From: a virus
Virus record (IMG/VR): IMGVR_UViG_3300049629_001293
Location: 34,465-98,464 of that record
Length of the DNA stretch: 64,000 nt
Direction: 5' to 3' (one strand)
Shown: positions 1 to 64,000 of the stretch, piece by piece
How positions within the stretch are numbered: the stretch's first letter is position 1
How the letters are laid out: every line of letters begins with the position of its first letter
Translations under genes and position numbers: made by a program
Notes under the pieces: generated by a model
What the model was told of the DNA's origin: nothing
Seen by the model: the letters and a program-made list of their open reading frames with translations, nothing else
The model's database searches: none

Positions 1-293
1 GCATATTGTTTCCAATCCGACTCTGACAACCCTTTACGCTTAACAGCAACAATCGTATTACCATCGGCTTCTACAACCAAAACCTTCTCAATCCCTAATT
101 GACCCGCTTCCTCAAAGGTTCCATTCCCCGCACGGATAACGTCATTTTCATCAATAACAATGGAACGGCAAGCCCCAAACTGTTCTAAGGATTTGGAAAT
201 CACCTTAGCTGATAACGGCGTTCTTTTCCGTGCGTTATTAGGATCGGGTGTCAGACTTGAGATATTTGTTTCAGTAATTTTAGGTTTAGTCAT
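1..293 (-). CDS. ParB-like N-terminal domain protein (partial, continues past left edge)
   Basis: Starts at the ATG at 291-293 on the minus strand and is open to base 1, so the C-terminus is missing. The 97 visible residues begin MTKPKITETNISSLTPDPNN, followed by ARKRT, then IVIDENDVIRAGNGTFEEA and IEKVLVVEADG. This is the ParB/Srx-fold arrangement, with the substrate box in the form IRAGNGTFEEA instead of the usual GERR or GHHR. Phages often encode stand-alone ParB-like proteins next to DNA-modification genes; whether this one is a nuclease, NTPase or partition protein cannot be told from the fragment. Confidence 0.75.
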   Translation of the reverse strand, partial: MTKPKITETNISSLTPDPNNARKRTPLSAKVISKSLEQFGACRSIVIDENDVIRAGNGTFEEAGQLGIEKVLVVEADGNTIVAVKRKGLSESDWKQY

Positions 294-336
294 GAGTTTT
301 TGTGATGATGTTTAATTTGTTAATTCTAATCTGGAA

Positions 337-450
337 TTATACTTGGATCAAGTTAATAACAGAAGCGGATTCAGGGGTTCGCTTCCGAGGATTCCGAGGT
401 GTCAATTTTAGGTCGGCAATATCAACTTGTTCGATTTTGGGTTTCGTCAT
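337..450 (-). pseudogene. Truncated second copy of the ParB-like N-terminus
   Basis: A 37-codon minus-strand ORF begins MTKPKIEQVDIADLKLTPRN and continues PRKRTPESASVINLIQV before a stop. It matches the start of the neighbouring gene (MTKPKI, then SLTP-type sequence, N-A/P-RKRTP, then VI), but everything after about residue 32 is gone. It is most simply the broken N-terminal remnant of a tandem duplication of the adjacent gene. Expression as a short peptide cannot be excluded. Confidence 0.6.
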
Positions 451-466
451 AAATCAATAATATCTT

Positions 467-1213
467 ATGGTTGATTATGGTGTTCTGTCTATGTTAGCAT
501 CTAATTGTCCATTTCGGCACGACTCGGAAGGAGTTCGGAATACTTTGAACAAACCTGATAATACAAGACTAGACCTTTTGATCAAAGCTGTCGAAATTTT
601 AGTCGAGAATCCATACTTGTCCAACGTAAAAGTTGCCAAGTTAGTGGGGTGTGACGAAGGCTCTATTCGGCGATGGAAGAAGTTGGATATATGGAAAGAA
701 GAAGAGCAAAAAATATTAAAAATAAGAATGGAGGTAGCAGGAAATATATTATCAAATATCGTAAAAGGTAATCAGAGTGAGCAAAGAAACCAAAGTCATC
801 AGGATACTCAAAGTCATCAAAATACTCAAAGATATCAGAATACTCAAGGTGTTCGGGAGCAAAACGAGGATGTTAAAGATTTTGATCGGACTGACGTATT
901 TGAAACAAAGAGACGGATTCAGTATCAAGCCAACCTAGAGAAACAGCAAGACGACTTAAAGTTATTCCTAGAGGCAATCAAGGCAACGGGTGTCCAATCG
1001 CTAAAGTTAGCAAATAAAACTTATACCGAGTTAGGGAAAATGGATAACCCTGTCAAGGCTTGCCAGCAGGGGACAAAGGCAGGGGTTCATTTTCACGTCC
1101 GTACGGGGATGGACGCAGTAAAGGAAGTAGACCGACTCATTGAACGAATCTATCAAATAGATCGGGTTCTTGAGTATATGGAACAACAAATTGGGACAGA
1201 TGATTATGATTAA
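467..1213 (+). CDS. Helix-turn-helix protein, small-terminase-like
   Basis: 248 residues. After a non-conserved start, residues about 36-80 form an HTH (LLIKAVEILVENPYLSNVKV then AKLVGCDEGSIRRWKK), the arrangement seen at the N-terminus of many phage small terminase subunits and in transposase-type HTH proteins. A Q/H/N/T-rich linker with repeated SHQDTQ-like units (about residues 105-130) follows, then a helical C-terminus. The role as DNA-recognition subunit of the packaging motor is only a guess, because the large terminase lies 35 kb away. It could equally be a regulator. Confidence 0.55.
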   Translation: MVDYGVLSMLASNCPFRHDSEGVRNTLNKPDNTRLDLLIKAVEILVENPYLSNVKVAKLVGCDEGSIRRWKKLDIWKEEEQKILKIRMEVAGNILSNIVKGNQSEQRNQSHQDTQSHQNTQRYQNTQGVREQNEDVKDFDRTDVFETKRRIQYQANLEKQQDDLKLFLEAIKATGVQSLKLANKTYTELGKMDNPVKACQQGTKAGVHFHVRTGMDAVKEVDRLIERIYQIDRVLEYMEQQIGTDDYD

Positions 1214-1265
1214 CTTATATGGGACTACGTGTAACAGGCGAATCTACGGGAATGACAATACAAAA

Positions 1266-1291
1266 AAACACCCAATTAATACAGGGTGTTT
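1266..1291. terminator. Bidirectional intrinsic terminator
   Basis: An 8-bp stem (AAACACCC at 1266-1273, GGGTGTTT at 1284-1291) with a 10-base loop is followed by T-rich sequence on the plus strand and preceded by an A-run that serves the minus strand. It sits between the convergent ends of the genes at 467-1213 and 1311-1706. Confidence 0.75.
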
Positions 1292-1310
1292 TTGATTGAT
1301 AAGATAACTC

Positions 1311-1706
1311 TTAACTATCGGCGTTAAAACCATCTACAATCCCCATCAAATCAGGAATCAAAGATTGAATCTTTAAATATTTTTCCGATAAAGCCGCCTC
1401 CATTGCCTCCAGCCGTGCCTCTATGTCAGGGTCAATTGTCGGGGTTTGTCGTGCCTCTAGTTTGGCAATTCTGTCCAGCAGTTCAGCGTAGCTTGATTTG
1501 GGCTTTTCAACCTTCCTCTCTAGTTTTACCTCGCCATCGGTTAAGGTTTCAATCCCACTAATCAGGATATCTCTGATCGTTTTTGATTGGTCATAGTTAA
1601 CGCTCCCCCTGTTGTTAGGGGCTGTGGGGTAATGTTCCCGTCCGTAGGCTTCTATTGCAGTCAGAAGGTCGTCGGGACATCGGAAGTTAATCAGTCTGTT
1701 AGCCAT
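1311..1706 (-). CDS. Ribbon-helix-helix-type small DNA-binding protein
   Basis: 131 residues. The N-terminus (MANRLINFRCPDDLLTAIEA, then YGREHY) looks like a ribbon-helix-helix strand and first helix, and a conserved-looking TIRDILISGIETL helix follows at about residues 43-55. The C-terminal half is charged and probably coiled coil (ELLDRIAKLEAR, IEARLEAMEAALSEK). RHH proteins of this size often bind repeated operators or centromere-like sites next to their own gene, and an array of eight 12-bp repeats lies just upstream of its start. The link between protein and repeats is inferred from position only. Confidence 0.5.
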   Translation of the reverse strand: MANRLINFRCPDDLLTAIEAYGREHYPTAPNNRGSVNYDQSKTIRDILISGIETLTDGEVKLERKVEKPKSSYAELLDRIAKLEARQTPTIDPDIEARLEAMEAALSEKYLKIQSLIPDLMGIVDGFNADS

Positions 1707-1758
1707 AGGTTCTCTGTTTTACTTTGTGGGTTAAGTATAACACAACAATTGGGAATAT

Positions 1759-1854
1759 AGGACAAATAACAGGACACATAACAGGACACATAACAGGACA
1801 TATAACAGGACATATAACAGGACATATAACAGGACACATAACAGGACATATAAG
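1759..1854. repeat. Eight tandem 12-bp repeats (iteron-like)
   Basis: Eight head-to-tail copies of a 12-mer with consensus AGGACAYATAAC run without gaps. The first has AAATAAC and the last ends TATAAG. They occupy the intergenic region between the divergent RHH-like gene (start 1706) and the gene at 1994. Strict 12-bp phasing puts each copy about one helical turn from the next, as expected for cooperative protein binding such as an operator, centromere or replication iteron. Confidence 0.85.
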
Positions 1855-1906
1855 TAAAACATTATGTTTTATATCTTACCTATAGAAAAGTCTGATGTAA
1901 AACACC

Positions 1907-1942
1907 TTGACAAAGTAAAACAAATCGGTTATAGTGTTATAC
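1907..1942 (+). promoter_or_regulatory. Sigma70-type promoter with overlapping operator, copy 1
   Basis: TTGACA at 1907-1912, a 17-bp spacer and TATAGT at 1930-1935, reading toward the gene at 1994. An imperfect inverted repeat GTAAAAC (1915-1921), 14 bases, GTTATAC (1936-1942) brackets the -10 element, which would suit repression. The same arrangement recurs upstream of 2475 and 3352. Confidence 0.75.
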
Positions 1943-1993
1943 ATAGGGTAAAAAAAACCCTTAAACCACTACGGAACACGGAACCTTGAAATT

Positions 1994-2260
1994 ATGAATA
2001 ACCAAACAGAACGCTTCTTAACGTTTGCATCAGAAAAAATGGTGACAGTAGAAGGCTTCTACTACTGTTTCAACGATACCGGAATCGAGTTTATGCCCTC
2101 TGATAGTGAGTTATGGTTAACACTCACCTTTGAAGGGCAACTGGAAACCACCTATATCCAATACGAGGGGACTAAATCAATAGTCGAAGTCACTGAAAGA
2201 TTCCCAGAAGATGTAAAGGTTACTGAAATCATCAAATGGTTAAAATCGAAAATTAAATAA
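1994..2260 (+). CDS. Hypothetical protein, 88 aa
   Basis: I do not recognise this protein. It is mostly predicted beta strand (VTVEGFYYCFNDTGIEF, LWLTLTFEGQLETTYIQYEG) with a C-terminal amphipathic helix (VTEIIKWLKSKIK), and it has no signal peptide or membrane segment. It is the first gene of three monocistronic-looking units, each with its own promoter carrying the GTAAAAC operator, so it is probably an early, co-regulated accessory gene. ATG at 1994 is chosen because it follows the promoter at 1907-1935 at a normal distance. Confidence 0.65.
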   Translation: MNNQTERFLTFASEKMVTVEGFYYCFNDTGIEFMPSDSELWLTLTFEGQLETTYIQYEGTKSIVEVTERFPEDVKVTEIIKWLKSKIK

Positions 2261-2269
2261 ATCCTAAAA

Positions 2270-2290
2270 CCCCTCCCTAGAGGGGAGTTT
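2270..2290 (+). terminator. Possible intrinsic terminator
   Basis: Stem CCCCTC (2270-2275) and GAGGGG (2280-2285) with a 4-base loop, then AGTTTC. It follows the stop of the 88-aa gene. The T-run is short, so termination would be weak. Confidence 0.4.
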
Positions 2291-2357
2291 CACCCACCTA
2301 TAACTCAACTGTCTTGCTTTTAAGTAAAACCTATAAGTAAGACTAATCTAAAACTAC

Positions 2358-2386
2358 TTGACATCTGTAAAGCATAGCTGTAAGAT
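2358..2386 (+). promoter_or_regulatory. Sigma70-type promoter with operator, copy 2
   Basis: TTGACA at 2358-2363, a 17-bp spacer and TAAGAT at 2381-2386. GTAAAGC lies in the spacer and GTAAGAC and GTAAAAC follow the -10; further AAGTAAAAC and AAGTAAGAC copies lie upstream at about 2320-2343. Reads toward the gene at 2475. Confidence 0.7.
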
Positions 2387-2474
2387 GTAAGACATCAGAG
2401 TAAAACAACCAATACAGTTTAACTCTGATAACGCAACACAACACAACACAGTCACTACATATAAGGACAACACA

Positions 2475-3128
<654 letters not shown>

Positions 3129-3152
3129 GGACTTCTAACCTATCTGTAAGAC

Positions 3153-3247
3153 TTATAAGTAAAACATATAGTAAAGTGTTTTGCTTATAAGTAAGACAAA
3201 TGTAAAACTACTTGACAAAGTAAAACAAATTAGTTATACTGTTTTAC
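3153..3247 (+). promoter_or_regulatory. Promoter with two inverted-repeat operators, copy 3
   Basis: TTGACA (3212-3217), a 17-bp spacer and TATACT (3235-3240) drive the gene at 3352. A perfect inverted repeat GTAAAAC (3220-3226), 14 bases, GTTTTAC (3241-3247) is centred on the spacer and -10. Upstream, 14-base arms at 3153-3166 and 3177-3190 pair with one mismatch and again contain GTAAAAC. This is the cleanest of the three related promoter regions. Confidence 0.8.
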
Positions 3248-3351
3248 ATAGGGGTCAAGAAAACACCTCTTAAACACAACAGAGTCAGAAGGGCTACTTT
3301 CTCAGGGACGCCCAACCGACTCACCAAACCCTAGTTAAAGGATTCAATATC

Positions 3352-3777
3352 ATGGTAGCTCAAATTCAAGTCACAACGACAACCGAGATCATCTCAAGCT
3401 ATTACTCCGATTTTGACGGAATCACAATCGACACAATTTTAATGGCCCACCCAGACGGGTCAACAGAAATCCGATACGGTTGGACTGAATTAATGGAAAA
3501 CGGTGGCACAGTCCACTTTATCCGTACCGAGAAGGGGAGCGTCCTTAACGGGAATTGGGCAACGGTTCGCTCCAACAAATGGATGACAGCTTACAAAACT
3601 TTAAAACCCAAAACAACCCAAGCCCGACCCCAACCCGTGCAAATCCCCGTTATTCGTAGCTACGCAGGAAAAGCCTTTAGCTCAGGGCGAATCAAACCAA
3701 ACACGCCCGATTTTGATATTACAGAAGCACAAATGAATAAAATTTTGAGTGATGCCCGTCAATCACTCGGCTGGTAA
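3352..3777 (+). CDS. Hypothetical protein, 141 aa
   Basis: Not recognised. The N-terminal half is predicted beta-rich (IQVTTTTEIISSYYSDFDG, STEIRYGWTELMENGGTVHF). A basic, proline-rich stretch follows (TLKPKTTQARPQPVQIPVIR), then a C-terminal helix (FDITEAQMNKILSDARQSLG). It is soluble and lacks cysteines. It is the third of the operator-controlled genes and the last before the recombination gene at 3846; a hairpin lies just after its stop. ATG at 3352 is used since the upstream leader holds the promoter. Confidence 0.65.
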   Translation: MVAQIQVTTTTEIISSYYSDFDGITIDTILMAHPDGSTEIRYGWTELMENGGTVHFIRTEKGSVLNGNWATVRSNKWMTAYKTLKPKTTQARPQPVQIPVIRSYAGKAFSSGRIKPNTPDFDITEAQMNKILSDARQSLGW

Positions 3778-3785
3778 AAAACAAT

Positions 3786-3802
3786 GGGGGTGAAATTCCC
3801 CC
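3786..3802 (+). other. Intergenic RNA hairpin, copy 1
   Basis: GGGGG (3786-3790), TGAAATT loop, CCCCC (3798-3802). The same 17 bases recur at 4717-4733. There is no T-run, so it is more likely an mRNA-processing or stability hairpin than a terminator. Confidence 0.55.
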
Positions 3803-3845
3803 GACTTCCACAACTTAACCTTTATTCCCCTAGAACAAACAAACA

Positions 3846-4400
3846 ATGGACACTTTAGAGAAAATATTGAAATCTTTCGGCCAAACCTTTGATCAATACA
3901 TTGAACAGAAGCCTGTGTTCTCCAAAGGTTCAAAATCGGGAACCGTTGAGTATATTCCTTGGTTTAGCTTGTGCGATATTCTCGACACCTACGCCCCCGG
4001 CTGGGAATGGGAACTAAGCTGTGATTATCACGGGGATAGAACCGTTGTTATAGGAAAGCTCACAATTCATGGAAGCGATCGCAGTATCTCACGATCAGCA
4101 ACTGGAAACGAAGACAGCAATTGCGGGAGTTTTGGCGACCCATGCTCCAATGCTGAAGCCATGGCACTTCGCCGAGCTTGCGCTAAGTTTGGGATTGCTC
4201 GATATTTATGGGCAAAAGATGAAAAGCCTAAATCTAATCAGCAACCATCTAGCACTTTTAAGACCACACCACCACGCGAAAAAGGAACTATCAGCCGAGA
4301 GGAATGGTTAGCACGGCAGAAAAGATCGGAAGGGATTGATACGATGATTCATCAAACAATGCTAGATGAGCAACCGCGCTCAGATATGTTTGGCGATTAA
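3846..4400 (+). CDS. Rad52/22-type single-strand annealing protein
   Basis: 184 residues. The order matches the Rad52/22 superfamily fold used by phage annealing proteins: an N-terminal helix, VEYIPWFSLCDILDTYAPGW, beta strands ELSCDYHGDRTVVIGKLTIH, then the signature NAEAMALRRACAKFGIARYL at about 112-131, followed by a disordered tail. The family anneals complementary ssDNA during phage recombination and end repair. Small Rad52-type proteins of this kind are common in cyanobacteria, so this gene may be host-derived. A C-terminal ISREEWLARQKRSEGID segment could bind an SSB partner; that is inference. Confidence 0.8.
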   Translation: MDTLEKILKSFGQTFDQYIEQKPVFSKGSKSGTVEYIPWFSLCDILDTYAPGWEWELSCDYHGDRTVVIGKLTIHGSDRSISRSATGNEDSNCGSFGDPCSNAEAMALRRACAKFGIARYLWAKDEKPKSNQQPSSTFKTTPPREKGTISREEWLARQKRSEGIDTMIHQTMLDEQPRSDMFGD

Positions 4401-4476
4401 TTCCCCTAGAACAACCGAGACCTGAGCAAGTCTTTAAAAGGCTCAACAAACCATTATTTATTTAAGGTAAAAAAAA

Positions 4477-4707
4477 ATGAACAATAACTACATCGCCAGC
4501 GTCGAACCCTTAATCTTTGACACCTACGAAGAATTTAAAACCTGGATAGGGGAAGAGAGCAAAAGCCCTAGTTTTATTGCCCCAGCTATGATCGGATTTC
4601 CTTCTAAAAAGGAGAGCGATAAATTTATCTTAAATTACAAACCAGTCATAAGTTATGACTGTGGATCAGTCAAATACAACAAAATCTGGGGGAATCAATT
4701 CCTCTAG
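4477..4707 (+). CDS. Hypothetical protein, 76 aa
   Basis: Not recognised. It reads MNNNYIASVEPLIFDTYEEF, KTWIGEESKS, then FIAPAMIGFPSKKESDKFIL and a C-terminal ISYDCGSVKYNKIWGN. It has no membrane segment or cysteine motif. ATG follows an A-rich leader with no strong Shine-Dalgarno. It is transcribed with the Rad52-type gene upstream and separated from the next gene by the second GGGGG/CCCCC hairpin. Confidence 0.55.
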   Translation: MNNNYIASVEPLIFDTYEEFKTWIGEESKSPSFIAPAMIGFPSKKESDKFILNYKPVISYDCGSVKYNKIWGNQFL

Positions 4708-4716
4708 CCAATATCT

Positions 4717-4733
4717 GGGGGTGAAATTCCCCC
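4717..4733 (+). other. Intergenic RNA hairpin, copy 2
   Basis: GGGGG (4717-4721), TGAAATT, CCCCC (4729-4733), identical to the hairpin at 3786-3802 and in the same position relative to the preceding stop codon. Confidence 0.55.
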
Positions 4734-4772
4734 AATTCAAACAATCAACCAAATCAACTAAAAGATTAAATC

Positions 4773-5129
4773 ATGGCAACAAATTCTCCCGCATCAAAAA
4801 TTAAATCTAAACTAAAAAAAATATTTCCTAATACTAAGTTTAGTGTAACAACACCAGATTATCGCTATACCAAAGTTCGTGTTAAATGGGATATGGAAAT
4901 CGGTAGCAGTCTAACTTGGAATGCAATCAAAGCTGTTACAGATAAATACAACACTCATCCAACAATTAATAATTCTGGTGTTGAGTTATTACCTAATTTC
5001 AGTAAAGAACGAAAAGATTGGACGTTAGAGTGTATCAAAAATCTTCCCGTTGAAGGTGAAGAAAAATATGATGAAATAAAAAGATACAACCACTACATCA
5101 AAAATGGTGTATGTAACAATTTAGATTAA
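4773..5129 (+). CDS. LPD29-like domain protein
   Basis: 118 residues. The opening SKIKSKLKKIFPNTKFSVTT followed by a VRVKWDMEIGSSLTWNAI strand-helix resembles LPD29, a small domain usually found inside phage and plasmid polyvalent proteins (pattern: helix, FPxxKFSV, then V-x-W and a helix). Here it makes up a whole small protein. The domain's biochemical role is unknown. Assignment is from motif memory only, and a profile search would be needed to settle it. Confidence 0.5.
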   Translation: MATNSPASKIKSKLKKIFPNTKFSVTTPDYRYTKVRVKWDMEIGSSLTWNAIKAVTDKYNTHPTINNSGVELLPNFSKERKDWTLECIKNLPVEGEEKYDEIKRYNHYIKNGVCNNLD

Positions 5130-5159
5130 TAAACAAATCAACCAAAGGAAAAAAATATC

Positions 5160-5495
5160 ATGTTAGATAATTTAATTGTCGGTGGCAAATACACAATTCA
5201 TTTCATTTATGAACAGTTTTATAAAAAAACTGAAACGTTAGTTTTAAACTCGTTTCATTATGAAATATTTGAGATTAAAAAAACCGATTCAGGATTGCTA
5301 ATCAAATGCAAACGTAAAGGTCAATTTTACGAAACAGAGCTTAGTACCATCGGTCATTTCATAATTACAGAAAATTGGGTTAAGAATCCAAAGATTAATT
5401 GTGAAAAGCTCAGAGGTTTACCACTCAACGAGATTCTAAAAATCAAAATGAAAGAGATAGGTATTGAAGAATCTGATTTCTTGTACCAACAATAA
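5160..5495 (+). CDS. Hypothetical protein, 111 aa
   Basis: Not recognised. Mostly beta (LIVGGKYTIHFIYEQFYKKT, ETLVLNSFHYEIFEI, LLIKCKRKGQFYETELS) with a C-terminal helix (LNEILKIKMKEIGIEESDFL). It follows the LPD29-like gene by 30 bp behind an AAAGGAAAAA ribosome-binding region, so the two are probably cotranscribed. A structured leader with an intrinsic terminator lies downstream. Confidence 0.6.
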   Translation: MLDNLIVGGKYTIHFIYEQFYKKTETLVLNSFHYEIFEIKKTDSGLLIKCKRKGQFYETELSTIGHFIITENWVKNPKINCEKLRGLPLNEILKIKMKEIGIEESDFLYQQ

Positions 5496-5538
5496 ACCTT
5501 TATGGGAATTGGCGATCGCATAACTTCAACTCAACAGA

Positions 5539-5636
5539 AAGGAGGTGATGTTTAGACGAGGATCATCGGTCATCTGGTGTTTGTGTAAGTAAGACGAATC
5601 CGGGGTAGGAAAGACCCTTGAACTACCCTTTTTTTT
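5539..5636 (+). promoter_or_regulatory. Anti-16S-tail element, 14-codon ORF and intrinsic terminator
   Basis: AAAGGAGGTGAT at about 5539-5550 is complementary to 12 bases of the bacterial 16S rRNA 3' end. A 14-codon ORF (MFRRGSSVIWCLCK) starts at 5548, almost on top of it, and a terminator stem GGGTAG (5603-5608) / CTACCC (5623-5628) with a T-run to about 5636 follows. No large gene begins here. It may be an attenuator or leader peptide, or a small RNA, ahead of the gene at 5657. Confidence 0.5.
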
Positions 5637-5656
5637 AACAAATTAACAGGAGGATA

Positions 5657-5842
5657 ATGAGCGAATTTAAAGGATTTGTAGTCAAGAATAGTTTAGGTCA
5701 AGTTGTATTTTCAAGTTCAAGACACAGCGAAGCACGGAAGGAATGTGAAAGGTTAAACCTTCTAGGCAATGACAAGTTTTTTATTGAGGAAAACTGGAAA
5801 GGTACACCAGTTTCGGTTATTACAAGGACAAGGAGAACATGA
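5657..5842 (+). CDS. Hypothetical protein, 61 aa
   Basis: A small soluble protein with a beta-beta-alpha-beta pattern: FKGFVVKNSLGQVVFSSS, then a helix RHSEARKECERLNLLG, then FFIEENWKGTPVSVITR. Not recognised. It has a good AGGAGG Shine-Dalgarno three to four bases before ATG and overlaps the next gene by four bases (ATGA), implying translational coupling. It lies just after the terminator at 5603-5636, so expression may depend on read-through. Confidence 0.65.
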   Translation: MSEFKGFVVKNSLGQVVFSSSRHSEARKECERLNLLGNDKFFIEENWKGTPVSVITRTRRT

Positions 5843-6129
5843 GAAAAACAATTACAACACAGACAATTTATGGACTAGGAAAAGCTCAAGCCACGGCTAG
5901 AAAATGGTTGGCAGTTAACCGACTTGATGATGATTATTGGGGGATAACTTATATTCCGTTTGGGGTACGTTTTCCTGGTTGGTTTGCTACAAAAAGAGAT
6001 GCGATCGCAGCGTCAAAAATAGCAAGGAGAATATTCCCTTATCCATTCAAAAATAACGAACACCTGATGCCAACAGAAGCGCAGTGGTTTGAATCCCTAG
6101 AAGACAATCAAATCAATTTTTATAGATAG
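5839..6129 (+). CDS. Hypothetical protein, 96 aa
   Basis: Not recognised. Residues 12-28 (GLGKAQATARKWLAVNR) are a basic helix, followed by aromatic-rich strands (DDYWGITYIPFGVRFPGWFA) and a helix TKRDAIAASKIARRIFPYPF. The basic helices suggest nucleic-acid contact, which is inference only. Coupled to the preceding 61-aa gene by an ATGA overlap. A stem-loop (GAGAGGG/CCCTCTC, about 6141-6162) follows its stop. Confidence 0.6.
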   Translation: MRKTITTQTIYGLGKAQATARKWLAVNRLDDDYWGITYIPFGVRFPGWFATKRDAIAASKIARRIFPYPFKNNEHLMPTEAQWFESLEDNQINFYR

Positions 6130-6191
6130 GAGAAATCAATTGAGAGGGTTTAAACTCCCTCTCCTAAACTTCACCAATAGGACTAAAAACA

Positions 6192-6563
6192 ATGCAAAAA
6201 TCTACTTTTAAGATTGCCACAAAATTTTCGGATGCTACTCGCACCGAACCCAGAAAACCTATCGAATACACAGAAGTAAGTGGGTACGTCATCGGGAATT
6301 GGGGAATTACTAATCATGGGGCCGGGGATGGTTGGGTCGTCTACCATATTGTTAAGGGTTTGCGATTGTCCTATCTATGTTTTGAGTGGGATAACGCCGT
6401 CGTTGTTTTGCAGATGACCGTTAAATTATTTGGGGAAAACAACGACGGCGAACCGACCTCCGATAATTATAAAAAATCCTGTGATTGGGAGCGCGAAGCA
6501 CGCCTAATAGCGGCCCGCGATTGTCTTTATTTTGATGATGATTGCGATAGTGACGATGATTAA
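6192..6563 (+). CDS. Hypothetical protein with acidic C-terminal tail, 123 aa
   Basis: Not recognised. An N-terminal basic segment (KSTFKIATKFSDATRTEPRK) is followed by beta strands (EVSGYVIGNWGITNHGAGDG, WVVYHIVKGLRLSYLCFEWD), a charged helix (SCDWEREARLIAARDCLYF) and an all-acidic tail (DDDCDSDDD). Acidic tails of this sort occur on phage DNA mimics and chaperone-like proteins, but nothing more specific is visible. It is the last plus-strand gene before the convergent tape measure gene. Confidence 0.6.
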   Translation: MQKSTFKIATKFSDATRTEPRKPIEYTEVSGYVIGNWGITNHGAGDGWVVYHIVKGLRLSYLCFEWDNAVVVLQMTVKLFGENNDGEPTSDNYKKSCDWEREARLIAARDCLYFDDDCDSDDD

Positions 6564-6590
6564 TTGATTTGATTGTCAAGAATAACCAAT

Positions 6591-6634
6591 AATCCCTAGG
6601 GGTCAAGCTAACCTCTAGGGATTAGTTTTATTTT
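6591..6634. terminator. Bidirectional terminator between convergent operons
   Basis: AATCCCTAGGGGT (from 6591) pairs with AACCTCTAGGGATT (6610-6623) with one mismatch, followed by AGTTTTATTTT. It separates the plus-strand small genes from the minus-strand tape measure gene ending at 6683. Confidence 0.8.
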
Positions 6635-6682
6635 ACGCTTGTAGCGATCGCATTCCCTACACTTCCCAGTAAGATAGCTCCA

Positions 6683-9600
6683 CTAATTACGGGAGAGATT
6701 AACCATTTGCTGAATAACATTTTCTAATCTTGGCTCCACTTGTTTCTTAATTGATTCCCCCACTTTTTGATCGCCGTTTACGGTAATTGGGATATTTATT
6801 GTTGGAGAGATTGTCGTCTGCCCTTTCTCTGTGGCTTGTTGCAACGCCCGTAAGAAGTCTGGGGGAATACTAGGGGATAAAACGGGAGACAGGGCAGAGG
6901 GAAGTTTGAGAGGATCTGTTAATTGAGGAGAAGGTGCTGATCCCCCTCCAAGTCCGCCAGTGAGTTTGTAGATTTCAGAAGATGCGCTACCTGTTGCACC
7001 AGAGAACTCCCCATCCCCTCTTATGCTCCGCATTGTTCCCTCTGCGGACATCCCTCCTGGCAATCTTCTGCTCCCTTTTAATCCACTTTCTCTGAGGGCT
7101 TGCTCTCCCGTCGCTGCGGCTCGACCCGTTAGATCGCTTACACTGTCCACTCCAAAACCATCAAGCACGCTGGCAGTAATATCTGTAAAACGCTGCCGTT
7201 TTAATGATCTGTTACTGGTGTTGTTGGCCAAGTCTACCTGTGCCGAGCGAATAGCCCCTTGACTACGGAATTCCAACGCTTCTCTCTGGAGTTTGAAAAC
7301 TTTTGACTGGTTAATGTCTTGTCTCCGTAATAAATCCAAGTTTTGCTCTTGGTAGCCAACGTTCTCTCCTGCTATATCTGCCGCTGTTTGCAGGTCGTCT
7401 AACTCTTCTGGGGTTGTTCTAGGATCTTTCTTGGCTGATTTAAGAGCATTATCAGCTTTTCTTTTTTCAACTTTCGCATCATTCAACGCCCTTCTAGCAG
7501 CTAGTTTGTCCCGTTCTATTTCAATATCTTTCATTAATTGTTGGGATATCAGGCTTTGTCTATCAAATTCAGCTTGTTGCATAGCTGATTTTAATTTAAT
7601 AGCCGAGATTAATTCAGCGAGTTGTTTTTTCTTCCGTTCAGAGCGTTCTCCTTGGACTAAAGCATCTAATTCCCCTGAGTAAAAGCTACTAGCCGCGTCA
7701 AACACCCCTTTTTGTGCGTCCTGTAATTCCGAACGCATTTGAAGGGCTTTATTGAGAATATCGAATTTCCGACTCTGATTATCTAGTTCGTTATTCTGGC
7801 GTTTAATAGTGTTCTCATAGGCCTGTGCTTCCTTGTTTAACCCTGCTTCGTATTTCCTTACGATTGCATCAATCAACTGCCCCTGAGCCTCAACCAACTG
7901 CAACTGGAGCTTAATTTTCTCGCTAGCATCCGTCTCTAAACTAATTTTGGTTTGTAATGTTCTAATGGCTTGCTGTGCTATTGTTAGATCATATTCTTCC
8001 CCGAAAATCTTCCCTTGGTTTAGCAGGGTTTTTAAGGCAATTATTTCCTTAGTATTCTTAATCTCGGTTTCGGCAATCTCTAATGCTGCCCAGGCTTCTC
8101 GTTCTTCCCTGGTAGCTTCCTCTAGGGACAGCCTTAATTTGGCTTGCTTATTGACATCTTTTTCTCGGCTAAGTTGAAATTCCAACTCCTGAACTTTATC
8201 GGTAGCACTTGAAGCCCCTTCTAGCTCCCTGAGTGCGTTACCACTACTAATCTGCTTTTCTATGCTTAATAATTGAGCATCATTCTCTTTGGCGATGTTC
8301 CCTAAAACGGTTTGAGTGTGGGCATCCCAGGCTTCCTTCTCGGTTTTCAACATCCCCAGGGATTGTTGGAGTTGTTCTTGTCTTAGCTTTCTGATTTCAG
8401 TTTGTCTATTAGCCTCTAGTCGTGGGTCTGAGAGTGCGGGTTGAGCTTTTTTTGCCTCTAGTTTTTTAAATGTGTTATTGTATTCAGACTCAAGAGTTTT
8501 GAGGTTGTTTTTAATATTTTCCTCGTCAACTAAGTTCCGATCACCTCCAAATTCATTAAACGACCTCTGAACTTCATTTTGTCTAATTAATTCAGCTTCT
8601 TTAACTAAATCAACAGTTTTTTTAAGTTGTTTTTCTAGTGTAGAAAGTTCTTGGTCGTAGCCATCCTTGATTGTTTTTTGACGCTGAACCTGGAGTTTTC
8701 CGATTTCGGCGTTGACAGCTTCTCGACCTTCTTTGTCAGTATCCGCTAACTTCTTTAATTTGTTCTGTTGTTGCCTGATTTGTTCATCTAACCCCTTGAT
8801 TTGTAATTGTGATTTTTGGCTATTGTAGTTTTCCTCCGTGGATAGTCCTTGAGCAAGATATCCCTCGATGATTGACTGTTGCTCCTGAAAGTTTTTAACC
8901 AGTTCCTCGTTTCGTTTAGATCGTTCCTCTGCAATGGCTTTAGTGATATCCGATTCTATTTTCTTAATTTCTTCCCCTGCTTTTCGGACTGCTTCAAGAT
9001 TTCCAAAGGATTGTTGTTCAGACTGAATCCGTTGTTGTGCTGCCTTGCGTTCCTCTAATTCCTTAATTGTTAGTTCGGTGGTTAATCTCTCTGATTCTCT
9101 AATTCCTATCTCCCCATTCTTTTGTTGAGACTCTATTTCGGCTTTTTGTTTTGCGATAGTATCGGATCGCTTTTTGCTTTCCTGCTCAATGACTTTAGTA
9201 ATTGTTTCCTGTGCTTTGCGTTGAACCTCTTGATCTAACCTTGTATCATGGGCTAATTGACGGAGTTTGCTAGTAACATCCCTATCAATCGTTTGCCCCA
9301 TTTCTAATAGAGCCATGTTAAACTCAATAACCTCGGACGCTTTTTTCTTGAATACCTCCTGATCTCCAGATGGTTTTAGAATTGCATCCATAGCTTCATT
9401 TGCTTTTTTCTTTAACTGTTCTAACGCTGTTCCTAATACCGTTAAATCTTTTGGGGCAATAACCACGTTAGAGGAGGCTTGGGCTAATGCCGTTTTTAAC
9501 TTTTCTAACTCGCCTATTTGAGATTGAATATTAGACTTGTTAGCATCCCCTTTAACCGTTCTTTCTTGTTCTTTTAATGCAGCTATCTGATCCTCGATAA

Positions 9601-11728
9601 GTCCAATTCTTAGCCGTGCCTGTGTTTGCAATTGCCGATTTTTCCTGTATTCTCCATCCGTTAATCTAATACCTAATTTATCAGCTTCCTGTTGCTTTTT
9701 CTGAGCCACAGACAGTTTCTCAAGGGATTCAATAGCCAAATCCCCGTATTCCTCTGTTCGGGTTGCTAGTTCGGTTGTTGCCTTCGTAGAATCGTTTAAG
9801 GATTGACTATAAAGAACGAGTCCAACCCCTCCCAAAACCGCAGCCACAGCCAATAAAGGTGCTAATAGTGCTGCGGTTGATAGTACCAATCCTTTTATTG
9901 CAACACCCAATCCTCCGACCGTCAAAGTCCCCGCAGCCGCAGCCGATGACAATCCCAACAATGAACTCGCGGCACTCCCAGCACTTGCAGCCATCCCAGC
10001 CAAACCAAGGGAACTTAATACCCCCGACAAAACAAAAAATGCCGTGGTGGCACTACTTACAACACCAGCCAATTGAATTTTAATGAAGGACAATATCGCA
10101 GGGATTAATTGGGCGCGGAAGGCGATCGCTAAACCAGTAACAACAACTGTTGAGGTAATTAAAGCGGACTGCCACGATCCAACCAGAATGTTGATAACCT
10201 CACCCAAACCCCCTGCAACCCCTCCGAGAACCTCCATCAAGGCTTTATTCTGAAGAATAAATGTGTCAATTGCCTTAAACGCAGCAAAGGCGACAACCGC
10301 AACCCCGACACTCTTGAGGACATTCCCCAGTGCGGCGGTTGCAGCCGTGATTAGGGTCACAGATCCGGGTATCAGTCGGAGATTGGCGAATAATCGCGCC
10401 GCTCCTGTTGCACTAAAAACAGAAGCTCCCCCTAAACTTGTGAATGCTGCTGCCAATCCCCACGCGTTCCTTGCTAATAACAGCAGTAGCTGTCCCACGC
10501 CCGGAAGGAGAATATTCCCCAAAACCCCGAAAGCGGAGGTAAGTAACTTGACCCCAAAAACGAGAGATTTAACCTGTAGAGCAACTACTAAAAACCCACC
10601 AGCTAGAGGTGCTATAGCCCCTGACAAAGCCGAAAATAGATTCAGTGCTGGACGCAATACCGCCATTGTGAATCCCAGCCCTTGATTCAGTGCCTCCAAT
10701 GCGTTCGCCAGAGAGGTAAACAAGAATAGGGGGACATCTTTAAAAACCGTCACTACATCCCCCAAGACGGTTTTAAAAATAGATTGAAAAGCTAGACCCG
10801 CGCGAAGGATCTGATCTGTAACCTTCCCTGATTCACCCACCAACATCTCAAGGTTCGTTTGTAAAAACTTATAGACTTCGTTTAGGGATTGAGTCAAAGG
10901 TGCTAATAGTTTTTCCCCCGATCTTTGTCCTATTAATTCAAACATTTCTTGAATGTTTGACGTTACTCCAGAAAAACTCTGTGCGGCTAATTTATTTCCA
11001 GCCCTAAACGCAGACAATCGTGTGGTTAATTCCTGAACTAAAGTCCCTTGAGCCTTCCACTTGGCAACCATCGTGTTAGTTATTCCTAACGATTTAGCCA
11101 AGATAGAATTCATGTCAATTGTTCCTAGGAAAATTGATTGAATCTCTTGTCTACTTTGATATAAAGGAACCTGTAATGTCCCCAAAGCAGCTGCAAAGTC
11201 AATGGTTAGACTCCGTGCATCGCTTAGGGTAGCCCCGATAGGTGTAGCTCCTTGTGCGACCTGTTGAAATATTGGGATTAATTCCTTTGACGTGACCCCA
11301 ACTAGATCAATAGAATCAATCCTTAACTGTCTAATCTGATCATTTATAGGTTGATTGAGAGCTAAGATAGCCTGGGTGGGATCTTTAATCTCAAACCCAT
11401 TACTAATAATTTTTGAAGTTGCTGCCATCGTTGATGCGACCGATAGCAACTGCCCTTGTAGTTCGACAGTTTGTCCAATCAACAATTTAAACGGGCCGTT
11501 AGAAACCAACCCTCGAAGCGTTGACATCCCCTGCCCAAAGAATCCAATAACTGAGGTCGTCTGAACAATTGAGCTTGTCACTCCCCCAAAAGATTCACGG
11601 AATAAATCAAAAACCTGCAAAGGCTGACGCAGACCGAGGAGGCTTTCCCCTAGATCCCTGATTACATCGACAGCCTGGCTGGCGTTTGCTGTAATCGTAA
11701 TAGTAGTCCCGCCAAATCCTGCCACCAT
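6683..11728 (-). CDS. Tail tape measure protein
   Basis: At 1681 residues this is the largest gene in the window. After an N-terminal helical region (ITANASQAVDVIRDLGESLL), residues about 310-650 are rich in hydrophobic Ala/Leu/Val/Gly segments. A very long charged coiled coil with repeated KLQVQRQKTI- and EEREAWAALE-type stretches runs from about 660 to 1560. The C-terminus contains TISPTINIPITVNGDQKVGE, then VEPRLENVIQQMV, the usual tape measure ending. The protein sets tail length and is ejected or membrane-inserted during infection. Such a length suggests a long-tailed phage. The putative chaperone gene lies immediately upstream. Confidence 0.9.
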   Translation of the reverse strand: MVAGFGGTTITITANASQAVDVIRDLGESLLGLRQPLQVFDLFRESFGGVTSSIVQTTSVIGFFGQGMSTLRGLVSNGPFKLLIGQTVELQGQLLSVASTMAATSKIISNGFEIKDPTQAILALNQPINDQIRQLRIDSIDLVGVTSKELIPIFQQVAQGATPIGATLSDARSLTIDFAAALGTLQVPLYQSRQEIQSIFLGTIDMNSILAKSLGITNTMVAKWKAQGTLVQELTTRLSAFRAGNKLAAQSFSGVTSNIQEMFELIGQRSGEKLLAPLTQSLNEVYKFLQTNLEMLVGESGKVTDQILRAGLAFQSIFKTVLGDVVTVFKDVPLFLFTSLANALEALNQGLGFTMAVLRPALNLFSALSGAIAPLAGGFLVVALQVKSLVFGVKLLTSAFGVLGNILLPGVGQLLLLLARNAWGLAAAFTSLGGASVFSATGAARLFANLRLIPGSVTLITAATAALGNVLKSVGVAVVAFAAFKAIDTFILQNKALMEVLGGVAGGLGEVINILVGSWQSALITSTVVVTGLAIAFRAQLIPAILSFIKIQLAGVVSSATTAFFVLSGVLSSLGLAGMAASAGSAASSLLGLSSAAAAGTLTVGGLGVAIKGLVLSTAALLAPLLAVAAVLGGVGLVLYSQSLNDSTKATTELATRTEEYGDLAIESLEKLSVAQKKQQEADKLGIRLTDGEYRKNRQLQTQARLRIGLIEDQIAALKEQERTVKGDANKSNIQSQIGELEKLKTALAQASSNVVIAPKDLTVLGTALEQLKKKANEAMDAILKPSGDQEVFKKKASEVIEFNMALLEMGQTIDRDVTSKLRQLAHDTRLDQEVQRKAQETITKVIEQESKKRSDTIAKQKAEIESQQKNGEIGIRESERLTTELTIKELEERKAAQQRIQSEQQSFGNLEAVRKAGEEIKKIESDITKAIAEERSKRNEELVKNFQEQQSIIEGYLAQGLSTEENYNSQKSQLQIKGLDEQIRQQQNKLKKLADTDKEGREAVNAEIGKLQVQRQKTIKDGYDQELSTLEKQLKKTVDLVKEAELIRQNEVQRSFNEFGGDRNLVDEENIKNNLKTLESEYNNTFKKLEAKKAQPALSDPRLEANRQTEIRKLRQEQLQQSLGMLKTEKEAWDAHTQTVLGNIAKENDAQLLSIEKQISSGNALRELEGASSATDKVQELEFQLSREKDVNKQAKLRLSLEEATREEREAWAALEIAETEIKNTKEIIALKTLLNQGKIFGEEYDLTIAQQAIRTLQTKISLETDASEKIKLQLQLVEAQGQLIDAIVRKYEAGLNKEAQAYENTIKRQNNELDNQSRKFDILNKALQMRSELQDAQKGVFDAASSFYSGELDALVQGERSERKKKQLAELISAIKLKSAMQQAEFDRQSLISQQLMKDIEIERDKLAARRALNDAKVEKRKADNALKSAKKDPRTTPEELDDLQTAADIAGENVGYQEQNLDLLRRQDINQSKVFKLQREALEFRSQGAIRSAQVDLANNTSNRSLKRQRFTDITASVLDGFGVDSVSDLTGRAAATGEQALRESGLKGSRRLPGGMSAEGTMRSIRGDGEFSGATGSASSEIYKLTGGLGGGSAPSPQLTDPLKLPSALSPVLSPSIPPDFLRALQQATEKGQTTISPTINIPITVNGDQKVGESIKKQVEPRLENVIQQMVNLSRN

Positions 11729-11822
11729 CTAAAAATCCCCCTTTTCCTTGCTATGATTAAGAGACAGTTTTAATTAAATACTACGCATTGGTTTAATTGC
11801 ATTGGTTTAATTGAATTGTAAC

Positions 11823-11854
11823 AATAAAACCCCAAGAATACCTGGGGCTTTATT
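11823..11854 (-). terminator. Intrinsic terminator upstream of tape measure gene
   Basis: On the minus strand CCCCA/TGGGG (11830-11834 and 11843-11847), extended by flanking A/T pairs, gives a hairpin followed by TTTTATTG. It lies between the chaperone-like gene and the tape measure gene and would allow more chaperone than tape measure. A duplicated GCATTGGTTTAATT stretch occurs at about 11785-11815. Confidence 0.6.
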
Positions 11855-11877
11855 GTTCTCCCTACTTGTTAGGGAAA

Positions 11878-12402
11878 TTAATTGATTGGAAACGAAGACA
11901 TCTCAGCGTTTAATTGCTCTATCTGCTGTTTGATTTCCCGAAACCGTGATTCATTCAAGGACGAGGCGTTATGGACATTCCCCTTAACAGACACTTGAAT
12001 CCCCCCTAATAGTAAAGCAATCTTCTGATCTCCAAATTGCTTCCCAATCTGGTCTGCGGCTTGTTTCAATAGGGCAATCTTTTCTAGGATTTCAGTGGAG
12101 GATCTTTCTTCTGAAGGGAGAGCTTCAACTGCGGCAATCCGTTTGTCAATAACCGCCACTACTAATTTTGCCACAAAATCGACAATTTGATAGGTGTCAA
12201 TCAATGGGTAAACATATCCCTCTGAGGAGTAGAAGAAATGTTCGGGGATTGAGGGACAGACAGCTTTTAAGGTGTTGCTAATTTTATTAAGCGACTCCGC
12301 GCTAGTGAATCCATCTTTTGTGCCTTCTATAGCCCAATTCAACATAAAATCCACAGGTTTTTCCAGGGGATACTCAACACCGTCCAATACAATAGAAGCC
12401 AT
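11878..12402 (-). CDS. Putative tail assembly chaperone
   Basis: 174 residues. It begins with a small beta unit (MASIVLDGVEYPLEKPVDFM), followed by helices and a C-terminal charged helix. Position is the main argument: it is the gene directly upstream of the tape measure, where most siphoviruses and myoviruses place the tail assembly chaperone that coats the tape measure protein before tube assembly. No obvious -1 slippery site producing a G-T style fusion was seen near its end. Sequence alone does not prove the role. Confidence 0.5.
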   Translation of the reverse strand: MASIVLDGVEYPLEKPVDFMLNWAIEGTKDGFTSAESLNKISNTLKAVCPSIPEHFFYSSEGYVYPLIDTYQIVDFVAKLVVAVIDKRIAAVEALPSEERSSTEILEKIALLKQAADQIGKQFGDQKIALLLGGIQVSVKGNVHNASSLNESRFREIKQQIEQLNAEMSSFPIN

Positions 12403-12525
12403 ACATTTTAATCCTATAATTTCTTAACTATTCTATCAAAAAATTAGTATTATTGGAAAATTCAAACAATTCACCAGAGAGGATGTGAAATTAGTGGGGC
12501 GTTTATTCTGATTGACCTATTAATT

Positions 12526-14085
12526 TCAGTTCCCTTGCCTAACTACAGAATAGATAAAATCAAACATTTCTGGATCGTTCTTAGCTAGGTAAATAGGGTT
12601 CCTGTGCATTAATTCTAATCCCATTGATAAAACCTCTGTATTATACATATTACTCCCGTACACTTTCCCCATGTAAGGATGTATCCATTTATCAACCTTG
12701 GTAACTTCGTAATCTTCGTAATTAAGTGGATGTACATCTTTTAATTTTACTATCTCCTCTCCGGCAGTTCTTCTATTATAAAAATTAAGCACCTCTTTGT
12801 GTATTAAAGGGGAACGATCCTCTATCCAATGCCCAGCTTCATGTATTAATGTTGCTTTCTCCGTGGTTCCCATGTCAATAGTCCCCGTTGGCCAGCAACA
12901 GCTTCTTTGTCCTTGTTTTATTTCACGGATAGACAATGTACTGGTTAACCCTGGAATTTCAATCATTCGAGAAAGTTCTTCTATCCCATCCTGATATTCT
13001 TTTTTTCTCTTTTTATCTAAAACTGTATTGTTAGTATTGATTTTTGTGGGATTATCCACATAGATTAATTTTCTGGCTTCTTGAAGAATTGCCTTAATTC
13101 TTTCGTTCGTCTTGGCTCCAGTGTAGTATTCAATGTTTTCATTTGTTAAAAATTGAGCTATAACCTTTTTAGGTAAAAATCGGGGTACGGGAGGGGAATT
13201 GTTTAAGTCTTCCTGTAATTTTAATAACTGCGCTCTTTTCCCTTGTGCTTCGATCATCAATGCGTCTCGTCTTCCCTTCCGTTGTTCCAATAAAATATCT
13301 AATTCTGCATCTTTAGCCTCTTTCTCCTTTCTTTCTTTCTCCCATTTCGCTCTAATCTGATCTGCTTTTATTCTAAGTTGTTCTGATATTGTTCTGAACT
13401 TCTCATCTACCTCATTAGCTTTTTTGAGACGTTCTTGTTCCTCTAGCATTACCTGTTTCTGTTTTTCTGATTTCTTTACTTCATATTCTTTCCTTTTTCT
13501 TTGTACTTCCTCCCAGTCCTTTATTAACAAGGGTTCTGTTATTTTCTTGAGTTCATCAGCTTTTTTAAGAAATTCTTTTTCTTCTTCGGGTAAAATACCT
13601 GGTTTCGTTGATCGTCTTAAATATTTTGCTCGTAATTCGTTTAATTTAAAAAGCCTTTCCTGAGAAAAATCGTCCTGAGCATTGGCTCTGCAACTTTTCT
13701 TGATATTGATACAAATACTTCCACAATTATAGGAAGTTGGCTTTACACACTGGGCTTTCTCCCTTTTCGCTCCCCCTGCATCAATTCGGTAAGAATAACC
13801 TGCTGAGAAGTCTTCCCAATTCTTTAAATCAACACCCCGACTATCAATTCTAGGGGTGAATGGTTTATAAACAACCGACTTCCTGTTTATCTCAAAGGAA
13901 AACACACGAGATCTGGTTAAGTCCTTAAACCGCCCTGTTATCTTTTCATTCTCCAGGGTTCCAGGATCGAAATCTAGCACAATGACCGGAGCATTATAGG
14001 CAAATGACATTGACAGAATTTGACCTATTGCCAATCTCATCTGAGCTTCGGAAGGTGCCATGTTAGGGGCAAAAGATTGAACCAT
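12526..14085 (-). CDS. Virion effector-type protein: shared N-domain, Cys motif, zinc metallopeptidase
   Basis: 519 residues in three parts. Residues about 9-105 are the domain shared across this island (PSEAQMRLAIGQILSMSFAY, NAPVIVLDF, GRFKDLTRSRVFSFEI, WEDFSAGYSYRIDA). A C-x7-C-G-x2-C-x6-C motif lies at about 113-132, followed by a charged coiled coil at about 140-300. The C-terminus has a zinc protease signature HEAGH (415-419) and a downstream conserved TEVLSMGLELM, whose E484 is a plausible third ligand. Probably a packaged protease acting in the infected cell; the substrate is unknown. It is the last gene of the minus-strand island. Confidence 0.75.
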   Translation of the reverse strand: MVQSFAPNMAPSEAQMRLAIGQILSMSFAYNAPVIVLDFDPGTLENEKITGRFKDLTRSRVFSFEINRKSVVYKPFTPRIDSRGVDLKNWEDFSAGYSYRIDAGGAKREKAQCVKPTSYNCGSICINIKKSCRANAQDDFSQERLFKLNELRAKYLRRSTKPGILPEEEKEFLKKADELKKITEPLLIKDWEEVQRKRKEYEVKKSEKQKQVMLEEQERLKKANEVDEKFRTISEQLRIKADQIRAKWEKERKEKEAKDAELDILLEQRKGRRDALMIEAQGKRAQLLKLQEDLNNSPPVPRFLPKKVIAQFLTNENIEYYTGAKTNERIKAILQEARKLIYVDNPTKINTNNTVLDKKRKKEYQDGIEELSRMIEIPGLTSTLSIREIKQGQRSCCWPTGTIDMGTTEKATLIHEAGHWIEDRSPLIHKEVLNFYNRRTAGEEIVKLKDVHPLNYEDYEVTKVDKWIHPYMGKVYGSNMYNTEVLSMGLELMHRNPIYLAKNDPEMFDFIYSVVRQGN

Positions 14086-14093
14086 GATTCTAC

Positions 14094-14393
14094 TTAATAA
14101 ACAATTTCAGACTCATCAACCACTTTCCCGTTAATTACCAAAGGAGGAGGAGCAATAGGTTGATCCATCACTGTCCCGTCAAAAGTCTTCGCCAGTTCTG
14201 TTGCAATCAACCAATCGGGGTCGGGAGTTGCAGGGGAATTAAGCCAGAAGAAAGGCGAGTCAGGGTCTATGGCTGCCAATTTCTCCATTGCTAATACATT
14301 GTTCAGGATCGAGGCATAATGGGGCGTTGAGGATGTCCAAACTCCATTCTCAATAACTGCCACTACACCGTTGATTTTGACGCGATAAGCCAT
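14094..14393 (-). CDS. Hypothetical protein, 99 aa
   Basis: Not recognised. It starts MAYRVKINGVVAVIENGVWT, a beta hairpin, followed by helices (YASILNNVLAMEKLAAIDPD) and a C-terminal strand VINGKVVDESEIVY. Its stop lies 8 bp from the next start, and its own start is 1 bp from the preceding stop. It is therefore embedded in the effector operon, between two metallopeptidase genes, and could be a small partner or chaperone of those proteins. That role is inferred from position only. Confidence 0.65.
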   Translation of the reverse strand: MAYRVKINGVVAVIENGVWTSSTPHYASILNNVLAMEKLAAIDPDSPFFWLNSPATPDPDWLIATELAKTFDGTVMDQPIAPPPLVINGKVVDESEIVY

Positions 14394-14394
14394 G

Positions 14395-15561
14395 TTAACC
14401 TCTTCTAACTACCGAATAAATAAAATCAAACATATCGGGGTCTTGTTTAGCGAGTGCGACTGGATTCCTATACATTAATTCTAAACCCATTGAGAGAATT
14501 TCCGTTGACTCGTCAGGATAAACTTTTCCCATATAAGGACGCATCCATTTATCAACCTTTGTTATTTCAGTATCTCTATACGATTTGATTCCGGTTGCGT
14601 CTCGCATTTTGACCGCTTTTTCTCCCTTTGTCCTGCGATTGTAAAATTCTACAACTTCTTTCTTTATTTCTGGGACGGAGTATTCTATCCAGTGACTTAA
14701 TTCGTGAATAACTGTACCAGGGTCATCATTCCCCATTGACACGGTTTTATCTGCATTATTATAATAACTTCTCTTATCTCCCTCTGGCAAGCCTTTGACA
14801 TTAACCTTACTCGTTAAACCAGGAATTGACACCATTAAAGACAGTGATTGAATCCCCTCATCCCATCGGGATTTATTCTTTTTATCTTTTACTTTAACAT
14901 TAAGATTTGTAGGTAAGTTGACTTGAACTAATTTCCTGACTTCACTTGAAAACCTTTTGAAGTCTTCTGATGCAGCCTCTAATTCTCTTAATTTACCTTC
15001 ACTTAAAATATCAGCCAATGGCGGATTCGTTTTTAATAGTTTATCAATTTCTTTCTTTGTTCTTTTTATTAATTTAGCTAAGTATTTCTCTGGCTTTCCA
15101 TCGTCAATAGCCTTTATAATAGCACTACCTTTGTGTTTAGAAGGATCAAATTTAGATATAAAATCCTCTGACATTTTATCTAATCGTCCCCTAACTTCTT
15201 TCGCTTCTTCTAATAACCTAACTTTTCTTTGTTCTGGGGTTTCTGGTTTATTTATTGGTTTCTCTTTAGCAAGCAAGGGAATGTCGGGGGTGAAATCATT
15301 GATTGACTTTAAGTTGTCGACACCAGGAGGAATAATAGGATTGGATTTAATAGCCTTTTCTTTTGCAGACCTTCTACTAACGGCGGTAACGTAATCAATT
15401 CCTATCGCTTTTAGCTTCTCAAGCCTATCCTTTGACCTAGAATCATTCGGAACTATCCTGCAATTTTTCTTAACATTAATGCAAGATAGACCACAATTAT
15501 AGGAAGTAGTCTTTACACATTGAGCTTTCTTTTCCCTCTTGTCTTCTCTATATTTAATCAT
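14395..15561 (-). CDS. Cys-motif zinc metallopeptidase lacking the N-domain
   Basis: 388 residues. The first 13 residues lead straight into the Cys motif (CVKTTSYNCGLSCINVKKNC at 15-34), so the ~100-residue domain found in its paralogues is absent. A charged helical linker follows, then the protease: HELSH at 286-290 and STEILSMGLELM with candidate ligand E354. From about residue 200 on it closely matches the neighbouring metallopeptidases. The start overlaps the previous stop by ATGA, so it is translationally coupled and probably intact. Loss of the N-domain may mean it is carried by a partner. Confidence 0.75.
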   Translation of the reverse strand: MIKYREDKREKKAQCVKTTSYNCGLSCINVKKNCRIVPNDSRSKDRLEKLKAIGIDYVTAVSRRSAKEKAIKSNPIIPPGVDNLKSINDFTPDIPLLAKEKPINKPETPEQRKVRLLEEAKEVRGRLDKMSEDFISKFDPSKHKGSAIIKAIDDGKPEKYLAKLIKRTKKEIDKLLKTNPPLADILSEGKLRELEAASEDFKRFSSEVRKLVQVNLPTNLNVKVKDKKNKSRWDEGIQSLSLMVSIPGLTSKVNVKGLPEGDKRSYYNNADKTVSMGNDDPGTVIHELSHWIEYSVPEIKKEVVEFYNRRTKGEKAVKMRDATGIKSYRDTEITKVDKWMRPYMGKVYPDESTEILSMGLELMYRNPVALAKQDPDMFDFIYSVVRRG

Positions 15562-16658
15562 TTTCTCCTCACAACACTATAAATAAAATCAAACATTTCA
15601 GGATCATTCTTGGCTAGATATACCGGATTCCTATACATTAATTCCATCCCCATTGATAATATTTCAGAAGCATTTTTATATTCTTTGCCCATATAAGGAT
15701 TTAACCATTTATCAACTTTTGTAACCTCATCATCTCTATAGTTCTTGTTTCCTGTAACTTCGCTCATCTTAACGGTTTTTTCCCCTGCCGTTCGCTTTTC
15801 GTAAAAAGATTCAACTTCTTCTCTAATCCCTGGCACTTTCTCCTCTAGCCAATGACTCATCTCGTGAACTACAACAGCAGGGTCAGGATTCCCCATATAA
15901 ACATTATTTGTTTTCGGTTTGTAATAGCTTCTCCCTTTTCTTTCTGGCGGAGCATTAACTATATTAACTGGAGCATCCAGCCCTGGAATTGAGATCATTT
16001 TTTGGAATACCTCAACACCTTTTTGATGGGATCTAGGATTTCCGGTTTTGACGGATGAATTCAACTTAGTTGGACTATCCACTTCTACCAATTTTCTAGC
16101 CTTCTCTAAAAAAGCCTGAGCTTCTTTGTTCGAGGTATTAAACACTCTCTCCGCCCTTGCTGATAGCCTCTCAGCCTCTTGTGGGTCTTCTTGCGACAAA
16201 CCCTTGATTTTCTTACTGTAAAGAAGTTTATTCTTTTTAAGTTGCCGAACGGGGTTCTCCGATTCAAGTAACGAGGCAGTCCCTTTCTTCGTAACAGATG
16301 TTTCGCTAACGCCCTCGTATAATTTCAGCAGTTCCTCTCGCTTGCTTGCAGCCTCCGCTTTTAGTCGTGCTTTCCTGCGAGCTTGATTGATAATCTTCCT
16401 GTCCACTGCCAACTCGGACGCTTCTGTTTTTCTGGCTTTTTCTACCACGCCAACCAATTCATCGGCCGCGGCTTTTTGCCTTAAAGACCTTGCTGACTTC
16501 GATTTTGATTGAGCATAGAATTGAGAGATTTGTTTTAACCTCTGAAGACGCGATCGCCCAAAAGATTCAGAAGGGACTTGCCGGCAATTTTTAGAGACGT
16601 TAATACAGGCGTTGCCACAGTTATAGGATGTTGGCTTTTCGCATTTGGGCTTCTTCAT
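15558..16658 (-). CDS. Cys-motif zinc metallopeptidase, second N-domain-less copy
   Basis: 366 residues. It starts MKKPKCEKPTSYNCGNACIN, with the Cys motif at the extreme N-terminus, then a basic helical linker (RSLRQKAAADELVG, RRKARLKAEAASKREELL). The protease has HEMSH at 265-269 and ASEILSMGMELM with candidate ligand E332; the last ~100 residues are the most conserved part of the three copies. It overlaps the next gene by four bases. The 115-bp gap upstream separates it from the ART gene. Confidence 0.75.
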   Translation of the reverse strand: MKKPKCEKPTSYNCGNACINVSKNCRQVPSESFGRSRLQRLKQISQFYAQSKSKSARSLRQKAAADELVGVVEKARKTEASELAVDRKIINQARRKARLKAEAASKREELLKLYEGVSETSVTKKGTASLLESENPVRQLKKNKLLYSKKIKGLSQEDPQEAERLSARAERVFNTSNKEAQAFLEKARKLVEVDSPTKLNSSVKTGNPRSHQKGVEVFQKMISIPGLDAPVNIVNAPPERKGRSYYKPKTNNVYMGNPDPAVVVHEMSHWLEEKVPGIREEVESFYEKRTAGEKTVKMSEVTGNKNYRDDEVTKVDKWLNPYMGKEYKNASEILSMGMELMYRNPVYLAKNDPEMFDFIYSVVRRK

Positions 16659-16773
16659 TTCAGAACATCACCATTAAGTTTATTGGGTTACTTTTTTGTA
16701 TTGATTTTTCTTCGAGATAAAGCATAATTAATAGTAGGAATTAACTATGTTTTATTTGGGATTGAGTCGTCGC

Positions 16774-18189
16774 TTAAATTTCTTCTACTTCGACATATAT
16801 TGTGCCATCTTTTTTTGTGACATTCTTAACCTTATGTTTTGCACTTTTTGGTACAACAACTTCGGACACCCACTCATAACCCTCTGGGGTAAGGTTTTGA
16901 ATAGATGCACCCGTTTTATTTATCGCCTTAAGCACAACACGTTGTCCAGCATCACCGGCTCCTCTAAAACCAGCAAATTTTTCGGCAGTCTTGGGATCGG
17001 TAGTCCATGAAGCATGGGCACCTTGATTGTCTAATACCCCATCTTTGTCCCCTTTTAGCCAATTCATAGCTTCATCTTCTGAATCAAAATTCATCCCCCT
17101 CTGTATCTCTCCCTTGTATGGGGTCGAATTTGCAAGATATTTAGAAATTAAATTTGCTCCTACGTTTGGTCTATTTTCTTTTTGTGATCTTCTAATTGCT
17201 TCGGAATTATAAACCCACGATCTGACATATTTAACAGTCGCCTTAGCCTCGCCTTCTGTTATTTCAATTCCTTTCTTCCTGGCCATCTCATAGTATTCTT
17301 GTGGGTTTTTAGGTGTACTTTCATGAGTCCCATCACCAATCAAATTTGTTGGCTCAGGCTTCTTGGTCTCTGGTTCAGGTTTTTTAGTTTCTTCCTTTGG
17401 TTTAGATGCTTCTTTCTTTGGTTTAGATGCTTCTTTCTCTGGAGATTGAGTGGAACTTGGCGCTGTCGTTTTTTGGGATTTTATGTAGTTAGCAACACCA
17501 TCTTTTATTTTTGATAATTGAGTGCCACTAACCCCGGCTTTCGTTGCAGCTTCTTCTAGTTTAAGAACACTAACTCCTGCTTTCTTTGCCAAACCTTCTA
17601 TCTGAGCAATGGAAAGAGTTTTTGCTTTTTCTTTCGTCTGTTTTTCTGCTGGTTTTTTCGTTTCAGCATTAGGATCTGTTTTAGCTGTTTTAGTTACTTC
17701 TGATGCCTTGGGTTTTTCTGTTACTTTGGTTGTTTTTGCATAATCCTTCCCTACTTCCTTTAATTTACTAAGCCTCTCCTGTGAATTACTATCTTCCGTG
17801 CTGGATTTGCAGTTATTCTTAATATTGATACAGGCTTTCCCACAATTATACGCTGTCGGTTTAACACACTGTGGCTTCTTATTACCTCCTATCCCCGCAT
17901 CTACCCGATAGGAGTAGCCACTAGAGAATTCCTCCCAGTCATCTACGCTATCCATCCGTCCTGGGGTGTAAGGTTTAAAAGTGACTGATTGCCCTTTGAT
18001 ATTAAATGAAAAAATACGGGGACGGGTTGCATCCTTGAATTTGCCTTCAAACTCCCCTTGATCATTTACCGAAAAATCCAATATCACCACCGGAGCATTA
18101 TAGGCAAATGGTTGAGACAGAGTTTGGGCGATCGCCAACTTCATCTGTGGCTCGGTTGGCGTGGCATCTTTTCTAGTCGTTGAACTCAT
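16774..18189 (-). CDS. Virion effector-type protein: shared N-domain, Cys motif, ADP-ribosyltransferase
   Basis: 471 residues. The N-domain is at about 10-98, the Cys motif CVKPTAYNCGKACINIKNNC at 108-127, and a Lys/Pro/Glu-rich linker with ASKPK and TKKPEPE repeats at about 150-280. The C-terminal ART-like module (about 281-471) has R364 in GEIQRGMNF, HASWTT at about 392-397 followed by AEKFAG, and a terminal VSEVVV with E443. This is the R-S-E order of ADP-ribosyltransferases, although the residue two before the catalytic Glu is Val instead of Glu or Gln, so target choice or activity may differ from the tandem paralogue. Confidence 0.72.
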   Translation of the reverse strand: MSSTTRKDATPTEPQMKLAIAQTLSQPFAYNAPVVILDFSVNDQGEFEGKFKDATRPRIFSFNIKGQSVTFKPYTPGRMDSVDDWEEFSSGYSYRVDAGIGGNKKPQCVKPTAYNCGKACINIKNNCKSSTEDSNSQERLSKLKEVGKDYAKTTKVTEKPKASEVTKTAKTDPNAETKKPAEKQTKEKAKTLSIAQIEGLAKKAGVSVLKLEEAATKAGVSGTQLSKIKDGVANYIKSQKTTAPSSTQSPEKEASKPKKEASKPKEETKKPEPETKKPEPTNLIGDGTHESTPKNPQEYYEMARKKGIEITEGEAKATVKYVRSWVYNSEAIRRSQKENRPNVGANLISKYLANSTPYKGEIQRGMNFDSEDEAMNWLKGDKDGVLDNQGAHASWTTDPKTAEKFAGFRGAGDAGQRVVLKAINKTGASIQNLTPEGYEWVSEVVVPKSAKHKVKNVTKKDGTIYVEVEEI

Positions 18190-18200
18190 GGTTAAATCTC

Positions 18201-20150
18201 CTATACTTCCTCAGCTTCAACAATAATCCGTCCGTTTTCTTCCTTGACACTTTTAACTCGATGGCGAGTGTCTTTTAGCACCATAACTTCGTCTTCTTCT
18301 TTGATCCTGCTCAAATTCCTAATAGACACACCTGATTTATTAATGGTTTTAATGACGACGGGATACCTTTTTTCCTCAATAAAGAAATCGTCCGAAAAAT
18401 TCTTTGCTGTTTTAAGGCTAGATGACCAAGAGGCGTGAGCACCTTGATTATCTAGCACCCCATCCTTGTCGCCTTTAGTCCAGTTTAAAGCCTCCTCTTT
18501 GGTTGCAAAATGAATCCCTCGGTAAACTTCGCCTTCGTATGGGGTTGAGTTCCTGACATAATTAGAAATCCGATTGGCATCCTCGTTTTCTTCCCCTGCT
18601 TTTTGATCGACTCGGATGTCAGTGGCATCCCTTGTCCATTTATAGATGGCTGTAGTGGTGGCTGCTGCCTCCTTCTTAGAAATATTTACTCCTGCTTTTT
18701 CCAGTGCTTCACGATACTCATCGGGGGTTGAGGGCATGGATTCGTGGTCGCCCTTCCCTACTAAATTAAGGTTTTTAGGTTTTTCTTCGGGTTGTTTAAC
18801 CGCCTTTTCCTCGGATTCTTTTTGGGTTTTAGTTATTTCTGGTGATGGTTCAGGCATTTTCTTTTCCTTGTTAGGAGAAACTTCTTCTGTCTCAACGATC
18901 AAAACACCATCTTCGTACACAACCTTTTTAACCCGATGGCGAGTGTCTTTGATGACCACTACCTCATCTTCCGTATCAAAGGTGCTTAAATTTTTGATAG
19001 AGGCACCTGACTTATTAATTGTTTTGATAATGATAGGTTGTGATGTCTCATCGAACGCATTGTCAACAGCAAATTCTCTCGCTTTATCCCAATTAGAAGT
19101 CCAAGATGCGTGGGCATTTTGATTGTCCAATATTCCGTCTTTGTCTCCTTTTGCCCACTCCAGTGCTTCTTCTGTTGATTCAAGGGAGATACCTCGGTAG
19201 ATTTCACCTTTGAATGGCGTTGAACTCTTGACGTAATCAGTGATCCGGTCGGCAACGAGGCTGTATTTCCCTGCTTTTTGAGATTCTCTAATATAAGAGG
19301 CATCTTCTGTCCACTCTTTAACGGCTCCGGTAATCTTTATAGCATCGTCATAAGAGATGGGATTACCCGATGCTTTCATTGCTTCAAAGTACCCGTATGC
19401 GTCGCCAGGAACGGACTCATGATCCCCCTTCCCTACTAAATTAAGAGGCTTGGGTTCGTTTTCAGGTTCTTTAAGGGTTTCTGTTTGATCTTCACTCTTT
19501 ACAGCTATTTTAGCAGCTTTCTTCCCTTCTTCAAAGTCAGATTCTTTCCCTTTTTTGCTAGGGGGAATTTCCTTTATTGTTTCTGGGATTTTATCTATTT
19601 CTGGTGGTTTTTCTACCTCTTTCTTGGTTTTTGTAGTTGATTTAGGATTGGATTTCTTGGCTTCTTTAGCGTAATCAATACCAGCAGCTTTCAATTTCTC
19701 TAAACGATCCTTTGACTGAGCGTCATCGGGGTTTGATTTACAATTATTATTAATATTTATACAGGCTTTCCCGCAATTATATGCGGTGGGTTTAACGCAT
19801 TGGGGTTTCTTTTTGTCTCCTGCCTTGCCTTTTGCTTTAGCCGTTTTAGCCTTGGCATCAAAACGGAAGGAATAGCCTAATGAGAACTCCTCCCATTGTT
19901 CTACTGCATCGCCCGAATCCATCCGTCCTGGGGTATAAGGTTTGAAGTTAACGGTATTTCCATCTAACTCAAAATCAAACACCCTCGGACGGGCAGAATC
20001 CTTAAATCTCCCAGATATTTTACCCGTGTCATCTACCTTAAAGTCCAGCACGTCCACTGGGGCGTTATAGGCAAAAGGAAGAGCAAGAGTCTGGGCGATC
20101 GCTGCTTGCATTTGTACTTTTGTTGGGGCTGTTTTAGTCTCTATGCTCAT
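18201..20150 (-). CDS. Virion effector-type protein with two tandem ADP-ribosyltransferase domains
   Basis: 649 residues. N-domain about 8-98; Cys motif at 118-137; linker to about 235. Two homologous ART modules follow, each opening LNLVGKGDHES. ART1 has R319 in EIYRGI, ASWTS at 348-352 and E394-D-E396. ART2 has R544 in EVYRGI, ASWSS at 573-577 and E619-D-E621. Both keep the Arg, Ser/Thr and ExE signature expected for mono-ADP-ribosylation from NAD+. By analogy with T4 Alt and ModA/ModB, injected enzymes of this kind could modify host RNA polymerase or translation factors; the targets are unknown. Confidence 0.78.
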   Translation of the reverse strand: MSIETKTAPTKVQMQAAIAQTLALPFAYNAPVDVLDFKVDDTGKISGRFKDSARPRVFDFELDGNTVNFKPYTPGRMDSGDAVEQWEEFSLGYSFRFDAKAKTAKAKGKAGDKKKPQCVKPTAYNCGKACININNNCKSNPDDAQSKDRLEKLKAAGIDYAKEAKKSNPKSTTKTKKEVEKPPEIDKIPETIKEIPPSKKGKESDFEEGKKAAKIAVKSEDQTETLKEPENEPKPLNLVGKGDHESVPGDAYGYFEAMKASGNPISYDDAIKITGAVKEWTEDASYIRESQKAGKYSLVADRITDYVKSSTPFKGEIYRGISLESTEEALEWAKGDKDGILDNQNAHASWTSNWDKAREFAVDNAFDETSQPIIIKTINKSGASIKNLSTFDTEDEVVVIKDTRHRVKKVVYEDGVLIVETEEVSPNKEKKMPEPSPEITKTQKESEEKAVKQPEEKPKNLNLVGKGDHESMPSTPDEYREALEKAGVNISKKEAAATTTAIYKWTRDATDIRVDQKAGEENEDANRISNYVRNSTPYEGEVYRGIHFATKEEALNWTKGDKDGVLDNQGAHASWSSSLKTAKNFSDDFFIEEKRYPVVIKTINKSGVSIRNLSRIKEEDEVMVLKDTRHRVKSVKEENGRIIVEAEEV

Positions 20151-20251
20151 GTTTTTGCTCTTCCTTTTGCTTTAGAAGTATTTATACAAGAATTGCCGCA
20201 ATCGCAAGAAGTGGGTTTAACACATTTAGGTTTTTCGCTTTTGACCCACAT
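20147..20251 (-). CDS. Mini Cys-motif protein, 34 aa
   Basis: A short ORF between two island genes reads MWVKSEKPKCVKPTSCDCGN, then SCINTSKAKGRAKT. It is the Cys motif alone, with C10, C18 and C22 kept and the fourth Cys lost. It starts one base after the upstream gene's TAG and its TGA overlaps the next ATG (ATGA). The clean coupling argues for translation, while the missing fourth Cys argues for a remnant. Either it is a stand-alone motif peptide or the stub of a deleted island member. Confidence 0.55.
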   Translation of the reverse strand: MWVKSEKPKCVKPTSCDCGNSCINTSKAKGRAKT

Positions 20252-20252
20252 A

Positions 20253-21611
20253 CTATTTAGTTACTTGAGCAAAAGACCTCATTTTGCCCGCCGCGTTTTG
20301 GATTCCGTCGCCATATCTTTTATTGATATCAGAACCAGGAGGATATTCCCCTCTGCCTACGCCATTAAGAGTAAACAAATCATTCTCGTGTAAGTCAAGC
20401 ATGGCTCTATTAAAATCACCCCGACCAACCTTATCCCCCATTGCGTCACGGATCTTGTATATAGGGACAAGACCTCCATGATTCCCTTCTTTGTCTATGT
20501 CTTTCAATAGTGTAGATATCTCTTTCTGTATTTCTTTTTGATCAGACATCTGCCCTGGTTTGCGCTTAAATTCTTGTTTTGCTTTTTCAATAGCTTTTGT
20601 GTCTTTTATAACAAAAGATTGACGATTCCTGTTGAACATATCGGTAATTCCGTCCGAAGGATCAAATTGTCCGTCTGGATTCATATCCTCTTTTTTTAAC
20701 GTTCCAGTTTCTAGTTCGATTCCCTCGTCATCTGTACCTGCCTTTAGTGTCCATTTATCAAAGTCTTCTTTACTCACCCTGTCTTTTAATTCATGTCTCA
20801 TTTGTGCTATGTTTACTCGATCTCCTTGTCCTAACTCAAACGCAACCCTAGCTGCTTCTTTGACAATCTCCTTTTTAAAGGTGTCATAATCCTTTATTGG
20901 TTCGTCACTATAAAAGGGATTTGCCTTGGATTTAGGACTAGATTTAGCTTTGGGTTTAACTTCGGGCTTTGGCTCGATCTTGGCTTCTGGTTCTGCCGTT
21001 TTCTTTGTTGCCAATTTTTGACCAGTAGGCTTTTTACTCTCTGCTTTAGGCTTGGTTTGGGGCTTTTCTACAGTCGTTTTTGCTGTTTTCGCGTAATCTT
21101 TCCCAATTCCTTCTAACTTTTTAAGCCTGTCTTTTATTGTGGGATCATTGGTTTTGATTTTGCAGGTTTTCATGATGTTGATGCAAGCTGCACCACAATT
21201 GTAAGCTGTCGGCTTAACGCATTGAGGCTTTTTTTTGCCACCTACTCCCGCATCAACACGGAAGCCATACCCTGCTGAAAATGCCTCCCATTCTTGGACA
21301 TCTTCCTCTGATTCTAAGCTGTCCATTTTGCCAGGTTTATAAGGCTTATAGGCTACGGACTCCCCATCTAGGGTAAAGGAAAACACCCGTGGACGTGCCG
21401 CATCTTTAAATACTCCGGTAATATTGCCATTCTCGGCAACATCAAATTTAAGCACAACAACTGGGGCGTTATAAACAAAATCCATTGACAAGGTTTGGGC
21501 AATAAGTAACCTCATTTGAGCTTCGGTTGGTGCAGTACCTCCGCCACCATCCCCAACTAATACTTCATCTTCGTCAACACGGAACAAAGAACTTGGTTTT
21601 GTTTTTAACAT
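20253..21611 (-). CDS. Virion effector-type protein: shared N-domain, Cys motif, possible winged-helix module
   Basis: 452 residues. A 25-residue Gly-rich leader precedes the N-domain (about 27-120); the Cys motif is at 131-150 and a Lys/Pro-rich linker runs to about 235. The C-terminal ~215 residues contain two similar helix-helix-turn-strand units (VNIAQMRHELKDRVSKEDFD and VPIYKIRDAMGDKVGRGDFN), each followed by a hydrophobic strand, which resembles paired winged helices. No catalytic motif is visible, so it may act by binding DNA or a host protein. It is the first gene of the 12.5-21.6 kb operon. Confidence 0.65.
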   Translation of the reverse strand: MLKTKPSSLFRVDEDEVLVGDGGGGTAPTEAQMRLLIAQTLSMDFVYNAPVVVLKFDVAENGNITGVFKDAARPRVFSFTLDGESVAYKPYKPGKMDSLESEEDVQEWEAFSAGYGFRVDAGVGGKKKPQCVKPTAYNCGAACINIMKTCKIKTNDPTIKDRLKKLEGIGKDYAKTAKTTVEKPQTKPKAESKKPTGQKLATKKTAEPEAKIEPKPEVKPKAKSSPKSKANPFYSDEPIKDYDTFKKEIVKEAARVAFELGQGDRVNIAQMRHELKDRVSKEDFDKWTLKAGTDDEGIELETGTLKKEDMNPDGQFDPSDGITDMFNRNRQSFVIKDTKAIEKAKQEFKRKPGQMSDQKEIQKEISTLLKDIDKEGNHGGLVPIYKIRDAMGDKVGRGDFNRAMLDLHENDLFTLNGVGRGEYPPGSDINKRYGDGIQNAAGKMRSFAQVTK

Positions 21612-21630
21612 GATTTTACCTTTTATAAAT

Positions 21631-21702
21631 AGAAACCTTGTGAGTTAATCACAAGTAAAAACCTTGTGAGTCAATCACAAGTAAAAACCTTGTGAGCTAA
21701 TC
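21631..21702 (-). repeat. 26-bp tandem repeats with internal hairpins
   Basis: A 26-bp unit repeats with exact 26-bp period for about 2.7 copies. Each full unit contains the inverted repeat CTTGTGA / TCACAAG around a 5-base loop. The array covers the last codons of the gene at 21675-22094 and the leader of the effector operon starting at 21611. It could be a transcription-attenuation or protein-binding array controlling the switch from head genes to effectors. Confidence 0.75.
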
Positions 21703-22094
21703 TTCTCAACTAACTCCATGTCCCACGTTACGATATTTTTAGTTAGTGAGACTAAGTTACAAACAACTCCATCGGGAGGGTAAAATGTGGTGTCTGCTCC
21801 GACAATATAGTCAACCCCCTCACCCTTCAATTGTTCTTCTAAATAACGCCGTGAAATCCCTTTGACGGAATAGGATTTAGTTATTCCCTCCACTGAGCTT
21901 AGATTTTCAATCCCTTCCTTACTTGGGAATTGATCTTGAATAACCGGAGATGGGGTAATCTCCAGATACTCGTAATCATTGCCCAATCTTGTGCGAACGA
22001 CAAGGCTTCGAATATTGGGATTGCCAAATCCCCCCGCGAGAGGGGAGATCCGGTCTCTTAGGGCTATCATTTGCTCAACAAAGGATTGACTCAT
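21675..22094 (-). CDS. Putative head-tail joining protein, 139 aa
   Basis: Not recognised at family level. It has an N-terminal helix (MSQSFVEQMIALRDRISPLA), then beta strands (SLVVRTRLGNDYEYLEITPS) and a mixed C-terminus (VDYIVGADTTFYPPDGVVCN). It lies directly downstream of the DUF4054 connector gene and is coupled to the small gene at 22091 by ATGA, the usual place for neck or tail-terminator proteins. The assignment rests on context. Confidence 0.5.
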   Translation of the reverse strand: MSQSFVEQMIALRDRISPLAGGFGNPNIRSLVVRTRLGNDYEYLEITPSPVIQDQFPSKEGIENLSSVEGITKSYSVKGISRRYLEEQLKGEGVDYIVGADTTFYPPDGVVCNLVSLTKNIVTWDMELVEKISSQGFYL

Positions 22095-22276
22095 TTCTTC
22101 TCTTTGGGAGTATAAGCAGCCTGTGGGTGGTCTGGCTTGTCTAACTTCTTATTGATTTCCTGTAACTCAACATAAATTGCTGCCATTGCTTGCAGTTCTG
22201 GCGAGGCGGGAGCCGCTATTCCAGCAGAAGTAACTCGACCATTATCAACGGTGAAATCAGGGAACTGTACTTTCAT
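22091..22276 (-). CDS. Small structural-cluster protein, 61 aa
   Basis: The start is placed at the ATG at 22274-22276, which overlaps the preceding TGA by ATGA; a longer upstream ORF would lie inside the DUF4054 gene. The product opens MKVQFPDFTVDNGRVTSAGI, then AAPASPELQAMAAIYVELQE and a charged C-terminus. Not recognised. It could be a small neck or head-completion component given its location between connector genes. Confidence 0.55.
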   Translation of the reverse strand: MKVQFPDFTVDNGRVTSAGIAAPASPELQAMAAIYVELQEINKKLDKPDHPQAAYTPKEKK

Positions 22277-22608
22277 AAAACTAAAATAGGGGGAGTGAAG
22301 ATAGTATTGCGGAGGTGGATATATTGCCTCCCGTAAGTTGTCAAAGACCAATCGTTCTCGGAGCCAGAAGGGGTAGAACTTCCTGGCCCGGATGCGATTC
22401 CCGTGACACTAGAGGCAATATCCGCCTGTTGAAACCAATCAATGCTGATTCGATGGGCAGCAATCAACATAATTCCATCCGTTCTCTTGGGATCAGCCCA
22501 ACCAGCACAGTAATTATTCTCGGCAAAGTTTAAACTGTATTGAATCACAGAAGATTCGACTACAGCGAACTGAGGATAAACCGCTAAAAAATCGGAAGGG
22601 AGAACCAT
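22273..22608 (-). CDS. DUF4054-type head-tail connector protein
   Basis: 111 residues. Opening SDFLAVYPQFAVVESSVIQY, then NFAENNYCAGWADPKRTDGI, IMLIAAHRIS, a Gly/Ser segment (SGPGSSTPSGSENDWSL) and LTTYGRQYIHLRNT follow the DUF4054 pattern of small phage proteins encoded just after the major capsid gene. Proteins of this type form the ring between portal and tail. It overlaps the next gene by four bases. The C-terminus (IFTPPILVL) is short. Confidence 0.8.
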   Translation of the reverse strand: MVLPSDFLAVYPQFAVVESSVIQYSLNFAENNYCAGWADPKRTDGIMLIAAHRISIDWFQQADIASSVTGIASGPGSSTPSGSENDWSLTTYGRQYIHLRNTIFTPPILVL

Positions 22609-22611
22609 TTA

Positions 22612-23091
22612 TTACCCACGGATGTTCATAGTATTAACCGATTTGATATTCTTGACTTGCTCCGCTATTGCCTTAGAAATAGCGGGACGATCTTCTCTTT
22701 TCTCGGATCGTTCTAGCCAATCAATATCACTAGAATTGCGAATTAGATCTAGGGCATCTTTTTCAATATAATCAAGGGTTGTTTCAGTAGGAAACTTCCC
22801 TTCCTCTAGGGTGGGAGAGATTACTCTGAATGCTCCGCAATTAACAAGTTGCAATCCGAGGGGATGCCGAACAATATAGTCATAGTCCTCGTCGGGAAGC
22901 TCCAAATTAGTCCCAGGCAGAATCCAACTCCCCCGTGTTTCCACCGCATCCAACGAGGTTTTTTTGGTTCCCCCACGAGTAATAGGACGGGAGAAACGGA
23001 TCGGCGAAGTGATAGCCTCCACTGATATTCCATAGGGAATGCGTGGATTATGAGGATTTAGCTTTGGGTCAAAGATGATAGTTTTAGACAT
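22612..23091 (-). CDS. Hypothetical head protein, 159 aa
   Basis: Not recognised. An N-terminal extended region (IIFDPKLNPHNPRIPYGISV) precedes mixed strands (GSWILPGTNLELPDEDYDYI) and a C-terminal helix (ISKAIAEQVKNIKSVN). It lies two bases after the major capsid gene and three before the connector, in the tight head operon. A capsid-associated or head-completion role is inferred only from that position. Confidence 0.55.
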   Translation of the reverse strand: MSKTIIFDPKLNPHNPRIPYGISVEAITSPIRFSRPITRGGTKKTSLDAVETRGSWILPGTNLELPDEDYDYIVRHPLGLQLVNCGAFRVISPTLEEGKFPTETTLDYIEKDALDLIRNSSDIDWLERSEKREDRPAISKAIAEQVKNIKSVNTMNIRG

Positions 23092-23093
23092 TT

Positions 23094-24047
23094 TTATTCG
23101 GGTAATACTACAATGTGCATGGAGAATGGGCGTTTGAGGTCAATTCCCCCAAACTTAAACTTGGCACCACGCCAGAAAGAATCAACACCAATGGGACGAG
23201 TATCAGTCCACTTTAATGGTTGATAAATCTTAGCAGAGACTTTTTTGGGATCTCGACGGAAAGCCTGAATAAAGCGGGTAGGAGCCAAACCAATCGACTC
23301 TAAATATTCGGGAGCCATCTCGGACACCACACCGACTTCTTTGATGTTGGAGTTGACTTTTAAGAAGTGTTCTAACACCGTGCGATCTAAGGCAGATGTA
23401 CCAATTTGAATGATATCCGAGGAGAGGTGTTCGTAAGTTTCCGAATCCATCAGCAAAGTGTCAGGCTTCTCTCGGTTATTGGTCAACCGAGTCGGGGCAT
23501 TCACACAATCATTCAACACACTCAGCTTTTGTTGAGATGTTGCAGACCCGTTTAAAGGGAAGGGAGCATAAGACCGCAGGGCTTGGGGGTGATTCAAAAA
23601 ACCTGGCATCCCTGTTTCTAAATCTCCGTTTGCCACCAACTGATTGATTTTTTGTTGTGCGGCTTCTTGAATTGTCCAGATTTTGTCCTCCTCAATGCTC
23701 TCGCCCATTCGACTGACAGCCGCGATATCATCCTCGGAAACGCTATAACCTTGTCCCCATTTATGGATCGGCATCTTCATCTCGCCATAGACCAGTTCCA
23801 CTTCGGGAAGGTCTGTGGTGTAGTTTCGGATTAATTTGAACTGCCCGACGTGACGGAGCCACCGATATCCCCAGGTTTTTGCCCAGGGCTTGTTTTGGAT
23901 GTTGAGAGGGCAAATGACTCCAGCAGCGAAAGGATAGTCCGCAAGATCGAACTCCTTATCTACTTGAGCTTCTAAGTCCATCAGGGTGCCAAAGAACGTC
24001 CCGATTTCATCAGCATCCAACCTTGTAGTCCCGGAAAAGTTCATCAT
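23094..24047 (-). CDS. Major capsid protein (DUF2184-type)
   Basis: 317 residues. N-terminal arm FFGTLMDLEAQVDKEFDLAD, then FAAGVICPLNIQNKPWAKTW, EVELVYGEMKMPIHKWGQGY, a DTLLMDSETYEHL segment and the end GAKFKFGGIDLKRPFSMHIV. This order resembles the DUF2184 group of HK97-fold capsid proteins. Size and location after the decoration-protein and protease genes fit. No N-terminal scaffolding region is present; the acidic C-terminal part of the protease at 24897-26432 may supply that role. Confidence 0.75.
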   Translation of the reverse strand: MMNFSGTTRLDADEIGTFFGTLMDLEAQVDKEFDLADYPFAAGVICPLNIQNKPWAKTWGYRWLRHVGQFKLIRNYTTDLPEVELVYGEMKMPIHKWGQGYSVSEDDIAAVSRMGESIEEDKIWTIQEAAQQKINQLVANGDLETGMPGFLNHPQALRSYAPFPLNGSATSQQKLSVLNDCVNAPTRLTNNREKPDTLLMDSETYEHLSSDIIQIGTSALDRTVLEHFLKVNSNIKEVGVVSEMAPEYLESIGLAPTRFIQAFRRDPKKVSAKIYQPLKWTDTRPIGVDSFWRGAKFKFGGIDLKRPFSMHIVVLPE

Positions 24048-24066
24048 AGTTTAAGTTCTTTCTATA

Positions 24067-24897
24067 TTAAGGAACATTGAAGCCGATTAAAACGCACACC
24101 GCGCCAGTGCTAGTGACCACAGGGGAACATTTGAACTCAGCCTTCGCGGAGATATTAATTGTACCACTTGTCACTTTTGTTGCTTTCCCCTCGTGTCCCG
24201 CAGCAACAGAGACGTAGACGGCATCATTGATTGTGATATCCGTCTCAACACATTCAACCCAGATCCCTGACGATTCCCCTGTCCGGTCAACCACGTCCAT
24301 CACATCCTGATAGGGGTAAGTTGTCCCACTATAGTTTGCACCTTGATAAATCAAAGGTTGCATTTCGATGTCTTTGACGATTCGAGTAATCCCTAAGATT
24401 ACGTCAGTGGTAGCAGTAGGAAGTCCTGCAACTTTGGGGTCGGTTTCGGTGTTTGCTCTGGCAACAAACCGACCGAATGGTACGGGGAGAGGAATAATCA
24501 TCGCCGTGGTTACAGTTGCCGTTAAACTAGCACCAGTAACTACCAGGATGTTCTCGATACCATATTCCAGTGCCGTGAATAGCACGTTATTCCCACTAAC
24601 ACTTGCAATCCCCCGTCGCCCAAAAGCAGGGTTTACTCGGATTGCATTCAATAAACCAGCTTGCAGTTCCGCTTGAGTGGCACTAGCATCGGTTGTAAAA
24701 CGTGCCGTGCCTAGTCCGTTGTTTAACCTGACGGTATATACAGTGCTAGAAGCAGGGGAGGCAGGAATCGCCAGAGTCCAGACCTCTTTAACAGCATTCT
24801 TTATAGAAACAAGGGCTTTGACTCTCGGAAAATTAATAGATCCCTCGCCCATGCCAGGAGTCGCCCGATCAAATTGAAGATTGTAGTTGTACCGCAT
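24067..24897 (-). CDS. Capsid cement/decoration-like structural protein
   Basis: 276 residues, beta-rich and Ala/Thr/Val-rich. The N-terminus (MRYNYNLQFDRATPGMGEGS) and the C-terminal half (TDVILGITRIVKDIEMQPLI, INDAVYVSVAAGHEGKATKV) resemble the Gp24-type structural cement proteins found next to DUF2184 capsid genes. Residues about 40-135 look like an inserted immunoglobulin-like module similar to one in the protein at 33716-34372. It overlaps the protease gene by one base (TAATG). Confidence 0.65.
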   Translation of the reverse strand: MRYNYNLQFDRATPGMGEGSINFPRVKALVSIKNAVKEVWTLAIPASPASSTVYTVRLNNGLGTARFTTDASATQAELQAGLLNAIRVNPAFGRRGIASVSGNNVLFTALEYGIENILVVTGASLTATVTTAMIIPLPVPFGRFVARANTETDPKVAGLPTATTDVILGITRIVKDIEMQPLIYQGANYSGTTYPYQDVMDVVDRTGESSGIWVECVETDITINDAVYVSVAAGHEGKATKVTSGTINISAKAEFKCSPVVTSTGAVCVLIGFNVP

Positions 24898-26432
24898 TAT
24901 CTAGTAACCCCCATGCGTGTTTTTCCTATCGTTAAAGGCTGCTTATAGGCGTGCACCCGTCGTCTTTCCCCTTCGGTGAGTTCATCTCCGTAGGTAGATT
25001 GAGCAGGTCTTTTGAGCATCGAATCAAGGCGATGGGAGAACTCCTCTGAGTCTCCATCGTCTCCATCGTCTCTATCTTCTTCCTCCTCGTCATCCCCTTC
25101 TTCTTTATCACCTGGATCGGTGGGGGAAGAATCGTAATTCTCCTGAACGTAGGCAAAAACCCCGTCTACATAAGAATCGGATCGGAACGTCAAGTCCATA
25201 TTGGGTTCGATTTCAGCTAACAAAGTGCGTTTGATGTCGCTAGTAGAGAAGCTACTATCAAACCGAGCGTCAGAGAACCCTGGCAACAAACTGTCGGCTT
25301 CCTTCCATATCGCCAAAAGATCCCCGACCGAATCACCCCGACAAGCACTCTCATCTTCGTCGTTGCTATCAACACGAGGCTTGGACTTTTTTTTCTTTTT
25401 GGAAGTCGTAGTTTCTTCTTCCTCTGCAACATCCCATTCTTCCATCATTTCTTCTTCTTCATTGTCCTCCTCTTCCATCATTTCTTCATCTTCGGGAACG
25501 GGAGGCATCATTTTCTTTTTGCCTCCATCAACGCGGACGTACTGCCCCATGTCATTCCGGTAATAACCTAATTCACCAAGGACATTATCGGCATTGTCTA
25601 CGATGATCTCTAGGTTATCTAACCGGAACTGGTAATTTTCCCGTGCGGCTTCTAGCTTCCGGTTCTCCCGACTCGTAGTATCAAACCGTGTAACAAGCGA
25701 ATCGTGGCGTTCCTTTAATTCTTTCAATTCACGGAATCGAGTACCGCTAATGGAAGCGAAAGATTCAGGGATTCCTGAATACTCAACTCCATCGCATCTA
25801 ACTATTGCCATACGCTGTTCATTATCTCCATTATCATTGGTTTTGTTAGGGTTACTAGGGTTTTCGATGACTTGCCCTGCGACAGCTTGTCCAATCCCCG
25901 CAGCACTATCTAATCGGAGGCGAACATCTCCCCCTGCCCTTCCTCGGCTCGTCAAAGCCAAATGGTTGGCACGGACATTAATCTGTTCCCTGTCATAGTG
26001 TTGCCCATTCCACACCCCTTCCCCTTGCTTGATGTCGCAGGTATATCCAGCAGATAGTTGTTCCTTTTCCCTTGCATCAATTAGGGCGATCGCCTTAGCA
26101 TCAAAAAACGACACCAAGCCTTTGATCACCCCTTCAGTCTTGTCATAATAAGCAGAAGAATCAGTCATCCCTACCGTGTAATCCTTGTAGCTTTCGCTAT
26201 TAAGAAGTCCAACATAGGGATGTTCTATCACCAGGGGGAGGAGTTTGAAACTCTCTACTGTGGCCAGTTCTGCATTGGTTTCCGGTCTCCTGAGTTCGTG
26301 GACTATGGAGCCATCAGGCTGACGATACTCCAACACCCCGTCACAACAAAAAGACCCCTCACAATGGAGACGACCATCCTCAGTTCTTATTACCCTAAAT
26401 TTAGTTGGAGCATCGAGCCTGATTTCAACCAT
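24897..26432 (-). CDS. DUF2213-type prohead protease with acidic scaffold-like C-terminus
   Basis: 511 residues. Residues 1-175 match DUF2213: EHPYVG (70-75), VKGLV-type strands, LSAGYTCDI (126-134), then QINVRANHLALTSRGRAGGD (150-169). The family is the presumed capsid-maturation protease of DUF2184 phages. After a helical middle there is a run of acidic EE/DD-rich tracts (about 310-345 and 445-470) and a basic KKKKKSK stretch between them. That tail is likely a built-in scaffolding region removed on maturation, which is inference from phages where protease and scaffold are fused. Confidence 0.8.
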   Translation of the reverse strand: MVEIRLDAPTKFRVIRTEDGRLHCEGSFCCDGVLEYRQPDGSIVHELRRPETNAELATVESFKLLPLVIEHPYVGLLNSESYKDYTVGMTDSSAYYDKTEGVIKGLVSFFDAKAIALIDAREKEQLSAGYTCDIKQGEGVWNGQHYDREQINVRANHLALTSRGRAGGDVRLRLDSAAGIGQAVAGQVIENPSNPNKTNDNGDNEQRMAIVRCDGVEYSGIPESFASISGTRFRELKELKERHDSLVTRFDTTSRENRKLEAARENYQFRLDNLEIIVDNADNVLGELGYYRNDMGQYVRVDGGKKKMMPPVPEDEEMMEEEDNEEEEMMEEWDVAEEEETTTSKKKKKSKPRVDSNDEDESACRGDSVGDLLAIWKEADSLLPGFSDARFDSSFSTSDIKRTLLAEIEPNMDLTFRSDSYVDGVFAYVQENYDSSPTDPGDKEEGDDEEEEDRDDGDDGDSEEFSHRLDSMLKRPAQSTYGDELTEGERRRVHAYKQPLTIGKTRMGVTR

Positions 26433-26505
26433 TTCTCAATACAAAAAACAAATAATTCTTTTTAAAGAATAACGCACCCTATCAGTCATTTAAAGAGGGT
26501 GCAAA

Positions 26506-26529
26506 AAAATAATTTCTATACAAGAAAAT
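26506..26529 (+). promoter_or_regulatory. 24-bp operator-like element, copy 1
   Basis: A 24-bp A/T-rich sequence with a palindromic core (TTTCT-ATAC-AAGAAA) lies 36 bp before the HTH gene at 26565. The identical 24 bp occurs at 30139-30162. It is probably a binding site for the adjacent HTH protein. Confidence 0.6.
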
Positions 26530-26564
26530 AGACTAAAATTAAATCAATGATTTAGATATAAATA

Positions 26565-26939
26565 ATGACTATTACAAAAAGAGAGTATCCTTCTAAGAAA
26601 ACGTTAGGATCTGGTGCATTGGCTCCCTATCGCGCTCTCGGTCGGTCAATTCGACGAGATCTTATAAATGCAAATCTTGGAATGATGGAATTTAGCGAGA
26701 AAAGTGGGTGGGATTGGCAGACAATTCGACGGATTTTAATGGGGGAGCGGCGGACGGATTTTATAGAACTGTTGATTATCGCTTCGTTAATTTCTGAGGA
26801 TCAATCGGAAACGGAAAGACTGATCCTCACCTGGACGAAGGAAACTTTGAAAATCATCGAGGAAGGAATCCCCCAAGAAATTAACCCAGGTCTTGTTGAT
26901 AATCTTGTCGAGATTAACGAAGAGATCCCTTTAGAATAG
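26565..26939 (+). CDS. HTH transcriptional regulator
   Basis: 124 residues on the plus strand inside a minus-strand head operon. Residues about 24-75 form a Cro/XRE-like HTH (GRSIRRDLINANLGMMEFSE, then WQTIRRILMGERRTD), followed by a leucine/isoleucine-rich dimerisation-like helix and an acidic tail. The palindromic 24-bp element upstream suggests autoregulation. Its 3' end overlaps the convergent gene at 26914 by 26 bp. It may time expression of the flanking late genes. Confidence 0.65.
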   Translation: MTITKREYPSKKTLGSGALAPYRALGRSIRRDLINANLGMMEFSEKSGWDWQTIRRILMGERRTDFIELLIIASLISEDQSETERLILTWTKETLKIIEEGIPQEINPGLVDNLVEINEEIPLE

Positions 26940-27333
26940 CAATAATCTCCTGACGATTCCGTTGGCTTACTCCTAAAAATTGACGTTTAGGCATTTTCTT
27001 AGTGCCTTTTTGTAAATAGGAGCCATAGGGCAATGGAGTCCCTACCTCAACCCTTCCTTTTTCAATCCGATATCGAATAGAAGATCGCAACAATCCTTGG
27101 CGTTGTAGTATTTGCATAATAAAACCCCGACTAGCCTTGTATTTAAGGGTTGATGGGGCTAGGTGTTCCCATTTCTCCCCATAAGGACTCTGTTCCTTCT
27201 GGAAGTTCTCATCGGTTGATGCCACCATGAACTGCCCAACTTTATGCAGTTCAGGTGTGAGGTTCTGAAACTTTCTGATTAATTTATTGAGGTAATTTTG
27301 GACTTGGTTAGCAACGAATTTTAGGGATAGCAT
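26914..27333 (-). CDS. Phage virion morphogenesis protein (tail completion type)
   Basis: 139 residues. The core SPYGEKWEHLAPSTLKYKA, then LQRQGLLRSSIRYRIEKGRV and VGTPLPYGSYLQKGTKKMPK followed by RQFLG is characteristic of the virion morphogenesis/gpS-like family (tail completion and head-tail joining in P2- and Mu-like phages). It stands alone on the minus strand between the regulator and the polyvalent-type effector. Confidence 0.8.
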   Translation of the reverse strand: MLSLKFVANQVQNYLNKLIRKFQNLTPELHKVGQFMVASTDENFQKEQSPYGEKWEHLAPSTLKYKASRGFIMQILQRQGLLRSSIRYRIEKGRVEVGTPLPYGSYLQKGTKKMPKRQFLGVSQRNRQEIIAILKGSLR

Positions 27334-27439
27334 AGGGTTAAAAGTAAAATATATCCTAATTTTAATATAAAAAAGGAAGGCTTTAACACCTCCTCCATCT
27401 TACCGTTTCAGTTACCCTCTGCACCCTCAAAACCCTCTT

Positions 27440-27577
27440 TTAATATTGTTTTGACTTTTGACTGTTTTCTGTCTTTTGGGTAGCTAACCGATTCTTGTCT
27501 TCAAGTAGACGATTATACGCTACAACCTCATCAAGAACTCGGTTTTTTTCCAAATCGGTAAGTTTTTTGTAGTTCAT
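27440..27577 (-). CDS. Small overlapping coiled-coil protein, 45 aa
   Basis: This ORF starts inside the 3' end of the effector gene at 27531, in another frame, and runs 91 bp beyond it. It reads MNYKKLTDLEKNRVLDEVVA, YNRLLEDKNRLATQKTENSQ, KSKQY. The heptad-like charged helix and an AGGT six bases before ATG support translation, coupled to the larger gene. Function unknown; it may be a chaperone or partner of the preceding effector. Confidence 0.5.
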   Translation of the reverse strand: MNYKKLTDLEKNRVLDEVVAYNRLLEDKNRLATQKTENSQKSKQY

Positions 27578-29168
27578 CTAGTACCTGTTCATATACTTCT
27601 TTTATTATTTTAGCAGAACCTTTTTGATTATTGGCTAATTTTTCTGCTGCTTGATTCAAAAGTGTCGAAACTTTTCCTGTTAGCATTTTTTCTTGATCAA
27701 ATGCCCCTAGTGCTTTTTCTGCAATATCAGCAATTTCACTTGACTCCTCTACGTTGATTTTATTTCCTGCTTTGGCTAAATCTGAGGCAGCTTTTGACTT
27801 CCCAACAGTTGAGAATAAACGCTTTTCCCTTTGCAACTGTCTTTTTATAGCAGATTGAATCTGGGCTTTTTCAATAGCCAAAGAGCGAGATTCAGGGGAA
27901 AATCCCAACAAATCAAATAAGCCACCCTGAGATTCGGTTATTGTTGGGGCATTTGTTACCATATCGGACAATTCCTCTATAGTGTCATTAGTGATCTTTT
28001 TACCTTTTTTCTCTTCTTTCTCCACTAACTCTAGTAAGTCTTGTTGTTGGCGGTGATCTTTTATTTTAGAACCAATTACAACAGCCCTTTGTTCGGGGAT
28101 TTGACCCTGTACCACTCTATTAAATAGAGAGTCACTTAGACTAGCTAAAGCCAGCCCGTCCTCAGCTATTTTCTCCCTCATGGGTACGCCTTTTTTCTCT
28201 AGGTCTTGTTTTGTTAAACCAGAATCTCTAAAGAATTTAGCTGCATCCTGAGCATTGCCTCGACCTTCTGCGATATTTGTTAATGCACCAATAGCACGGG
28301 CTTCTTCTGGAGATTTAGCATCAATTAATTTTACGGTGACGGATTCAGCATTTAGTTTTTTAGCTAATGCAAGTCGGTTGTGACCGTTCACGACATAAAC
28401 ACCGCCATCTTTGGGATCTTGCCAAACTTGAAGGATGCCACCCAGGTTAGAATCCCACGTTTTAACTCCCGACAAACTCCCGACTTCTCCCGACTTGGTT
28501 TGCTCTCCAATGATCTTGTATTGAAATCTTTTAGGGTCAACCTGGATTTTACTGGGGTCGGCTTCTGCTATTCCTGAAGACAAGACTTGATCCGCCCCCA
28601 ACCGAGAAGCAGCATCATCCCACTTTCCTGCTGGTTTCGGTGTCAGCTTGTTATTCTCCTGCCTCTTAGCCGGATCATCCTGAGCCTCCTTAAACCCTCC
28701 CGCCATAGCTTTAACTTTGTCCAGCTTTTCCTGGGAAGGTTTATCAGGGGGGTCTGACTTGCAGTTCTTATTTAAGCTAATACAAGCCTTCCCGCAGTTA
28801 TAGGAAGTATTGCCACACTTAGGTTTTTCCTTCCTAACGGTCTTAGCTACATCGAATCGGTAGCAATACCCCTTTGAGTAGTCTTCCCACGCCACGGGGT
28901 CAACGTCGAGGCTGTCGGTTCGTTTCCAGGTAAACGGTTTGAAGGCAATGGAATCCCCAATCTCAAACTCAAAAACACGGGATCTAATGGCGTCCTTAAA
29001 CCGTCCTTTGATGATGTTTTTGTTGCCTACTTCAAAATCCAGAACGATAACCGGAGAGTTGTAGGCAAATGGCATCGACAAGACTTGAGAAATACCAAGT
29101 TTCATCTGCACTTCTGTTGGGGCAGCATCAAAGCTAGGGGGATTTTGACGGTTTAAGGTAGTGACCAT
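27531..29168 (-). CDS. Virion effector-type protein: shared N-domain, Cys motif, DdrB/ParB-like module
   Basis: 545 residues. N-domain about 13-108 (APTEVQMKLGISQVLSMPFA, GRFKDAIRSRVFEFEI); the Cys motif is a C-x6-C-G-x2-C-x6-C variant at 118-136. From about 195 comes a ParB-superfamily module with the box VYVVNGHNRLALAKKL (257-272), then TNIAEGRGNAQDAAKFFRDS (297-316) and LALASLSDSLFNRVVQGQIP. This layout is typical of the DdrB-like module in phage polyvalent proteins, best known from the P1 Dar antirestriction system whose proteins are injected with DNA. It is separated by 6 kb of head genes from its paralogues. Confidence 0.78.
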   Translation of the reverse strand: MVTTLNRQNPPSFDAAPTEVQMKLGISQVLSMPFAYNSPVIVLDFEVGNKNIIKGRFKDAIRSRVFEFEIGDSIAFKPFTWKRTDSLDVDPVAWEDYSKGYCYRFDVAKTVRKEKPKCGNTSYNCGKACISLNKNCKSDPPDKPSQEKLDKVKAMAGGFKEAQDDPAKRQENNKLTPKPAGKWDDAASRLGADQVLSSGIAEADPSKIQVDPKRFQYKIIGEQTKSGEVGSLSGVKTWDSNLGGILQVWQDPKDGGVYVVNGHNRLALAKKLNAESVTVKLIDAKSPEEARAIGALTNIAEGRGNAQDAAKFFRDSGLTKQDLEKKGVPMREKIAEDGLALASLSDSLFNRVVQGQIPEQRAVVIGSKIKDHRQQQDLLELVEKEEKKGKKITNDTIEELSDMVTNAPTITESQGGLFDLLGFSPESRSLAIEKAQIQSAIKRQLQREKRLFSTVGKSKAASDLAKAGNKINVEESSEIADIAEKALGAFDQEKMLTGKVSTLLNQAAEKLANNQKGSAKIIKEVYEQVLDELQKTYRFGKKPSS

Positions 29169-29220
29169 TGTTTTTGAGAATAGATTTACCGAGTCTTTCT
29201 GTACGGGTGCAGGTCGGGGT

Positions 29221-29445
29221 TTACCAGTCTTCCGGCCCTTGAGCTACAAAACGTTTGGCACGTTCGCGTTTTTCATCTTCTGTCAAATCGTCATAGCTTT
29301 TTTTTGGATATTTCTTAGCCATTCTTTTATCAAATTCCTGCAATGTCTCCCCTTCCCCTAAAGCATCCTCATCTTCGGATACAACAGCAGGAGGAACGGT
29401 TTTAATTTTCTTTTGTCCTTCAACAGCAGTTTTTTTGGCTTTCAT
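29221..29445 (-). CDS. Hypothetical charged protein, 74 aa
   Basis: Highly charged and probably disordered: MKAKKTAVEGQKKIKTVPPA, then SEDEDALGEGETLQEFDKRM and YDDLTEDEKRERAKRF. Not recognised. It lies 52 bp upstream of the DdrB-like effector and in the same orientation, so it is probably cotranscribed; it may be an adaptor or chaperone. Its low-complexity composition gives little homology signal. Confidence 0.5.
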   Translation of the reverse strand: MKAKKTAVEGQKKIKTVPPAVVSEDEDALGEGETLQEFDKRMAKKYPKKSYDDLTEDEKRERAKRFVAQGPEDW

Positions 29446-29495
29446 AATTGATTTTCGTTTTTAATGCTAATAGGTCTATTATACTTTGTTTTTGC

Positions 29496-29579
29496 TTAAT
29501 TAAGTTTACTTCTACCAATATCAAAATGTGCTTGGGCGATCGCTAACTTCACCCGGATTTCTGTTGGCGGAGCATCGAA
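29496..29579 (-). pseudogene. Decayed fragment of the shared effector N-domain
   Basis: With no start codon available, the minus-strand frame reads FDAPPTEIRVKLAIAQAHFD and then diverges to a stop. It matches the opening of the effector N-domain (FDAAPTEVQMKLGISQ in the gene at 27531; APTEAQMRLLIAQ in others). It also carries a HIP1 octamer. This is the remains of another island member lost by deletion. Confidence 0.65.
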
Positions 29580-29672
29580 TCTTAATTTTGTCCATAAAGT
29601 ACAGATGTCATCTTTTATACATAAATCTTAGGGGTTACTACCTAAGCCTTGATTGACTTAGATAGTATAAAA

Positions 29673-30065
29673 TTAAATGTAAACACGGGAAGCAAACTCT
29701 AGCTCAATCGTGTCAAACAAGGTTTTCCCTGACACGGTAATTGGGGCAGTGGGTGTCACTTTTCGCAAGTAAGCACTATAAATAATATAGTTTGCAAAAG
29801 CCATGTTCGCACCGACTGGCTGATTGTCGATTAATTTTTGGACGTTTTGGGTTCTTTCGGATTCAAACGTATCAAGATCATCGTCAACAGCACCCTGAAT
29901 TGTTAGCGTCACGGATTTCTTTACAAGAGGGATAACCGCTATATCTCCCCCTTGATTTAATTTAACCTCAAGAGTTTCGTCGTCCCCGAACGAGATGTCT
30001 TCAGGCTTGAAGGCGTAATCCTTCCCGGCTCTTGTAATCTTGAAAAAACTAACAGGAATTGGCAT
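29673..30065 (-). CDS. Putative tail or head structural protein, 130 aa
   Basis: The start is set at the ATG at 30063-30065, preceded by AGAAGG at a good distance; an upstream ATG would add ten residues. The protein is beta-rich (FFKITRAGKDYAFKPEDISF, VKLNQGGDIAVIPLVKKSVT) and ends KTLFDTIELEFASRVYI, like phage tail-tube or neck proteins. No definite family assignment can be made. A gene-free region of about 0.9 kb lies upstream. Confidence 0.5.
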   Translation of the reverse strand: MPIPVSFFKITRAGKDYAFKPEDISFGDDETLEVKLNQGGDIAVIPLVKKSVTLTIQGAVDDDLDTFESERTQNVQKLIDNQPVGANMAFANYIIYSAYLRKVTPTAPITVSGKTLFDTIELEFASRVYI

Positions 30066-30138
30066 GATAAAACCCTTCTGATCAGAAGTTATCACTATAA
30101 TTTTAAGGTTGGATTCTTATAGATCAACGGGACTTTGT

Positions 30139-30162
30139 AAAATAATTTCTATACAAGAAAAT
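30139..30162 (+). promoter_or_regulatory. 24-bp operator-like element, copy 2
   Basis: Identical over 24 bp, and in the same orientation, to 26506-26529. It sits 74 bp upstream of the minus-strand gene starting at 30065. The palindromic core TTTCT-ATAC-AAGAAA suggests a repressor or activator site shared with the HTH gene at 26565. Confidence 0.6.
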
Positions 30163-30960
30163 CACACCTTTTTTATTTCATTGATTTCTTAGTGAATAGA
30201 AGGGAGGCAGCCCGTTTCAGTGGGCCTGGGTATCCTTATGCCAAATCCTTACACATCAAGCCATTGTGAGGCTATTGTATCGTTCTACATTGGATACTGA
30301 GTCATCCATATAAAAGGACGGGGTTTTAAAGAAATATTCCAGGGATTCTCAAAAAGGGAGATGCAAATAGTCTGGTTTTACCATTCCCGACTACCTGATC
30401 TTTATTCAAAATCTGTCCAAATTTACCCTGAGCTACCTTCGCCCGATCTCACTTCTCCCTCAAGGTTGACTCCATTTTTTTTGGTGTGACAGGTCATATC
30501 AAAATAAATTGTTTGGTGAGGTGAGATTTTTTTGCCCTTAAAAATTCAGTGTGATCGGACACAACAGTTGCTATATACCCATACCCCAATACAACTCAGT
30601 AACTACATAGCGTTATAACCATATAGCTACTTGGTTATTTAGTAAAACATTCAAAAAATTGCTGTAATCTTTATGGGGGGCTTTATCTAGCCATTATAAA
30701 GGAATTCTTAAAATGGTATCAGGTTATGATACAAACAACGAGATAATGGCTGTCACACCAAAACATAATAGAAGATTAATACAAAACACTGTGATAAAAA
30801 TTCAGTGTGATCAAATTCAGTGTGATCACAGGTTAAGGTTATATTTTGGAAAGACAAATATACAGGGTCACTAAAATGAGTGTGTAGCCTTTAAAGAAGA
30901 ACACTCTCCTCCAGTAGATATAATGGCGGATTTTTTTTGAGGGAGGGAGGGGCCGGATTT
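30163..30960. other. Gene-free regulatory or replication region
   Basis: No ORF with coding character is seen over about 0.8 kb. The region holds GTGTGA-type motifs at about 30484, 30549, 30752 (inverted), 30789, 30803 and 30819, a 75-bp element repeated in inverted form at 55.4 kb, A/T-rich stretches and poly-T tracts. The repeated TTCAGTGTGAT iterons make a replication origin, packaging site or multi-operator region the best candidates. Confidence 0.6.
30752..30826 (+). repeat. 75-bp long-range inverted repeat, arm A
   Basis: Aligns without gaps to the reverse complement of 55436-55510, with six mismatches in 75 positions. It contains an inverted GTCACAC and two TTCAGTGTGA copies 15 bp apart. 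The first 50 bp hold only two of the mismatches. Confidence 0.85.
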
Positions 30961-30969
30961 TGCTATAAT
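30961..30969 (+). promoter_or_regulatory. Extended -10 promoter
   Basis: TGCTATAAT gives a consensus -10 with the TGn extension and no convincing -35. The same TGCTATAAT occurs at 47439 and 48068. Because it overlaps the first ATG of the following frame, translation probably starts at the later ATG at 31025. Confidence 0.65.
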
Positions 30970-31024
30970 GAAAACCCAGAGAGAAAGAATCTTTCAGGGG
31001 TGTCCCACAATCAAAAATAAAATC

Positions 31025-31378
31025 ATGCCCCCGTCTCTAATCTCATCAAATCCACCGTGTCCGCATTGTGGATCTCTAAACCTGGAAGAGCAGAAAACCA
31101 AACCCCCTTACTACAAGAAACTGGTCTGCTTGGATTGTGACCAATTTGTGCGGTGGATACCTCGTCCACAGGGAGTTGAGAAAACCCAGGAGGTACTCAA
31201 CCAACTAGAATCAATTGAGAGGGCAAAACTAAGCCCGTGGCAGCGTGAGTTTGTAGAGAAGATGATAGAAGTATGCAACGAAGCATTAGAGGCGGAGAAA
31301 GCCGTAAAATTGACCCCTCGACAAATTGATCAAATTGCCGAGTTATCCTTCCGAGTGGATTCTATGTTGAGAAGATAG
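31025..31378 (+). CDS. Zinc-ribbon protein, 117 aa
   Basis: A CPHCGS knuckle is followed by KKLVCLDCDQFVRWIPRP, making a C4 zinc ribbon at about residues 11-35. A helical C-terminus (LESIERAKLSPWQREFVEKM, then LTPRQIDQIAELSFRVDSML) follows. Small proteins of this form are common in cyanobacteria and their phages as DNA-binding or recombination accessory proteins; no specific family is recognised. The ATG at 31025 is preferred over 30968, since the promoter -10 covers the latter. Confidence 0.65.
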   Translation: MPPSLISSNPPCPHCGSLNLEEQKTKPPYYKKLVCLDCDQFVRWIPRPQGVEKTQEVLNQLESIERAKLSPWQREFVEKMIEVCNEALEAEKAVKLTPRQIDQIAELSFRVDSMLRR

Positions 31379-31501
31379 CTACTAAGTCGCAAATCTTGAT
31401 AAGCGGCGATCGCTAAATCTATCTAAAAACACGGGACAACGATTAGTTTTGGTAGTGTCATCCAAGTGCCAATTGTTACCGAGTTACCTTGACCCATACA
31501 T

Positions 31502-31524
31502 AGATTTACGTAGCCCGTAAATCT
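31502..31524. other. Perfect 9-bp intergenic hairpin
   Basis: AGATTTACG (31502-31510), loop TAGCC, CGTAAATCT (31516-31524). It lies in the 248-bp gap between the convergent zinc-ribbon and portal genes with no T-run after it, so it may be an RNA-stability or factor-binding site. The rest of the gap holds no visible gene. Confidence 0.5.
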
Positions 31525-31626
31525 GGAACTGACAAAGATTTCTTGTGACGGTTTAGACAACTTAGTCAACCCTAGTAAAATAAAATAGGTTGGCTAATTT
31601 GTATTCAGAAACTAATTAATTTTAAA

Positions 31627-33621
31627 CTAATCTAATTGAGCTTGGACATTGATTCTATTTGCCAGATCTGTTAATATCTTTCCTTGATAAACTTCGTCAA
31701 CTTCCTCTGAGTCTTCTATATCTTGGCGATATTGGTTTAACTCCGTAGGATCGCACTTCTCTACTCCCCCAAAACGATCTAATCCGGCATGGTAGTAATA
31801 GCAATCGCGTACTTCTTTTGGGGAATCAAAACCCAAAAAATACTTTGTTTCGTCAATCTCCCCTGTTGCTGTGTTAAGTTGCCGAACCTTCCAGAGACTT
31901 GGTGAGTTCGGGTTTTTGATGTAAACGTCGATTGCTTTCGCGTCCTCCGCGTGTCCGTAGCTGCGTCTAATATGCCCATACCCTGCCTTCATTGTTTTGT
32001 TATAGCGAAGATCCCCTTTGTCGTGAGTGACCCCAATAGATAGCCCGTGCCAATTAAGAACCCGTTTTATTGGGGTGTAAGCAGCACTGTCCATTTGAGT
32101 TATAGGTTCTTCTTCAACAGGAGCAGGTTCTTCGGTGGGTGGGGCAGCTTCCTCTCCTCCTAACGCCCCCAGATCAAAACCACCGAGGGAGTTTGCTTGT
32201 TCTTCTGCTTTCTTCTTGGCTTCTTCCCATGCTTTTTGATCAATGTTAAATTCTGGCCACCAATCGGAGTTAGAAGGTACTGTCCGAGCTTCGTTGGGCG
32301 TAATAAATCCGGCTTGAATCCCTGAAGCTAAGGCTTGAATATCAGATAAGCGTCCAGAGCGAAGATCCTCAATGGTCATTCTCAAAATTGAGGGATACTG
32401 CCTTTGATAGTCGTCGGGGATTTTGCCTTTTGTGGGGCCGTCTTTGGCTAAGAAGATATAGCGATCAAGAATAGCCGCACTAGGATCTAAATTCTCTCCC
32501 TGGTACTCTGCTACCGAGTTAGCGTAGTTTATTTGGGTTTCCTTGCCATCACGCCCCAACCCACCAGGGCTTTCCCCCCAAACTATCGTGTGAGGCATTC
32601 CAGAGGCCCCCGTGACCCCATCCTTTTGTACTTGCACAAGTGAATCCATCCCTGCGAGGGGACGGGCGTTCCAGTTGAATTGTTCACGGGAGTCATGGAG
32701 AACCATGCCATATAAATCAAACATTAATCGAATTGATTTCATGGTTTGCTTAATAGCTGCAATACTTTCTTCATCAGATGCCATCATCAGTTCCCGTAGT
32801 CCTTCAAAAGAATGCTGTAAAACCGATTGGGTTTTAATCAATTCGCCTACTGCATTGAGTCCATTTGTATAGTTTTTGTAATACTTCCAAACCTCGTCAA
32901 AGACACTCAACCCCCATCCATTATTGTAAGAAATCATCCAATCATCAGGCATTAATGCCCCATTAAACCGAAGGATTCGAGACCGATGAATAAGGCGATC
33001 ATCCTGCTTAGAGTTTGTTTCGTTAAACAGTAATTTTTGTTTTATTTGTTGGTCAATTGTTAGGATTTCATAATGTTCAATATCATCAAGGTCAAATATA
33101 CTCGCAGCCGTTCTCATCGAAGGAGCAACTTGCCATCGGTGACGAACAATTAACCCAGAAATTGATTTAATCTTGCCTTCGTTAACAGGTTCGGAATAAT
33201 GTCTCCCGTCATTAATCTTGAGAATAATAACTGTCCCGCCGTGAGAACGAGAGAACTGTAAGGCTTTTCTAAATTGTGATCTAGTTTTTAGTTTTTCGTG
33301 ATAAGCATAGTAATCGCGGACTAATTTAGAACCCACCTTACTAGAGAAATCATCCCCCAAGGATAACTGCCACATCTTTTGGGTTGACGAAGATGGAAGG
33401 CTCCACGCTATCCGCTTTAAGATCGCGTCCGCCAAGCAATTCTCGACCTGTTGTTGGGAGAAAGGTTGGATTCTTCCCGTTACAGGGAGAGGATTTCGCA
33501 TCGAATTTGCGTCGGCACTCTCCGCCAACGCTTGCATCATGACGCGAGAGTCTTCCCGATAACGGTTCGCAATCTCTGTGGTGGTTTCTTTTTTTGTTGT
33601 CTCGGATGATTGGGCAGTCAT
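31627..33621 (-). CDS. Portal protein fused to an InPase-like polyvalent domain
   Basis: 664 residues. Residues about 20-450 follow the DUF1073 portal plan (FRKALQFSRSHGGTVIILKI, LIVRHRWQVAPSM, ILRFNGALMPDDWMISYNNG, WGESPGGLGRDGKETQINYA). An acidic Pro/Glu-rich linker leads to residues about 516-632: VTHDKGDLRYNKTMKAGYGH, then IRRSYGHAEDAKAIDVYI and EIDETKYFLGFDSPKEVRDC. The last part resembles the inorganic-pyrophosphatase-like domain found in polyvalent proteins. The portal forms the dodecameric DNA gate; the extra domain would sit on up to twelve subunits. Whether it hydrolyses pyrophosphate is unknown. Confidence 0.8.
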   Translation of the reverse strand: MTAQSSETTKKETTTEIANRYREDSRVMMQALAESADANSMRNPLPVTGRIQPFSQQQVENCLADAILKRIAWSLPSSSTQKMWQLSLGDDFSSKVGSKLVRDYYAYHEKLKTRSQFRKALQFSRSHGGTVIILKINDGRHYSEPVNEGKIKSISGLIVRHRWQVAPSMRTAASIFDLDDIEHYEILTIDQQIKQKLLFNETNSKQDDRLIHRSRILRFNGALMPDDWMISYNNGWGLSVFDEVWKYYKNYTNGLNAVGELIKTQSVLQHSFEGLRELMMASDEESIAAIKQTMKSIRLMFDLYGMVLHDSREQFNWNARPLAGMDSLVQVQKDGVTGASGMPHTIVWGESPGGLGRDGKETQINYANSVAEYQGENLDPSAAILDRYIFLAKDGPTKGKIPDDYQRQYPSILRMTIEDLRSGRLSDIQALASGIQAGFITPNEARTVPSNSDWWPEFNIDQKAWEEAKKKAEEQANSLGGFDLGALGGEEAAPPTEEPAPVEEEPITQMDSAAYTPIKRVLNWHGLSIGVTHDKGDLRYNKTMKAGYGHIRRSYGHAEDAKAIDVYIKNPNSPSLWKVRQLNTATGEIDETKYFLGFDSPKEVRDCYYYHAGLDRFGGVEKCDPTELNQYRQDIEDSEEVDEVYQGKILTDLANRINVQAQLD

Positions 33622-33681
33622 TTTATATTAAAGTTATTGGTATTTTTTCTTGCAGAATTATCTTCAATTTTAAGGCATAAT

Positions 33682-33687
33682 TATAAT
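33682..33687 (+). promoter_or_regulatory. Possible -10 element for the plus-strand structural operon
   Basis: TATAAT lies 29 bp before the ATG at 33716 in an A/T-rich gap between divergent genes (portal on the minus strand). No good -35 is visible, so a phage-specific activator or sigma factor may be involved. Confidence 0.45.
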
Positions 33688-33715
33688 ATTGTTAATTTAT
33701 ATTTAATCTCAAAAC

Positions 33716-34372
33716 ATGACTTCTTCAATTGGCTCAATCAGCTATCCCGCTTCCCAACCCGACCTGACAGTGACAATCCCCTTCAAAAAGGTGCGGAAAC
33801 AAATTACCGAAGGGGGAGTAGTAAAAGATGTGTTAGAAGCCTGGGCAGATTTTGGTGGTGCGGTATCTCAAGTAAATACCATCACCATCACAGCAGGGAG
33901 TACGGGAAATGACTACTTGATAGGCATCAGTGATGGGACAAACGACGCTATTGTCTCCTATGTTCAACAATCGGGAGATACTGCCACCGTAATTGCAGCA
34001 AGACTTTTAGAGGAGATTAATGGGGTTCCTTCCGCATCTGCTTTGGTTTCGGGAACGGCATCGGCCAACGTTTTAACCCTTACCTCTGACTTACCTGGGG
34101 TAACAATTACTTACGATGTAAGTGGGTCTACCACACCCGGAAATATTGTTGTGGCTCAAACTACAGCAGCTTCGGGAACCGCAAAAATGCGAAAAATAGG
34201 AGAGATAAAAACGTACTTTATTCTCCCTGTTGGTGGGCGGAATATTGCCGTGGTTTCACAAGTCGTTTTTTATGATGGTGCGAATCCTCCTGTTATTGTA
34301 CGGACAGGCGCCGAATCTAGCGCAAATCACCCCACAAGTATGGAGGCGATCTCCGCTTCTGTTAATGGGTAA
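33716..34372 (+). CDS. Structural protein with immunoglobulin-like insert, 218 aa
   Basis: The outer parts (SYPASQPDLTVTIPFKKVRK and MRKIGEIKTYFILPVGGRNI) flank a Thr/Ser/Val-rich beta module at about 57-155 (VNTITITAGSTGNDYLIGIS, DTATVIAARLLEEINGV, NVLTLTSDLPGVTITYDV). The insert resembles that in the decoration-type protein at 24067-24897. It is the first gene of the plus-strand structural operon and overlaps the next by 8 bp. A head-surface or tail decoration role is inferred. Confidence 0.6.
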   Translation: MTSSIGSISYPASQPDLTVTIPFKKVRKQITEGGVVKDVLEAWADFGGAVSQVNTITITAGSTGNDYLIGISDGTNDAIVSYVQQSGDTATVIAARLLEEINGVPSASALVSGTASANVLTLTSDLPGVTITYDVSGSTTPGNIVVAQTTAASGTAKMRKIGEIKTYFILPVGGRNIAVVSQVVFYDGANPPVIVRTGAESSANHPTSMEAISASVNG

Positions 34373-35006
34373 AGTTTGCCGAGCTTGGGTAAAAGAATCA
34401 GGAGGCGAGTTGTACACCCCTCCTGATTTGGTGCTACCTTCTTCCATCAAGGTTGACGAAGAAAAAATCGAATTAAAATTAGCTGGTCATCCATTAGTTG
34501 CGGCATTGTGCAGAAAAAAACGATGGGCAATTACTCCCGAATTTCCAGACTTTACGCTCTTAGAGGCGAGGCTATCGGGGAATAGTGGGCAATTATCCCT
34601 CTCTGGTAATGCTTCAAAATACGATATTAAAATCCCTAAGCCAGATAGCGAGGCGATCGCTTATTACTTCCCAAACGCCGATAATAAATCGCCTCTAACA
34701 GTAGAATTAGTGGACAGGATTACGGGTCAATCTCAAATCGTGGTTGAAGAAGGTGGGAAAATCTATGCTTCTCCTAATCTTTCTGGGCAAACTGTAAAAA
34801 TTAGAACGCAGGTGATTTACCATGAAGCGACACAAGAGCTACAGGAACCCATAGAAAAGTTAGATGCTCATCTTGTCTTCAAAGAAGGGGAATCCTTAGA
34901 TCGAAGATGGCGATATTTGGAGTTAAAACAATGTGAATTCGAGCCATTGTTTGGCAATAGAATCAAGTTAGTTAATTGGCAAGGTAGTCGGGAGGAGTGG
35001 CTTTAA
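34365..35006 (+). CDS. Hypothetical structural protein, 213 aa
   Basis: The ATG at 34365, overlapping the previous gene by 8 bp, is preferred; a longer frame upstream would lie wholly inside that gene. The N-terminus (MGKVCRAWVKESGGELYTPP) is followed by beta-rich segments (KKRWAITPEFPDFTLLEARL, SPLTVELVDRITGQSQIVVE) and a C-terminal strand-rich end (ELKQCEFEPLFGNRIKLVNW). It resembles tail or neck proteins in composition. No family assignment is possible. Confidence 0.6.
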   Translation: MGKVCRAWVKESGGELYTPPDLVLPSSIKVDEEKIELKLAGHPLVAALCRKKRWAITPEFPDFTLLEARLSGNSGQLSLSGNASKYDIKIPKPDSEAIAYYFPNADNKSPLTVELVDRITGQSQIVVEEGGKIYASPNLSGQTVKIRTQVIYHEATQELQEPIEKLDAHLVFKEGESLDRRWRYLELKQCEFEPLFGNRIKLVNWQGSREEWL

Positions 35007-35656
35007 TGTTACACTTCCGATTAAATTATCAGACTGGGGATTTCGTCTTGGTTTTCCCTGTGCCTATTAGAGAGTCTAGGAAACTATCTGCATATCTTTT
35101 AGACTTACGAAAGTCCATTGCAGGGCTTCACATTTACCCAGAGGAAATGGATGATTACCTTTTCCCTCGGTTTCGTTATCATTATTTAAAAATAGCCCAT
35201 TTTTTTGAATTTGATCCTGACCAATTAACTCAAGAATCACGCCATCATTTTTTTATAGCAACGGAGCCAATCACCTATCGTGGGCAGCTAATCCCAGGTT
35301 TAAGTTTACTAGAACAATTATTAGGTTATAAATATCCCGAAGAGGGAACAGACCCCAAGGTACTTCCCCAGGAACCTATTACAACGGGAGATTTAGCACT
35401 TGATATTATCGCGGATGCTATCTTAATATTTAAAGTGGGAGGACTTGAGAATCATTACTCTTTAGACGATCTGGCAAAGCTGTGTAAACAAGCAAATGAT
35501 AGACTAAAACAGGCGGAGGAGTTAGCAAAAGGGGAAACAACGGGTGGGGATGAAAACTTGGAAAACGAACCACTGGAGGATGATTTTGTTAAGGATAGGT
35601 CTAGGTTGTATAACTGGTTAATTAATTTAGGGGTAACTGTTCCTATGGAGTTTTAG
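35006..35656 (+). CDS. Hypothetical protein, 216 aa
   Basis: The start is the ATG at 35006 (TAATG overlap with the previous stop), ten bases after GGAGG; a GTG at 34997 is possible but too close to that site. The protein is mostly helical after an N-terminal beta hairpin (LHFRLNYQTGDFVLVFPVPI), with ESRKLSAYLLDLRKSIAGLH and LDDLAKLCKQANDRLKQAEE. Not recognised. Its position just before the large terminase could suit a packaging accessory role, which is speculative. Confidence 0.6.
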   Translation: MLHFRLNYQTGDFVLVFPVPIRESRKLSAYLLDLRKSIAGLHIYPEEMDDYLFPRFRYHYLKIAHFFEFDPDQLTQESRHHFFIATEPITYRGQLIPGLSLLEQLLGYKYPEEGTDPKVLPQEPITTGDLALDIIADAILIFKVGGLENHYSLDDLAKLCKQANDRLKQAEELAKGETTGGDENLENEPLEDDFVKDRSRLYNWLINLGVTVPMEF

Positions 35657-35671
35657 GTACGGAGTTTTAAA

Positions 35672-35788
35672 ATGGAAAGAATTGTTATATATCGTGAAAC
35701 CAGACCATCTCCAAAAAAGGGACGTATAAAAATTAAAATCACAATTGGTTACACAGGGAGGATGGGTGACAAAACAAAGACAACATAG
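35672..35788 (+). CDS. Possible small basic protein, 38 aa
   Basis: MERIVIYRETRPSPKKGRIK, IKITIGYTGRMGDKTKTT, preceded by GGAG seven bases before ATG. It fills the gap between the 216-aa gene and the terminase and overlaps the terminase start by 23 bp in another frame. The basic beta-hairpin character is compatible with a real peptide, but it could simply be a leader that positions ribosomes for the terminase. Confidence 0.35.
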   Translation: MERIVIYRETRPSPKKGRIKIKITIGYTGRMGDKTKTT

Positions 35789-37373
35789 TGGCTATCCTTC
35801 GATCTTGGATAAGTTAGGATTTGTGGGGCAAAGTATCGCAAACTGGAACCCCTGGGAACCCAAGAGTGAACCGCAAAAAATGGCTCTGTCTTCTCCTGCT
35901 GACATTATCGGGTTTGGAGGGAGTGCAGGTGGGGGGAAAACCGCAATTATTCAGATTATGGCGGTGACACAACACCGGAAATCAATTGTTTTCCGACGAG
36001 AGTATCCTCGATTGCTGGATATTATCGAAAAATCACGACTACTGTTGCGGGGTAGTGGCGCTACTTACAACAGCAACGAAAAGCTATGGAGGAAGATACC
36101 AGGAGGGAGAACTCTAAAGTTTGGCGCAGCACAGCATGAAAGTGATATTGAAAATTGGCGAGGGATTGAGCATGATCTCAAGGCAATAGACGAGGTGACA
36201 GAGTTCTCCCTTGAGCAATTCCTCTTTTTAACGGGTTGGTGCAGAAGTCCAGATCCCCATCAGAAATGTAGGGTAATTTTTACTTTTAACCCACCTAGCC
36301 AGGTAAGTGGGCGATGGATTATTGGGTATCTTGCTCCCTGGCTTGATCCAAAATACGAATCTCAAACAGGGAGACACCTTGCCGAACCGGGTGAGTTACG
36401 TTGGTTCGTGGGGGTGAATGGGAAAGACCAAGAAGTAGATGTTGATAGCTTTTATCTCACGATTGGCAAGGAAATCCACGAGGTTTCTTCTCTTGATCCT
36501 GTAAAGGTTGAAGGAAAACTCTATTATCCCAAACCCAAGAAGATCAGAATCGGAGATGAAGACTTAGAACCTCGTTCCCGCACATTTATTCGCGCGACAC
36601 TAGACGATAATCCCTTCCTGAGAGATTCAGGGTATAGAGGGGTACTACAATCTCTCCCTGAACCTTTGCGATCGCAACTTCTCTATGGTGATATGACTAT
36701 CGAGCCAGAGTCAGACCCCTATCAAGTTATTCCTGGGGATTGGGTCACTTTGGCAATGCAGCGATGGGTTGACTATCCTCAAGTCTTAAAAATGTCCCAT
36801 ATTGGCGTGGATGTGGCACGGGGTGGGATAGATAAGACAGTATTGGCTTTACGATGGGACAACTGGCTAGATAAACTCAGGGAATTTGATGGAAGCCAGA
36901 CCCCAGACAGCAATATTGTCGCACAGCAGATTGCCTCCTGCATAGCAAACACTGGAGTAAAGGTACAAATTGACGTAATTGGTGTGGGTGCTGCGGTTCA
37001 CGATACCTGCCGGGGGATGAAAATGCACGTTATTCCCTTGAAAGGAAGTGAAGCCGCGAAGGATGGAAACGGCGAGTATTTAAAGGACAAAAGTGGGCTC
37101 TTAACCTTTGCCAATATGCGGACTTATTGGTATTGGAATCTGCGAGACTTATTAGATCCCAAGAATCAAATCCCGATCTCCTTACCTCCCGACGATCAAT
37201 TAAAAGAAGAACTCTGTGCCTTCCGGTGGTGGGAAAGCGGGAAAACAATCATGATTACCAAAAAAGATGATATTAAAAGCATTATCGGGCGATCGCCTAA
37301 CCTAGCCGATGCGGTATGCTATGCGTTCGCCAAAACTTACCGAGAAGGATTAGCCGATTGGATGAAAAAATAG
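35766..37373 (+). CDS. terL: Terminase large subunit
   Basis: 535 residues from GTG at 35766, preceded by AGGGAGG; an in-frame TTG at 35745 is an alternative. The N-terminal ATPase has Walker A GSAGGGKT (52-59), the FRREYPRLLDIIEKS region, Walker B LKAIDE (138-143) and the coupling segment IFTFNPP. The C-terminal nuclease has the first RNase H-fold acidic motif GVDVARGG (D349) and a late GRSPNLADAVCYAFAKT segment. It packages DNA into the prohead through the portal. The portal gene lies divergently 2 kb away, an unusual separation. Confidence 0.93.
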   Translation: MTKQRQHSGYPSILDKLGFVGQSIANWNPWEPKSEPQKMALSSPADIIGFGGSAGGGKTAIIQIMAVTQHRKSIVFRREYPRLLDIIEKSRLLLRGSGATYNSNEKLWRKIPGGRTLKFGAAQHESDIENWRGIEHDLKAIDEVTEFSLEQFLFLTGWCRSPDPHQKCRVIFTFNPPSQVSGRWIIGYLAPWLDPKYESQTGRHLAEPGELRWFVGVNGKDQEVDVDSFYLTIGKEIHEVSSLDPVKVEGKLYYPKPKKIRIGDEDLEPRSRTFIRATLDDNPFLRDSGYRGVLQSLPEPLRSQLLYGDMTIEPESDPYQVIPGDWVTLAMQRWVDYPQVLKMSHIGVDVARGGIDKTVLALRWDNWLDKLREFDGSQTPDSNIVAQQIASCIANTGVKVQIDVIGVGAAVHDTCRGMKMHVIPLKGSEAAKDGNGEYLKDKSGLLTFANMRTYWYWNLRDLLDPKNQIPISLPPDDQLKEELCAFRWWESGKTIMITKKDDIKSIIGRSPNLADAVCYAFAKTYREGLADWMKK

Positions 37374-37375
37374 GT

Positions 37376-37792
37376 TCATAACCCAATAAAACAGTCAATT
37401 TGAAACGTGGAGATTGCTACCCAAAGCCGAGAAGAAGTCTGTTGCACCGTTGTAGCGTTAACCTCTCCTTTTAGCTGTACCTTTGCAGTTGAAAGCTCTA
37501 GCGCTCTAACAACCTCCTCGTTAATGGAGAATATCCCGTGTCTGGCATAGATAGCCTCGGTTGCCTTTTCGATCTCCGCATTTAAACGGGAGCTACAACC
37601 CATCGAAATCATCACGTTCCCCGTGAGAGATCCTAGATCGGATGTGTACCAATCTATCGCACCCGTCCGTTCCCCTACCATTAAGTCCCGCCCAAAGTCG
37701 AGGTCTTTTAAATAGAATGCTTTAAGAAATGCTTGTTCAACTTGAGGGACAAACAATTCTATGGTCTGTTTTAATTCTTGGCGATAATTCAT
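37376..37792 (-). CDS. Hypothetical protein, 138 aa (opposite strand)
   Basis: Not recognised. N-terminal helix (YRQELKQTIELFVPQVEQAF), a DWYTSDLGSLTGNVMISM segment, a helix (LNAEIEKATEAIYARHG) and a beta-rich end (VRALELSTAKVQLKGEVNAT). It runs against its plus-strand neighbours, with its stop three bases after the terminase stop and its start 30 bp from the next gene. Composition is coding-like on this strand and no competing plus-strand frame exists, so it appears real. Confidence 0.65.
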   Translation of the reverse strand: MNYRQELKQTIELFVPQVEQAFLKAFYLKDLDFGRDLMVGERTGAIDWYTSDLGSLTGNVMISMGCSSRLNAEIEKATEAIYARHGIFSINEEVVRALELSTAKVQLKGEVNATTVQQTSSRLWVAISTFQIDCFIGL

Positions 37793-37822
37793 GCAATAAT
37801 ATTGTTATTAGTCTTTAATTTT

Positions 37823-38542
37823 ATGTTCACCCTCTCTAATTCTAACCTACCTGAAACAATCCTGAGTCCATTCAATCTATTGGCTCCTATTTTGTCTGCA
37901 CAAGGAAGTCAGGTATTAGCTCCTTTGTTTCAAACTAAAACATTTCATAAATATCCTGGCGTTAACCCTTCCCCAATAGAGCTAACAACCCCTGATGCCA
38001 TCTTTACCCTCTATAAAATAGACCTGCCTTTTTTAGCCGTCTTGCGAGTCGGGATAAACAATTTCATTCAAACTACTAACCCAGATAAATTGACTGGGCA
38101 AAGATTCTATTTAGAGAATACCACCGTCTATTTTGCGACCAATACCGTCCCCGATAGTATTAATTTAACCGTACAATTTAACGCGCCTATCCCCAGGGTA
38201 ATATGTGAGTTGATAGTATCTGTTCCCTTGGGAATGATTGTATCTCAAGTTTTAAATAGAGGTGTCCCTCTTAGTTTTGGACAAGTAGGAGAGCGAATTG
38301 TGATCGATTGCTCTGATTCCTGCTGCCGGATTAGAGGAGGGGAAACTTTAGAGATGACAGGGCAATATACCGCACCCCAGAAGTTAATTGGTCAACTCAA
38401 CGTCTTTGATATTGGGGAGGACTTAGGGTTTATCGACTATGTAGAATGGAGAGGTAGACGGTTTGTTGAACCGCAGGGGGAATTTGCTCCTGGTCAGTTT
38501 TTCTGGGATGAGGCCATTCAATCTTTGAAATTAATCACTTAA
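37823..38542 (+). CDS. Putative tail or baseplate protein, 239 aa
   Basis: The ATG at 37823 is chosen because the upstream ATG at 37778 would overlap the divergent gene. The protein is beta-rich (VLRVGINNFIQTTNPDKLTG, STV-type strands FYLENTTVYFATNTVPDSIN) with FDIGEDLGFIDYVEWRGRRF and FAPGQFFWDEAIQSLKL at the end. Position directly before the large baseplate-type gene suggests a tail-tip component. No family is recognised. Confidence 0.6.
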   Translation: MFTLSNSNLPETILSPFNLLAPILSAQGSQVLAPLFQTKTFHKYPGVNPSPIELTTPDAIFTLYKIDLPFLAVLRVGINNFIQTTNPDKLTGQRFYLENTTVYFATNTVPDSINLTVQFNAPIPRVICELIVSVPLGMIVSQVLNRGVPLSFGQVGERIVIDCSDSCCRIRGGETLEMTGQYTAPQKLIGQLNVFDIGEDLGFIDYVEWRGRRFVEPQGEFAPGQFFWDEAIQSLKLIT

Positions 38543-38546
38543 TATT

Positions 38547-40883
38547 ATGCCTATTGTTTCCCGTCGATTGTTTAAAAATAACATTGTCAAAAACCCTCCT
38601 AGCCTTCCAGTTCCGATAAAACTGGGATCATTAACTGTTACAAAGAGCTTCCAAGATCATCCCAGTGCCTCAATTACCTATGAAGGGATTTTAGAAGAGG
38701 ATATTAGCAGTTACGAACAGGTTTATGAACCTTCTAGGAGTACAAGAATCAGTATAGACGGGATTCCATTTAGGGTCGCTCCCGATGGAGGCTATAGCTA
38801 TGAAAGAACTGGATATTTATATAAAGGAACCAAAAAAATAAATGTTTATACTGTCTCAATTAACCTAGAAGGCTGGTGGAAGGTTTATTGTTCACGGTCG
38901 GTGAAAATTAAGCCTTTGGTTAATAGGGCTACAGGGACATTATCAGCAAGTCGGTTGGCATCCAAAGTAGGTGTCAATCTGTCTGGCGGGTTTGACATCT
39001 TCCTCGATGAAGTTGGTGAAGACTCCGTGATGTCTCTGGATGATGTATTGGAGGAATATGCCTTAGTAAAGGGCTGTTACGTCCATTATGGGCAGTTTGT
39101 TGCGTTAAAAGACATCAATTCCGGATCTTCTTATAGTTTTAGTTGGGAAGAACAACTAGCGGACGGTTCTAACCAGCTAGGAGTTGCACCCTATTACAAT
39201 GGAGCCGCGTTAACCTGGACTCCAAGGGAAAGCAACAAAGAGCAAGTTGACCCGAATGCACCCCCCGAATTCAAGGAAAAAGAACCCGAAATTAAAACTG
39301 AATATGAATATGACCAAGACGTAACAAACCCACCAAGAGGAACATCCATTCTAAGGAGTTTAGATAGCAACTTAGACCAATCTGGCCCCAAGAAAGTTAA
39401 GAGGACAACCTACTCAATTGACGGACAAACAGACAGAGAGGTTATTGAAACATGGGGGTTTGCTTATTACTTAAAAGATTTTGTGGAAACGCCCTATGGA
39501 TTGATAATTTATAATCCGGCAAACTTCTGGAAGCTAATCGAATATCAGGAAACTCGTTATTATTATCAGGAGGTGGTTTCACCGATTTACACACTTGCTA
39601 AACCTCAAAACACACAAGAAATAAAGTATGAATTAGTTGTGCATCCAGATTATGAAGATTATGTAGAAAGTGTGGGGTTTGATGGGATTAAGTTTAAGGC
39701 TTCAAAGGCTAAATATTTAACAAGTATTGTCACGTCTGGATGGAAATTAAGCCGATTTCAACAAGAAGAAATAGGAGGAGACACCGATACCCGTGAGATG
39801 GAAGGTGGCAGTCCGTGGTTTAATGTCGTTAGATTTAGAAGGATAAACAGGTGGGATGAAACTAAGTTTTATCTAAAATCAATGCGCGCAGACTATGAAC
39901 AGGATGCAGTTCCCTACAGCATTGAGTGGGTTTTTTGGGATGAAATGGACGAGCAGATGCAGCGAATGATGTTCTCAAAAGTTACACCCCCAGTAGAGGG
40001 TTCTAATAAAAGGTTGAAAGTGGGCTTAATTACTGCCGACATGGATTTTGTAGAGCCAATGCTGGTGTGGACAGAATCTAGGCAAGCGTCTTCGATTGCA
40101 ACAATGGCTCACCCTGACTCAACCGAAGAAGATCCCCTCCCCGCTTTGGTGGCGGGTGAGGAGAGTTATTATCAATCAATTTGGACTAAAAAGAACGACG
40201 AATATTCAACCGAGAAGATAGTGGAATTAACCGCATCGGGAGCCGGGTTTGTGGATGGGGTTGAGAATATTCGATATCGAGAGATTCAAGGGAGGCCACC
40301 AGAAGCTCAATACAGGAAAACAACATGGGAGCAACAACAACCAAAAGCCACAACAACACTTACAATAACAAAGAGCACCGTAAAACGATACTTTGTCTAT
40401 TCTGATTCAATCCCTGAGTGGGCATCAGAAGGGGGAGAAAGTCTAAGTTTTGGGGCTGCCTCTACACTTAGTCAAGCAGAAAAAGCTGCCAAAACTCAAC
40501 TTACAATTAACACCCTTCAAAGTACCCAAGAAACCCGGACAGTTAGCTGGCACTTCCCGAACATTGAAGGGGGAGATTTTTGCACTTTCAGTGGGGATAG
40601 ATTTCGGGGGAGTTTTAGGGTGTTGTCGGCTTCCTACACACTGGAATACGACGGAAGCCAAAATGCCTATGGATTAGATCCAATCTGCAAAACGGACGGC
40701 ACGAAGTTGACACTGGGATTGTGGGAAAGTCGCTCTATTCGTGTTGAGACAAGAAAAGATATTGTTCCGTCTAGCGAAGGTTCGGATAACAACCAAGGAG
40801 AAGATCCAAAAGTAGACAATAATGCCACTATAATTACTTTAGGAGGGGTTTTGCCCTCAACTGTCCCCGGTCGGAGAAATTAA
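38547..40883 (+). CDS. Large baseplate/tail hub-like protein, 778 aa
   Basis: The N-terminal ~200 residues (LGSLTVTKSFQDHPSASITY, TRISIDGIPFRVAPDGG, SRLASKVGVNLSGGFDIFLD) follow the pattern of gpD/gp27-like hub proteins that form the threefold tail tip. A long middle with aromatic-rich strands follows, and the end contains SRTVSWHFP-like strands and FRGSFRVLSASYTLEYDG. It probably anchors the baseplate to the tube. The assignment rests on the N-terminal pattern, size and order. Confidence 0.55.
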   Translation: MPIVSRRLFKNNIVKNPPSLPVPIKLGSLTVTKSFQDHPSASITYEGILEEDISSYEQVYEPSRSTRISIDGIPFRVAPDGGYSYERTGYLYKGTKKINVYTVSINLEGWWKVYCSRSVKIKPLVNRATGTLSASRLASKVGVNLSGGFDIFLDEVGEDSVMSLDDVLEEYALVKGCYVHYGQFVALKDINSGSSYSFSWEEQLADGSNQLGVAPYYNGAALTWTPRESNKEQVDPNAPPEFKEKEPEIKTEYEYDQDVTNPPRGTSILRSLDSNLDQSGPKKVKRTTYSIDGQTDREVIETWGFAYYLKDFVETPYGLIIYNPANFWKLIEYQETRYYYQEVVSPIYTLAKPQNTQEIKYELVVHPDYEDYVESVGFDGIKFKASKAKYLTSIVTSGWKLSRFQQEEIGGDTDTREMEGGSPWFNVVRFRRINRWDETKFYLKSMRADYEQDAVPYSIEWVFWDEMDEQMQRMMFSKVTPPVEGSNKRLKVGLITADMDFVEPMLVWTESRQASSIATMAHPDSTEEDPLPALVAGEESYYQSIWTKKNDEYSTEKIVELTASGAGFVDGVENIRYREIQGRPPEAQYRKTTWEQQQPKATTTLTITKSTVKRYFVYSDSIPEWASEGGESLSFGAASTLSQAEKAAKTQLTINTLQSTQETRTVSWHFPNIEGGDFCTFSGDRFRGSFRVLSASYTLEYDGSQNAYGLDPICKTDGTKLTLGLWESRSIRVETRKDIVPSSEGSDNNQGEDPKVDNNATIITLGGVLPSTVPGRRN

Positions 40884-40885
40884 GA

Positions 40886-41059
40886 ATGTCATCCCCAAAA
40901 GAAAGAGAATTAGCAGCTAAATTACTTAAAATATTATCTGATGGACAACCAACTTGGAATGTTTCAGGAAGTTCCATTACGGGCAGATATAGAGGGAAAA
41001 CAGTAACAGCAACAAACCAGACCAGAACATTAAGGGAGTCAGTAGCATGGCGACGGTAA
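40886..41059 (+). CDS. Small protein between baseplate genes, 57 aa
   Basis: MSSPKERELAAKLLKILSDG, QPTWNVSGSSITGRYRGKTV, TATNQTRTLRESVAWRR. It starts two bases after the preceding stop and overlaps the next start by 13 bp. The N-terminal helix, a basic middle and tight packing support a real gene. Not recognised. Confidence 0.6.
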   Translation: MSSPKERELAAKLLKILSDGQPTWNVSGSSITGRYRGKTVTATNQTRTLRESVAWRR

Positions 41060-41253
41060 ATCAAATCGCATCTCAGACTTTAAGTAGATTAAATGGTCTT
41101 AACAAGTCAGTGTTAATTGGCAAGGCTTACCCCCTAGGGAATAGTGGATCTGTATTCTCTGGGATGGGTAAAAGTTTTGTAGCTAAAGGGGTGGTTACTG
41201 GTAATGCGATCGCCTTTAAACACAATGGAAAATGGCAAGTTGTACAAGGTTAA
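41047..41253 (+). CDS. Small hypothetical protein, 68 aa
   Basis: MATVNQIASQTLSRLNGLNK, then VLIGKAYPLGNSGSVFSGMG and FVAKGVVTGNAIAFKHNGKW. A helix is followed by beta strands, with a Gly-rich segment. It has the look of a small tail or baseplate component. Its stop lies within a 16-bp tandem repeat that leads to the next gene, and a HIP1 site occurs near its end. Not recognised. Confidence 0.6.
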   Translation: MATVNQIASQTLSRLNGLNKSVLIGKAYPLGNSGSVFSGMGKSFVAKGVVTGNAIAFKHNGKWQVVQG

Positions 41254-41303
41254 ATGAGTACAAGGTTAAATGAGTACAAGGTTAAATGAGTACAAGGTTA
41301 AAA
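41242..41303 (+). repeat. Four 16-bp tandem repeats spanning a stop codon
   Basis: GTACAAGGTTAAATGA repeats with an exact 16-bp period, the last copy ending GGTTAAAATATG at the next start. Each unit contains AAGG, a TTAA and an ATG six bases on, so every repeat is a potential ribosome-binding site with a start. It may act as a translational re-initiation or spacing element between the 68-aa and 575-aa genes. Confidence 0.8.
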
Positions 41304-41304
41304 T

Positions 41305-43032
41305 ATGCTAACTTATGCTGGTATTCCCTCTCAAATTCCTGCTCCGGTTGTCTCGGTAATTTCGGGAAGCCTAACGGGTTCGGTAGCAGGATCTCTATAT
41401 TGGCAGATGCGGAACCGCCAAGGATTTAACCTGTATTCCCCACCAACAGCCATTAGTTTAACAACAGGTCAAGGCGTGACTGTAATTGTGCCTGACTGTA
41501 ATTGTGATGGGTATGATCCGGTCTCCTATGTGTTGTCATTCTCCCCGACAAATACCTATTTAGCTGCTTACGTGATCGCTACTTACTCGGCTTCAGACAC
41601 TTTACCTGGGACGCTAACAATTAACAAAAATGAATATTTTGTCACTCAAAGAAGTGTGGCAAATACATCCCAAATCCCTGCCAACAAAATCAATGGAATG
41701 CGGGTTTACGTTGACGAATGGGGGGAAATCAGAGAATGGCAAGACGGTCAATGGTTAAAAGTTTATCCCCAGGAATTCCAAACTTTAATTACATCGACTC
41801 GCTCGGTAAACGGCTGTGATAGGTTGCTTTCTGAGTTCACGGATGAGCAAAAAGAAATTATTATCCGTCCCGATTATGCGGTTGACAGAAGTTACTCGGA
41901 ACCCGTCAAGTTTTGGCTCAGGAATGAAACAACATCTCCCTATTTTGCAGGGAGATCCATATCAGTAGGGATATCGTGGGGAGATACGGACTTAACTGAT
42001 CTGTTTTTTGGTGCGGGTGCGGTCAATTTGACATTTTTAGGATACGTTAACTTAACTAATGGATCTCTGGACACCTCCGCGTCAGGCGGTGGGGAGATGA
42101 CGGGAATTAATCAAAGAATTACTTATACCAACAACAATTCGGGATTGATCTTAGAGAAAGATTTACCACCAGGATATGCCTATCTAGTTGCTGTCGAGAT
42201 TCAGGTTGACGTGGCAAGTTTAGGGGGGAGAGTAGCCGAGAACGCCCAGATAGAGGTCAGCTTGTCAATTGGGGAACGGGTTGGCTACTATTCGGGTGTA
42301 GCTGCAATCATTGGCAATTTAATTAGTGCGGGGTTGGATCTACGTCGAATTGTCCCTGATACCGGTTTAAGCGCGATCGCCTTATCGGGATCGGGAATTG
42401 TCAATGGGCGATCATTTATTGGAGTAGGAGAGCGTGGGGTCTTTGGTTTAGTTGCCAACACTGCCAATCAAATCGTTACTATTAACGGGAATGGGACTTG
42501 TTTCGCAGTTTCGGGGTTAGGAACAGGTCAAGTATTGAGGGCTAAAGTTGGGACATTAAATGGTTGTGGAAAAGCAATTGTAGCAGGGAGTGTAACGTTA
42601 AGCCCTTCAACACAATTAGAGATTAAACTAACGCATCCCACAAATATCAGATCCGACTATCTTGATGTTATTGCAGGAAATTCAAAAGGGAATTTCAATG
42701 CAACAGATATATGGATCTGGATAGGGGGAAATAAGTTTAGCACTCCAGTGCAGCTAGGCGAAGCAACTCAAACTATTGTCTTAACTGGATCAGGAGGAGA
42801 GGCAACTACTGTTCCTGATTCGGAACTGGGATTGTACAGCCCTGTAATTAACTCTGTAGCTGCCGTCAGTGGGGCTTCAGGCTTTGCTAGTGGGAATTAT
42901 TTGATCACAGTCGCATATTACTACACAAACACTGTGACAGCCATTTCTCACCAAGGGATTTTAGAGATGGATTCTGATATTTTGAGTTTTATTGAAAACT
43001 CGGCTAAAAAATATGCCTTAGTCTTGGGATAA
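41305..43032 (+). CDS. Tail tip or receptor-binding structural protein, 575 aa
   Basis: Almost entirely beta with Gly/Ser/Thr-rich strands (VISGSLTGSVAGSLYWQMRN, FSPTNTYLAAYVIATYSASD, LSAIALSGSGIVNGRSFIGV) and several aromatic surface segments. Early residues contain a DCNCDGYDP cluster, possibly metal-binding. No catalytic motif was recognised. Location between the baseplate hub and the fibre argues for a tip or adhesion role, with the C-terminal part possibly exposed. Confidence 0.55.
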   Translation: MLTYAGIPSQIPAPVVSVISGSLTGSVAGSLYWQMRNRQGFNLYSPPTAISLTTGQGVTVIVPDCNCDGYDPVSYVLSFSPTNTYLAAYVIATYSASDTLPGTLTINKNEYFVTQRSVANTSQIPANKINGMRVYVDEWGEIREWQDGQWLKVYPQEFQTLITSTRSVNGCDRLLSEFTDEQKEIIIRPDYAVDRSYSEPVKFWLRNETTSPYFAGRSISVGISWGDTDLTDLFFGAGAVNLTFLGYVNLTNGSLDTSASGGGEMTGINQRITYTNNNSGLILEKDLPPGYAYLVAVEIQVDVASLGGRVAENAQIEVSLSIGERVGYYSGVAAIIGNLISAGLDLRRIVPDTGLSAIALSGSGIVNGRSFIGVGERGVFGLVANTANQIVTINGNGTCFAVSGLGTGQVLRAKVGTLNGCGKAIVAGSVTLSPSTQLEIKLTHPTNIRSDYLDVIAGNSKGNFNATDIWIWIGGNKFSTPVQLGEATQTIVLTGSGGEATTVPDSELGLYSPVINSVAAVSGASGFASGNYLITVAYYYTNTVTAISHQGILEMDSDILSFIENSAKKYALVLG

Positions 43033-43137
43033 TTTTAAAAATTATGCTTTTAGTCCTAGGGTGAATTTTCTTAAATTAAAAATGCAATCAATAAAAGAGG
43101 GGTTAAAATTAATTATAAATCCTTCTATTTTTGAAAG

Positions 43138-43593
43138 ATGCCTGATATTAGTACACAGCAAACGGAGGCGGCTGCTTTAATTAAAGAGCAAATAGAAGCC
43201 CTGGAGAACCCGGCACAGACACTTCCCTACTGGGAGATTTATCGTGCTATCTCAAACGACGGGGGATCTGCGGATGTTTCCACACTTGCCAAAGAAGCAA
43301 CACTTGGTGCGATCAACGCCAAACTTCCATCTTTATCAAGTGGTAGAGTCCCAGTCTCTTTACCAACAATAACCGCCGAGTTAGATTGTAGATTGCTAAC
43401 AACAAATACAACAATTGCAACTGGTAGTTATTTCATTTATTTAAAGGTACTCGTAGGGGATGTAACTATTAATGGCTTGACGTTTTCATCCGGTGAAAAT
43501 CTAAACTTTGAGGCCATTAATAATGTTTTGTATCCTGCTGTTGAGTTGGTAATTCCTAGTGGTAAATCAGTCCGATTGGTGAGAGGATATTAA
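43138..43593 (+). CDS. Fibre-associated structural protein, 151 aa
   Basis: An N-terminal helix (ISTQQTEAAALIKEQIEALE) is followed by a NDGGSADVSTLAKEATLGAI linker and a beta domain (LLTTNTTIATGSYFIYLKVL, GLTFSSGENLNFEAINNVLY) ending IPSGKSVRLVRGY. The opening helix-linker pattern is common in proteins that attach fibres to baseplates. It lies one base upstream of the fibre gene. Not assigned to a family. Confidence 0.55.
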   Translation: MPDISTQQTEAAALIKEQIEALENPAQTLPYWEIYRAISNDGGSADVSTLAKEATLGAINAKLPSLSSGRVPVSLPTITAELDCRLLTTNTTIATGSYFIYLKVLVGDVTINGLTFSSGENLNFEAINNVLYPAVELVIPSGKSVRLVRGY

Positions 43594-43594
43594 A

Positions 43595-45151
43595 ATGGGA
43601 ATGTTTTCGGATATTGATTATTCTTTGATTGTTTTGCAATTAGAGAAAGCAATGGCTAATGGTGTGGCTACCTTGGATTCAAATACCAAGGTTCCTAAAG
43701 CTCAGATTAGTTTAACCGCTTCTGATGTTGGTGCGATCGCGTCTACTGGTAACGAAGTTTTAACAAGTTTAAACGCCGCGTCTGGCACAATTTCATCTGG
43801 GCTTTTACCGTCTTATGTTGATGATGTCCTGAATTATACAAACCTTGCCGGGTTCCCAGGTACGGGTGAAACTGGAAAGATTTACGTTGCAGAAGATTCC
43901 AATAAAGTTTACCGATGGTCGGGTTCTGTTTATGTTGAGATATCGAGTTCTGCTACTGCGGGAGAGGCTTTAAAACTAAGCACGCCACGGACAATTACAA
44001 CAACGGGGGATGCTAGTTATTCAGTATCTTTTGATGGTTCAGCCAATGTTACAAGTGCGATAACACTGGCAACGGTCAATAGTAATGTTGGTTCTTTCGG
44101 TAGTGCTAGTTCAATTCCTGCTATTACTGTCAATGCTAAGGGTCAAGTAACTGCGGTTTCAACTAACAGTATCGGGAATGAATTAATTGCTATTCAATCG
44201 CTATCCGACACCCCAGGATTCCTAAAAAAAACAGGGAATGGGACTTATTCTATTGATATTAATTCCTATCTTTCATTGGCAGGTGGGACTATCACGGGGG
44301 ACTTGGTTTCAACTAGCGCAACGGCATCAACCTCTCCTACTACGGGTGCGATTCGTGGTGCTAGTTTAGGGATTACGGGTGCTATTTTTGCGGGTACTGT
44401 TAGTGCCAATTCTTATAATTTGATTCCTATTGGGAGAGGAGGGGGGAGTTTAGGCACAAATACAATAACAGGAGTTAGTGTGCTCCAGGCCAATACCACA
44501 GGTATTGGTATGGCAGGTTTTGGAACTGGGGCTTTACAAAGTAACACCACAGGGAATTATTCAACGGCAGTTGGAGTTAGTGCGCTTTTCAGCAATATTA
44601 CAGGGAGTAGTTTAACTGCCGCTGGACTTAATACGCTTCGTTCTAATACTACAGGGAATAATTCGTCTGCTTTTGGCGTTGGGGCTTTAGAAAATAACAC
44701 TACAGGGAATAATTTAACTGCCTCTGGAGTTGGTGCGCTTTTCAGCAATATAACAGGGAGTAATTTGGCAGGTTTTGGAGTTAGTGCAGGACGTTACATC
44801 GCTGACGGGATTACGGGATTAACTGTCTCAAATAACTCCTGCTTCTTTGGCGTGAACACCAAAGGAACCCAGAATGCAACAAATGAGCAAGTTTTTGGCT
44901 ACAACGCCACCGGAAACGGCTCAAACACCGTAACAATTGGTGATATTGAAATCACCAATAACTTTTTCAGAGGTGCTTTATCTTTGAATGCAACCCAGGT
45001 TGTTTCTACCAGAAGAACCGGATGGACTGCACCAACTGGAACACCAACTCGCACAACCTTTACAACGTCAACTGTTACCCTGGAAGGGTTAGCAGAAAGG
45101 GTAAAGGCGTTGATTGATGATTTAATTACACACGGATTAATAGGAGCATAA
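43595..45151 (+). CDS. Tail fibre with YadA-head-like repeats
   Basis: 518 residues. The N-terminal part contains a fibre-type segment (LNYTNLAGFPGTGETGKIYV, AEDSNKVYRWSGSVYVEISS). Residues about 305-400 hold a run of ~21-residue repeats of the form NTTGNxxxAxGVGAL (for example NTTGNYSTAVGVSALFSNIT), like the beta-roll head repeats of trimeric autotransporter adhesins. The C-terminus is TTSTVTLEGLAERVKALIDD, LITHGLIGA, a probable trimerising helix. It most likely forms a trimeric receptor-binding fibre. The repeats are natural sites for copy-number change. Confidence 0.8.
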   Translation: MGMFSDIDYSLIVLQLEKAMANGVATLDSNTKVPKAQISLTASDVGAIASTGNEVLTSLNAASGTISSGLLPSYVDDVLNYTNLAGFPGTGETGKIYVAEDSNKVYRWSGSVYVEISSSATAGEALKLSTPRTITTTGDASYSVSFDGSANVTSAITLATVNSNVGSFGSASSIPAITVNAKGQVTAVSTNSIGNELIAIQSLSDTPGFLKKTGNGTYSIDINSYLSLAGGTITGDLVSTSATASTSPTTGAIRGASLGITGAIFAGTVSANSYNLIPIGRGGGSLGTNTITGVSVLQANTTGIGMAGFGTGALQSNTTGNYSTAVGVSALFSNITGSSLTAAGLNTLRSNTTGNNSSAFGVGALENNTTGNNLTASGVGALFSNITGSNLAGFGVSAGRYIADGITGLTVSNNSCFFGVNTKGTQNATNEQVFGYNATGNGSNTVTIGDIEITNNFFRGALSLNATQVVSTRRTGWTAPTGTPTRTTFTTSTVTLEGLAERVKALIDDLITHGLIGA

Positions 45152-45153
45152 TC

Positions 45154-45486
45154 ATGACTATTGAAAAAAAAGACCATTTTTTTGTATTACAAAGCCAACA
45201 GATTCCTGTGAGTGGGATTTTATTGGATGTTGTAATTGAACTGTGCCACCAGTATTCAATTGTCAATCTTGAGACTGGAGAAGTATTAGGAACAAGCCCA
45301 GGTGAAGGTATCTTAAATTTGGGAACACCCAATGAATTAGAAGTCGAGTTTCCTGGATTTTCAGAGCGGATGGAATGGATAAAAATTGCTTTGGTTACTA
45401 AGGCAATGGGAATAATAGCCACCAGAAAAGCGGCAGAACTAGCTGCAATTGAAGCGTCAAAAAACAACCCAACACCAATAGAATGA
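45154..45486 (+). CDS. Small fibre-associated or chaperone-like protein, 110 aa
   Basis: Follows the fibre gene by two bases. It reads DHFFVLQSQQIPVSGILLDV, VIELCHQYSIVNLETGEVLG and ends with an Ala/Lys-rich helix (TRKAAELAAIEASKNN). Genes in this position often encode fibre assembly chaperones; no family signature is visible. It overlaps the next gene by four bases (ATGA). Confidence 0.5.
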   Translation: MTIEKKDHFFVLQSQQIPVSGILLDVVIELCHQYSIVNLETGEVLGTSPGEGILNLGTPNELEVEFPGFSERMEWIKIALVTKAMGIIATRKAAELAAIEASKNNPTPIE

Positions 45487-45842
45487 TATCAATATCAATT
45501 TTCTCACTCCCGTTTAATCAATCCGGTTATGCCTTCCTGCTTTTCTTTGCCGGACTGATTTCTATTATTAATGGATTTTCCTTGATATTTGATAACCGAA
45601 AGTTGAATCAATACTTGTCATCTACTCTGTTGATAAATAACGGATTGATGTTATTGTTTGACAGCTTTAACAAGATAGGTTATGACAAGTTTGATAATAT
45701 GAAAATATCAACTTTAATAATTCAAATTATTATAAGTTTTTTATCGCTATTCCTTGTATTGGGGCATCACTATGAACGTAGCAAAAAACTCAAAGAGCGA
45801 AAAAAAGAGGGTGAGTCTTACGATTTTAGAAAGAGGGGGTAA
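45483..45842 (+). CDS. Small membrane protein, holin candidate 1
   Basis: 119 residues with three predicted membrane segments at about 14-34 (GYAFLLFFAGLISIINGFSL), 45-60 (SSTLLINNGLMLLFD) and 75-94 (LIIQIIISFLSLFLVLGH), then a very basic C-terminal tail (HYERSKKLKERKKEG). Size, topology and position right after the tail-fibre genes fit a class I holin, but no holin family motif is seen and no endolysin gene was recognised nearby. Confidence 0.5.
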   Translation: MISISIFSLPFNQSGYAFLLFFAGLISIINGFSLIFDNRKLNQYLSSTLLINNGLMLLFDSFNKIGYDKFDNMKISTLIIQIIISFLSLFLVLGHHYERSKKLKERKKEGESYDFRKRG

Positions 45843-45852
45843 ATATTGCAAT

Positions 45853-46284
45853 ATGCCACGCCCTGTTTTTAGAATTAAATATATAGTTCAGGCATTATTT
45901 TTTAATCATCATTTCCTGATGATGATTCTGGTCGGATTGTTTGGAATGATTTTTACCCCATTAGAAACATCTATTAGATGGATAAATGAGAGTATTGATT
46001 TTTTAAACGCTATCACCCTTGGGGTGGGGATTGGCGGGATAATTTGTTGGTGTTTCGTCTACAAGTTCAAGAAAGAGTTTAGTAGTGAAATTAGCTCCTC
46101 TGTTTGGACTGCTTGCTATATTCTTTTAAATATCTGCCACATCCTTTCAGTATTGTTTATAGTAGTTTTCTTTTTGTCTGTAGGAATCAAGCAAAATGGC
46201 AGTATATCTTCCTTAGCTTGCGGGGTGTTTTCTTCAATGCTTGCAGAGATTATGTTATCAATTAAATATGCCTACAAAAGTTAA
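45853..46284 (+). CDS. Membrane protein, holin or lysis candidate 2, 143 aa
   Basis: The ATG at 45853 is used because earlier in-frame starts lie inside the previous gene. Three or four hydrophobic segments are visible: FFNHHFLMMILVGLFGMIF, AITLGVGIGGIICWCFVY, ACYILLNICHILSVLFIVVF and a C-terminal SSLACGVFSSMLAEIMLS. There is no signal peptide or enzymatic motif. Two adjacent small polytopic proteins suggest a holin/antiholin or membrane-remodelling pair. Start and role are both uncertain. Confidence 0.5.
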   Translation: MPRPVFRIKYIVQALFFNHHFLMMILVGLFGMIFTPLETSIRWINESIDFLNAITLGVGIGGIICWCFVYKFKKEFSSEISSSVWTACYILLNICHILSVLFIVVFFLSVGIKQNGSISSLACGVFSSMLAEIMLSIKYAYKS

Positions 46285-46301
46285 TTACCCTCGTAATCAA
46301 A

Positions 46302-46748
46302 ATGTTGATGTCTTTTTTTCATGTTATTCTCCAATCAAATACAACAACAGCTACTACAGACCAAACGATTCAATCAGTATTTGGTTTGATTACCGTTCTG
46401 TTGGGTGGTAGTAGTGTAATTGGTATTGCTATCAATAGAATTTTTGATACCAAAAACATCAAGGTTATAGTTGAATTACAAAGTGAAATTAAAAGCCTTC
46501 AGAGGGAGGCTAATTATAGGGAGAATGATTTAAACAGGCTTGAGGTTGAAAACAACGAACTCAGGGAAAAGATAGCCGCGCTACAGGAGAAAACTAACTC
46601 TAATTTTTCTGAACAATTAGTAAATATTCAAGAAAAATATCAGCATCTAGCAACGGAACATCAAAAAGCTATTGCAATAATAAAGAAGTTAAAAGGGGTA
46701 TCTACCAATGCAAGTAATTCAAACACTAACGACGGCAATCAAACCTGA
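46302..46748 (+). CDS. Single-span membrane coiled-coil protein, 148 aa
   Basis: One hydrophobic segment at about 27-43 (VFGLITVLLGGSSVIGIAI) is followed by a long coiled coil (VELQSEIKSLQREANYREND, LNRLEVENNELREKIAALQE) and a Ser/Asn-rich end. With a membrane anchor and a rod, it resembles u-spanin-type or other lysis accessory proteins. It follows the two holin candidates by 17 bp, which is the best functional hint. Confidence 0.5.
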   Translation: MLMSFFHVILQSNTTTATTDQTIQSVFGLITVLLGGSSVIGIAINRIFDTKNIKVIVELQSEIKSLQREANYRENDLNRLEVENNELREKIAALQEKTNSNFSEQLVNIQEKYQHLATEHQKAIAIIKKLKGVSTNASNSNTNDGNQT

Positions 46749-46820
46749 GACAATCTCTTGCCCGGGAGGGCATTAGATTGTATTTAATGCAACACCAACA
46801 CAACCCAGTCCCTTTTTATT

Positions 46821-47060
46821 ATGAATAATTCAACTAAAATTAAACTGATTGCATTGGATCGTGAAGTTACCGTATCCGAGGAAACTTTCACGATTAAGGA
46901 ATTGAAAGTTAAGTATCCTAAACAATGGCTACAATCTCGTAATGATTATCCTGTTTTTATTAATTCGTGTATGGATAAATGGATATCAGAACAGGTAAAA
47001 TTACAGGTAGAATTACAGGTAGAATTGAAGTGGAATGTTGTTACTTTTGAGGTGGAATGA
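46821..47060 (+). CDS. Hypothetical protein, 79 aa
   Basis: MNNSTKIKLIALDREVTVSE, ETFTIKELKVKYPKQWL, then a repeated VKLQVELQVEL segment produced by a short internal DNA duplication. It is beta-rich and not recognised. It overlaps the next gene by four bases (ATGA). This is the first gene of the accessory region after the lysis candidates. Confidence 0.55.
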   Translation: MNNSTKIKLIALDREVTVSEETFTIKELKVKYPKQWLQSRNDYPVFINSCMDKWISEQVKLQVELQVELKWNVVTFEVE

Positions 47061-47446
47061 TGGATGCGGAAGCATTAAAAAATTTAATAACCGAGTACGA
47101 GAATGCTACGGATTCAGGGTACAAGATGAGATTAGCTAATCAGATGAACGACATTATTAAAAAAGATATCTGGGAACTTCAAGGGAAAATTAGAGAGGAA
47201 ATGATGTTGCGAATGCAAACAAAAACAGAACAATTAAATAATTTAATATCCCAAACAACGGGAGAAAATACCCAATATGGTTATTGGTATGTTGAGTTCA
47301 GAGGTCGGTCTGGGTGGTGGGCGGTTTCTGATATCCCTGTTAGTTTTGGAGAGAATGGAACATACCTCGGTAAGTCTTATATTGATGCTGTCAGGTCAAT
47401 TAAAGATTTATTTCCAGAAAGAAAACCTTTGAATAGGGTGCTATAA
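47057..47446 (+). CDS. Hypothetical protein, 129 aa
   Basis: Helical N-terminal half (DAEALKNLITEYENATDSGY, DIIKKDIWELQGKIREEMML) and a beta domain (YGYWYVEFRGRSGWWAVSDI) ending SYIDAVRSIKDLFPERKPLN. Not recognised. Its last ~20 codons and the following 42 bp are duplicated at 47987-48102. Its stop overlaps a TGCTATAAT promoter. Confidence 0.6.
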   Translation: MMDAEALKNLITEYENATDSGYKMRLANQMNDIIKKDIWELQGKIREEMMLRMQTKTEQLNNLISQTTGENTQYGYWYVEFRGRSGWWAVSDIPVSFGENGTYLGKSYIDAVRSIKDLFPERKPLNRVL

Positions 47447-47473
47447 TAATGATGCACACTGATTAAAATTGGA
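47432..47473 (+). repeat. 42-bp direct repeat with extended -10 promoter, copy 1
   Basis: Identical to 48061-48102 over 42 bp and containing TGCTATAAT (TATAAT at 47442-47447). The similarity extends upstream into the coding sequence at a lower level, marking a segmental duplication of a gene 3' end plus promoter. Confidence 0.85.
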
Positions 47474-47498
47474 TGACGTTTGTTGTTTTCCGTATAAA

Positions 47499-47663
47499 AT
47501 GTTAAAATATACAAAACTAAAAACAAAATATATGAACGTTCAAAATAAATTCAAATGTTTAAGCATAAAAACCCAATTAGAAAAAGAATGGGAGGCTCGA
47601 TGGGAAGCTCGACAGATGAGTATGGCTAAAAACCCGATTGTAATTAAAAAAAACAACACCTAA
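47499..47663 (+). CDS. Possible small basic protein, 54 aa
   Basis: From the ATG at 47499: MLKYTKLKTKYMNVQNKFKC, LSIKTQLEKEWEARWEARQM, SMAKNPIVIKKNNT. The WEARWEAR repeat reflects a small DNA duplication. It lies downstream of the TGCTATAAT promoter in copy 1 of the 42-bp repeat. There is no strong Shine-Dalgarno and the start could also be at 47532, so coding status is moderate. Confidence 0.4.
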   Translation: MLKYTKLKTKYMNVQNKFKCLSIKTQLEKEWEARWEARQMSMAKNPIVIKKNNT

Positions 47664-47749
47664 ATTATAAAAGTGATAATTACATCAGATGTAGCCAAAA
47701 ACGTTTTTTCTGATTAAAAAATTTTAAAAAATTGGAGCAATGATAAAAG

Positions 47750-47977
47750 ATGATATCTTTACCACAAGAAGGTGAGACATGGAGACATTACAAAAAAGGT
47801 GATTTATACAAGATAATTGGAATAGCTAAACAGGAGTCTGATAACTGTCCTGTAGTAGTTTACAAGTCGACAAAATCAGAAGAAATGTTTACTCGTCCCG
47901 TTAAAGAATTTATAGAAAAATTGGAAACAGGATATAGATTTAAAAAAATTGATAAATCGGTATGTGATTATCATTAA
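47750..47977 (+). CDS. DUF1653-like protein, 75 aa
   Basis: PQEGETWRHYKKGDLYKIIG, VVVYKSTKSEEMFTRPVKEF, then IEKLETGYRFKKI. The order of a GxxYxHYKGxxY-type turn, VVVYKS strand and R-P-V-x-x-F near the end matches the small DUF1653 fold, common in phages and bacteria with unknown function. It lies between two copies of the 42-bp repeat. Confidence 0.65.
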   Translation: MISLPQEGETWRHYKKGDLYKIIGIAKQESDNCPVVVYKSTKSEEMFTRPVKEFIEKLETGYRFKKIDKSVCDYH

Positions 47978-47986
47978 AAAATGTAA

Positions 47987-48091
47987 ATTGATGCCGTGAA
48001 ATCAATTAAAGAGTCGTTTCCAGAAAGAAAACCTTTGGTTTCGGCAATGGTTGATGATGAAATAGGGTGCTATAATAATGATGCACACTGA
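47987..48091 (+). pseudogene. Duplicated 3' fragment of the 129-aa gene
   Basis: An open frame with a stop just before it and no proper start reads IDAVKSIKESFPERKPLVSA, then MVDDEIGCYNNDAH. This matches the end of the gene at 47057 (IDAVRSIKDLFPERKPL), with divergence. It is followed by the second copy of the 42-bp promoter repeat. Confidence 0.7.
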
Positions 48092-48102
48092 TTAAAATTG
48101 GA
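48061..48102 (+). repeat. 42-bp direct repeat, copy 2
   Basis: Identical to 47432-47473, with TATAAT at 48071-48076. A weak terminator-like hairpin (AACCC ... GGGTT then TTTTTATT, about 48106-48140) follows it. Confidence 0.85.
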
Positions 48103-48144
48103 CAACACTAACCCGATGATTTATTAATTGTTGGGTTATTTTTA

Positions 48145-48217
48145 TTGGTGAAGATATTGGGTTTGTATTATAATATAAATAGGCAACCCGCCAAAAGTTT
48201 TTGGCTTTTGAACGGGT
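48145..48217 (+). promoter_or_regulatory. Promoter and structured leader of the Rha-type gene
   Basis: TTGGTG (48145-48150), an 18-bp spacer and TATAAT (48169-48174). The leader can form a nested hairpin: ACCCG (48186-48190) with CGGGT (48213-48217), enclosing GCCAAAA (48190-48196) with TTTTGGC (48199-48205). Confidence 0.6.
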
Positions 48218-48248
48218 CTAACCACAACTTACTTATACGGAGTAAACA

Positions 48249-48938
48249 ATGGCTATTCTTGACATTACCACACAGAATGACACCTTAGTTGTCGATTCCC
48301 GATTGATTGCTGATGAACTGGGGATTCAACATAAGAACTTACTGCAAACAATCACAAAGTATTTAGACCGATTAGAACGAAAAACACCAGTCGCGTTTAA
48401 AACGGACGTGGTGAGACGCCCGCAGGGTGGGGCTTACGAAGTCTCTTACTGTTTCTTGAATGAAGCACAAGCAACACTTTTGATGACGTTTTCCCGAAAC
48501 AGTGATCAGGTTTTGGATTGCAAAGAACGGTTAGTTGAGGCTTTCTCCCTTGCTAAGAATAACCACGTTCAGACCCCGCTTGCGTTACCACAAACCTATG
48601 CTCAGGCTTTGCTAGAGGCTGGACGATTGGCGTTAGAGGTAGAAAAGTTAGAGGCCGAGAAAGCACTGCTTGAGGAAGAAAACAATCAACTGTCCGAGGC
48701 TTTGGATGAACTTTTTGATTATTCGTCAATCATCAGGGTTGCCAAGTTCAATAAAGTTCATGAGTCTAACTTCAGTTGGCGACCTCTCAAAGCGATGAGT
48801 ATTAAGATGGGGATAGAGATTAAACAAGTTCCCGACGCCCGGTACATGACGAAAAATATTTATAGTCACGATGTTTGGCGGATCGTTTATCCGTGGGTGA
48901 AGTTGCCAGAGACTACGACGTTAACGATTATCAGATAA
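48249..48938 (+). CDS. Rha-family phage regulatory protein / antirepressor-like
   Basis: 229 residues. Residues 1-105 match the Rha domain: LVVDSRLIADELGIQHKNLL, then YLDRLERKTPVAFKTDVVRR, VSYCFLNEAQATLLMTFSRN, and LVEAFSLAK. A coiled coil (ALEVEKLEAEKALLEEENNQ) links to a C-terminal DNA-binding-like module (SNFSWRPLKAMSIKMGIEIK, YSHDVWRIVYPWVKLPE). Such proteins regulate lytic growth or act as antirepressors. It has its own promoter and terminator, and its last codons are copied at 51510. Confidence 0.8.
   Translation: MAILDITTQNDTLVVDSRLIADELGIQHKNLLQTITKYLDRLERKTPVAFKTDVVRRPQGGAYEVSYCFLNEAQATLLMTFSRNSDQVLDCKERLVEAFSLAKNNHVQTPLALPQTYAQALLEAGRLALEVEKLEAEKALLEEENNQLSEALDELFDYSSIIRVAKFNKVHESNFSWRPLKAMSIKMGIEIKQVPDARYMTKNIYSHDVWRIVYPWVKLPETTTLTIIR
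48908..48930 (+). repeat. 23-bp segment of the Rha gene 3' end, duplicated at 51510
   Basis: Exact match to 51510-51532; identity weakens but continues for about nine more bases. In the gene it encodes the final ETTTLTI residues. Confidence 0.8.
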
Positions 48939-48947
48939 TCAAAAAAG

Positions 48948-48980
48948 AACCCTCTAAATATTTAGAGGGTTGATTTTAAA
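48948..48980. terminator. Strong bidirectional terminator
   Basis: AACCCTCTAAA (48948-48958) and TTTAGAGGGTT (48961-48971), a perfect 11-bp stem with a 2-base loop, followed by GATTTTAAAA. It separates the Rha gene (plus) from the convergent operon ending at 48976 (minus). Confidence 0.85.
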
Positions 48981-49098
48981 ATAATTTATTACAATCCTTG
49001 CATTTCATTCGGCGGCGACCGTGTTCGGTGTAACCATATCTAACCAGCCTATGACTACCACACCGGGGGCAACCGTCACCAACAATCAGGGCTTTTGC
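48976..49098 (-). CDS. Zinc ribbon, probably expressed by -1 frameshift from the upstream gene
   Basis: Forty codons contain GDGCPRCGSHRLVRYGYTEH, then GRRRMKCKDCNKLF, a C4 zinc ribbon (CPRC ... CKDC). The frame has no ATG at a sensible place, but it joins the gene at 49086-49466 in the -1 frame exactly at a T TTT TTG heptamer (49104-49098 on the minus strand). Either a programmed frameshift makes a fusion, or a rare start codon is used. It ends at the bidirectional terminator. Confidence 0.5.
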   Translation of the reverse strand, partial: AKALIVGDGCPRCGSHRLVRYGYTEHGRRRMKCKDCNKLF

Positions 49099-49466
49099 AA
49101 AAAAAGACAGCCTAACACCTCTGATGGGTTGGCAGAATTGCGGACTAGCGCACCCGGAGCCAGGCAATCAGCCCGGTTCACTTTAACGGCGGCTGCTGCT
49201 ACCAGTCCCGACACTATATAATAAGTGTCGGGAGACGCAGGGGGGAGTCCCTCAATCTCGCCATATTGAACGCTTTGGACTGGAATCCCTAGAATGGGTT
49301 CGGATTCTGTGTTGCCCATCGCCACACGGGGGATGATTCCCGATGGTGGCAGGGTGTGGAGGATCTCAACAGCCGAAGCTGTGAATTGCTTGGTTTTAGG
49401 ATCTTGAGTCACCCCTTCTTTTGAACAGATGACGATTTGATGGGGAGTGGCGTTGATGATTTTCAT
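49086..49466 (-). CDS. Phage-type hypothetical protein, 126 aa, with frameshift site at 3' end
   Basis: Opens MKIINATPHQIVICSKEGVT, then LHTLPPSGIIPRVAMGNTES, VQYGEIEGLPPASPDTYYIV, SGLVAAAAVKVN and a C-terminal RADCLAPGALVRNSANPSEV. The NxTPHxI start, LPPSGxxxRV, YGEIxGLP and TYYIVSxLVA steps occur in a widespread small phage protein family of unknown function. The last in-frame codons before its TGA include the heptamer T TTT TTG, allowing extension into the zinc ribbon at 48976. Confidence 0.65.
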   Translation of the reverse strand: MKIINATPHQIVICSKEGVTQDPKTKQFTASAVEILHTLPPSGIIPRVAMGNTESEPILGIPVQSVQYGEIEGLPPASPDTYYIVSGLVAAAAVKVNRADCLAPGALVRNSANPSEVLGCLFLQKP

Positions 49467-49475
49467 GATTTTCTC

Positions 49476-49643
49476 CTAATAAAATAATGTGTCAATGCGA
49501 CTGCAAGCGCAGTCATAGGCTGTGGCTTCTGTGGGGTAATCGTAGCCACTTGAAAAGATGATTACCCCGTCTTGGTAGATAAACCAGGCGTACTTCCCTG
49601 ATTTATCTTTTATCTCGACTTCGTAGCCGAAATAATGGGTCAT
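49476..49643 (-). CDS. Hypothetical protein, 55 aa
   Basis: The start is placed at the ATG at 49641-49643, just after the preceding TAA. MTHYFGYEVEIKDKSGKYAW, FIYQDGVIIFSSGYDYPTEA, TAYDCACSRIDTLFY: a small beta-beta-alpha protein similar in plan to the 61-aa protein at 5657. Not recognised. It lies 9 bp upstream of the 126-aa gene in the same operon. Confidence 0.55.
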   Translation of the reverse strand: MTHYFGYEVEIKDKSGKYAWFIYQDGVIIFSSGYDYPTEATAYDCACSRIDTLFY

Positions 49644-49644
49644 A

Positions 49645-49926
49645 TTAGACAAGAGCGCGCTCCTTGTGTTGGCTGGCACAATCTTGAACTGTAGGACAGT
49701 AATCTGTCCAGTTGTAGCCTTCTAAATAGAAGGCAAAACCATCGGGTTGATCAGAATATTCCGATCCAAACCGTGCTTCGGCTTGGGCAATTTGCCCACC
49801 TTTACCCCATAGCTTCCAGACGGTCATACAATCCCTGGTGTTGTTGTCAACCGTTACCTCTAGGTTAGAGCAGTTAGTAAGTTTCAATAACTTACTAAGT
49901 TGCTCATTGATTTGATGTTTCTTCAT
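49645..49926 (-). CDS. Hypothetical protein, 93 aa
   Basis: An N-terminal helix (QINEQLSKLLKLTNCSNLEV) is followed by strands (VTVDNNTRDCMTVWKLWGKG) and a FYLEGYNWTDYCPTVQDCAS end. It contains five cysteines without a classical zinc pattern. Not recognised. First gene of a short minus-strand run ending with the zinc ribbon; a tRNA-like element lies upstream. Confidence 0.55.
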   Translation of the reverse strand: MKKHQINEQLSKLLKLTNCSNLEVTVDNNTRDCMTVWKLWGKGGQIAQAEARFGSEYSDQPDGFAFYLEGYNWTDYCPTVQDCASQHKERALV

Positions 49927-49963
49927 TGCTTTAGCCTATGTAGTTAATAATCCCTTTCGGGAA

Positions 49964-50010
49964 TGCGACCGCACGGAATCGAACCGTGCTAGGAGCTAAC
50001 CTGAGATCGC
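49964..50010 (-). ncRNA. tRNA-like element without an anticodon arm
   Basis: On the minus strand GCGATC (50010-50005) can pair with GGTCGC (49970-49965) as an acceptor stem. A canonical T-arm GCACGG-TTCGATT-CCGTGC (49989-49971) precedes its 3' half and a 3-bp AGG/CCT hairpin stands where the D-arm would be. It totals 47 nt with discriminator A and no CCA. A tRNA remnant, a tRNA mimic, or an attachment site derived from a tRNA 3' end would all fit. A GAAA-loop hairpin follows. Confidence 0.45.
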
Positions 50011-50015
50011 TACTT

Positions 50016-50513
50016 TTAGTCTCTCCATGTCGGGAATTTAGCACCCCCAACAACCCCTGTTTTGGGGGTAACATGGGATAGCCTGTTGAACAGGTTGTGA
50101 AGCCCTCGAAACTTCACACTACCAGAGGCTTTTACCTCTGTCGCTGTAGTTTCCATAGCTTTTTGCCAACCCGAAACATCAGTGGGTGACATCGGCGCAA
50201 CCCAAACGCCCACTTTCCCGTTTACAGGGTGCAGGACAACTGAATCCTTGAACTCATTGGGAAGTTCAACAGGACAACTTTCTACCTCCTTAAACAAAAG
50301 GTCAGAAGTAGATAGCTCTATAGCTAGAAACCAGTGTTTTGCCGTTAGGCAGTGAAGGTCGAAGTCAAACTTTACGACCTGTTTTTTATTCCGCTTAAAA
50401 TCGGGGACTTGACCCCGATACAATACTGTTGTTACCGCGTCGTCTTCTCCGACGACAAATCCTTGAAAATCAACTGAATCAAAAAGGTTTTCTGGTTTTG
50501 TGAAAGTTGTCAT
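50016..50513 (-). CDS. Hypothetical protein, 165 aa
   Basis: Mostly beta (VDFQGFVVGEDDAVTTVLYR, KKQVVKFDFDLHCLTAKHWF, LHPVNGKVGVWVAPMSPTDV) with a helical C-terminal piece (RGLHNLFNRLSHV). Not recognised. It has GAGAGGAAAAA before ATG. Probably cotranscribed with the 262-aa gene upstream; a duplicated TGTGGCTTC-type stretch occurs in the short gap and near 49520. Confidence 0.6.
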   Translation of the reverse strand: MTTFTKPENLFDSVDFQGFVVGEDDAVTTVLYRGQVPDFKRNKKQVVKFDFDLHCLTAKHWFLAIELSTSDLLFKEVESCPVELPNEFKDSVVLHPVNGKVGVWVAPMSPTDVSGWQKAMETTATEVKASGSVKFRGLHNLFNRLSHVTPKTGVVGGAKFPTWRD

Positions 50514-50569
50514 TGTTTTTCCTCTCTGTTTTTAGCTGTGGCTTCCGTGGGGTAATCATAGTGAAAAGG

Positions 50570-51358
50570 TCATATCAGGTCACATTTTCCTACCATCTTG
50601 TTCCCGCAGGGGAAATCCGCGCAAACGGACTGGTAGGTGGGGTTTTTAGTCCCAAAGGCTTTTGTGACAATCCCCTGCCCATATACAGGGTGATTGACAA
50701 TGTCCCCGATTTTTAATAACCCGTCGGCGGGTTTGTCTAAATTGTCAAGGTATTCTTTGACAATTTTGATAGCCTCTCCATAAAAATGCTCCCGTTGGTC
50801 TGTGTAGACCTTTTCGGTTTTTTCCGATGGCAAGTCTAAGACCGCCAAATCGGTCACAGAATATTCTGTGGTTTCTCCATAGCCCGTTTCGTAGGCAATG
50901 GTTGTGGCACTAGGAAATTTAGGCTTCCCTTCCACAGCTTCCCCGAATTGATTTACGGCAACCAAAGCCATATAAATGACTGTCACCTGATATTCGTCAG
51001 CCACAAAATGAGCTTTGGGGCCAGAAACTTCGCCCCATTGAGAATTACCGCCCCGCATCCCATCGGGGGACTCTTTACGACGGGCGGGAGACTGTGTTTT
51101 TTGATAACTCCCTTGGAGTTTTTGACAGGTAACAGTCTCCTGTTTTTCTTCCTGGGTGACAACCCATTCCAGTTTTGTCACCTTAACGGAGTTCGGTAAC
51201 GGGATGACGTTACCAATGGAGTCACCATTATCTTTCCAGATGTTCCCTCTATCATCGACGTAATACCCCTTTGTAGGGAGTTTCAGGGCATCACGCCCTA
51301 GATCATTGTTCCATTTCCACGATGGGGTTTTAGTTGCGGTTTTAGTTGTGGTTGTCAT
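50570..51358 (-). CDS. Hypothetical protein, 262 aa
   Basis: The start is the ATG at 51356-51358, with GAGAGGAC eight bases upstream; a longer frame from 51445 is rejected. Thr-rich start (MTTTTKTATKTPSWKWNNDL), then strands (KVTKLEWVVTQEEKQETVTC, FVADEYQVTVIYMALVAVNQ) and a C-terminal KOW/SH3-like segment LLKIGDIVNHPVYGQGIVTK. The GDxVxHPxxGxGxV pattern is found in DNA-repair and RNA-polymerase-binding proteins such as CarD-like or UvrD-tail Tudor domains. The function here is unknown. Confidence 0.6.
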   Translation of the reverse strand: MTTTTKTATKTPSWKWNNDLGRDALKLPTKGYYVDDRGNIWKDNGDSIGNVIPLPNSVKVTKLEWVVTQEEKQETVTCQKLQGSYQKTQSPARRKESPDGMRGGNSQWGEVSGPKAHFVADEYQVTVIYMALVAVNQFGEAVEGKPKFPSATTIAYETGYGETTEYSVTDLAVLDLPSEKTEKVYTDQREHFYGEAIKIVKEYLDNLDKPADGLLKIGDIVNHPVYGQGIVTKAFGTKNPTYQSVCADFPCGNKMVGKCDLI

Positions 51359-51491
51359 GGCGTTTGTCCTCTCTGTGTGTTGGTTGTTGTTCTCTACATT
51401 TCTAATACTACACAAAATATCAACAGGTGTCAACAGGTAAAGCAAACTATTTTAGATTTTGTATCAGGGGGATACAAAACGACTGGTTTTT

Positions 51492-51500
51492 TGATATAAT
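51492..51500 (+). promoter_or_regulatory. Extended -10 promoter
   Basis: TTGATATAAT gives a consensus TATAAT (51495-51500) with TGn extension. Downstream lies the 23-bp copy of the Rha 3' end and, about 90 bp on, a hairpin, with no gene. A transcript of roughly 90 nt is possible. Confidence 0.45.
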
Positions 51501-51509
51501 ATATAGAGA

Positions 51510-51532
51510 AGAGACTACGACGTTAACGATTA
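51510..51532 (+). repeat. Copy of the Rha gene 3' end
   Basis: Exact 23-bp match to 48908-48930, directly oriented, 2.6 kb away. The adjacent bases are similar but not identical. It is probably the scar of a lost Rha-like gene that was flanked, like the intact one, by a terminator. Confidence 0.75.
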
Positions 51533-51560
51533 CCAAATAATTCTCGGTCTAAATTAAACT

Positions 51561-51593
51561 AAAAAGCCCTCCACGAGTTAAAAATGGAGGGCT
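51561..51593. terminator. Bidirectional terminator
   Basis: AGCCCTCCA (51565-51573) and TGGAGGGCT (51585-51593), a 9-bp stem. On the minus strand it is followed by a five-T run, directly after the stop of the hidden zinc-finger frame at 51599. Confidence 0.75.
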
Positions 51594-51598
51594 TCTCT

Positions 51599-51718
51599 CT
51601 ATCTGTATTTGTGATTTTTTCTAGCCTTGCGACTAGGACTATGCTCTCGATGTTTTTTGCAATATCCCGAACGGTTTTGAGTGGAAAGTGGGATATTACA
51701 CACCTGGCATTTCTTAAT
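51599..51718 (-). CDS. Small zinc-finger protein with unclear start
   Basis: The frame reads IKKCQVCNIPLSTQNRSGYC, KKHREHSPSRKARKNHKYR and stops just before the terminator. CxxC and CxxH spaced by the NRSGYC loop is typical of small phage zinc proteins or HNH-like fragments. No ATG is available in frame. A rare start (ATT or CTG near 51718), or a +1 shift at the end of the overlapping gene at 51714 (codons TTT CCT GAT TAA), would be needed. Confidence 0.5.
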   Translation of the reverse strand: MKKCQVCNIPLSTQNRSGYCKKHREHSPSRKARKNHKYR

Positions 51719-52067
51719 CAGGAAATCGACCTTGGAGAATTTCCAGATCCTCCTTTGTGTCTTCAAAGCAATGTTCAACTTTGAAGACTTCCTTGTGATA
51801 ATCCGTTAACTCCCCATAGCACGGGCTATCACAAAACTTGACTGCATCTTCAAAAGTCCATTTCCCCATGCGTTTCTCGCGGCTTCCCATTCTTTCGGAT
51901 GTATGTTCACGGACTGACGGCCCCCCATAGCCACCACTCGCTCCTGTCACAAAACAGGCGACCGAGTTGGCGAAAGCTGCATGATGTTGATTGGGTGATT
52001 CGGGGTGTTTTTGTTTCCCCAATTCAAACGCTTGTTTTAAGATTTCCGAGTAATTATCAATATTCAT
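51714..52067 (-). CDS. Hypothetical protein, 117 aa
   Basis: The start at 52065-52067 has AAAGGA seven bases upstream; a longer frame from 52124 is rejected. MNIDNYSEILKQAFELGKQK, then a Ser/Gly-rich segment and WTFEDAVKFCDSPCYGELTD, CFEDTKEDLEILQGRFPD. Mainly helical with several cysteines. Not recognised. Its 3' end overlaps the small zinc-finger frame. Confidence 0.55.
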   Translation of the reverse strand: MNIDNYSEILKQAFELGKQKHPESPNQHHAAFANSVACFVTGASGGYGGPSVREHTSERMGSREKRMGKWTFEDAVKFCDSPCYGELTDYHKEVFKVEHCFEDTKEDLEILQGRFPD

Positions 52068-52081
52068 GGTGGTTTCCTTTG

Positions 52082-52177
52082 TTAATTGAATTTGCGGAGT
52101 AAATAGGCTGCAAGAATGCCGCATCCGATACCAAGGAGGGATTCGAGAATGATTGAAATGATTTGTTGAGTTTCCAT
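52082..52177 (-). CDS. Small single-span membrane protein, 31 aa
   Basis: METQQIISIILESLLGIGCG, ILAAYLLRKFN: one hydrophobic helix with a short basic end. AAAAAGGACAAAACT precedes ATG, giving a good Shine-Dalgarno, and the stop lies 15 bp before the next gene. It is likely a genuine small membrane peptide, but homology cannot be judged at this size. Confidence 0.55.
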   Translation of the reverse strand: METQQIISIILESLLGIGCGILAAYLLRKFN

Positions 52178-52208
52178 AGTTTTGTCCTTTTTAGTCTGTC
52201 ATCTGTAC

Positions 52209-52245
52209 AACGGGGCTAATCCCAATCTGCAATGGTTAGCCCCGT
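52209..52245. terminator. Bidirectional terminator
   Basis: AACGGGGCTAA (52209-52219) pairs perfectly with TTAGCCCCGTT (52235-52245), followed by TTGACT. It ends the PcfJ-like gene on the minus strand. Confidence 0.75.
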
Positions 52246-52250
52246 TTTGA

Positions 52251-54173
52251 CTACCATCTTTGAGCGGAGTGAAAATTATAAAGATTCGCGTCGCCCAATG
52301 TCCGTAAAATAGACGTTCTTAATGCTGATGGGGGTTCGCTATTTCGATACCCGTAGAACTGTTGGCAACCATAGAATTTCCCGCTAGGAGTCATCTCAAT
52401 TGTATGAGTCACCCGCCCCTGCTCCCGAACTGCAAGGATGATAGAGCGACCGGAGTTAACAGCTTGACCATAGCCCCCGACACAGTGGCTCAACTGCTCA
52501 CCCCATAGCTTGAGTTGGGCATTGCAGGTTGGGATTTCCAGTTCCCAACTACCATCAACAGCACAGAGTCCTTGAACCCGTTTAAAATCGGGGTTAACTT
52601 TTAGCTCATAGTCCGGTTGACGCCGGACATATTCTTTAGCCAAGGTTTCGTGAACGGTCAACCAACACCGCACCCGTCCCAATTCCGGTGCGCCTGTTCC
52701 GTCTTTATTAAGTTGATTCCACAAATAGCCCGCATCACGGACTAAATTGGAATCAACGTTATTTACTTCACCACGGACTTTAAAAGTCGTGGTTTGTAGC
52801 ATCCGTAATGCCACTTCAGAAGATAGCGATTTCAAGAAGGGGATTGCATCCTCCTGAAACCCGATAACTAAATCTTCCTGAAGATTCAGGTATTTTTGCA
52901 ACAGGTCGGCGTTGCCACTAACCAGCACCATCGCCCATTTACGGGGTGTGGGGGAGCTATTTTGAAATGCTTTGACCGTCGCTTTTCCTGTTGTACCGAA
53001 TAGGTGTTCACAGGCTTTTGCAGGTGATAGAAAATCAATTAACCCCAGTAGTAGTTGGTCTTGGTTTTTTGACCATTTAAGGTCATTCCAGGGAAGTGCT
53101 TTATGGGGAAGTTCTAAAGCAACTTCTAAAAGGGTTTGGCAGTACGACTTGATTGCATAATCACGGGAATAGTTGTCCCGATAATTTTTGTAACCCATGA
53201 TATAGGGCAATAATTGACCGAAGTTCATCTGTTCAAACTCGCGGAATTTCAACCAAAACTCACTTGTTAAATTCTGACGATTCCAATGTTGCCACTCATG
53301 GCCGTGAAAAAATGACCAACCTGCGCGGTCATCCCCCACGATTTCATCCCATGCAAATTTAGCTAACAGGCGAGATTTGACTGACATCCGTCCAACCCGT
53401 TCGGCAATCCCCTTGGGAAGATTGCCGCACCTTTTCCATGCACGGGCACAGTCACGAAGCCGCCAGATATTCCCGATCCGGTCGGAATGAACCTCAAAAG
53501 CATCAGCGTTAACCATTGCCTTTTTGACCCATAGCGGGAGCCGATTAAAGTTAGGGGTTGTGGCAATTGCTAAGACTTTTTCTTGACTTACTTGATAACA
53601 GCTACGCCAAGACCGTCCAGGGGTCATCACCTCTTTATAGAGGCTTAAAAACCGTTCTGCTTGCCAATCAAAGCGAATGCCAATATTTAAAAGTGTTTCA
53701 GCACAAGTATGAAATCGAGTTGCCTCAACTTCGTGGTTATAGTAGCGAACGTGCGATGAGAATGTCCATCCACCTTCAGTCAGATACTCGTCATAACCCA
53801 ACCCACAGGCTTTTAAATCTTCAGTCCTGGATTTTGCCCAGTATCTTAACTCTTTGACAGCCGCCCAGTCTTTCTTTGTTTGAGCTAAATCAAATTCTTT
53901 ATCACGGGTTGTGGCGTGGTAGCACTGCCAAGCTAGGTATTTAGCCCCTGGGGATTTCCCTTCCAATAACCGAAGAAAGTTATCATATCCATCGGCGGGT
54001 AGGGACTGGATAAATTCAATTTCCTCAATGGTTAAATCTCGTGAGTTCAACTGAAAAGTGTTTTCCAGTCGCCCAGCCACGAGGTCAACCCCTTCCTCGA
54101 AAAGAGCTTCCTCTAAAGTTTGGCTATTGCGGACTCGGACTGCTAACGGGGATTTTTTAGAGTTGAGAGACAT
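52251..54173 (-). CDS. PcfJ-like protein, 640 aa
   Basis: The signature lies near the C-terminus: LKLWGEQLSHCVGGYGQAVN, then SGRSIILAVREQGRVTHTIE and GCQQFYGYRN. This is the PcfJ-type core (CVGGY, strand, TIE, QxxGxxN) found in plasmids, integrative elements and phages; its function is not established. The long N-terminal part is helical and Trp-rich (LAWQCYHATTRDKEF, RSWRSCYQVSQEKV). Upstream is a 224-bp gap, mostly A/T-rich, with no visible gene. Confidence 0.75.
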   Translation of the reverse strand: MSLNSKKSPLAVRVRNSQTLEEALFEEGVDLVAGRLENTFQLNSRDLTIEEIEFIQSLPADGYDNFLRLLEGKSPGAKYLAWQCYHATTRDKEFDLAQTKKDWAAVKELRYWAKSRTEDLKACGLGYDEYLTEGGWTFSSHVRYYNHEVEATRFHTCAETLLNIGIRFDWQAERFLSLYKEVMTPGRSWRSCYQVSQEKVLAIATTPNFNRLPLWVKKAMVNADAFEVHSDRIGNIWRLRDCARAWKRCGNLPKGIAERVGRMSVKSRLLAKFAWDEIVGDDRAGWSFFHGHEWQHWNRQNLTSEFWLKFREFEQMNFGQLLPYIMGYKNYRDNYSRDYAIKSYCQTLLEVALELPHKALPWNDLKWSKNQDQLLLGLIDFLSPAKACEHLFGTTGKATVKAFQNSSPTPRKWAMVLVSGNADLLQKYLNLQEDLVIGFQEDAIPFLKSLSSEVALRMLQTTTFKVRGEVNNVDSNLVRDAGYLWNQLNKDGTGAPELGRVRCWLTVHETLAKEYVRRQPDYELKVNPDFKRVQGLCAVDGSWELEIPTCNAQLKLWGEQLSHCVGGYGQAVNSGRSIILAVREQGRVTHTIEMTPSGKFYGCQQFYGYRNSEPPSALRTSILRTLGDANLYNFHSAQRW

Positions 54174-54345
54174 GGTATTATTTCCTAAGTGATTTGTTCA
54201 CTCAAGGGTAGAGTTTGATTTGCGGTCGGCTCTGCCCTTGCCTTATTTCTCAATATACCCCCCACTTCTTAAAATGTCAAGCGTTTTCTGAAAATATTTT
54301 TTTAGGCAAAATAGGAGCAAAATTTAGCAAGCCCAAATTAAACTC

Positions 54346-54378
54346 AAAACCCTCGGAAACAATATTTCCGAGGGTTTT
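54346..54378. terminator. Bidirectional terminator
   Basis: AAAACCCTCGGAAA (54346-54359) and TTTCCGAGGGTTTT (54365-54378), a perfect 14-bp stem. It lies 19 bp after the stop of the gene at 54398 on the minus strand. Confidence 0.85.
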
Positions 54379-54397
54379 GAATTAGAAGCCTCTAAAT

Positions 54398-55216
54398 CTA
54401 CATTGATGGCTTCCCATCCCAAAGGTTGGCACAAAACCAAGTCGAGTCCGAGCTAACGTCTGGGTAAAGTTCATCAGCTAAGGTTAGATGGAATTCCCAG
54501 GTTAAACTATCTTGAAGGCTGTCTAAGCTCGACTTCTGGGTGGCGTAGCCTTTGGTTTCTAGCTCATGCTGGTTGATATAGTATTTGCTCTCCCAGACGG
54601 TAGCTAAAGCCTTTTGGTGGGACTCAGATAAAACTTGATCATAGGTAGCTGATACCCATTGATCTTGTTCGCTATCCAGAAGCCATAATGTCATGTTGTA
54701 TTTCTGCACAGCATCACAAAAACTTTTGGCAACATCTGGACACTCATTCTTGAGTAACTGGAAATCGTAGGGTAGTGTTTCCAGGCTATCTATCTGGGAA
54801 TGATACTTAATCACTACATCCCCAAGTGTCACGGTTTCAAATTCAAGCCCACTTACTTTGTGCTTTTGTTGGACACGGTGGATTTTGTCTAGCCGTTTCC
54901 AGTGTTTCTCTACTGTGTGGTGATAGGATTGACCCCATGCTTCCTTGATAGCCTCAAGACTATTTAAGTCTTTCTTGCTTTGATACCGTGACAGGCGTTT
55001 TAAGACCTGTTCTGGGTCGGTGAACCCTTGATACGCGAGTTCTAGTTCGTCACTGGGGCTAAGGGGAACCCCAAGCCGACTACTTAACCCGATGTTTATT
55101 AAAGCCTTAGCGATCGCAACTTCTGGGCGTTTGTGGAGATATCTGTCAGCTTTCTCCAGGGAACTTAGTATGCGTTGTTGTGTTATTGGTTTGGGATTTG
55201 ATTTATTATTGATCAT
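54398..55216 (-). CDS. Hypothetical protein, 272 aa
   Basis: The ATG at 55214-55216 (AGG six bases upstream) is preferred to a GTG at 55264. Helical N-terminal half (QRILSSLEKADRYLHKRPEV, TDPEQVLKRLSRYQSKKDLN) and an alpha/beta C-terminal half (FETVTLGDVVIKYHSQIDSL, YNMTLWLLDSEQDQWVSATY). Not recognised. Its leader contains arm B of the 75-bp inverted repeat, in the same orientation relative to this gene as arm A is to the zinc-ribbon gene at 31025. Confidence 0.6.
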   Translation of the reverse strand: MINNKSNPKPITQQRILSSLEKADRYLHKRPEVAIAKALINIGLSSRLGVPLSPSDELELAYQGFTDPEQVLKRLSRYQSKKDLNSLEAIKEAWGQSYHHTVEKHWKRLDKIHRVQQKHKVSGLEFETVTLGDVVIKYHSQIDSLETLPYDFQLLKNECPDVAKSFCDAVQKYNMTLWLLDSEQDQWVSATYDQVLSESHQKALATVWESKYYINQHELETKGYATQKSSLDSLQDSLTWEFHLTLADELYPDVSSDSTWFCANLWDGKPSM

Positions 55217-55264
55217 AGTTGCCTGCTTATTAGGTTTACTCACGTCCCCTGGTGTTTGCTGCAC

Positions 55265-55571
55265 TGTGGGGATATTTTAATTTTACCTTACCCGATCGCA
55301 CTACACCCAATCAATTTTTAACGAGCCTGAATTAAGCGAGGAGCCTTCCCGATTTGTGGAGGGTTTTGAGTTTTGCTGCGATCGCCCCTGTCACACTGAA
55401 TCCCGAAACCCCGATGCTGTATAATTTATGGGGATGTCACACTGAATTCTGTCACACTGAATTTTTATCACAGTGTTTTTTATTAATCTTCTATTATGTT
55501 TTAGTGTGACAAAGAGGATTCGTTAAAAGTATCACCATGATACAGTTTATTTTATTTTACCCCTTGACAAA
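55265..55571. other. Gene-free region with GTGTGA-type repeats
   Basis: About 300 bp without coding potential between divergent genes. It contains GTCACACTGAA copies at about 55390, 55436 and 55451, a GTGTGAC at 55504, a HIP1 site near 55378 and a TATAAT at about 55420. It resembles the region at 30.2-30.96 kb. Confidence 0.6.
55436..55510 (-). repeat. 75-bp long-range inverted repeat, arm B
   Basis: The reverse complement matches 30752-30826 in 69 of 75 ungapped positions. Both arms lie in intergenic DNA and enclose 24.6 kb. Confidence 0.85.
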
Positions 55572-56180
55572 ATGACAAACACCACCCCTTTATTTGTAGC
55601 TTTTGAAGGAATTGATGGCTCTGGAAAAACAGAGCAACTTGGACAAGTGGCAAAACATCTGACGGAACATTCGGGCTTGAAGATTTTAAACACCAGGGAA
55701 CCTTGGGGGGATGATGCACGGATTAGGATAAAAAACACAGATTTACCCCCATTGGATCAGATCCAGTTGATTGCCGAGGATAGAAAAGCTCATTGCAATT
55801 GGCTTAGAGAAGTTTGGGGCGACTATGACCTGATCCTTTGTGACCGATTCACAGCCTCCACGTTAGCCTACCAGGGCTATGGAGAAGGGCTTGAGATAGA
55901 AGGCTTGATAAGGGTAAATGAAACGGCCACACAGGGCTTAAAACCCGACCTCGTTCTATTGTTAGACTGCCCCGTAAACGTCTCGGTCAATCGGCTGAAT
56001 AGATCCCTTGATAAAATAGAAAAAAATATCCATTTTCTAAACAGAGTGCGGTTCGGGTACTTGGCTCTCGCCCATCGGTTTAATTATCAAATCATTGATG
56101 CAAGCAAAAACAAGGGCAATGTTTTTACCGATGTCCTAATATCCTTATCAAAGCTAATGAAGTCGTCATGGGGTGACTAA
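55572..56180 (+). CDS. tmk: Thymidylate kinase (dTMP kinase)
   Basis: 202 residues. P-loop FEGIDGSGKT (11-20), the TREPWG substrate loop (41-46), DRF at 91-93 followed by TASTLAYQGYG, PDLVLLLDCPVNVSVNRLNR, and a C-terminal helix with the lid region shortened (no clear Arg-rich lid). It phosphorylates dTMP to dTDP for phage DNA synthesis. It starts after the GTGTGA-repeat region and is followed by a partial copy of its own C-terminal third. Phage-encoded kinases of this type raise dTTP during replication. Confidence 0.88.
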   Translation: MTNTTPLFVAFEGIDGSGKTEQLGQVAKHLTEHSGLKILNTREPWGDDARIRIKNTDLPPLDQIQLIAEDRKAHCNWLREVWGDYDLILCDRFTASTLAYQGYGEGLEIEGLIRVNETATQGLKPDLVLLLDCPVNVSVNRLNRSLDKIEKNIHFLNRVRFGYLALAHRFNYQIIDASKNKGNVFTDVLISLSKLMKSSWGD

Positions 56181-56188
56181 CACCCGAT

Positions 56189-56428
56189 ATGGTGATTATT
56201 TTCGATCTACAAATTCGGGCGGCTGTGGCGAGATTAGAGAATAGACCCCTTGATGCAATTGAAAGAAATATCTTGTTTTTGGAGAGGGTGCGATGGGGAT
56301 ATTTGGACATTGCCAAAAGATACAAATACCACCTTATTAATTCCAATCAGTCATCTGAGTTGGTGTTTAACAAGGTGGTAAATCGGGTGTTGCGGGCCTT
56401 GGAAATTGAGAGTTTAGTTAAGATATAA
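56189..56428 (+). CDS. Partial thymidylate kinase paralogue (C-terminal third only)
   Basis: 79 residues with ATG, reading AAVARLENRPLDAIERNILF, LERVRWGYLDIAKRYKYHLI, then a helical end. It lines up with residues about 138-197 of the upstream kinase (VNRLNRSLDKIEKNIHFLNR, RVRFGYLALAHRFNYQII). The P-loop and DRF parts are absent, so it cannot be a kinase. It lies 8 bp after tmk and keeps a clean frame, so either it is a recent fragment or it has a regulatory or dimerising role. Confidence 0.6.
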   Translation: MVIIFDLQIRAAVARLENRPLDAIERNILFLERVRWGYLDIAKRYKYHLINSNQSSELVFNKVVNRVLRALEIESLVKI

Positions 56429-56469
56429 ATAAAGTAGGGTTGCAAAATACCCTGCTTTATGTTTAAACT

Positions 56470-56811
56470 TTAGTTGATGAAAATTTGCTTGTTGATTAAT
56501 AGAACGCTTTGAGCCGTTAACACAGGGGATTCATCGTTTTTAAACACAAATGAGTTGTATTTATAAGGGTTGTAAGTAACGGCTTGATTGCAGTTTTTCA
56601 CTGCGTCAGTCAACGTTCCAACAACGTAAGCATGGACATTTTTGCGTTGCTCTCTGATAACCCGTTGCCGTCCGGCTTCAGAAACTTTGAACGTACCATT
56701 GGTTAATTTAACTTCTGTTTCGTGGGCTATAACCCGCCCCTTATTTTCGCCCTCTAATGCGACGACTGAAAACATCTTTTTATGAAGATTGAAATAGACT
56801 TTAACTTTCAT
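56470..56811 (-). CDS. Hypothetical phage protein, 113 aa
   Basis: KVKVYFNLHKKMFSVVALEG, VIAHETEVKLTNGTFKVSEA, GRQRVIREQRKNVHAYVVGT. Strand-rich start, then a basic RQRVIREQRKNVHAYVVG segment that I have seen in phage proteins of unknown function. It has no membrane segment and no cysteines. Convergent with the kinase fragment; its stop is 42 bp away. Confidence 0.6.
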   Translation of the reverse strand: MKVKVYFNLHKKMFSVVALEGENKGRVIAHETEVKLTNGTFKVSEAGRQRVIREQRKNVHAYVVGTLTDAVKNCNQAVTYNPYKYNSFVFKNDESPVLTAQSVLLINKQIFIN

Positions 56812-56937
56812 GGTATATTCCTTAAATTAATTGAAAATGATTGACTTGAGAGCAAGTAGGGTGGCTGCCTTACTTGCTTAACTTTTAACCTTCTACATTT
56901 ATAACTGTACCCCAGTTATTTTAAAATGTCAACCCCC

Positions 56938-57126
56938 TCACTCAACTTTTTTGTAAAGAATTATGTCGCCGGTTGTGATCGCCTCCAAAAATTCAGTCCA
57001 TGCGGGTTCTGCTGATTCCCGTCTCCAATAACGATAACCCATGCCGATGACGAGGGTTTTTAATTTTTCCCTATCTTCTGGCTTGAGTCTGGCTTTGATT
57101 TCTTGTCTGTGTTCGTGGGGCCTCAT
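56938..57126 (-). CDS. Hypothetical basic protein, 62 aa
   Basis: The ATG at 57124-57126, six bases after AGGA, is preferred over 57150. MRPHEHRQEIKARLKPEDRE, KLKTLVIGMGYRYWRRESAE, then TEFLEAITTGDIILYKK. Helix-strand-helix-strand with high charge. Not recognised. Confidence 0.5.
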   Translation of the reverse strand: MRPHEHRQEIKARLKPEDREKLKTLVIGMGYRYWRRESAEPAWTEFLEAITTGDIILYKKVE

Positions 57127-57220
57127 AAAAAATCCTATATAACTATCCACCAGTTATAACAGATTTATTTCCAGATGGTAAATAATTCTGGCAACGACGG
57201 GCGGTGGATCGTGGATCTAA

Positions 57221-57252
57221 AAAAGCCGAATCCCTTACAGAATCCGGCTTTT
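57221..57252. terminator. Bidirectional terminator
   Basis: AAAAGCCG at 57221-57228 pairs with CGGCTTTT at 57245-57252, with additional AAT/ATT-type pairing inside. It lies upstream of the minus-strand gene starting at 57126 and downstream of no identified plus gene, so it may insulate the structured locus to its right. Confidence 0.65.
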
Positions 57253-57579
57253 ACCTCTAGCTGTTTTCGATAAAACATCAACCTTGAATTTGTCCATTAG
57301 TCTCCTACTCTTTTGTGCATCTTCAGTCAAGAAATAAGATAATCATTAACTGTCAACAGTGTCAGGGATTTGAGTGGAATAGTTTGATCTTTAAAGCATT
57401 TAAAATTAAGTAATCGTAAAGAATTGATCATAATTTTTGTTGTTTGATGTATTTCTATTATTATATAATGATCTACACTTTAAAGCAAGGTGTGGGCTAG
57501 TGTCAAAAGAAATAAATCTTTTAACAACACTGCATGAAGCAGACGTTCACCCACGATCAAATTATAATATAGTCAGCTA

Positions 57580-57616
57580 GTATCAAATTAGTCAAGAAAC
57601 AATGCAATCGTTAACT
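57580..57616 (+). repeat. 37-bp direct repeat, copy 1
   Basis: Exact match to 57659-57695; start-to-start distance 79 bp. It contains AGTCAAGAA and CGTTAACT. Confidence 0.85.
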
Positions 57617-57661
57617 ACCAGGATTACCGCCAACAATAATCGCGTTGGCTTCATACTGGTA
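57616..57661 (+). other. Hairpin between the two 37-bp repeats
   Basis: TACCAG (57616-57621) pairs with CTGGTA (57656-57661) and GCCAAC (57629-57634) with GTTGGC (57644-57649), with internal loops of 7 and 6 bases and a 9-base apical loop. The near-symmetric structure argues that the inter-repeat segment is functional and not a random spacer. Confidence 0.7.
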
Positions 57662-57695
57662 TCAAATTAGTCAAGAAACAATGCAATCGTTAACT
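57659..57695 (+). repeat. 37-bp direct repeat, copy 2
   Basis: Exact match to 57580-57616. Its AGTCAAGAA can pair with TTCTTGACT at about 57709-57717, giving a second hairpin downstream. Confidence 0.85.
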
Positions 57696-57776
57696 GGTAA
57701 ACCTTGATTCTTGACTATTTACATTGTACACGAATAACGCAAAAAAAAACAAGTTTATTTATGTATTTTTAAAAGG

Positions 57777-58190
57777 TCAAGAGCAATCGTCAACCTTGAT
57801 AATCTCAATCTCAACACAAAGGGCTTTCAATCTCTCAAAAGCCACCACCGGATCGGCTTCAAAATCAACCGGACTAGATCCGGTCATCGGAGCGTCAGAC
57901 ACCGCCCCCAATGGCTCAAAGGCACGGGATTTGTTATTCCAAAAAAACACCCTGTTAATATGTCGCTCTATTGCTTCCGGTGTTTCGAGAAAACAGTAGA
58001 TTAGTCCTGCGACAATAGCCTGCCTGACATCGGTTCTGAATCGCCTTTTGTCAAGTTTAATTGTCCATAATTCAGATAAAAGTTCCTCATCTGTTTGTGC
58101 ATCATACCAGAGACACTCACAAGAGAATGTGTGGAGGTCGTTGGCATGAATTTTTTGGGCGGGTTGAAATCCTTTTTTAGTTGTCTTCAT
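57777..58190 (-). CDS. Hypothetical protein, 137 aa
   Basis: KGFQPAQKIHANDLHTFSCE, CLWYDAQTDEELLSELWTIK, RTDVRQAIVAGLIYCFLETP and an acidic C-terminus (SSPVDFEADPVVAFERLKAL). Not recognised. It overlaps the end of the methyltransferase gene by 14 bp and completes the HTH-methyltransferase-unknown operon, so it may be a partner of the modification enzyme. Confidence 0.6.
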   Translation of the reverse strand: MKTTKKGFQPAQKIHANDLHTFSCECLWYDAQTDEELLSELWTIKLDKRRFRTDVRQAIVAGLIYCFLETPEAIERHINRVFFWNNKSRAFEPLGAVSDAPMTGSSPVDFEADPVVAFERLKALCVEIEIIKVDDCS

Positions 58191-59223
58191 AAAGATTAAT
58201 TGATTTTAAGATTGCCAGACCTAACTCTTTCGCCAACAACGGCGGCACGGCATTTCCGATGATTTGTTGGGCTAAAGATTTGGATTCTGGGAATTTGTAA
58301 TCATCGGGAAAAGTTTGCAGCCGTGCCGTCGCTTTTTGACTAATCCGTTTGATTTGACTTCCCTGTACGATGTCCGCCCAATGGGTACTTACACCCGCCA
58401 TAGCTCGAATTGTTGGACAAGGCTTGTTTTGTGGAGTCGGTAAAATATTCTTGATACAGGCTCCCGCACGGGGGATTAATAGGATAGGAGAATGAGAATT
58501 ACAGTGGCCGGATACAATTGTAAAACTTGGATCGTCTACAGTTCGGACTGTAGCCCGTCTAATGAGTTGTTTACCAATATCAATCAAGGCTTTTTCTGGC
58601 AAATATCCCAGTTCATTCAATCGCTTAATCTGCCAGTCCGCAAGCTCACAGTCCTGCATTTCTGGGATTAAATCACTAATGGCTTGATACCATCCCTTTT
58701 TAGGTTTTGATTCAGGAAAATAAGGGAGGGGTTCTGAATTTTTAACTGCCCACATAATCAACCGTTTCCGGTTTTGCGGAACCCCGTGATCCGCCGCGTC
58801 TAAAATTAACCAATGATAGCGATATCCGTTACGGATCAATGATTGTAGGATTTTCTCAAAAGTTGGTGATTTTGAATATCCTGGGACGTTTTCGAGAATC
58901 ACCCATCGAGGGGATAATGAGGCAATATAATCACAACAATAAAGCCCCGCATCTTTATCTTTGTGGTCAGGAATATCACCCCGCCGTGCGTTGCTGTATT
59001 GTTGGCATGGGGGACTCATCCAAAGCAGATCAACAGGTTCTAAATGGCGAGGACTAGCTGACCCGACACATTGATTAATTATCTTGGTATTCGGGAAATT
59101 TTGTTGCGCTACTTCTGCAATTTTAGGATCTCTTTCAATTCCCCATAAAGACTTAAACCCTGCGGCCTCTAATCCTTTGCCAGCCCCACCACCGCCCATA
59201 AATAATTCACCGCAAGTGTACAT
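58177..59223 (-). CDS. dcm: DNA (cytosine-5-)-methyltransferase
   Basis: 348 residues with the C5-MTase motifs in order: motif I-type ELFMGGGGAGKGLEAAGF (6-23), the catalytic SPPCQQ (70-75, nucleophile C73), motif VI ENVPG (111-115), motif VIII QNRKRLIMWA (150-159), a variable target-recognition region, motif IX-like RATVRTVDDPSFTIV and motif X QIIGNAVPPLLAKELG. It methylates cytosine in DNA using S-adenosylmethionine. No cognate endonuclease is next to it, so it is an orphan enzyme likely protecting phage DNA from host restriction or marking it. Confidence 0.92.
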   Translation of the reverse strand: MYTCGELFMGGGGAGKGLEAAGFKSLWGIERDPKIAEVAQQNFPNTKIINQCVGSASPRHLEPVDLLWMSPPCQQYSNARRGDIPDHKDKDAGLYCCDYIASLSPRWVILENVPGYSKSPTFEKILQSLIRNGYRYHWLILDAADHGVPQNRKRLIMWAVKNSEPLPYFPESKPKKGWYQAISDLIPEMQDCELADWQIKRLNELGYLPEKALIDIGKQLIRRATVRTVDDPSFTIVSGHCNSHSPILLIPRAGACIKNILPTPQNKPCPTIRAMAGVSTHWADIVQGSQIKRISQKATARLQTFPDDYKFPESKSLAQQIIGNAVPPLLAKELGLAILKSINLYEDN

Positions 59224-59225
59224 AT

Positions 59226-59549
59226 CTATATTCCAGTGAGTTTATTTTGCATCCCAGGAGCGAGTAGAATCACCTGAGCGTATCTAAGAGCGATACCTTT
59301 ATCTTGATACTGGCGATAAAGTTGGTCGAAGAACTTTCGGTTTTTACCAAGTAAAAACCCTCTGATACTTTTTAGAGATAAGGAATATACCCAGTCTCGA
59401 TAGGATTCGCTATTAACTATAAGAAATTCTTTTTTCCATCGGGAAACCGTGTCTTCTGGGATATTTAGTTCCATTGCTATTTTGTTTTGCTTCACCCCTT
59501 TTTTCAAAAGCTCTAGGGCTTTCTGTTTTGTCTCTGCGGGATAGGTCAA
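59226..59549 (-). CDS. HTH protein upstream of the methyltransferase, 107 aa
   Basis: Starts at TTG (59547-59549) with a strong GGAGG four bases before it. The N-terminus (YPAETKQKALELLKKGVKQN, then KIAMELNIPEDTVSRWKKEF) is a transposase-type HTH like that of small terminases. The remainder is helical (FFDQLYRQYQDKGIALRYAQ). Its stop lies two bases from the methyltransferase ATG. It may regulate this operon or recognise DNA for packaging. Confidence 0.65.
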   Translation of the reverse strand: MTYPAETKQKALELLKKGVKQNKIAMELNIPEDTVSRWKKEFLIVNSESYRDWVYSLSLKSIRGFLLGKNRKFFDQLYRQYQDKGIALRYAQVILLAPGMQNKLTGI

Positions 59550-59583
59550 ATTCCCTCCTTCTTTATGCTATGGTGGTTTAATG

Positions 59584-59608
59584 AATCTATCACTGAGAGT
59601 AATAGATT
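59584..59608. promoter_or_regulatory. Operator between divergent HTH genes
   Basis: AATCTAT (59584-59590) and ATAGATT (59602-59608) form a 7-bp inverted repeat with an 11-base centre in the gap between the divergent genes at 59549 and 59636, probably bound by one of the two HTH proteins. Confidence 0.6.
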
Positions 59609-59635
59609 TTTATTCACAAGTCAAGAGGATGTTTT

Positions 59636-59917
59636 ATGATTCCTAGTGTTCCTTACGATCGCGTTGCCTCAATATCCTGGGATAAGCAAGCAGGAGAGAG
59701 GCTGAAGAAGCTGCGGAACAATAAACGGTATTCTCGTGGCTGCTTGGCAAGACTTACCCAAGATTGCGACCAAAGGTTATCCGAGGCTTATATCCAAAAG
59801 GTTGAGGACGGGAGGGCAAAAACAATCCGACGCGCGAAGCTAGAAACGTTATTATCCCTACTGGATTCGGATATCCAGGCTGTTTTCCCTGGCGGAGACA
59901 ATAAAAAGTTTTCCTAG
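59636..59917 (+). CDS. XRE/Cro-type HTH regulator
   Basis: 93 residues. WDKQAGERLKKLRNNKRYSR, GCLARLTQDCDQRLSEAYIQ, KVEDGRAKTIRRAKLETLLS show a five-helix XRE HTH, with recognition helix near SEAYIQKVEDGRAK. It has AGAGGA seven bases upstream of ATG. Placed between an inverted-repeat operator and a promoter carrying a second operator, it is a good candidate for a repressor of the replication module. Confidence 0.8.
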   Translation: MIPSVPYDRVASISWDKQAGERLKKLRNNKRYSRGCLARLTQDCDQRLSEAYIQKVEDGRAKTIRRAKLETLLSLLDSDIQAVFPGGDNKKFS

Positions 59918-59921
59918 CCGC

Positions 59922-59950
59922 TTGACTTTTATTACTGCAAGTAGTAAATT
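59922..59950 (+). promoter_or_regulatory. Promoter with operator
   Basis: TTGACT (59922-59927), a 17-bp spacer and TAAATT (59945-59950), driving 59977 onward. The spacer is occupied by an inverted repeat TTTATTACT-GCA-AGTAGTAAA (59928-59948) with one mismatch, a likely repressor site. Confidence 0.65.
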
Positions 59951-59976
59951 GGTAATAAGCACTGGATAACAAAATT

Positions 59977-60369
59977 ATGATCGCACAGCAGCCAAAGACG
60001 TTTGAGTCGGAAGAAGATTTTGAGGAAGTGGAGATAGGAGTGGTAGACCTCCTTCCAACGCCTTTAAAAAAAAAGGAAAAAGACAGTATTTCAATCTCTA
60101 TAGAGGACTTGAAATCATGGCTGGCTTGTGGCATCCTGCCTAAGACAGCCTATGTTTATCTGATGCTTCTGATTAAGTTTGATGGAAATACGAATGTGGA
60201 CATCAGGGCGCTTGCCAACTCTCTGAGTTGCGCTGTCTCAATCGACGAAGAGAAAACAAAGATAATAAATTTCAGTGAGGAAGAAACTCTTTCTGAAATT
60301 GCAAAACTGAATAAAAAAGGTGCGCTGTCTATTAAGCAAACAGCAATCCAATTGCATCTAAATTTATAG
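59977..60369 (+). CDS. Hypothetical protein with winged-helix-like region, 130 aa
   Basis: An acidic N-terminus (SEEDFEEVEIGVVDLLPTPL) is followed by a helical segment (ISIEDLKSWLACGILPKTAY, VYLMLLIKFDGNTNVDIRAL) and a C-terminal HTH-like stretch (ETLSEIAKLNKKGALSIKQT). Not recognised. It is the first gene after the operator-controlled promoter and leads into the SSB-like and clamp genes, so a replication-initiation or regulatory role is possible. Confidence 0.55.
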   Translation: MIAQQPKTFESEEDFEEVEIGVVDLLPTPLKKKEKDSISISIEDLKSWLACGILPKTAYVYLMLLIKFDGNTNVDIRALANSLSCAVSIDEEKTKIINFSEEETLSEIAKLNKKGALSIKQTAIQLHLNL

Positions 60370-60379
60370 GCTTGTGTTC

Positions 60380-60430
60380 CCCCACGGCTTCACGGTGCGA
60401 TAGTGAGGCAGTGGGGAGGCGTAATCTCCC
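60380..60430 (+). promoter_or_regulatory. Structured leader with mutually exclusive hairpins
   Basis: CCCCAC (60380-60385) pairs with GTGGGG (60411-60416), enclosing GCTTCAC (60387-60393) with GTGAGGC (60403-60409). Alternatively GGGAG (60414-60418) pairs with CTCCC (60426-60430). The two folds share GGG, so only one can form at a time. It lies 29 bp before the gene at 60459 and could act as a switch. Confidence 0.45.
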
Positions 60431-60458
60431 AATCAACGTAAACATTCTGTAAAAAAAT

Positions 60459-61472
60459 ATGACAAGTAATTCAATGCCCGAAGTTATTGTTGTTAACTTC
60501 GACGATGACGACAAGTTTGGAGTCCTCTACGCCAAGGATTATGTTCCTGGGTACAATGAGATCGGGATTAGCGATCTCTCTGACGAAGATTTTGATGACG
60601 ATGTTCTGCTTTTAACTTGTTTAGAACTGTTGGCTAACGGGACAAAAGGGACAAAATACGACACTGAAAAGGTCTTGTCGGTTAAAGCAACCGATTCGGG
60701 AATAATCGACCGGATCTACACACCCGCACTTTTTTCTACAGAAGGAGGCGAAGGCTTGGTTATCCGTGCCGGAGCAAACTTATTCCCCGTGACTCAAAAC
60801 GGACGCACTTTCACTTGCGGAGAAATGCAAGGGGAAATCGAAAGCTACTCGGTTAAGTACGGGGACAAAGAGTACAAAGTCCCTCGGATTGATTTTGTCG
60901 CACCAAAAGGAGGCTTGATTTTCTCCCTCCGTGTCTTTGGTAAAGATGAGACGGTGAACGGGGATTCCCTTAAGCACCGTGCGCGAGCCGGTGGGGCGAT
61001 CGCTGGCTACCTTCGGGAAGCCAAAGGGGGAAACTACCAGGTGGTAAAACCCACCGAACTGCCAGAGGGGGAATACTTGGTGACTGGGATTGATCAAAAA
61101 GAACACCCTGAATATGGTACAGGGTATTTTGTTGCCCTCGACGGTGGAAAGGCTTTATATGCCAACTTCGGCATGAAGAAGCAGCTTAAATCCTCGTTCA
61201 ACAGCTTCTCGAATTGCTTAAAAGGTGGTCGTCCAGTAACCCTGATTATCGCCAACATCCGAGAAGGTAATAACAAAAAGATGACTTGTGACGCGGTGTT
61301 CCGCAATCGCGCACCCCACACCTCAAATATGTTTAAGCAGGGGTTTGTGGCAAAAGAACTCCATGGGGCGGCCGTGGATTCTACAGAAACTTCCCGTCCT
61401 AAAGAGAAAGGAATGAAATCGGCAGAGCCAGATAAGACAGAAGGTGGTCAATACGATCCTCTGCCTTTCTAA
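60459..61472 (+). CDS. SSB-like DNA-binding protein with acidic DPLPF tail, 337 aa
   Basis: Mixed beta protein with several OB-like strands (VEVI-type openings EVIVVNFDDDDKFGVLYAKD, YKVPRIDFVAPKGGLIFSLR, YQVVKPTELPEGEYLVTGID, GRPVTLIIANIREGNNKKMT). The C-terminus ends in a disordered segment finishing YDPLPF, very like the hydrophobic-acidic DDDIPF tip that SSB proteins use to recruit partners. It lies directly before the sliding clamp. No known SSB family is recognised. I infer a phage ssDNA-binding or replication accessory protein. Confidence 0.55.
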   Translation: MTSNSMPEVIVVNFDDDDKFGVLYAKDYVPGYNEIGISDLSDEDFDDDVLLLTCLELLANGTKGTKYDTEKVLSVKATDSGIIDRIYTPALFSTEGGEGLVIRAGANLFPVTQNGRTFTCGEMQGEIESYSVKYGDKEYKVPRIDFVAPKGGLIFSLRVFGKDETVNGDSLKHRARAGGAIAGYLREAKGGNYQVVKPTELPEGEYLVTGIDQKEHPEYGTGYFVALDGGKALYANFGMKKQLKSSFNSFSNCLKGGRPVTLIIANIREGNNKKMTCDAVFRNRAPHTSNMFKQGFVAKELHGAAVDSTETSRPKEKGMKSAEPDKTEGGQYDPLPF

Positions 61473-61515
61473 CGATTTCTATTGATACCTATCAGGAATT
61501 GAAACTAATCAACTA

Positions 61516-61549
61516 AATCAAACCGGGATAAATAAATCTCGGTTTGATT
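61516..61549. terminator. Perfect-stem hairpin between SSB-like and clamp genes
   Basis: AATCAAACCG (61516-61525) and CGGTTTGATT (61540-61549) pair perfectly, with GAT/ATC inside. It lies 44 bp after the SSB-like stop. There is no long T-run, so it may attenuate rather than fully stop transcription into dnaN. Confidence 0.55.
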
Positions 61550-61572
61550 CAACCTACAAATTCACTAAACCA

Positions 61573-62793
61573 ATGAAATTGACTGTAGATACAAAAGCCT
61601 TGTCCGATGCCCTTGATTGGGCAAACAAGGCGATTCCTCAAAAGCCTAATCATCCCATCCTGGCTAACTTCAAAATTGAAGCGGGTGATAGCAATTTAGA
61701 GGTTACGGGGTTTGACCTCTCAATGGCTATTAAAGCCACGGTAGAAGCAAATGTTGACAGATGTGGCAGTGTTACGATTCCTGCCAAGTTGTTCACGGAG
61801 ACAATCAAACACCTCCCCAACGGAGAGCTAACACTTGAAGTGGACAACGAGACAAATGACGTTAAGATAATTTCCAGTGGCAAATACAACTTGCGGGGAT
61901 TAAGCACAGAAGAATACCCCGAAATCCCCTTGCTTGAAGCTAACAATAGCCTTGAGATTTCGGTAGAGAATCTTCTTCAAGGAAGTAAAACAATCTCCAC
62001 CGTGTCTACTGATGAAACAAAACAACAATTATGTGGGGTTGATCTAAAGTTCTCAGATAAGGGAATCAAGTTCGCAGCAACAAACGGACACTTGTTGATG
62101 GTAATTGAAGTCGAAAACGAGGATTTTGAAGGGGATGAATCGGAAGTTCAGGAGATTATCATTCCTGGTCGGGCTTTCCGAGAGGTTAAAAAGATGATCA
62201 CAAAATTCAAAGAGAAAGGGGATGATGATACTCCCGTTTTGGTTGGATTTGATGACCGGATTATTATTTTTTCCTATAAGAATCAGCAAGTCCAATGCCG
62301 GAAATTAGACGGGGCTTTCCCCACTTACGAACAGCTAATCCCTAAAAACCACGCCACTTTGGTAACGGTTGATCGGCGAACCTTTATTGGTTCCCTGGAA
62401 CGGATGGAGATAATTGCAAAACAGAAAAATCACATCGTGTGTTGCGACTTTGATGCCGAAGCACAGCAAATTAAACTATCGGTAGAAGCCGCCGACGTAG
62501 GCAAAGCAGAGGAGTATATCCCTGCACAAATATCAGTCAAGGAGCCTGTTGCATCCGATGACGACGAAAACGATGACGGGGATGATGAAGAATCCTTTGC
62601 CACGATAAACGCAGTTAAAGAGCCAATTACAGTCGCTTTCAACTGCGCTTATATCATTGAGGGCTTGGAAGAAATGGAAACCAGTGAAGTCCAAATAAAG
62701 ATCCAAGAGTCTACCATCGCACCAATTATCATCTCGCCATTAGGGGGAATTAAGATGACATTTCTTCTAATGCCAGTCAATCTTCGGAAGTAA
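61573..62793 (+). CDS. dnaN: DNA polymerase III beta sliding clamp
   Basis: 406 residues. Typical three-domain clamp: MKLTVDTKALSDALDWANKA, then RCGSVTIPAKLFTETIKHLP, NLRGLSTEEYPEIPLLEANN, SDKGIKFAATNGHLLMVIEV, IIIPGRAFREVKKMITKFKE, VQCRKLDGAFPTYEQLIPKN and a C-terminal IISPLGGIKMTFLLMPVNL. Compared with bacterial clamps of about 370 residues it carries an acidic insertion in the third domain (about 322-340, DDD/DDGDDEE). The clamp tethers polymerase. A phage copy suggests independent or host-redirecting replication. Confidence 0.92.
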   Translation: MKLTVDTKALSDALDWANKAIPQKPNHPILANFKIEAGDSNLEVTGFDLSMAIKATVEANVDRCGSVTIPAKLFTETIKHLPNGELTLEVDNETNDVKIISSGKYNLRGLSTEEYPEIPLLEANNSLEISVENLLQGSKTISTVSTDETKQQLCGVDLKFSDKGIKFAATNGHLLMVIEVENEDFEGDESEVQEIIIPGRAFREVKKMITKFKEKGDDDTPVLVGFDDRIIIFSYKNQQVQCRKLDGAFPTYEQLIPKNHATLVTVDRRTFIGSLERMEIIAKQKNHIVCCDFDAEAQQIKLSVEAADVGKAEEYIPAQISVKEPVASDDDENDDGDDEESFATINAVKEPITVAFNCAYIIEGLEEMETSEVQIKIQESTIAPIIISPLGGIKMTFLLMPVNLRK

Positions 62794-62849
62794 AGCCAAA
62801 ATATAGATACAATCCTCCTCATCTGGGGAGGACTTAGATAGAGAAAACA

Positions 62850-63086
62850 ATGGCAAACAAAAGATATAGTCACCCATATCTAACCAAGGATTTTCTAACA
62901 CGGAATCCTTTTAATTATTGCCTAAACTGCGGAGGGATCTTGGGAAATATTAGACCGGATTTGAAGAATGCAAGACAGGTTTGGCTCGTCCCTTGGGGGT
63001 CAAACAAGGTCGTGTTAAACGGCTACACCCATATTATTTGCCCACATCAAAGAGATCAACAAAATGACTCAATTAATGTCCGCTAA
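62850..63086 (+). CDS. Hypothetical zinc-binding-like protein, 78 aa
   Basis: MANKRYSHPYLTKDFLTRNP, FNYCLNCGGILGNIRPDLKN, then VWLVPWGSNKVVLNGYTHII and CPHQRD. CLNCG and the later CPH could bind zinc (C-x2-C, C-x-H). It overlaps the NrdB start by 23 bp, implying coupling. Not recognised. Confidence 0.6.
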   Translation: MANKRYSHPYLTKDFLTRNPFNYCLNCGGILGNIRPDLKNARQVWLVPWGSNKVVLNGYTHIICPHQRDQQNDSINVR

Positions 63087-64000
63087 CCCGATTTTTAATC
63101 CAAACGGAAACGACGATGTTGCCCACAGAACGATTTGGTTTGGGGAAACCACAAACTTAATGCAATTGAATGATGTCCGCTATTCTTGGGCGGTTGGTTT
63201 GTATAAGCAAATGAGAGAGAACTTCTGGGTCGCCGAGCGCTTGGATATTACCCAGGACGTGACAGATTACGCGAACCTAACTCTCAATGAACGCAATGTT
63301 TATGATGGGATTTTAAGCTATTTAACGTTCTTGGATTCCATTCAAACCTGTAATATTCCCCACCTTAAAAGTTGCGTCACAGCCCCAGAAATCAGCCTGT
63401 GCATGGCAGAGCAAAACTCCCAGGAGGCGTTACACTCCCAGTCTTATTCGTACATGATCGAAACGATTATTCCATCGGATCGAAGAACATCTGTTTATGA
63501 GTTTTGGAGAACAGATAAAGTCTTGCGCGATCGCTGTGAATTTATTGCAGGAATTTATCAGAACTTCATGGATAATTCCACGCCAGAGAATTATTTTGTC
63601 GCTTTGTTAGCCGATTATATGTTAGAGGGGATTTACTTCTACAATGGTTTTATCGCTTACTACAATTTCGCTTCCCGTCAATTAATGCCGGGATCTGCTG
63701 ATATCTTCAAAATGATTAACCGTGACGAATTAAGTCATGTTCGGTTATTCCAGAAATTGATTCCTGAAGCTATGCAATTGTTTCCTCATTCCGTTGACCA
63801 GATTTACGAAATGTTTGGCACGGCTGTCGAGCATGAGTGTAAATGGACTAATCATATTGTGGGAAATAATATTTTAGGAATCACGGAATATAGTACGGAA
63901 CAATACACCAAATATCTAGCCAATATTCGGTTACGTTCTATCGGTTTAGAGCCCCTTTATCCCGATAAAAAGTACAGTAAAAGTCCCTATACCCATTTAG
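63064..64000 (+). CDS. nrdB: Ribonucleotide reductase class I small subunit (partial, runs off right edge)
   Basis: 312 codons are visible. Metal ligands are in place: D91, E121 and H124 (in AEQNSQEALHSQ), E188 (MLEG), E222 and H225 (RDELSHVRLFQ). Y128 occupies the radical-tyrosine position four residues after the first His. The N-terminus (IFNPNGNDDVAHRTIWFGET) closely follows cyanobacterial NrdB. It makes the radical that NrdA uses to reduce ribonucleotides. A later ATG at 63076 is an alternative start. The large subunit presumably lies beyond the window. Confidence 0.9.
   Translation, partial: MTQLMSANPIFNPNGNDDVAHRTIWFGETTNLMQLNDVRYSWAVGLYKQMRENFWVAERLDITQDVTDYANLTLNERNVYDGILSYLTFLDSIQTCNIPHLKSCVTAPEISLCMAEQNSQEALHSQSYSYMIETIIPSDRRTSVYEFWRTDKVLRDRCEFIAGIYQNFMDNSTPENYFVALLADYMLEGIYFYNGFIAYYNFASRQLMPGSADIFKMINRDELSHVRLFQKLIPEAMQLFPHSVDQIYEMFGTAVEHECKWTNHIVGNNILGITEYSTEQYTKYLANIRLRSIGLEPLYPDKKYSKSPYTHL

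Follow-up and report, generated by a model that had tools for sequence, protein, structure and literature searches.

A two-part leader carried in whole or in part by seven neighbouring cyanophage genes heads exchanged enzyme modules and is probably a virion-loading tag

Introduction

Swapped effectors that are delivered by the virion have already been described in MuF toxins, polyvalent proteins and T4 internal proteins. MuF polymorphic toxins consist of a virion-associated leader followed by interchangeable C-terminal effectors, commonly metallopeptidases and ADP-ribosyltransferases (ARTs); they are encoded directly after the portal and are thought to be injected (Jamet et al. 2017, PMC5576092). 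Polyvalent proteins draw on an effector repertoire of zincin metallopeptidase (MPTase), ART and ParB/DdrB domains (Iyer et al. 2017, PMC5512222). The T4 internal proteins Ip1-Ip3 have a conserved N-terminal packaging sequence and variable bodies, are injected, and act in counter-defence (PMC12373910). The P1 proteins DarA, Hdf and DdrB are head-associated and thought to protect injected DNA; DdrB carries ParB-like and MPTase domains, and DarA and Hdf bind the inner capsid as a pair (PMC12810830, PMC5512222).

Here we describe an island of seven neighbouring genes, A to G, in a cyanobacterial virus closely related to PaV-LD, a phage of Planktothrix agardhii HAB637. Their products share all or part of a tag, made up of an N-domain and a four-cysteine mini-domain (Cys4), and differ in their C-terminal enzymes. 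As in MuF toxins, variable C-terminal effectors are exchanged between conserved leaders. However, the proteins of the island lack a MuF domain, no MuF gene was found in the record, and the leader is instead the N-domain plus Cys4, which can follow a portal, while its Cys4 part can follow MuF. The island shares its effector types with the polyvalent network, with ART and HExxH domains in the window and LPD1 and ART-PolyVal on Cys4 proteins outside it, but its proteins are short, with one tag and one or two modules each. The words cysteine, cyanophage and Planktothrix are absent from the main text of Iyer et al. 2017 (PMC5512222). The T4 internal proteins are probably the best functional analogue, although T4 uses a short signal sequence as its leader and those of its bodies that have been characterised act as inhibitors, whereas here a folded domain of about 100 aa and Cys4 precede enzymes. 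The paired binding of P1 DarA and Hdf also sets them apart from the island. We know of no leader shared among the P1 Dar proteins.

The direct relatives are ORF061, 065, 078-081 and 085 of PaV-LD (NC_016564), which lie at corresponding places, with identities of about 74% for E and about 70% for C. These counterparts are annotated mostly as hypothetical or as minor head or virion proteins, and their module set differs from that of the window. The first-pass annotation knew of no described system combining these parts. As far as we found, such effectors have not been described with this tag; the island, on the other hand, also occurs in an isolated phage, and its general logic was already known.

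Results

The window, that is, the whole 64-kb stretch of DNA analysed, contains the island genes and their remnants as open reading frames on the minus strand throughout (Table 1). The genes are tightly packed, with a 4-nt overlap at one extreme and gaps of about 115 nt at the other, one conserved 99-aa ORF excepted. Two genes lie between the portal and gene G, and A to F form the tail-proximal part, in the head-tail joining and tail region, where they sit between the head-tail connector genes and the tape measure among late structural genes. The phage also has a head maturation protease gene; in T4-type internal proteins, the prohead protease cuts off the N-terminal sequence that directs them to the capsid.

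Table 1. Positions in the window of the island genes, their Cys4 motifs, remnants and the portal gene
Feature	Position	Strand	Description
Gene A	12526..14085	-	519 aa; N-domain, Cys4, helical linker, HExxH (HEAGH) metallopeptidase-like module; phrog_33618 4.6e-80
Gene A Cys4 motif	13690..13749	-	CVKPTSYNCGSICINIKKSC; motif scan
ORF between B and A	14094..14393	-	99 aa; kept in PaV-LD as ORF082
Gene B	14395..15561	-	388 aa; Cys4, helical linker, HExxH (HELSH) module; without N-domain
Gene B Cys4 motif	15460..15519	-	motif scan
Gene C	15558..16658	-	366 aa; Cys4, long helix, HExxH (HEMSH) module; 4-nt overlap with B
Gene C Cys4 motif	16584..16643	-	motif scan
Gene D	16774..18189	-	471 aa; N-domain, Cys4, single ART module
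Gene D N-domain	17896..18168	-	helix and four-stranded meander (predicted model)
Gene D Cys4 motif	17809..17868	-	motif scan
Gene E	18201..20150	-	649 aa; N-domain, Cys4, two ART modules; Pfam ART 6.4e-6; phrog_16619 1e-239
Gene E Cys4 motif	19740..19799	-	motif scan
Mini-gene	20168..20248	-	Cys-motif remnant SEKPKCVKPTSCDCGNSCINTSK; final Cys missing
Gene F	20253..21611	-	452 aa; N-domain, Cys4, module without family match
Gene F Cys4 motif	21162..21221	-	in three relatives slot-F tag joins D module inside this segment
Gene G	27531..29168	-	545 aa; N-domain, Cys4, ParB-like module; relatives: portal C-terminus, T7 internal-protein-position proteins
Gene G Cys4 motif	28761..28817	-	motif scan
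Decayed N-domain start	29496..29579	-	27 codons; reads FDAPPTEIRVKLAIAQAHFDIGRSKLN
Portal protein (Phage_portal_3) with C-terminal InPase domain	31627..33621	-	context gene

When all six frames of the 64-kb window were scanned with the pattern C-x5..8-C[GA]-x2-C-x6-C, exactly seven matches appeared, one in each of genes A to G and none elsewhere. With a tag profile, we detected the N-domain together with the Cys motif in five genes (A, D, E, F and G; E 3e-71 to 5e-78), one more than the first-pass annotation had counted, and the motif by itself in B and C. The mini-gene and the decayed N-domain fragment that it had noted are likewise real. The decay is old, since the near-identical PaV-LD ORF059 (38 aa) occupies the same place. 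The tag matched no Pfam family, and a Foldseek search of it against the PDB returned no match (best E 0.36). Most comparisons of tags gave dN/dS values of about 0.05-0.24, and those of modules gave 0.03-0.47; this purifying selection on tags and modules argues against chance ORFs.

The modules attached to the tag were largely those read from the sequence at the outset, with HExxH modules in A, B and C, a single ART in D and a double one in E. Both ART copies of E read YRGI, AHASW(T/S)S and EDE; the gene matches PF01129 (6.4e-6) and carries the R / S-T-S / ExE signature of NAD:arginine ADP-ribosyltransferases. The ART of D reads QRGM and AHASWTT, with VSE replacing ExE. Signature residues are retained in the HExxH modules as well as in the ARTs. 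In a confident AlphaFold2 model of the gene C product (mean pLDDT 88.9), the HExxH motif lies in a helix and is followed by a later Glu-bearing helix. Foldseek found no PDB match for this model, probably due to its long helices, and the match of the HExxH module to Pfam Tox-MPTase3 was weak (E 0.2); a zincin fold is a tentative assignment for this module. Relatives of the HExxH module occur in MuF proteins and one of the ART module in the PSS2 MuF-Zeta protein. Gene G matches phrog_21, a portal C-terminal extension, at 2e-56 and ParB-like families weakly, and its module is related both to proteins from the gp14-16 region of T7-type phages and to a portal family. Sequence searches of the PDB with the G module and gene E found nothing. 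The winged-helix pair suggested for F could not be confirmed, as its module has no family match beyond PaV-LD-like phages.

Across 41 IMG/VR loci, this tag is followed by about 24 kinds (clusters) of C-terminus, among them one to three ARTs, GNAT, HExxH and ParB-like modules. Proteins in slot D range from 152 to 941 aa among the relatives, and tag-only ORFs of 142-152 aa exist. Three loci (L003, L004 and L008) join a slot-F tag (97%) to the D ART module (99%, 339 aa). The crossover lies at nt 399-408, within the Cys4 codons (nt 391-450), and the diagnostic sites flanking it divide 128:0 and then 2:477. Likewise, the slot-G module is 100% identical where the tags are only 82% identical. The conserved leader with swapped C-termini first noticed in the window is thus real and extensive, and the tag exchanges enzymes by recombination within itself, including inside the Cys4 codons.

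Outside the PaV-LD group, the N-domain and Cys4 recur as one two-part unit in Mu-type phages (hhalign 97.7%, E 1.9e-12); for the N-domain alone, the hhalign score across groups was 26.1, versus 8.3 for the best of 60 shuffles. The tag is a unit, N-domain then Cys4 mini-domain, that is conserved as such and heads many enzymes. In Mu-type phages it either extends the portal C-terminus as a fusion or is encoded by the next gene downstream of the portal. A Portal_Mu-type portal, N-domain and Cys4 form a single ORF in four loci (L066, L205, L240 and L258), and the tag gene is immediately downstream of the portal in relatives such as L206, L098 and L254, in the last of which its N-domain-Cys4 frame begins 4 nt past the portal frame. 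Lambda-type and type-3 portals, and also a MuF domain, are followed by Cys4 on its own; the N-domain was undetected in lambda-type portal fusions. In these positions Cys4 often precedes effector-type domains, with portal and Cys4 found together with ART, DUF3626, weak GNAT or ART-PolyVal, and MuF and Cys4 with peptidase C39. In unrelated phages, then, the unit or its Cys4 part is fused or adjacent to the portal, ahead of effector-type domains, and the recurrence with other effector types that had been named beforehand as support was found.

In a rigid-shift test on 12 contigs, Cys4 genes were not significantly close to portal or MuF genes (p 0.08-0.42), and in G414 and G436 they lie 5-41 kb from the nearest portal or MuF match. 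Secreted bacterial proteins that carry signal peptides can also contain Cys4-like motifs, indicating that Cys4 by itself is not specific to virions. The records in which the tag was found are those of phages, and the patterns used gave no relative in 84,980 prokaryote genomes. MuF (PF04233) was absent from the window record, PaV-LD, L003, L004 and L011. In a further virus, CL131, the stretch from the neck genes to the tape measure contains seven Cys4 motifs. Direct hhalign comparison of the tag with individual CL131 segments gave no clear match. The CL131 portal segment matched an iterated profile (built by E-value inclusion) at a weak E of 0.009, and a Foldseek match of 1393 aa, a length equal to that of gp012, had an E of 0.057; at these values, an N-domain in the CL131 portal is a lead only.

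Discussion

We consider it probable, from sequence comparison, that the products of the island are effectors which associate with the virion, are injected and share a single loading tag. The tag probably loads enzymes into the particle because its distant relatives are joined to the portal, the protein of DNA entry. In known tailed phages, the C-terminal side of the portal points towards the inside of the capsid. A virion-loading or injection tag had been proposed from the window alone; portal fusion and post-portal position in unrelated phages support it independently, and from these we infer packaging and injection. The exchange of modules between tags, the head-protein relatives of the modules, the absence of MuF from the records searched and the CL131 motifs ahead of the tape measure also speak for this reading. 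The N-domain would dock the protein to the portal or head during assembly, and Cys4 may serve as a compact joint between anchor and cargo. The cargo, namely ARTs, HExxH peptidases, ParB-like and other enzymes, would enter the cyanobacterial cell alongside the DNA and could there, at an early stage of infection, modify proteins of the host or disable its defences. In PaV-LD-like phages, which yielded no MuF gene, the tag may thereby play the part that MuF has elsewhere.

The rigid-shift result, the Cys4-like motifs of secreted bacterial proteins and the lambda-type portal fusions in which no N-domain was detected count against packaging. The location of A to F away from the portal also counts against it, and would fit tail- or neck-attached proteins whose tag docks the tail tube or connector and whose enzymes act at the envelope or pass through the tail rather than from the capsid, and both the CL131 Cys4 genes, in the same interval, and the distances in G414 and G436 point the same way. 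We nevertheless regard this arrangement as unlikely, if worth weighing, since the fusions seen join portal and MuF and none involves a tail protein, ART requires NAD, a cytosolic compound, and relatives of the modules occur in head proteins. Next in order, and improbable as well, is that the proteins are made late and act unpackaged in the infected cell, in host takeover or exclusion of competing phages, with the tag targeting a host factor or assembly site. T4 also makes ARTs that are not packaged. Against this, the tag forms part of virion proteins where it is fused to portal or MuF, and the genes sit among late structural genes.

A polymorphic toxin set for cell-cell competition, with immunity genes and merely located in a phage, would share the tip-swapping logic and the metallopeptidase and ART domains common in such systems (PMC5576092). 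It is very unlikely, as the genes are packed with no immunity-like gene behind each effector, the conserved 99-aa ORF apart, and the tag is found in phage records and not, by the patterns used, in the prokaryote genomes searched. An ordinary toxin-immunity system was set aside for its lack of immunity genes. That the island is functionless paralogous junk kept by gene conversion, a by-product of recombination to which the mini-gene, decayed fragment and tag-only ORFs might point, is scarcely credible in view of the selection on tags and modules and the retained HExxH and ART signature residues.

Returning to the loading tag, we advance a wider proposal only tentatively. The N-domain and Cys4 may together be a general unit, not described before, for loading the virions of tailed phages, either portal-fused (Cys4 in Mu, lambda and type-3; the full unit in Mu) or as a stand-alone leader. 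Alongside MuF, it would mark out another large class of polymorphic effectors delivered from the capsid. The Cys4 codons would then be the recombination joint for cargo exchange, and Cys4 possibly a redox- or zinc-dependent release element.

If the loading-tag reading is right, a simple tag profile would reveal hidden injected effectors in many phages, mostly annotated as hypothetical now, and would show what cyanophages deliver on entry. The island would also offer a clear case of cargo exchange through recombination inside a tag, and a transferable leader with which proteins could be loaded into phage heads, with PaV-LD as a cultured phage.

Tagged genes and their setting

A six-frame scan of the 64 kb found exactly seven occurrences of the Cys motif (C-x5..8-C[GA]-x2-C-x6-C), each lying in one of the minus-strand genes designated A to G. 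We refer to an N-domain of about 100 residues followed by the mini-domain with this motif (Cys4) as the tag, and to the C-terminus behind it as the module. The first-pass annotation had counted four genes with the N-domain, a number that has to be corrected to five of the seven; the mini-gene and the decayed N-domain start that it also described are both present as proposed. Most comparisons between tags gave dN/dS values of about 0.05-0.24 (one gave 0.55 and some were saturated), and the modules gave 0.03-0.47, with 0.017 for the capsid protein as a comparison. Thus, the tagged proteins are under selection.

The window belongs to an IMG/VR virus record of 98,464 bp. The closest annotated relative over the 12-36 kb region is Planktothrix phage PaV-LD, with 88.7% nucleotide identity across 65% of the stretch and 98.4% identity in the major capsid protein. 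This region encodes terminase, a portal with an InPase domain, neck, maturation protease, decoration, major capsid and connector proteins, together with the tape measure and its probable chaperone. Genes A-F fall in the interval from the connector genes to the tape measure gene, and gene G lies between the portal and capsid genes. PaV-LD has been described as tail-less or as a podovirus. Because both encode a long tape measure, the window virus and PaV-LD may both be long-tailed siphoviruses.

Coordinates of features in the window and in compared loci (L-numbers denote IMG/VR or genome loci; L052 is Aphanizomenon phage CL131)
Feature	Position	Observation
Tape measure	window 6683-11728	1,681 aa; PaV-LD counterpart ORF088, 1,584 aa
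99-aa ORF between genes B and A	window 14094-14393	matches no family; kept in PaV-LD as ORF082
Mini-gene	window 20168-20248	
Decayed N-domain start	window 29496-29579	also in PaV-LD (ORF059)
Portal	window 31627-33621	InPase domain at C-terminus
CL131 portal	L052:8800-12981	portal-InPase-MuF fusion
CL131 gp048	L052:42705-48140	1,811 aa; alpha/beta-hydrolase segments alternate with four Cys4 motifs and a fifth, degenerate one
Cargo-less ORFs, 142-152 aa	L005:10001-10459; L006:4819-5277; L008:3128-3580; L021:7056-7484	intact N-domain and Cys4; relatives hold full effectors at these slots
Orphan N-domain start, about 24 residues	L051:8001-8087	Planktothrix agardhii plasmid NZ_LR882964 (70.6 kb), near integrase and DISARM gene

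Module exchange behind one tag

The proposal that one tag carries swapped C-termini was borne out by a search from an alignment of the five window tags, which found the tag at 41 IMG/VR loci. About 107 modules stand behind a tag and form about 24 clusters, counts that are not independent because some loci overlap. Peptide patterns found no relative of the tag in prokaryotes among 84,980 species at one genome each. Pfam identifies ART, GNAT acetyltransferase and, weakly, ParB_N among the modules; further ones are HExxH proteins and several of no known family, and one tagged protein has three ART-like copies by eye.

Tags at the place of gene D (slot D) are 95-98% identical, yet the proteins measure 152, 471, 610, 621, 667 and 941 aa. 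At three loci (L003, L004 and L008), a slot-F tag (97%) is joined to the window's slot-D ART (99%, 339 aa). Diagnostic sites there run 128 F to 0 D and then 2 F to 477 D, with the switch at nt 399-408, inside the Cys4 codons (nt 391-450). A further set shows identical slot-G modules (100%) on tags with just 82% identity. Module exchange therefore occurs by recombination in the tag.

The tag in other phages

By terminase, the next relative after PaV-LD is CL131 (PMC6293099). Seven Cys4 motifs are spread over its gp044, gp045, gp047 and gp048, all between the neck genes and the tape measure and on differing bodies; gp048 has alpha/beta-hydrolase matches, and gp044 is JAB-like by eye (HNHP...SPADV). 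Scanning IMG/VR with the patterns C-x2-G-x2-CG-x2-CI-x5-C and KNCxKGxxCG gave many further Cys4 loci among the matches listed. A Cys4 profile matched 50 of 50 chosen records (E<=1e-4), which is consistency rather than evidence because the records had been selected by motif. In several unrelated arrangements, Cys4 follows a virion protein, often ahead of an effector-type domain; LPD1, DnaJ and kinase-like domains were found on stand-alone Cys4 genes. The Cys4 and portal frames overlap by about 30 nt at six loci (L098, L101, L103, L108, L122 and L129), and elsewhere the Cys4 frame lies <=170 nt after the portal frame.

Arrangements of Cys4 with virion proteins, by Pfam
Locus	Order of domains
L058	Portal_Mu, Cys4, ART
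L066	Portal_Mu, Cys4, DUF3626
L087	Portal_Mu, InPase, Cys4
L105	lambda-type portal, Cys4, weak GNAT
L244	lambda-type portal, Cys4, DUF3626, ART-PolyVal
L225	Phage_portal_3, Cys4
L202 (Leptolyngbyaceae genome)	Phage_Mu_F, Cys4, peptidase C39

We built a profile from the PaV-LD-type N-domain without Cys4 and scored it on the 85 windows that precede non-PaV Cys4 motifs, with 2,888 further windows from these loci for comparison. Of the 13 best windows, 12 lie upstream of a Cys4, including all of the first five. The iterated profile converged on 14 windows, 11 of them upstream of Cys4 and three of them controls, which are apparently real N-domain copies in neighbouring frames. Comparison of the PaV-LD and Mu-type full-tag profiles gave 97.7% probability (E 1.9e-12). 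Without Cys4, the N-domain profiles scored 26.1 (nominal probability 37%, E 6e-5); the best of 60 column shuffles reached 8.3, and the reversed control 1.0. A single ORF has the order portal, N-domain, Cys4 at L066, L205, L240 and L258, and at L254 the frame with N-domain and Cys4 begins 4 nt after the portal frame. The tag carried by the five window genes is also part of portal fusions in other phages.

Neither the N-domain nor Cys4 is covered by a Pfam match. The AlphaFold2 model of the N-domain is a helix and a four-stranded meander (pLDDT about 80-88, residues 11-70). Cys4 has low confidence in the tag model; in the gene C model it is a small hairpin, followed by an 84-residue helix. PDB searches with either model found no similar fold.

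Proposed role of the tagged proteins

We suggest that the N-domain would dock onto the portal or head, that Cys4 would be a compact joint, by a zinc site or disulfides, and that the enzymes would be carried in the particle and injected, acting on host proteins or defences. Two observations count against virion loading: clustering of Cys4 genes near portal or MuF genes was not significant in a small positional test, and Cys4-like motifs also occur in secreted bacterial proteins. Seven loci (L056, L059, L060, L094, L097, L099 and L163) encode bacterial-type secreted proteins in which the pattern comes immediately after a signal peptide, typically as KNC(K/R)KGIPCGNSCIS...C, outside a virion context. 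Small proteins from alphaproteobacteria, from a cyanobacterial genome and from a Sandaracinus MAG (L189, L192, L194 and L207) terminate in a related pattern rich in Cys, approximately CC(K/R)xC..GxACGxxCI.....C.

In this scheme, the tagged proteins would resemble in their working the T4 internal proteins, which share a packaging leader (PMC12373910), as well as polyvalent proteins (PMC5512222) and the polymorphic toxins of the MuF type (PMC5576092). They are not MuF toxins, because the MuF domain was tested for and is absent. The word cysteine is missing from the main texts of PMC5576092 and PMC5512222, and we found no description of the tag family.

The modules themselves have relatives among head proteins. 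Matches to the HExxH module lie at the end of MuF head-morphogenesis proteins, as in Bacillus phage vB_BpsS-36, where Pfam confirmed the MuF domain, and in Streptococcus phage proteins from the structural region; the ART module matches a MuF-Zeta-toxin protein of cyanophage PSS2. Likewise, the G module matches the portal C-terminal extension phrog_21 and parts of 2,563-aa and 1,484-aa proteins in two Autographiviridae. These are encoded after tail tubular protein B, the place of T7 gp14-16, a likeness by position only; T7 gp14-16 are ejected core proteins. Given that no MuF gene was detected in PaV-LD-like records, the tagged proteins may fill the MuF role in PaV-LD-like phages. What we observe is that one tag heads many enzymes, under selection.

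What the first reader, a model, noticed from the sequence alone, without database searches (positions are those of the whole stretch)
57420..57720. Structured non-coding locus: promoter, nested stems, two 37-bp repeats around a double hairpin
There is no gene here, but there is a consensus promoter, a 63-nt nested stem structure, and two identical 37-bp repeats separated by 42 bp that fold into a symmetric two-stem hairpin; the second repeat can pair with downstream sequence. Conservation of both repeat and pairing points to a structured RNA, origin or recombination site.
Basis: seen in the sequence. Interest (0 to 1): 0.68.

Follow-up and report, generated by a model that had tools for sequence, protein, structure and literature searches.

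The report
Stripped CRISPR-IscB locus in a cyanophage
The repeats are what is left of a virus-carried CRISPR array that in sister phages guides the small nuclease IscB (a Cas9 relative); one of its stored target sequences matches the CRISPR nuclease gene that rival phages carry at the same genomic spot.

Summary
The two repeats are CRISPR repeats around one 43-nt spacer. In sister cyanophage contigs the same 36-nt repeat forms arrays of up to 19 repeats with unique, mostly 34-46-nt spacers. In all 13 contigs with the near-identical iscB gene, an array lies next to it (order: HEARO/omegaRNA, IscB of 432 aa, array). The 'downstream pairing' is a tracr-like anti-repeat: the 5' end of the omegaRNA, left behind when the rest of the omegaRNA, iscB and most of the array were deleted. 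In array-bearing phages the omegaRNA does not close its first helix (P1) by itself; the CRISPR repeat supplies the missing strand plus a repeat:anti-repeat duplex of about 14 bp, so the IscB guide appears split into crRNA and tracrRNA. At the same site other sister phages carry a type V-U2-like Cas12 with its own array, and one IscB-array spacer matches that cas12 gene at 36 of 37 bases. The window copy has no effector: probably a remnant, possibly a crRNA donor or decoy. The upstream nested stem is a separate conserved structured element with a second genomic copy; its function is open. Nothing was tested at the bench.

The parts
57580..57615 (-). CRISPR repeat, copy 1 (36 nt; guide strand read as GTTAACGATTGCATTGTTTCTTGACTAATTTGATAC)
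   Evidence: identical to copy 2; same unit in arrays of related phages
57616..57658 (-). Single spacer, 43 nt (guide strand CAGTATGAAGCCAACGCGATTATTGTTGGCGGTAATCCTGGTA; open in one frame as QYEANAIIVGGNPG)
   Evidence: same spacer only in L011 and L019; no target found
57659..57694 (-). CRISPR repeat, copy 2
57695..57718 (-). Remnant of the omegaRNA 5' end (ATAGTCAAGAATCAAGGTTTACCA) holding the anti-repeat; the deletion junction is 57694/57695
   Evidence: same sequence at the start of the HEARO RNA in L013; HEARO in L013 begins at GTCAAG
57723..57752 (-). Putative omegaRNA promoter (TTGTTT, 18 nt, TACAAT); TATAAT in L042-type relatives
   Evidence: sequence; below the threshold of the promoter scan
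57491..57556 (+). Motif A: conserved nested stem-loop, structured element independent of the array
   Evidence: second diverged copy in the same genome and in relatives; inner stem changes but still pairs
57440..57469 (+). Promoter-like site before motif A (TTGTTT, 18 nt, TATAAT)
   Evidence: sequence; not above the scan threshold
57315..57350 (-). Decayed repeat at the thyX side of the locus; better preserved in L023 and L027

Best explanation
The window holds the stripped remains of a cyanophage-borne CRISPR-IscB locus. In intact sister phages a guideless HEARO/omegaRNA acts like a tracrRNA: its 5' end pairs with the CRISPR repeat, and its P1 helix is completed by the repeat's GTTAAY end. 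Each crRNA (5' spacer, 3' repeat) thus replaces the 5' part of an ordinary omegaRNA and gives IscB an exchangeable guide against related phages. Shown: gene order, homology, predicted pairing with a compensatory change, spacer matches to sister phages. Inferred: transcription, RNA processing, cleavage. In the window phage a deletion joined the first ~24 nt of the omegaRNA to the array and removed the rest of the omegaRNA, iscB and all but one spacer, so the remainder cannot act alone.
For: Same repeat in multi-spacer arrays of sister phages. HEARO (123.6 bits, cut-off 83) and IscB (470 bits, cut-off 175) beside the array; 13 of 13 contigs with this iscB have an array, none of 30 cellular IscB loci and none of four other phage IscB loci. 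Split guide: P1 pairs in cis in array-less HEARO RNAs but not in array-bearing phages; repeat binds the omegaRNA 5' end at -10.6 to -18.0 kcal/mol against -4 to -5 for shuffles; compensatory TAGTC/GACTA to CAGTC/GACTG change. Spacer s0 matches the rival cas12 gene 36/37, three others match sister phages, none in ten shuffles. The window is near-identical to L013 up to the junction.
Against: No transcript, binding or cleavage data. The window spacer has no known target. One spacer (s42) matches its own carrier's genome, which an active nuclease should not tolerate unless the flank is wrong. Only 4 of 107 spacers have targets, too few for a TAM. In L013 itself the repeat binds less strongly (6 of 200 shuffles as good). 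No Cas1 in the records, so how spacers are gained is unknown.
Confidence: 0.88

Rival explanations
1. The window copy is a dead remnant: having lost iscB and the omegaRNA scaffold, the mini-array has no function and persists by descent.
For: No iscB in G000, no Cas12 TNB domain, no HEARO in the window; the decayed repeat at 57315-57350 and the truncated iscB in L129 show ongoing loss.
Against: Repeats, anti-repeat and putative promoter are intact, and the same form sits in contigs from several metagenomes, with two different spacers.
Confidence: 0.55
2. The window copy is a trans-acting mini-array: its crRNA loads onto IscB and omegaRNA made by another phage in the same cell.
For: Repeats are identical to those of intact arrays in L026 and L027; archaeal viruses use mini-arrays against related viruses (PMC6858448).
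Against: No target found for the spacer; the repeat was not found in host genomes, so no host effector is indicated.
Confidence: 0.22
3. The window copy is a decoy: an RNA with anti-repeat and repeat that ties up a rival's omegaRNA, crRNA or IscB, like RNA anti-CRISPRs.
For: The putative omegaRNA promoter and 5' end are kept and fused to repeats; the minus-strand RNA folds on itself (z -3.32); a solitary perfect repeat lies in another phage, L024; repeat mimics are known inhibitors (PMC10651486). Two spacers of IscB arrays match window-phage genes with 3-4 mismatches, so the phage may be under attack.
Against: No direct evidence of inhibition; deletion alone explains the anatomy.
Confidence: 0.18
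4. Repeats plus nested stem form one structured RNA, origin or recombination site, as first proposed.
For: Both fold well; motif A is conserved with a changing inner stem and lies between leftward genes and rightward sequence in both copies.
Against: Motif A occurs without repeats (L002, L006, L010) and arrays occur without motif A (L026, L027, L042), so they are separate features. No Rfam family fits.
Confidence: 0.04

Closest known systems
CRISPR-associated IscB (2021 OMEGA paper, from memory; also the title of Nat Commun 2025 16:10693, seen in a reference list)
   Same: IscB next to a CRISPR array
   Different: Neither paper could be read; whether phage-borne examples or a split omegaRNA were described there is unknown to me
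Type V-U2 CRISPR-Cas of cyanophage CL131 (PMC6293099)
   Same: Cyanophage-borne effector plus array; its effector is the nearest annotated-phage match to the Cas12 of the sister phages (30% identity)
   Different: Cas12 rather than IscB; no tracrRNA was found there; the window has no effector
CRISPR array of cyanophage N-1 (PMC4916379)
   Same: Array in a freshwater cyanophage (title and abstract)
   Different: Sequences not compared here
Virus-borne mini-CRISPR arrays (PMC6858448)
   Same: One or two spacers, no cas genes, closely related viruses targeting each other
   Different: Those use host CRISPR repeats and host effectors; here the repeat was found in phages only
RNA anti-CRISPRs, solitary repeat units (PMC10651486)
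   Same: Phage-borne repeat mimic; L024 has a solitary repeat
   Different: The window has two repeats and a spacer; inhibition untested
IS200/605-type IscB with HEARO omegaRNA (Rfam RF02033)
   Same: Same protein and RNA families
   Different: Array-less HEARO RNAs pair P1 in cis; the array-bearing phage ones do not

Membership tests
CRISPR array | Near-identical repeats separated by unique spacers of similar length | tested here: met
   Two repeats and one spacer in the window; up to 19 repeats and 71 unique spacers in relatives
CRISPR array | Spacers match mobile elements | tested here: inconclusive
   Four relatives' spacers match sister phages; the window spacer has no match
CRISPR-associated IscB | iscB gene and omegaRNA beside the array | tested here: not met
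   Not met in G000 (HEARO absent from the window); met in 13 sister contigs
CRISPR-associated IscB | Repeat and omegaRNA can form a joint guide RNA | tested here: met
   Predicted duplex and P1 completion, compensatory change; prediction only
Type II CRISPR-Cas (Cas9) | Cas9-size effector with adaptation genes | tested here: not met
   432-aa IscB; Cas9 models far below cut-off; no Cas1
Virus-borne mini-CRISPR array | 1-2 spacers without cas genes | tested here: met
Virus-borne mini-CRISPR array | Repeat identical to a host CRISPR repeat | tested here: not met
   No match in genome contigs or 386 cyanobacterial genomes; the true host strain may not be sampled
RNA anti-CRISPR (Racr) | Solitary repeat unit | tested here: not met
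   Window has two repeats; L024 has one
RNA anti-CRISPR (Racr) | Inhibits the cognate effector | not testable with these tools
   needs an assay
Type V-U2 (C2c8), rival module in sister phages | C2c8-like effector plus array | tested here: inconclusive
   PADLOC Cas12u2 356 bits; NF038192 301 bits, below its cut-off of 350; own array present

The most novel reading that the evidence does not exclude
A family of cyanophages wages inter-phage conflict with a CRISPR-IscB whose omegaRNA has split into crRNA and tracrRNA, a step like the one assumed in the origin of Cas9. It alternates with, and carries a guide against, a type V-U2 Cas12 module at the same locus, and effector-less derivatives such as the window copy or a solitary repeat act as RNA decoys or guide donors.
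Probability: 0.3. Interest if true: 0.93.

Novelty: new variant of a known kind. Interest (0 to 1): 0.84.

Why it matters
IscB is regarded as the likely ancestor of Cas9, but how a one-piece omegaRNA became crRNA plus tracrRNA is not settled. Here closely related loci show an omegaRNA that lacks the 5' strand of its first helix, a CRISPR repeat that could supply it, and one locus (L026) where part of the repeat is fused back into the omegaRNA; the split can be tested directly in vitro. The same small phage group swaps two RNA-guided systems at one locus, with a spacer of one matching the nuclease gene of the other: a natural system for studying phage-phage competition in freshwater cyanobacteria.

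Tried and rejected
Rfam on the window at gathering and permissive thresholds: no family. Annotated phages with the window locus as query: no match. Motif A as tracrRNA: rejected, because arrays occur without it, it occurs without arrays, and the HEARO 5' end is the better anti-repeat; the repeat-like stretch after the second motif A copy (ACTTGATTTTTGACC in L002) was left as possible chance. A wider search for motif A gave one outside hit, L114, which overlaps long open frames and was rejected. Window spacer target: none with synonym-tolerant codons in viral contigs or with up to 3 mismatches in 386 cyanobacteria. Host origin of the repeat: not found. TAM: only four target sites, no consensus. 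V-U2 spacers: no confident targets. No structure prediction was run, because sequence homology was sufficient.

Full report
What the window shows. Two identical repeats lie at 57580-57616 and 57659-57695, 42 nt apart, and the second can pair with 57704-57720. Upstream is a nested stem (57491-57556) behind a perfect -10 but a weak -35. Both strands fold better than shuffles. The window is part of a 98-kb virus record, G000. The only annotated phage that matches the surrounding DNA is the Planktothrix phage PaV-LD, through one methylase gene region.

The repeats are CRISPR repeats. A 25-nt core of the repeat hits seven IMG/VR loci, and a tolerant pattern hits 21. There the 36-nt unit GTATCAAATTAGTCAAGAAACAATGCAATCGTTAAC, or a near variant, repeats up to 19 times with unique spacers, mostly 34-46 nt. 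The window has one spacer. L011 and L019 share that spacer; L023 and L025 have the same effector-less form with another spacer, which is also the most distal spacer of the longer array in L027.

The effector is IscB. In L013 (from a 78-kb record) the same site reads HEARO RNA (2143-2358), IscB (2394-3692), array (3791-5152), motif A, thyX. The protein matches the curated RNA-guided IscB model at 470 bits and aligns with solved IscB structures through the HNH and RuvC-III regions and, more weakly, the N-terminal RuvC-I region. All 13 contigs with a >=96% identical iscB have an array next to it. None of 30 IscB relatives in cellular genomes and none of four other phage IscB loci (L128, L132, L133, L134) has one. 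No Cas1 was found in 14 records of the group.

A split guide. Ordinary HEARO RNAs begin with a strand that closes the first helix (P1) in cis. The predicted fold shows this in all nine array-less cases examined, one of them (L050) only in the 70-nt fold. In the array-bearing phages this strand does not pair in cis; L026, where a partial repeat is fused into the omegaRNA, is the exception. Instead the HEARO 5' end pairs with the CRISPR repeat over up to 14 bp, and the repeat's GTTAAY end pairs with the GTTAAC that is the 3' strand of P1. Binding is -10.6 to -18.0 kcal/mol, against means of about -4 to -5 for shuffled repeats and -1.5 to -4.7 for the opposite repeat strand. A TACAAT or TATAAT lies about 8 nt before the anti-repeat, which leaves little room for a guide on the omegaRNA itself. 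Between subgroups, anti-repeat TAGTC goes with repeat GACTA and CAGTC with GACTG, a compensatory change; GATTG in L013 keeps the pairing by wobble. I infer that crRNA and omegaRNA form a two-piece guide. No experiment shows it.

What it targets. Of 71 IscB-array spacers, four match sister phages closely, and ten rounds of shuffled spacers gave no such match. Spacer s0 (L013, L022, L043, L044, L047) matches 36 of 37 bases of a cas12 gene found in twelve sister contigs. Ten of these carry it at the same locus: a 557-aa V-U2-like Cas12 with its own array (repeat CCCGCAATAGACGATTGCCTATTTTATGGATTGAAAC), whose last repeat is fused into the last IscB-type repeat. I infer that the two modules replace each other by recombination, and one carries a guide against the other. 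Spacers s12 and s59 match the window phage with 4 and 3 mismatches. Spacer s42 matches a gene present in many sisters and in its own carrier, so some spacers are self-matching.

How the window copy arose. Read on the minus strand, the window is near-identical to L013 through the putative omegaRNA promoter and the first 24 nt of the omegaRNA (ATAGTCAAGAATCAAGGTTTACCA), and then jumps straight into the repeat. The rest of the omegaRNA, iscB and all but one spacer are gone. No iscB and no Cas12 TNB domain were found in G000, and no HEARO in the window (the first 34 kb of G000 were not scanned with Rfam, except for 241 bases around the second motif A copy). L129 shows another deletion that ends at a repeat, inside iscB. 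The window copy is therefore non-autonomous: most likely a remnant, possibly a guide donor for another phage's IscB, possibly a decoy.

Motif A is something else. The nested stem has a second copy in G000, upstream of a rightward operon with a helicase. The two versions share loop and outer stem but have different inner stems that both still pair. Array loci exist without it and it exists without arrays. It may be a leader RNA; its function is open.

Known and new. Phage-borne V-U2 CRISPR (CL131, PMC6293099), cyanophage arrays (PMC4916379), virus mini-arrays (PMC6858448) and repeat decoys (PMC10651486) are published. CRISPR-associated IscB is published too, but those papers were not available. 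A 2024 review of CRISPR in mobile elements (PMC11656645) does not mention IscB, and a search for IscB with cyanophage gave one paper, on IStrons. I rate this a new variant of a known kind.

Noticed in passing
L024 7661-7696 (minus strand), record G008: A solitary, perfect copy of the IscB-type repeat with no array and no iscB found in the record; a candidate RNA anti-CRISPR.
   Followed up: partly
L026, upstream of iscB (HEARO 1612-1819): Part of the CRISPR repeat (GTTAACGATTGC) is fused into the omegaRNA, restoring P1 in cis.
   Followed up: partly
L036 and L034 (records G007, G012): The V-U2-like Cas12 and its array sit at a second genomic site; in G007 (L036) next to a large helicase-like gene.
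   Followed up: no
L129 3700-4700: omegaRNA followed by an iscB cut at about codon 78 and joined to a repeat: an independent deletion.
   Followed up: partly
window 57236-57340 (minus strand): Fragment of thyX beside the locus; intact thyX genes occur at this site in L013 and L014 and elsewhere in G000 (L029 11524-12243).
   Followed up: no
window 12526-29168: A family of repeated genes that share the motif KPQCVKPTAYNCGKACINI or similar.
   Followed up: no
window 30751-30825 and 55437-55511: A 75-nt inverted repeat, 93% complementary, with arms 24.6 kb apart.
   Followed up: no
window 1747-1865: 12-bp tandem repeats (AGGACATATAAC).
   Followed up: no
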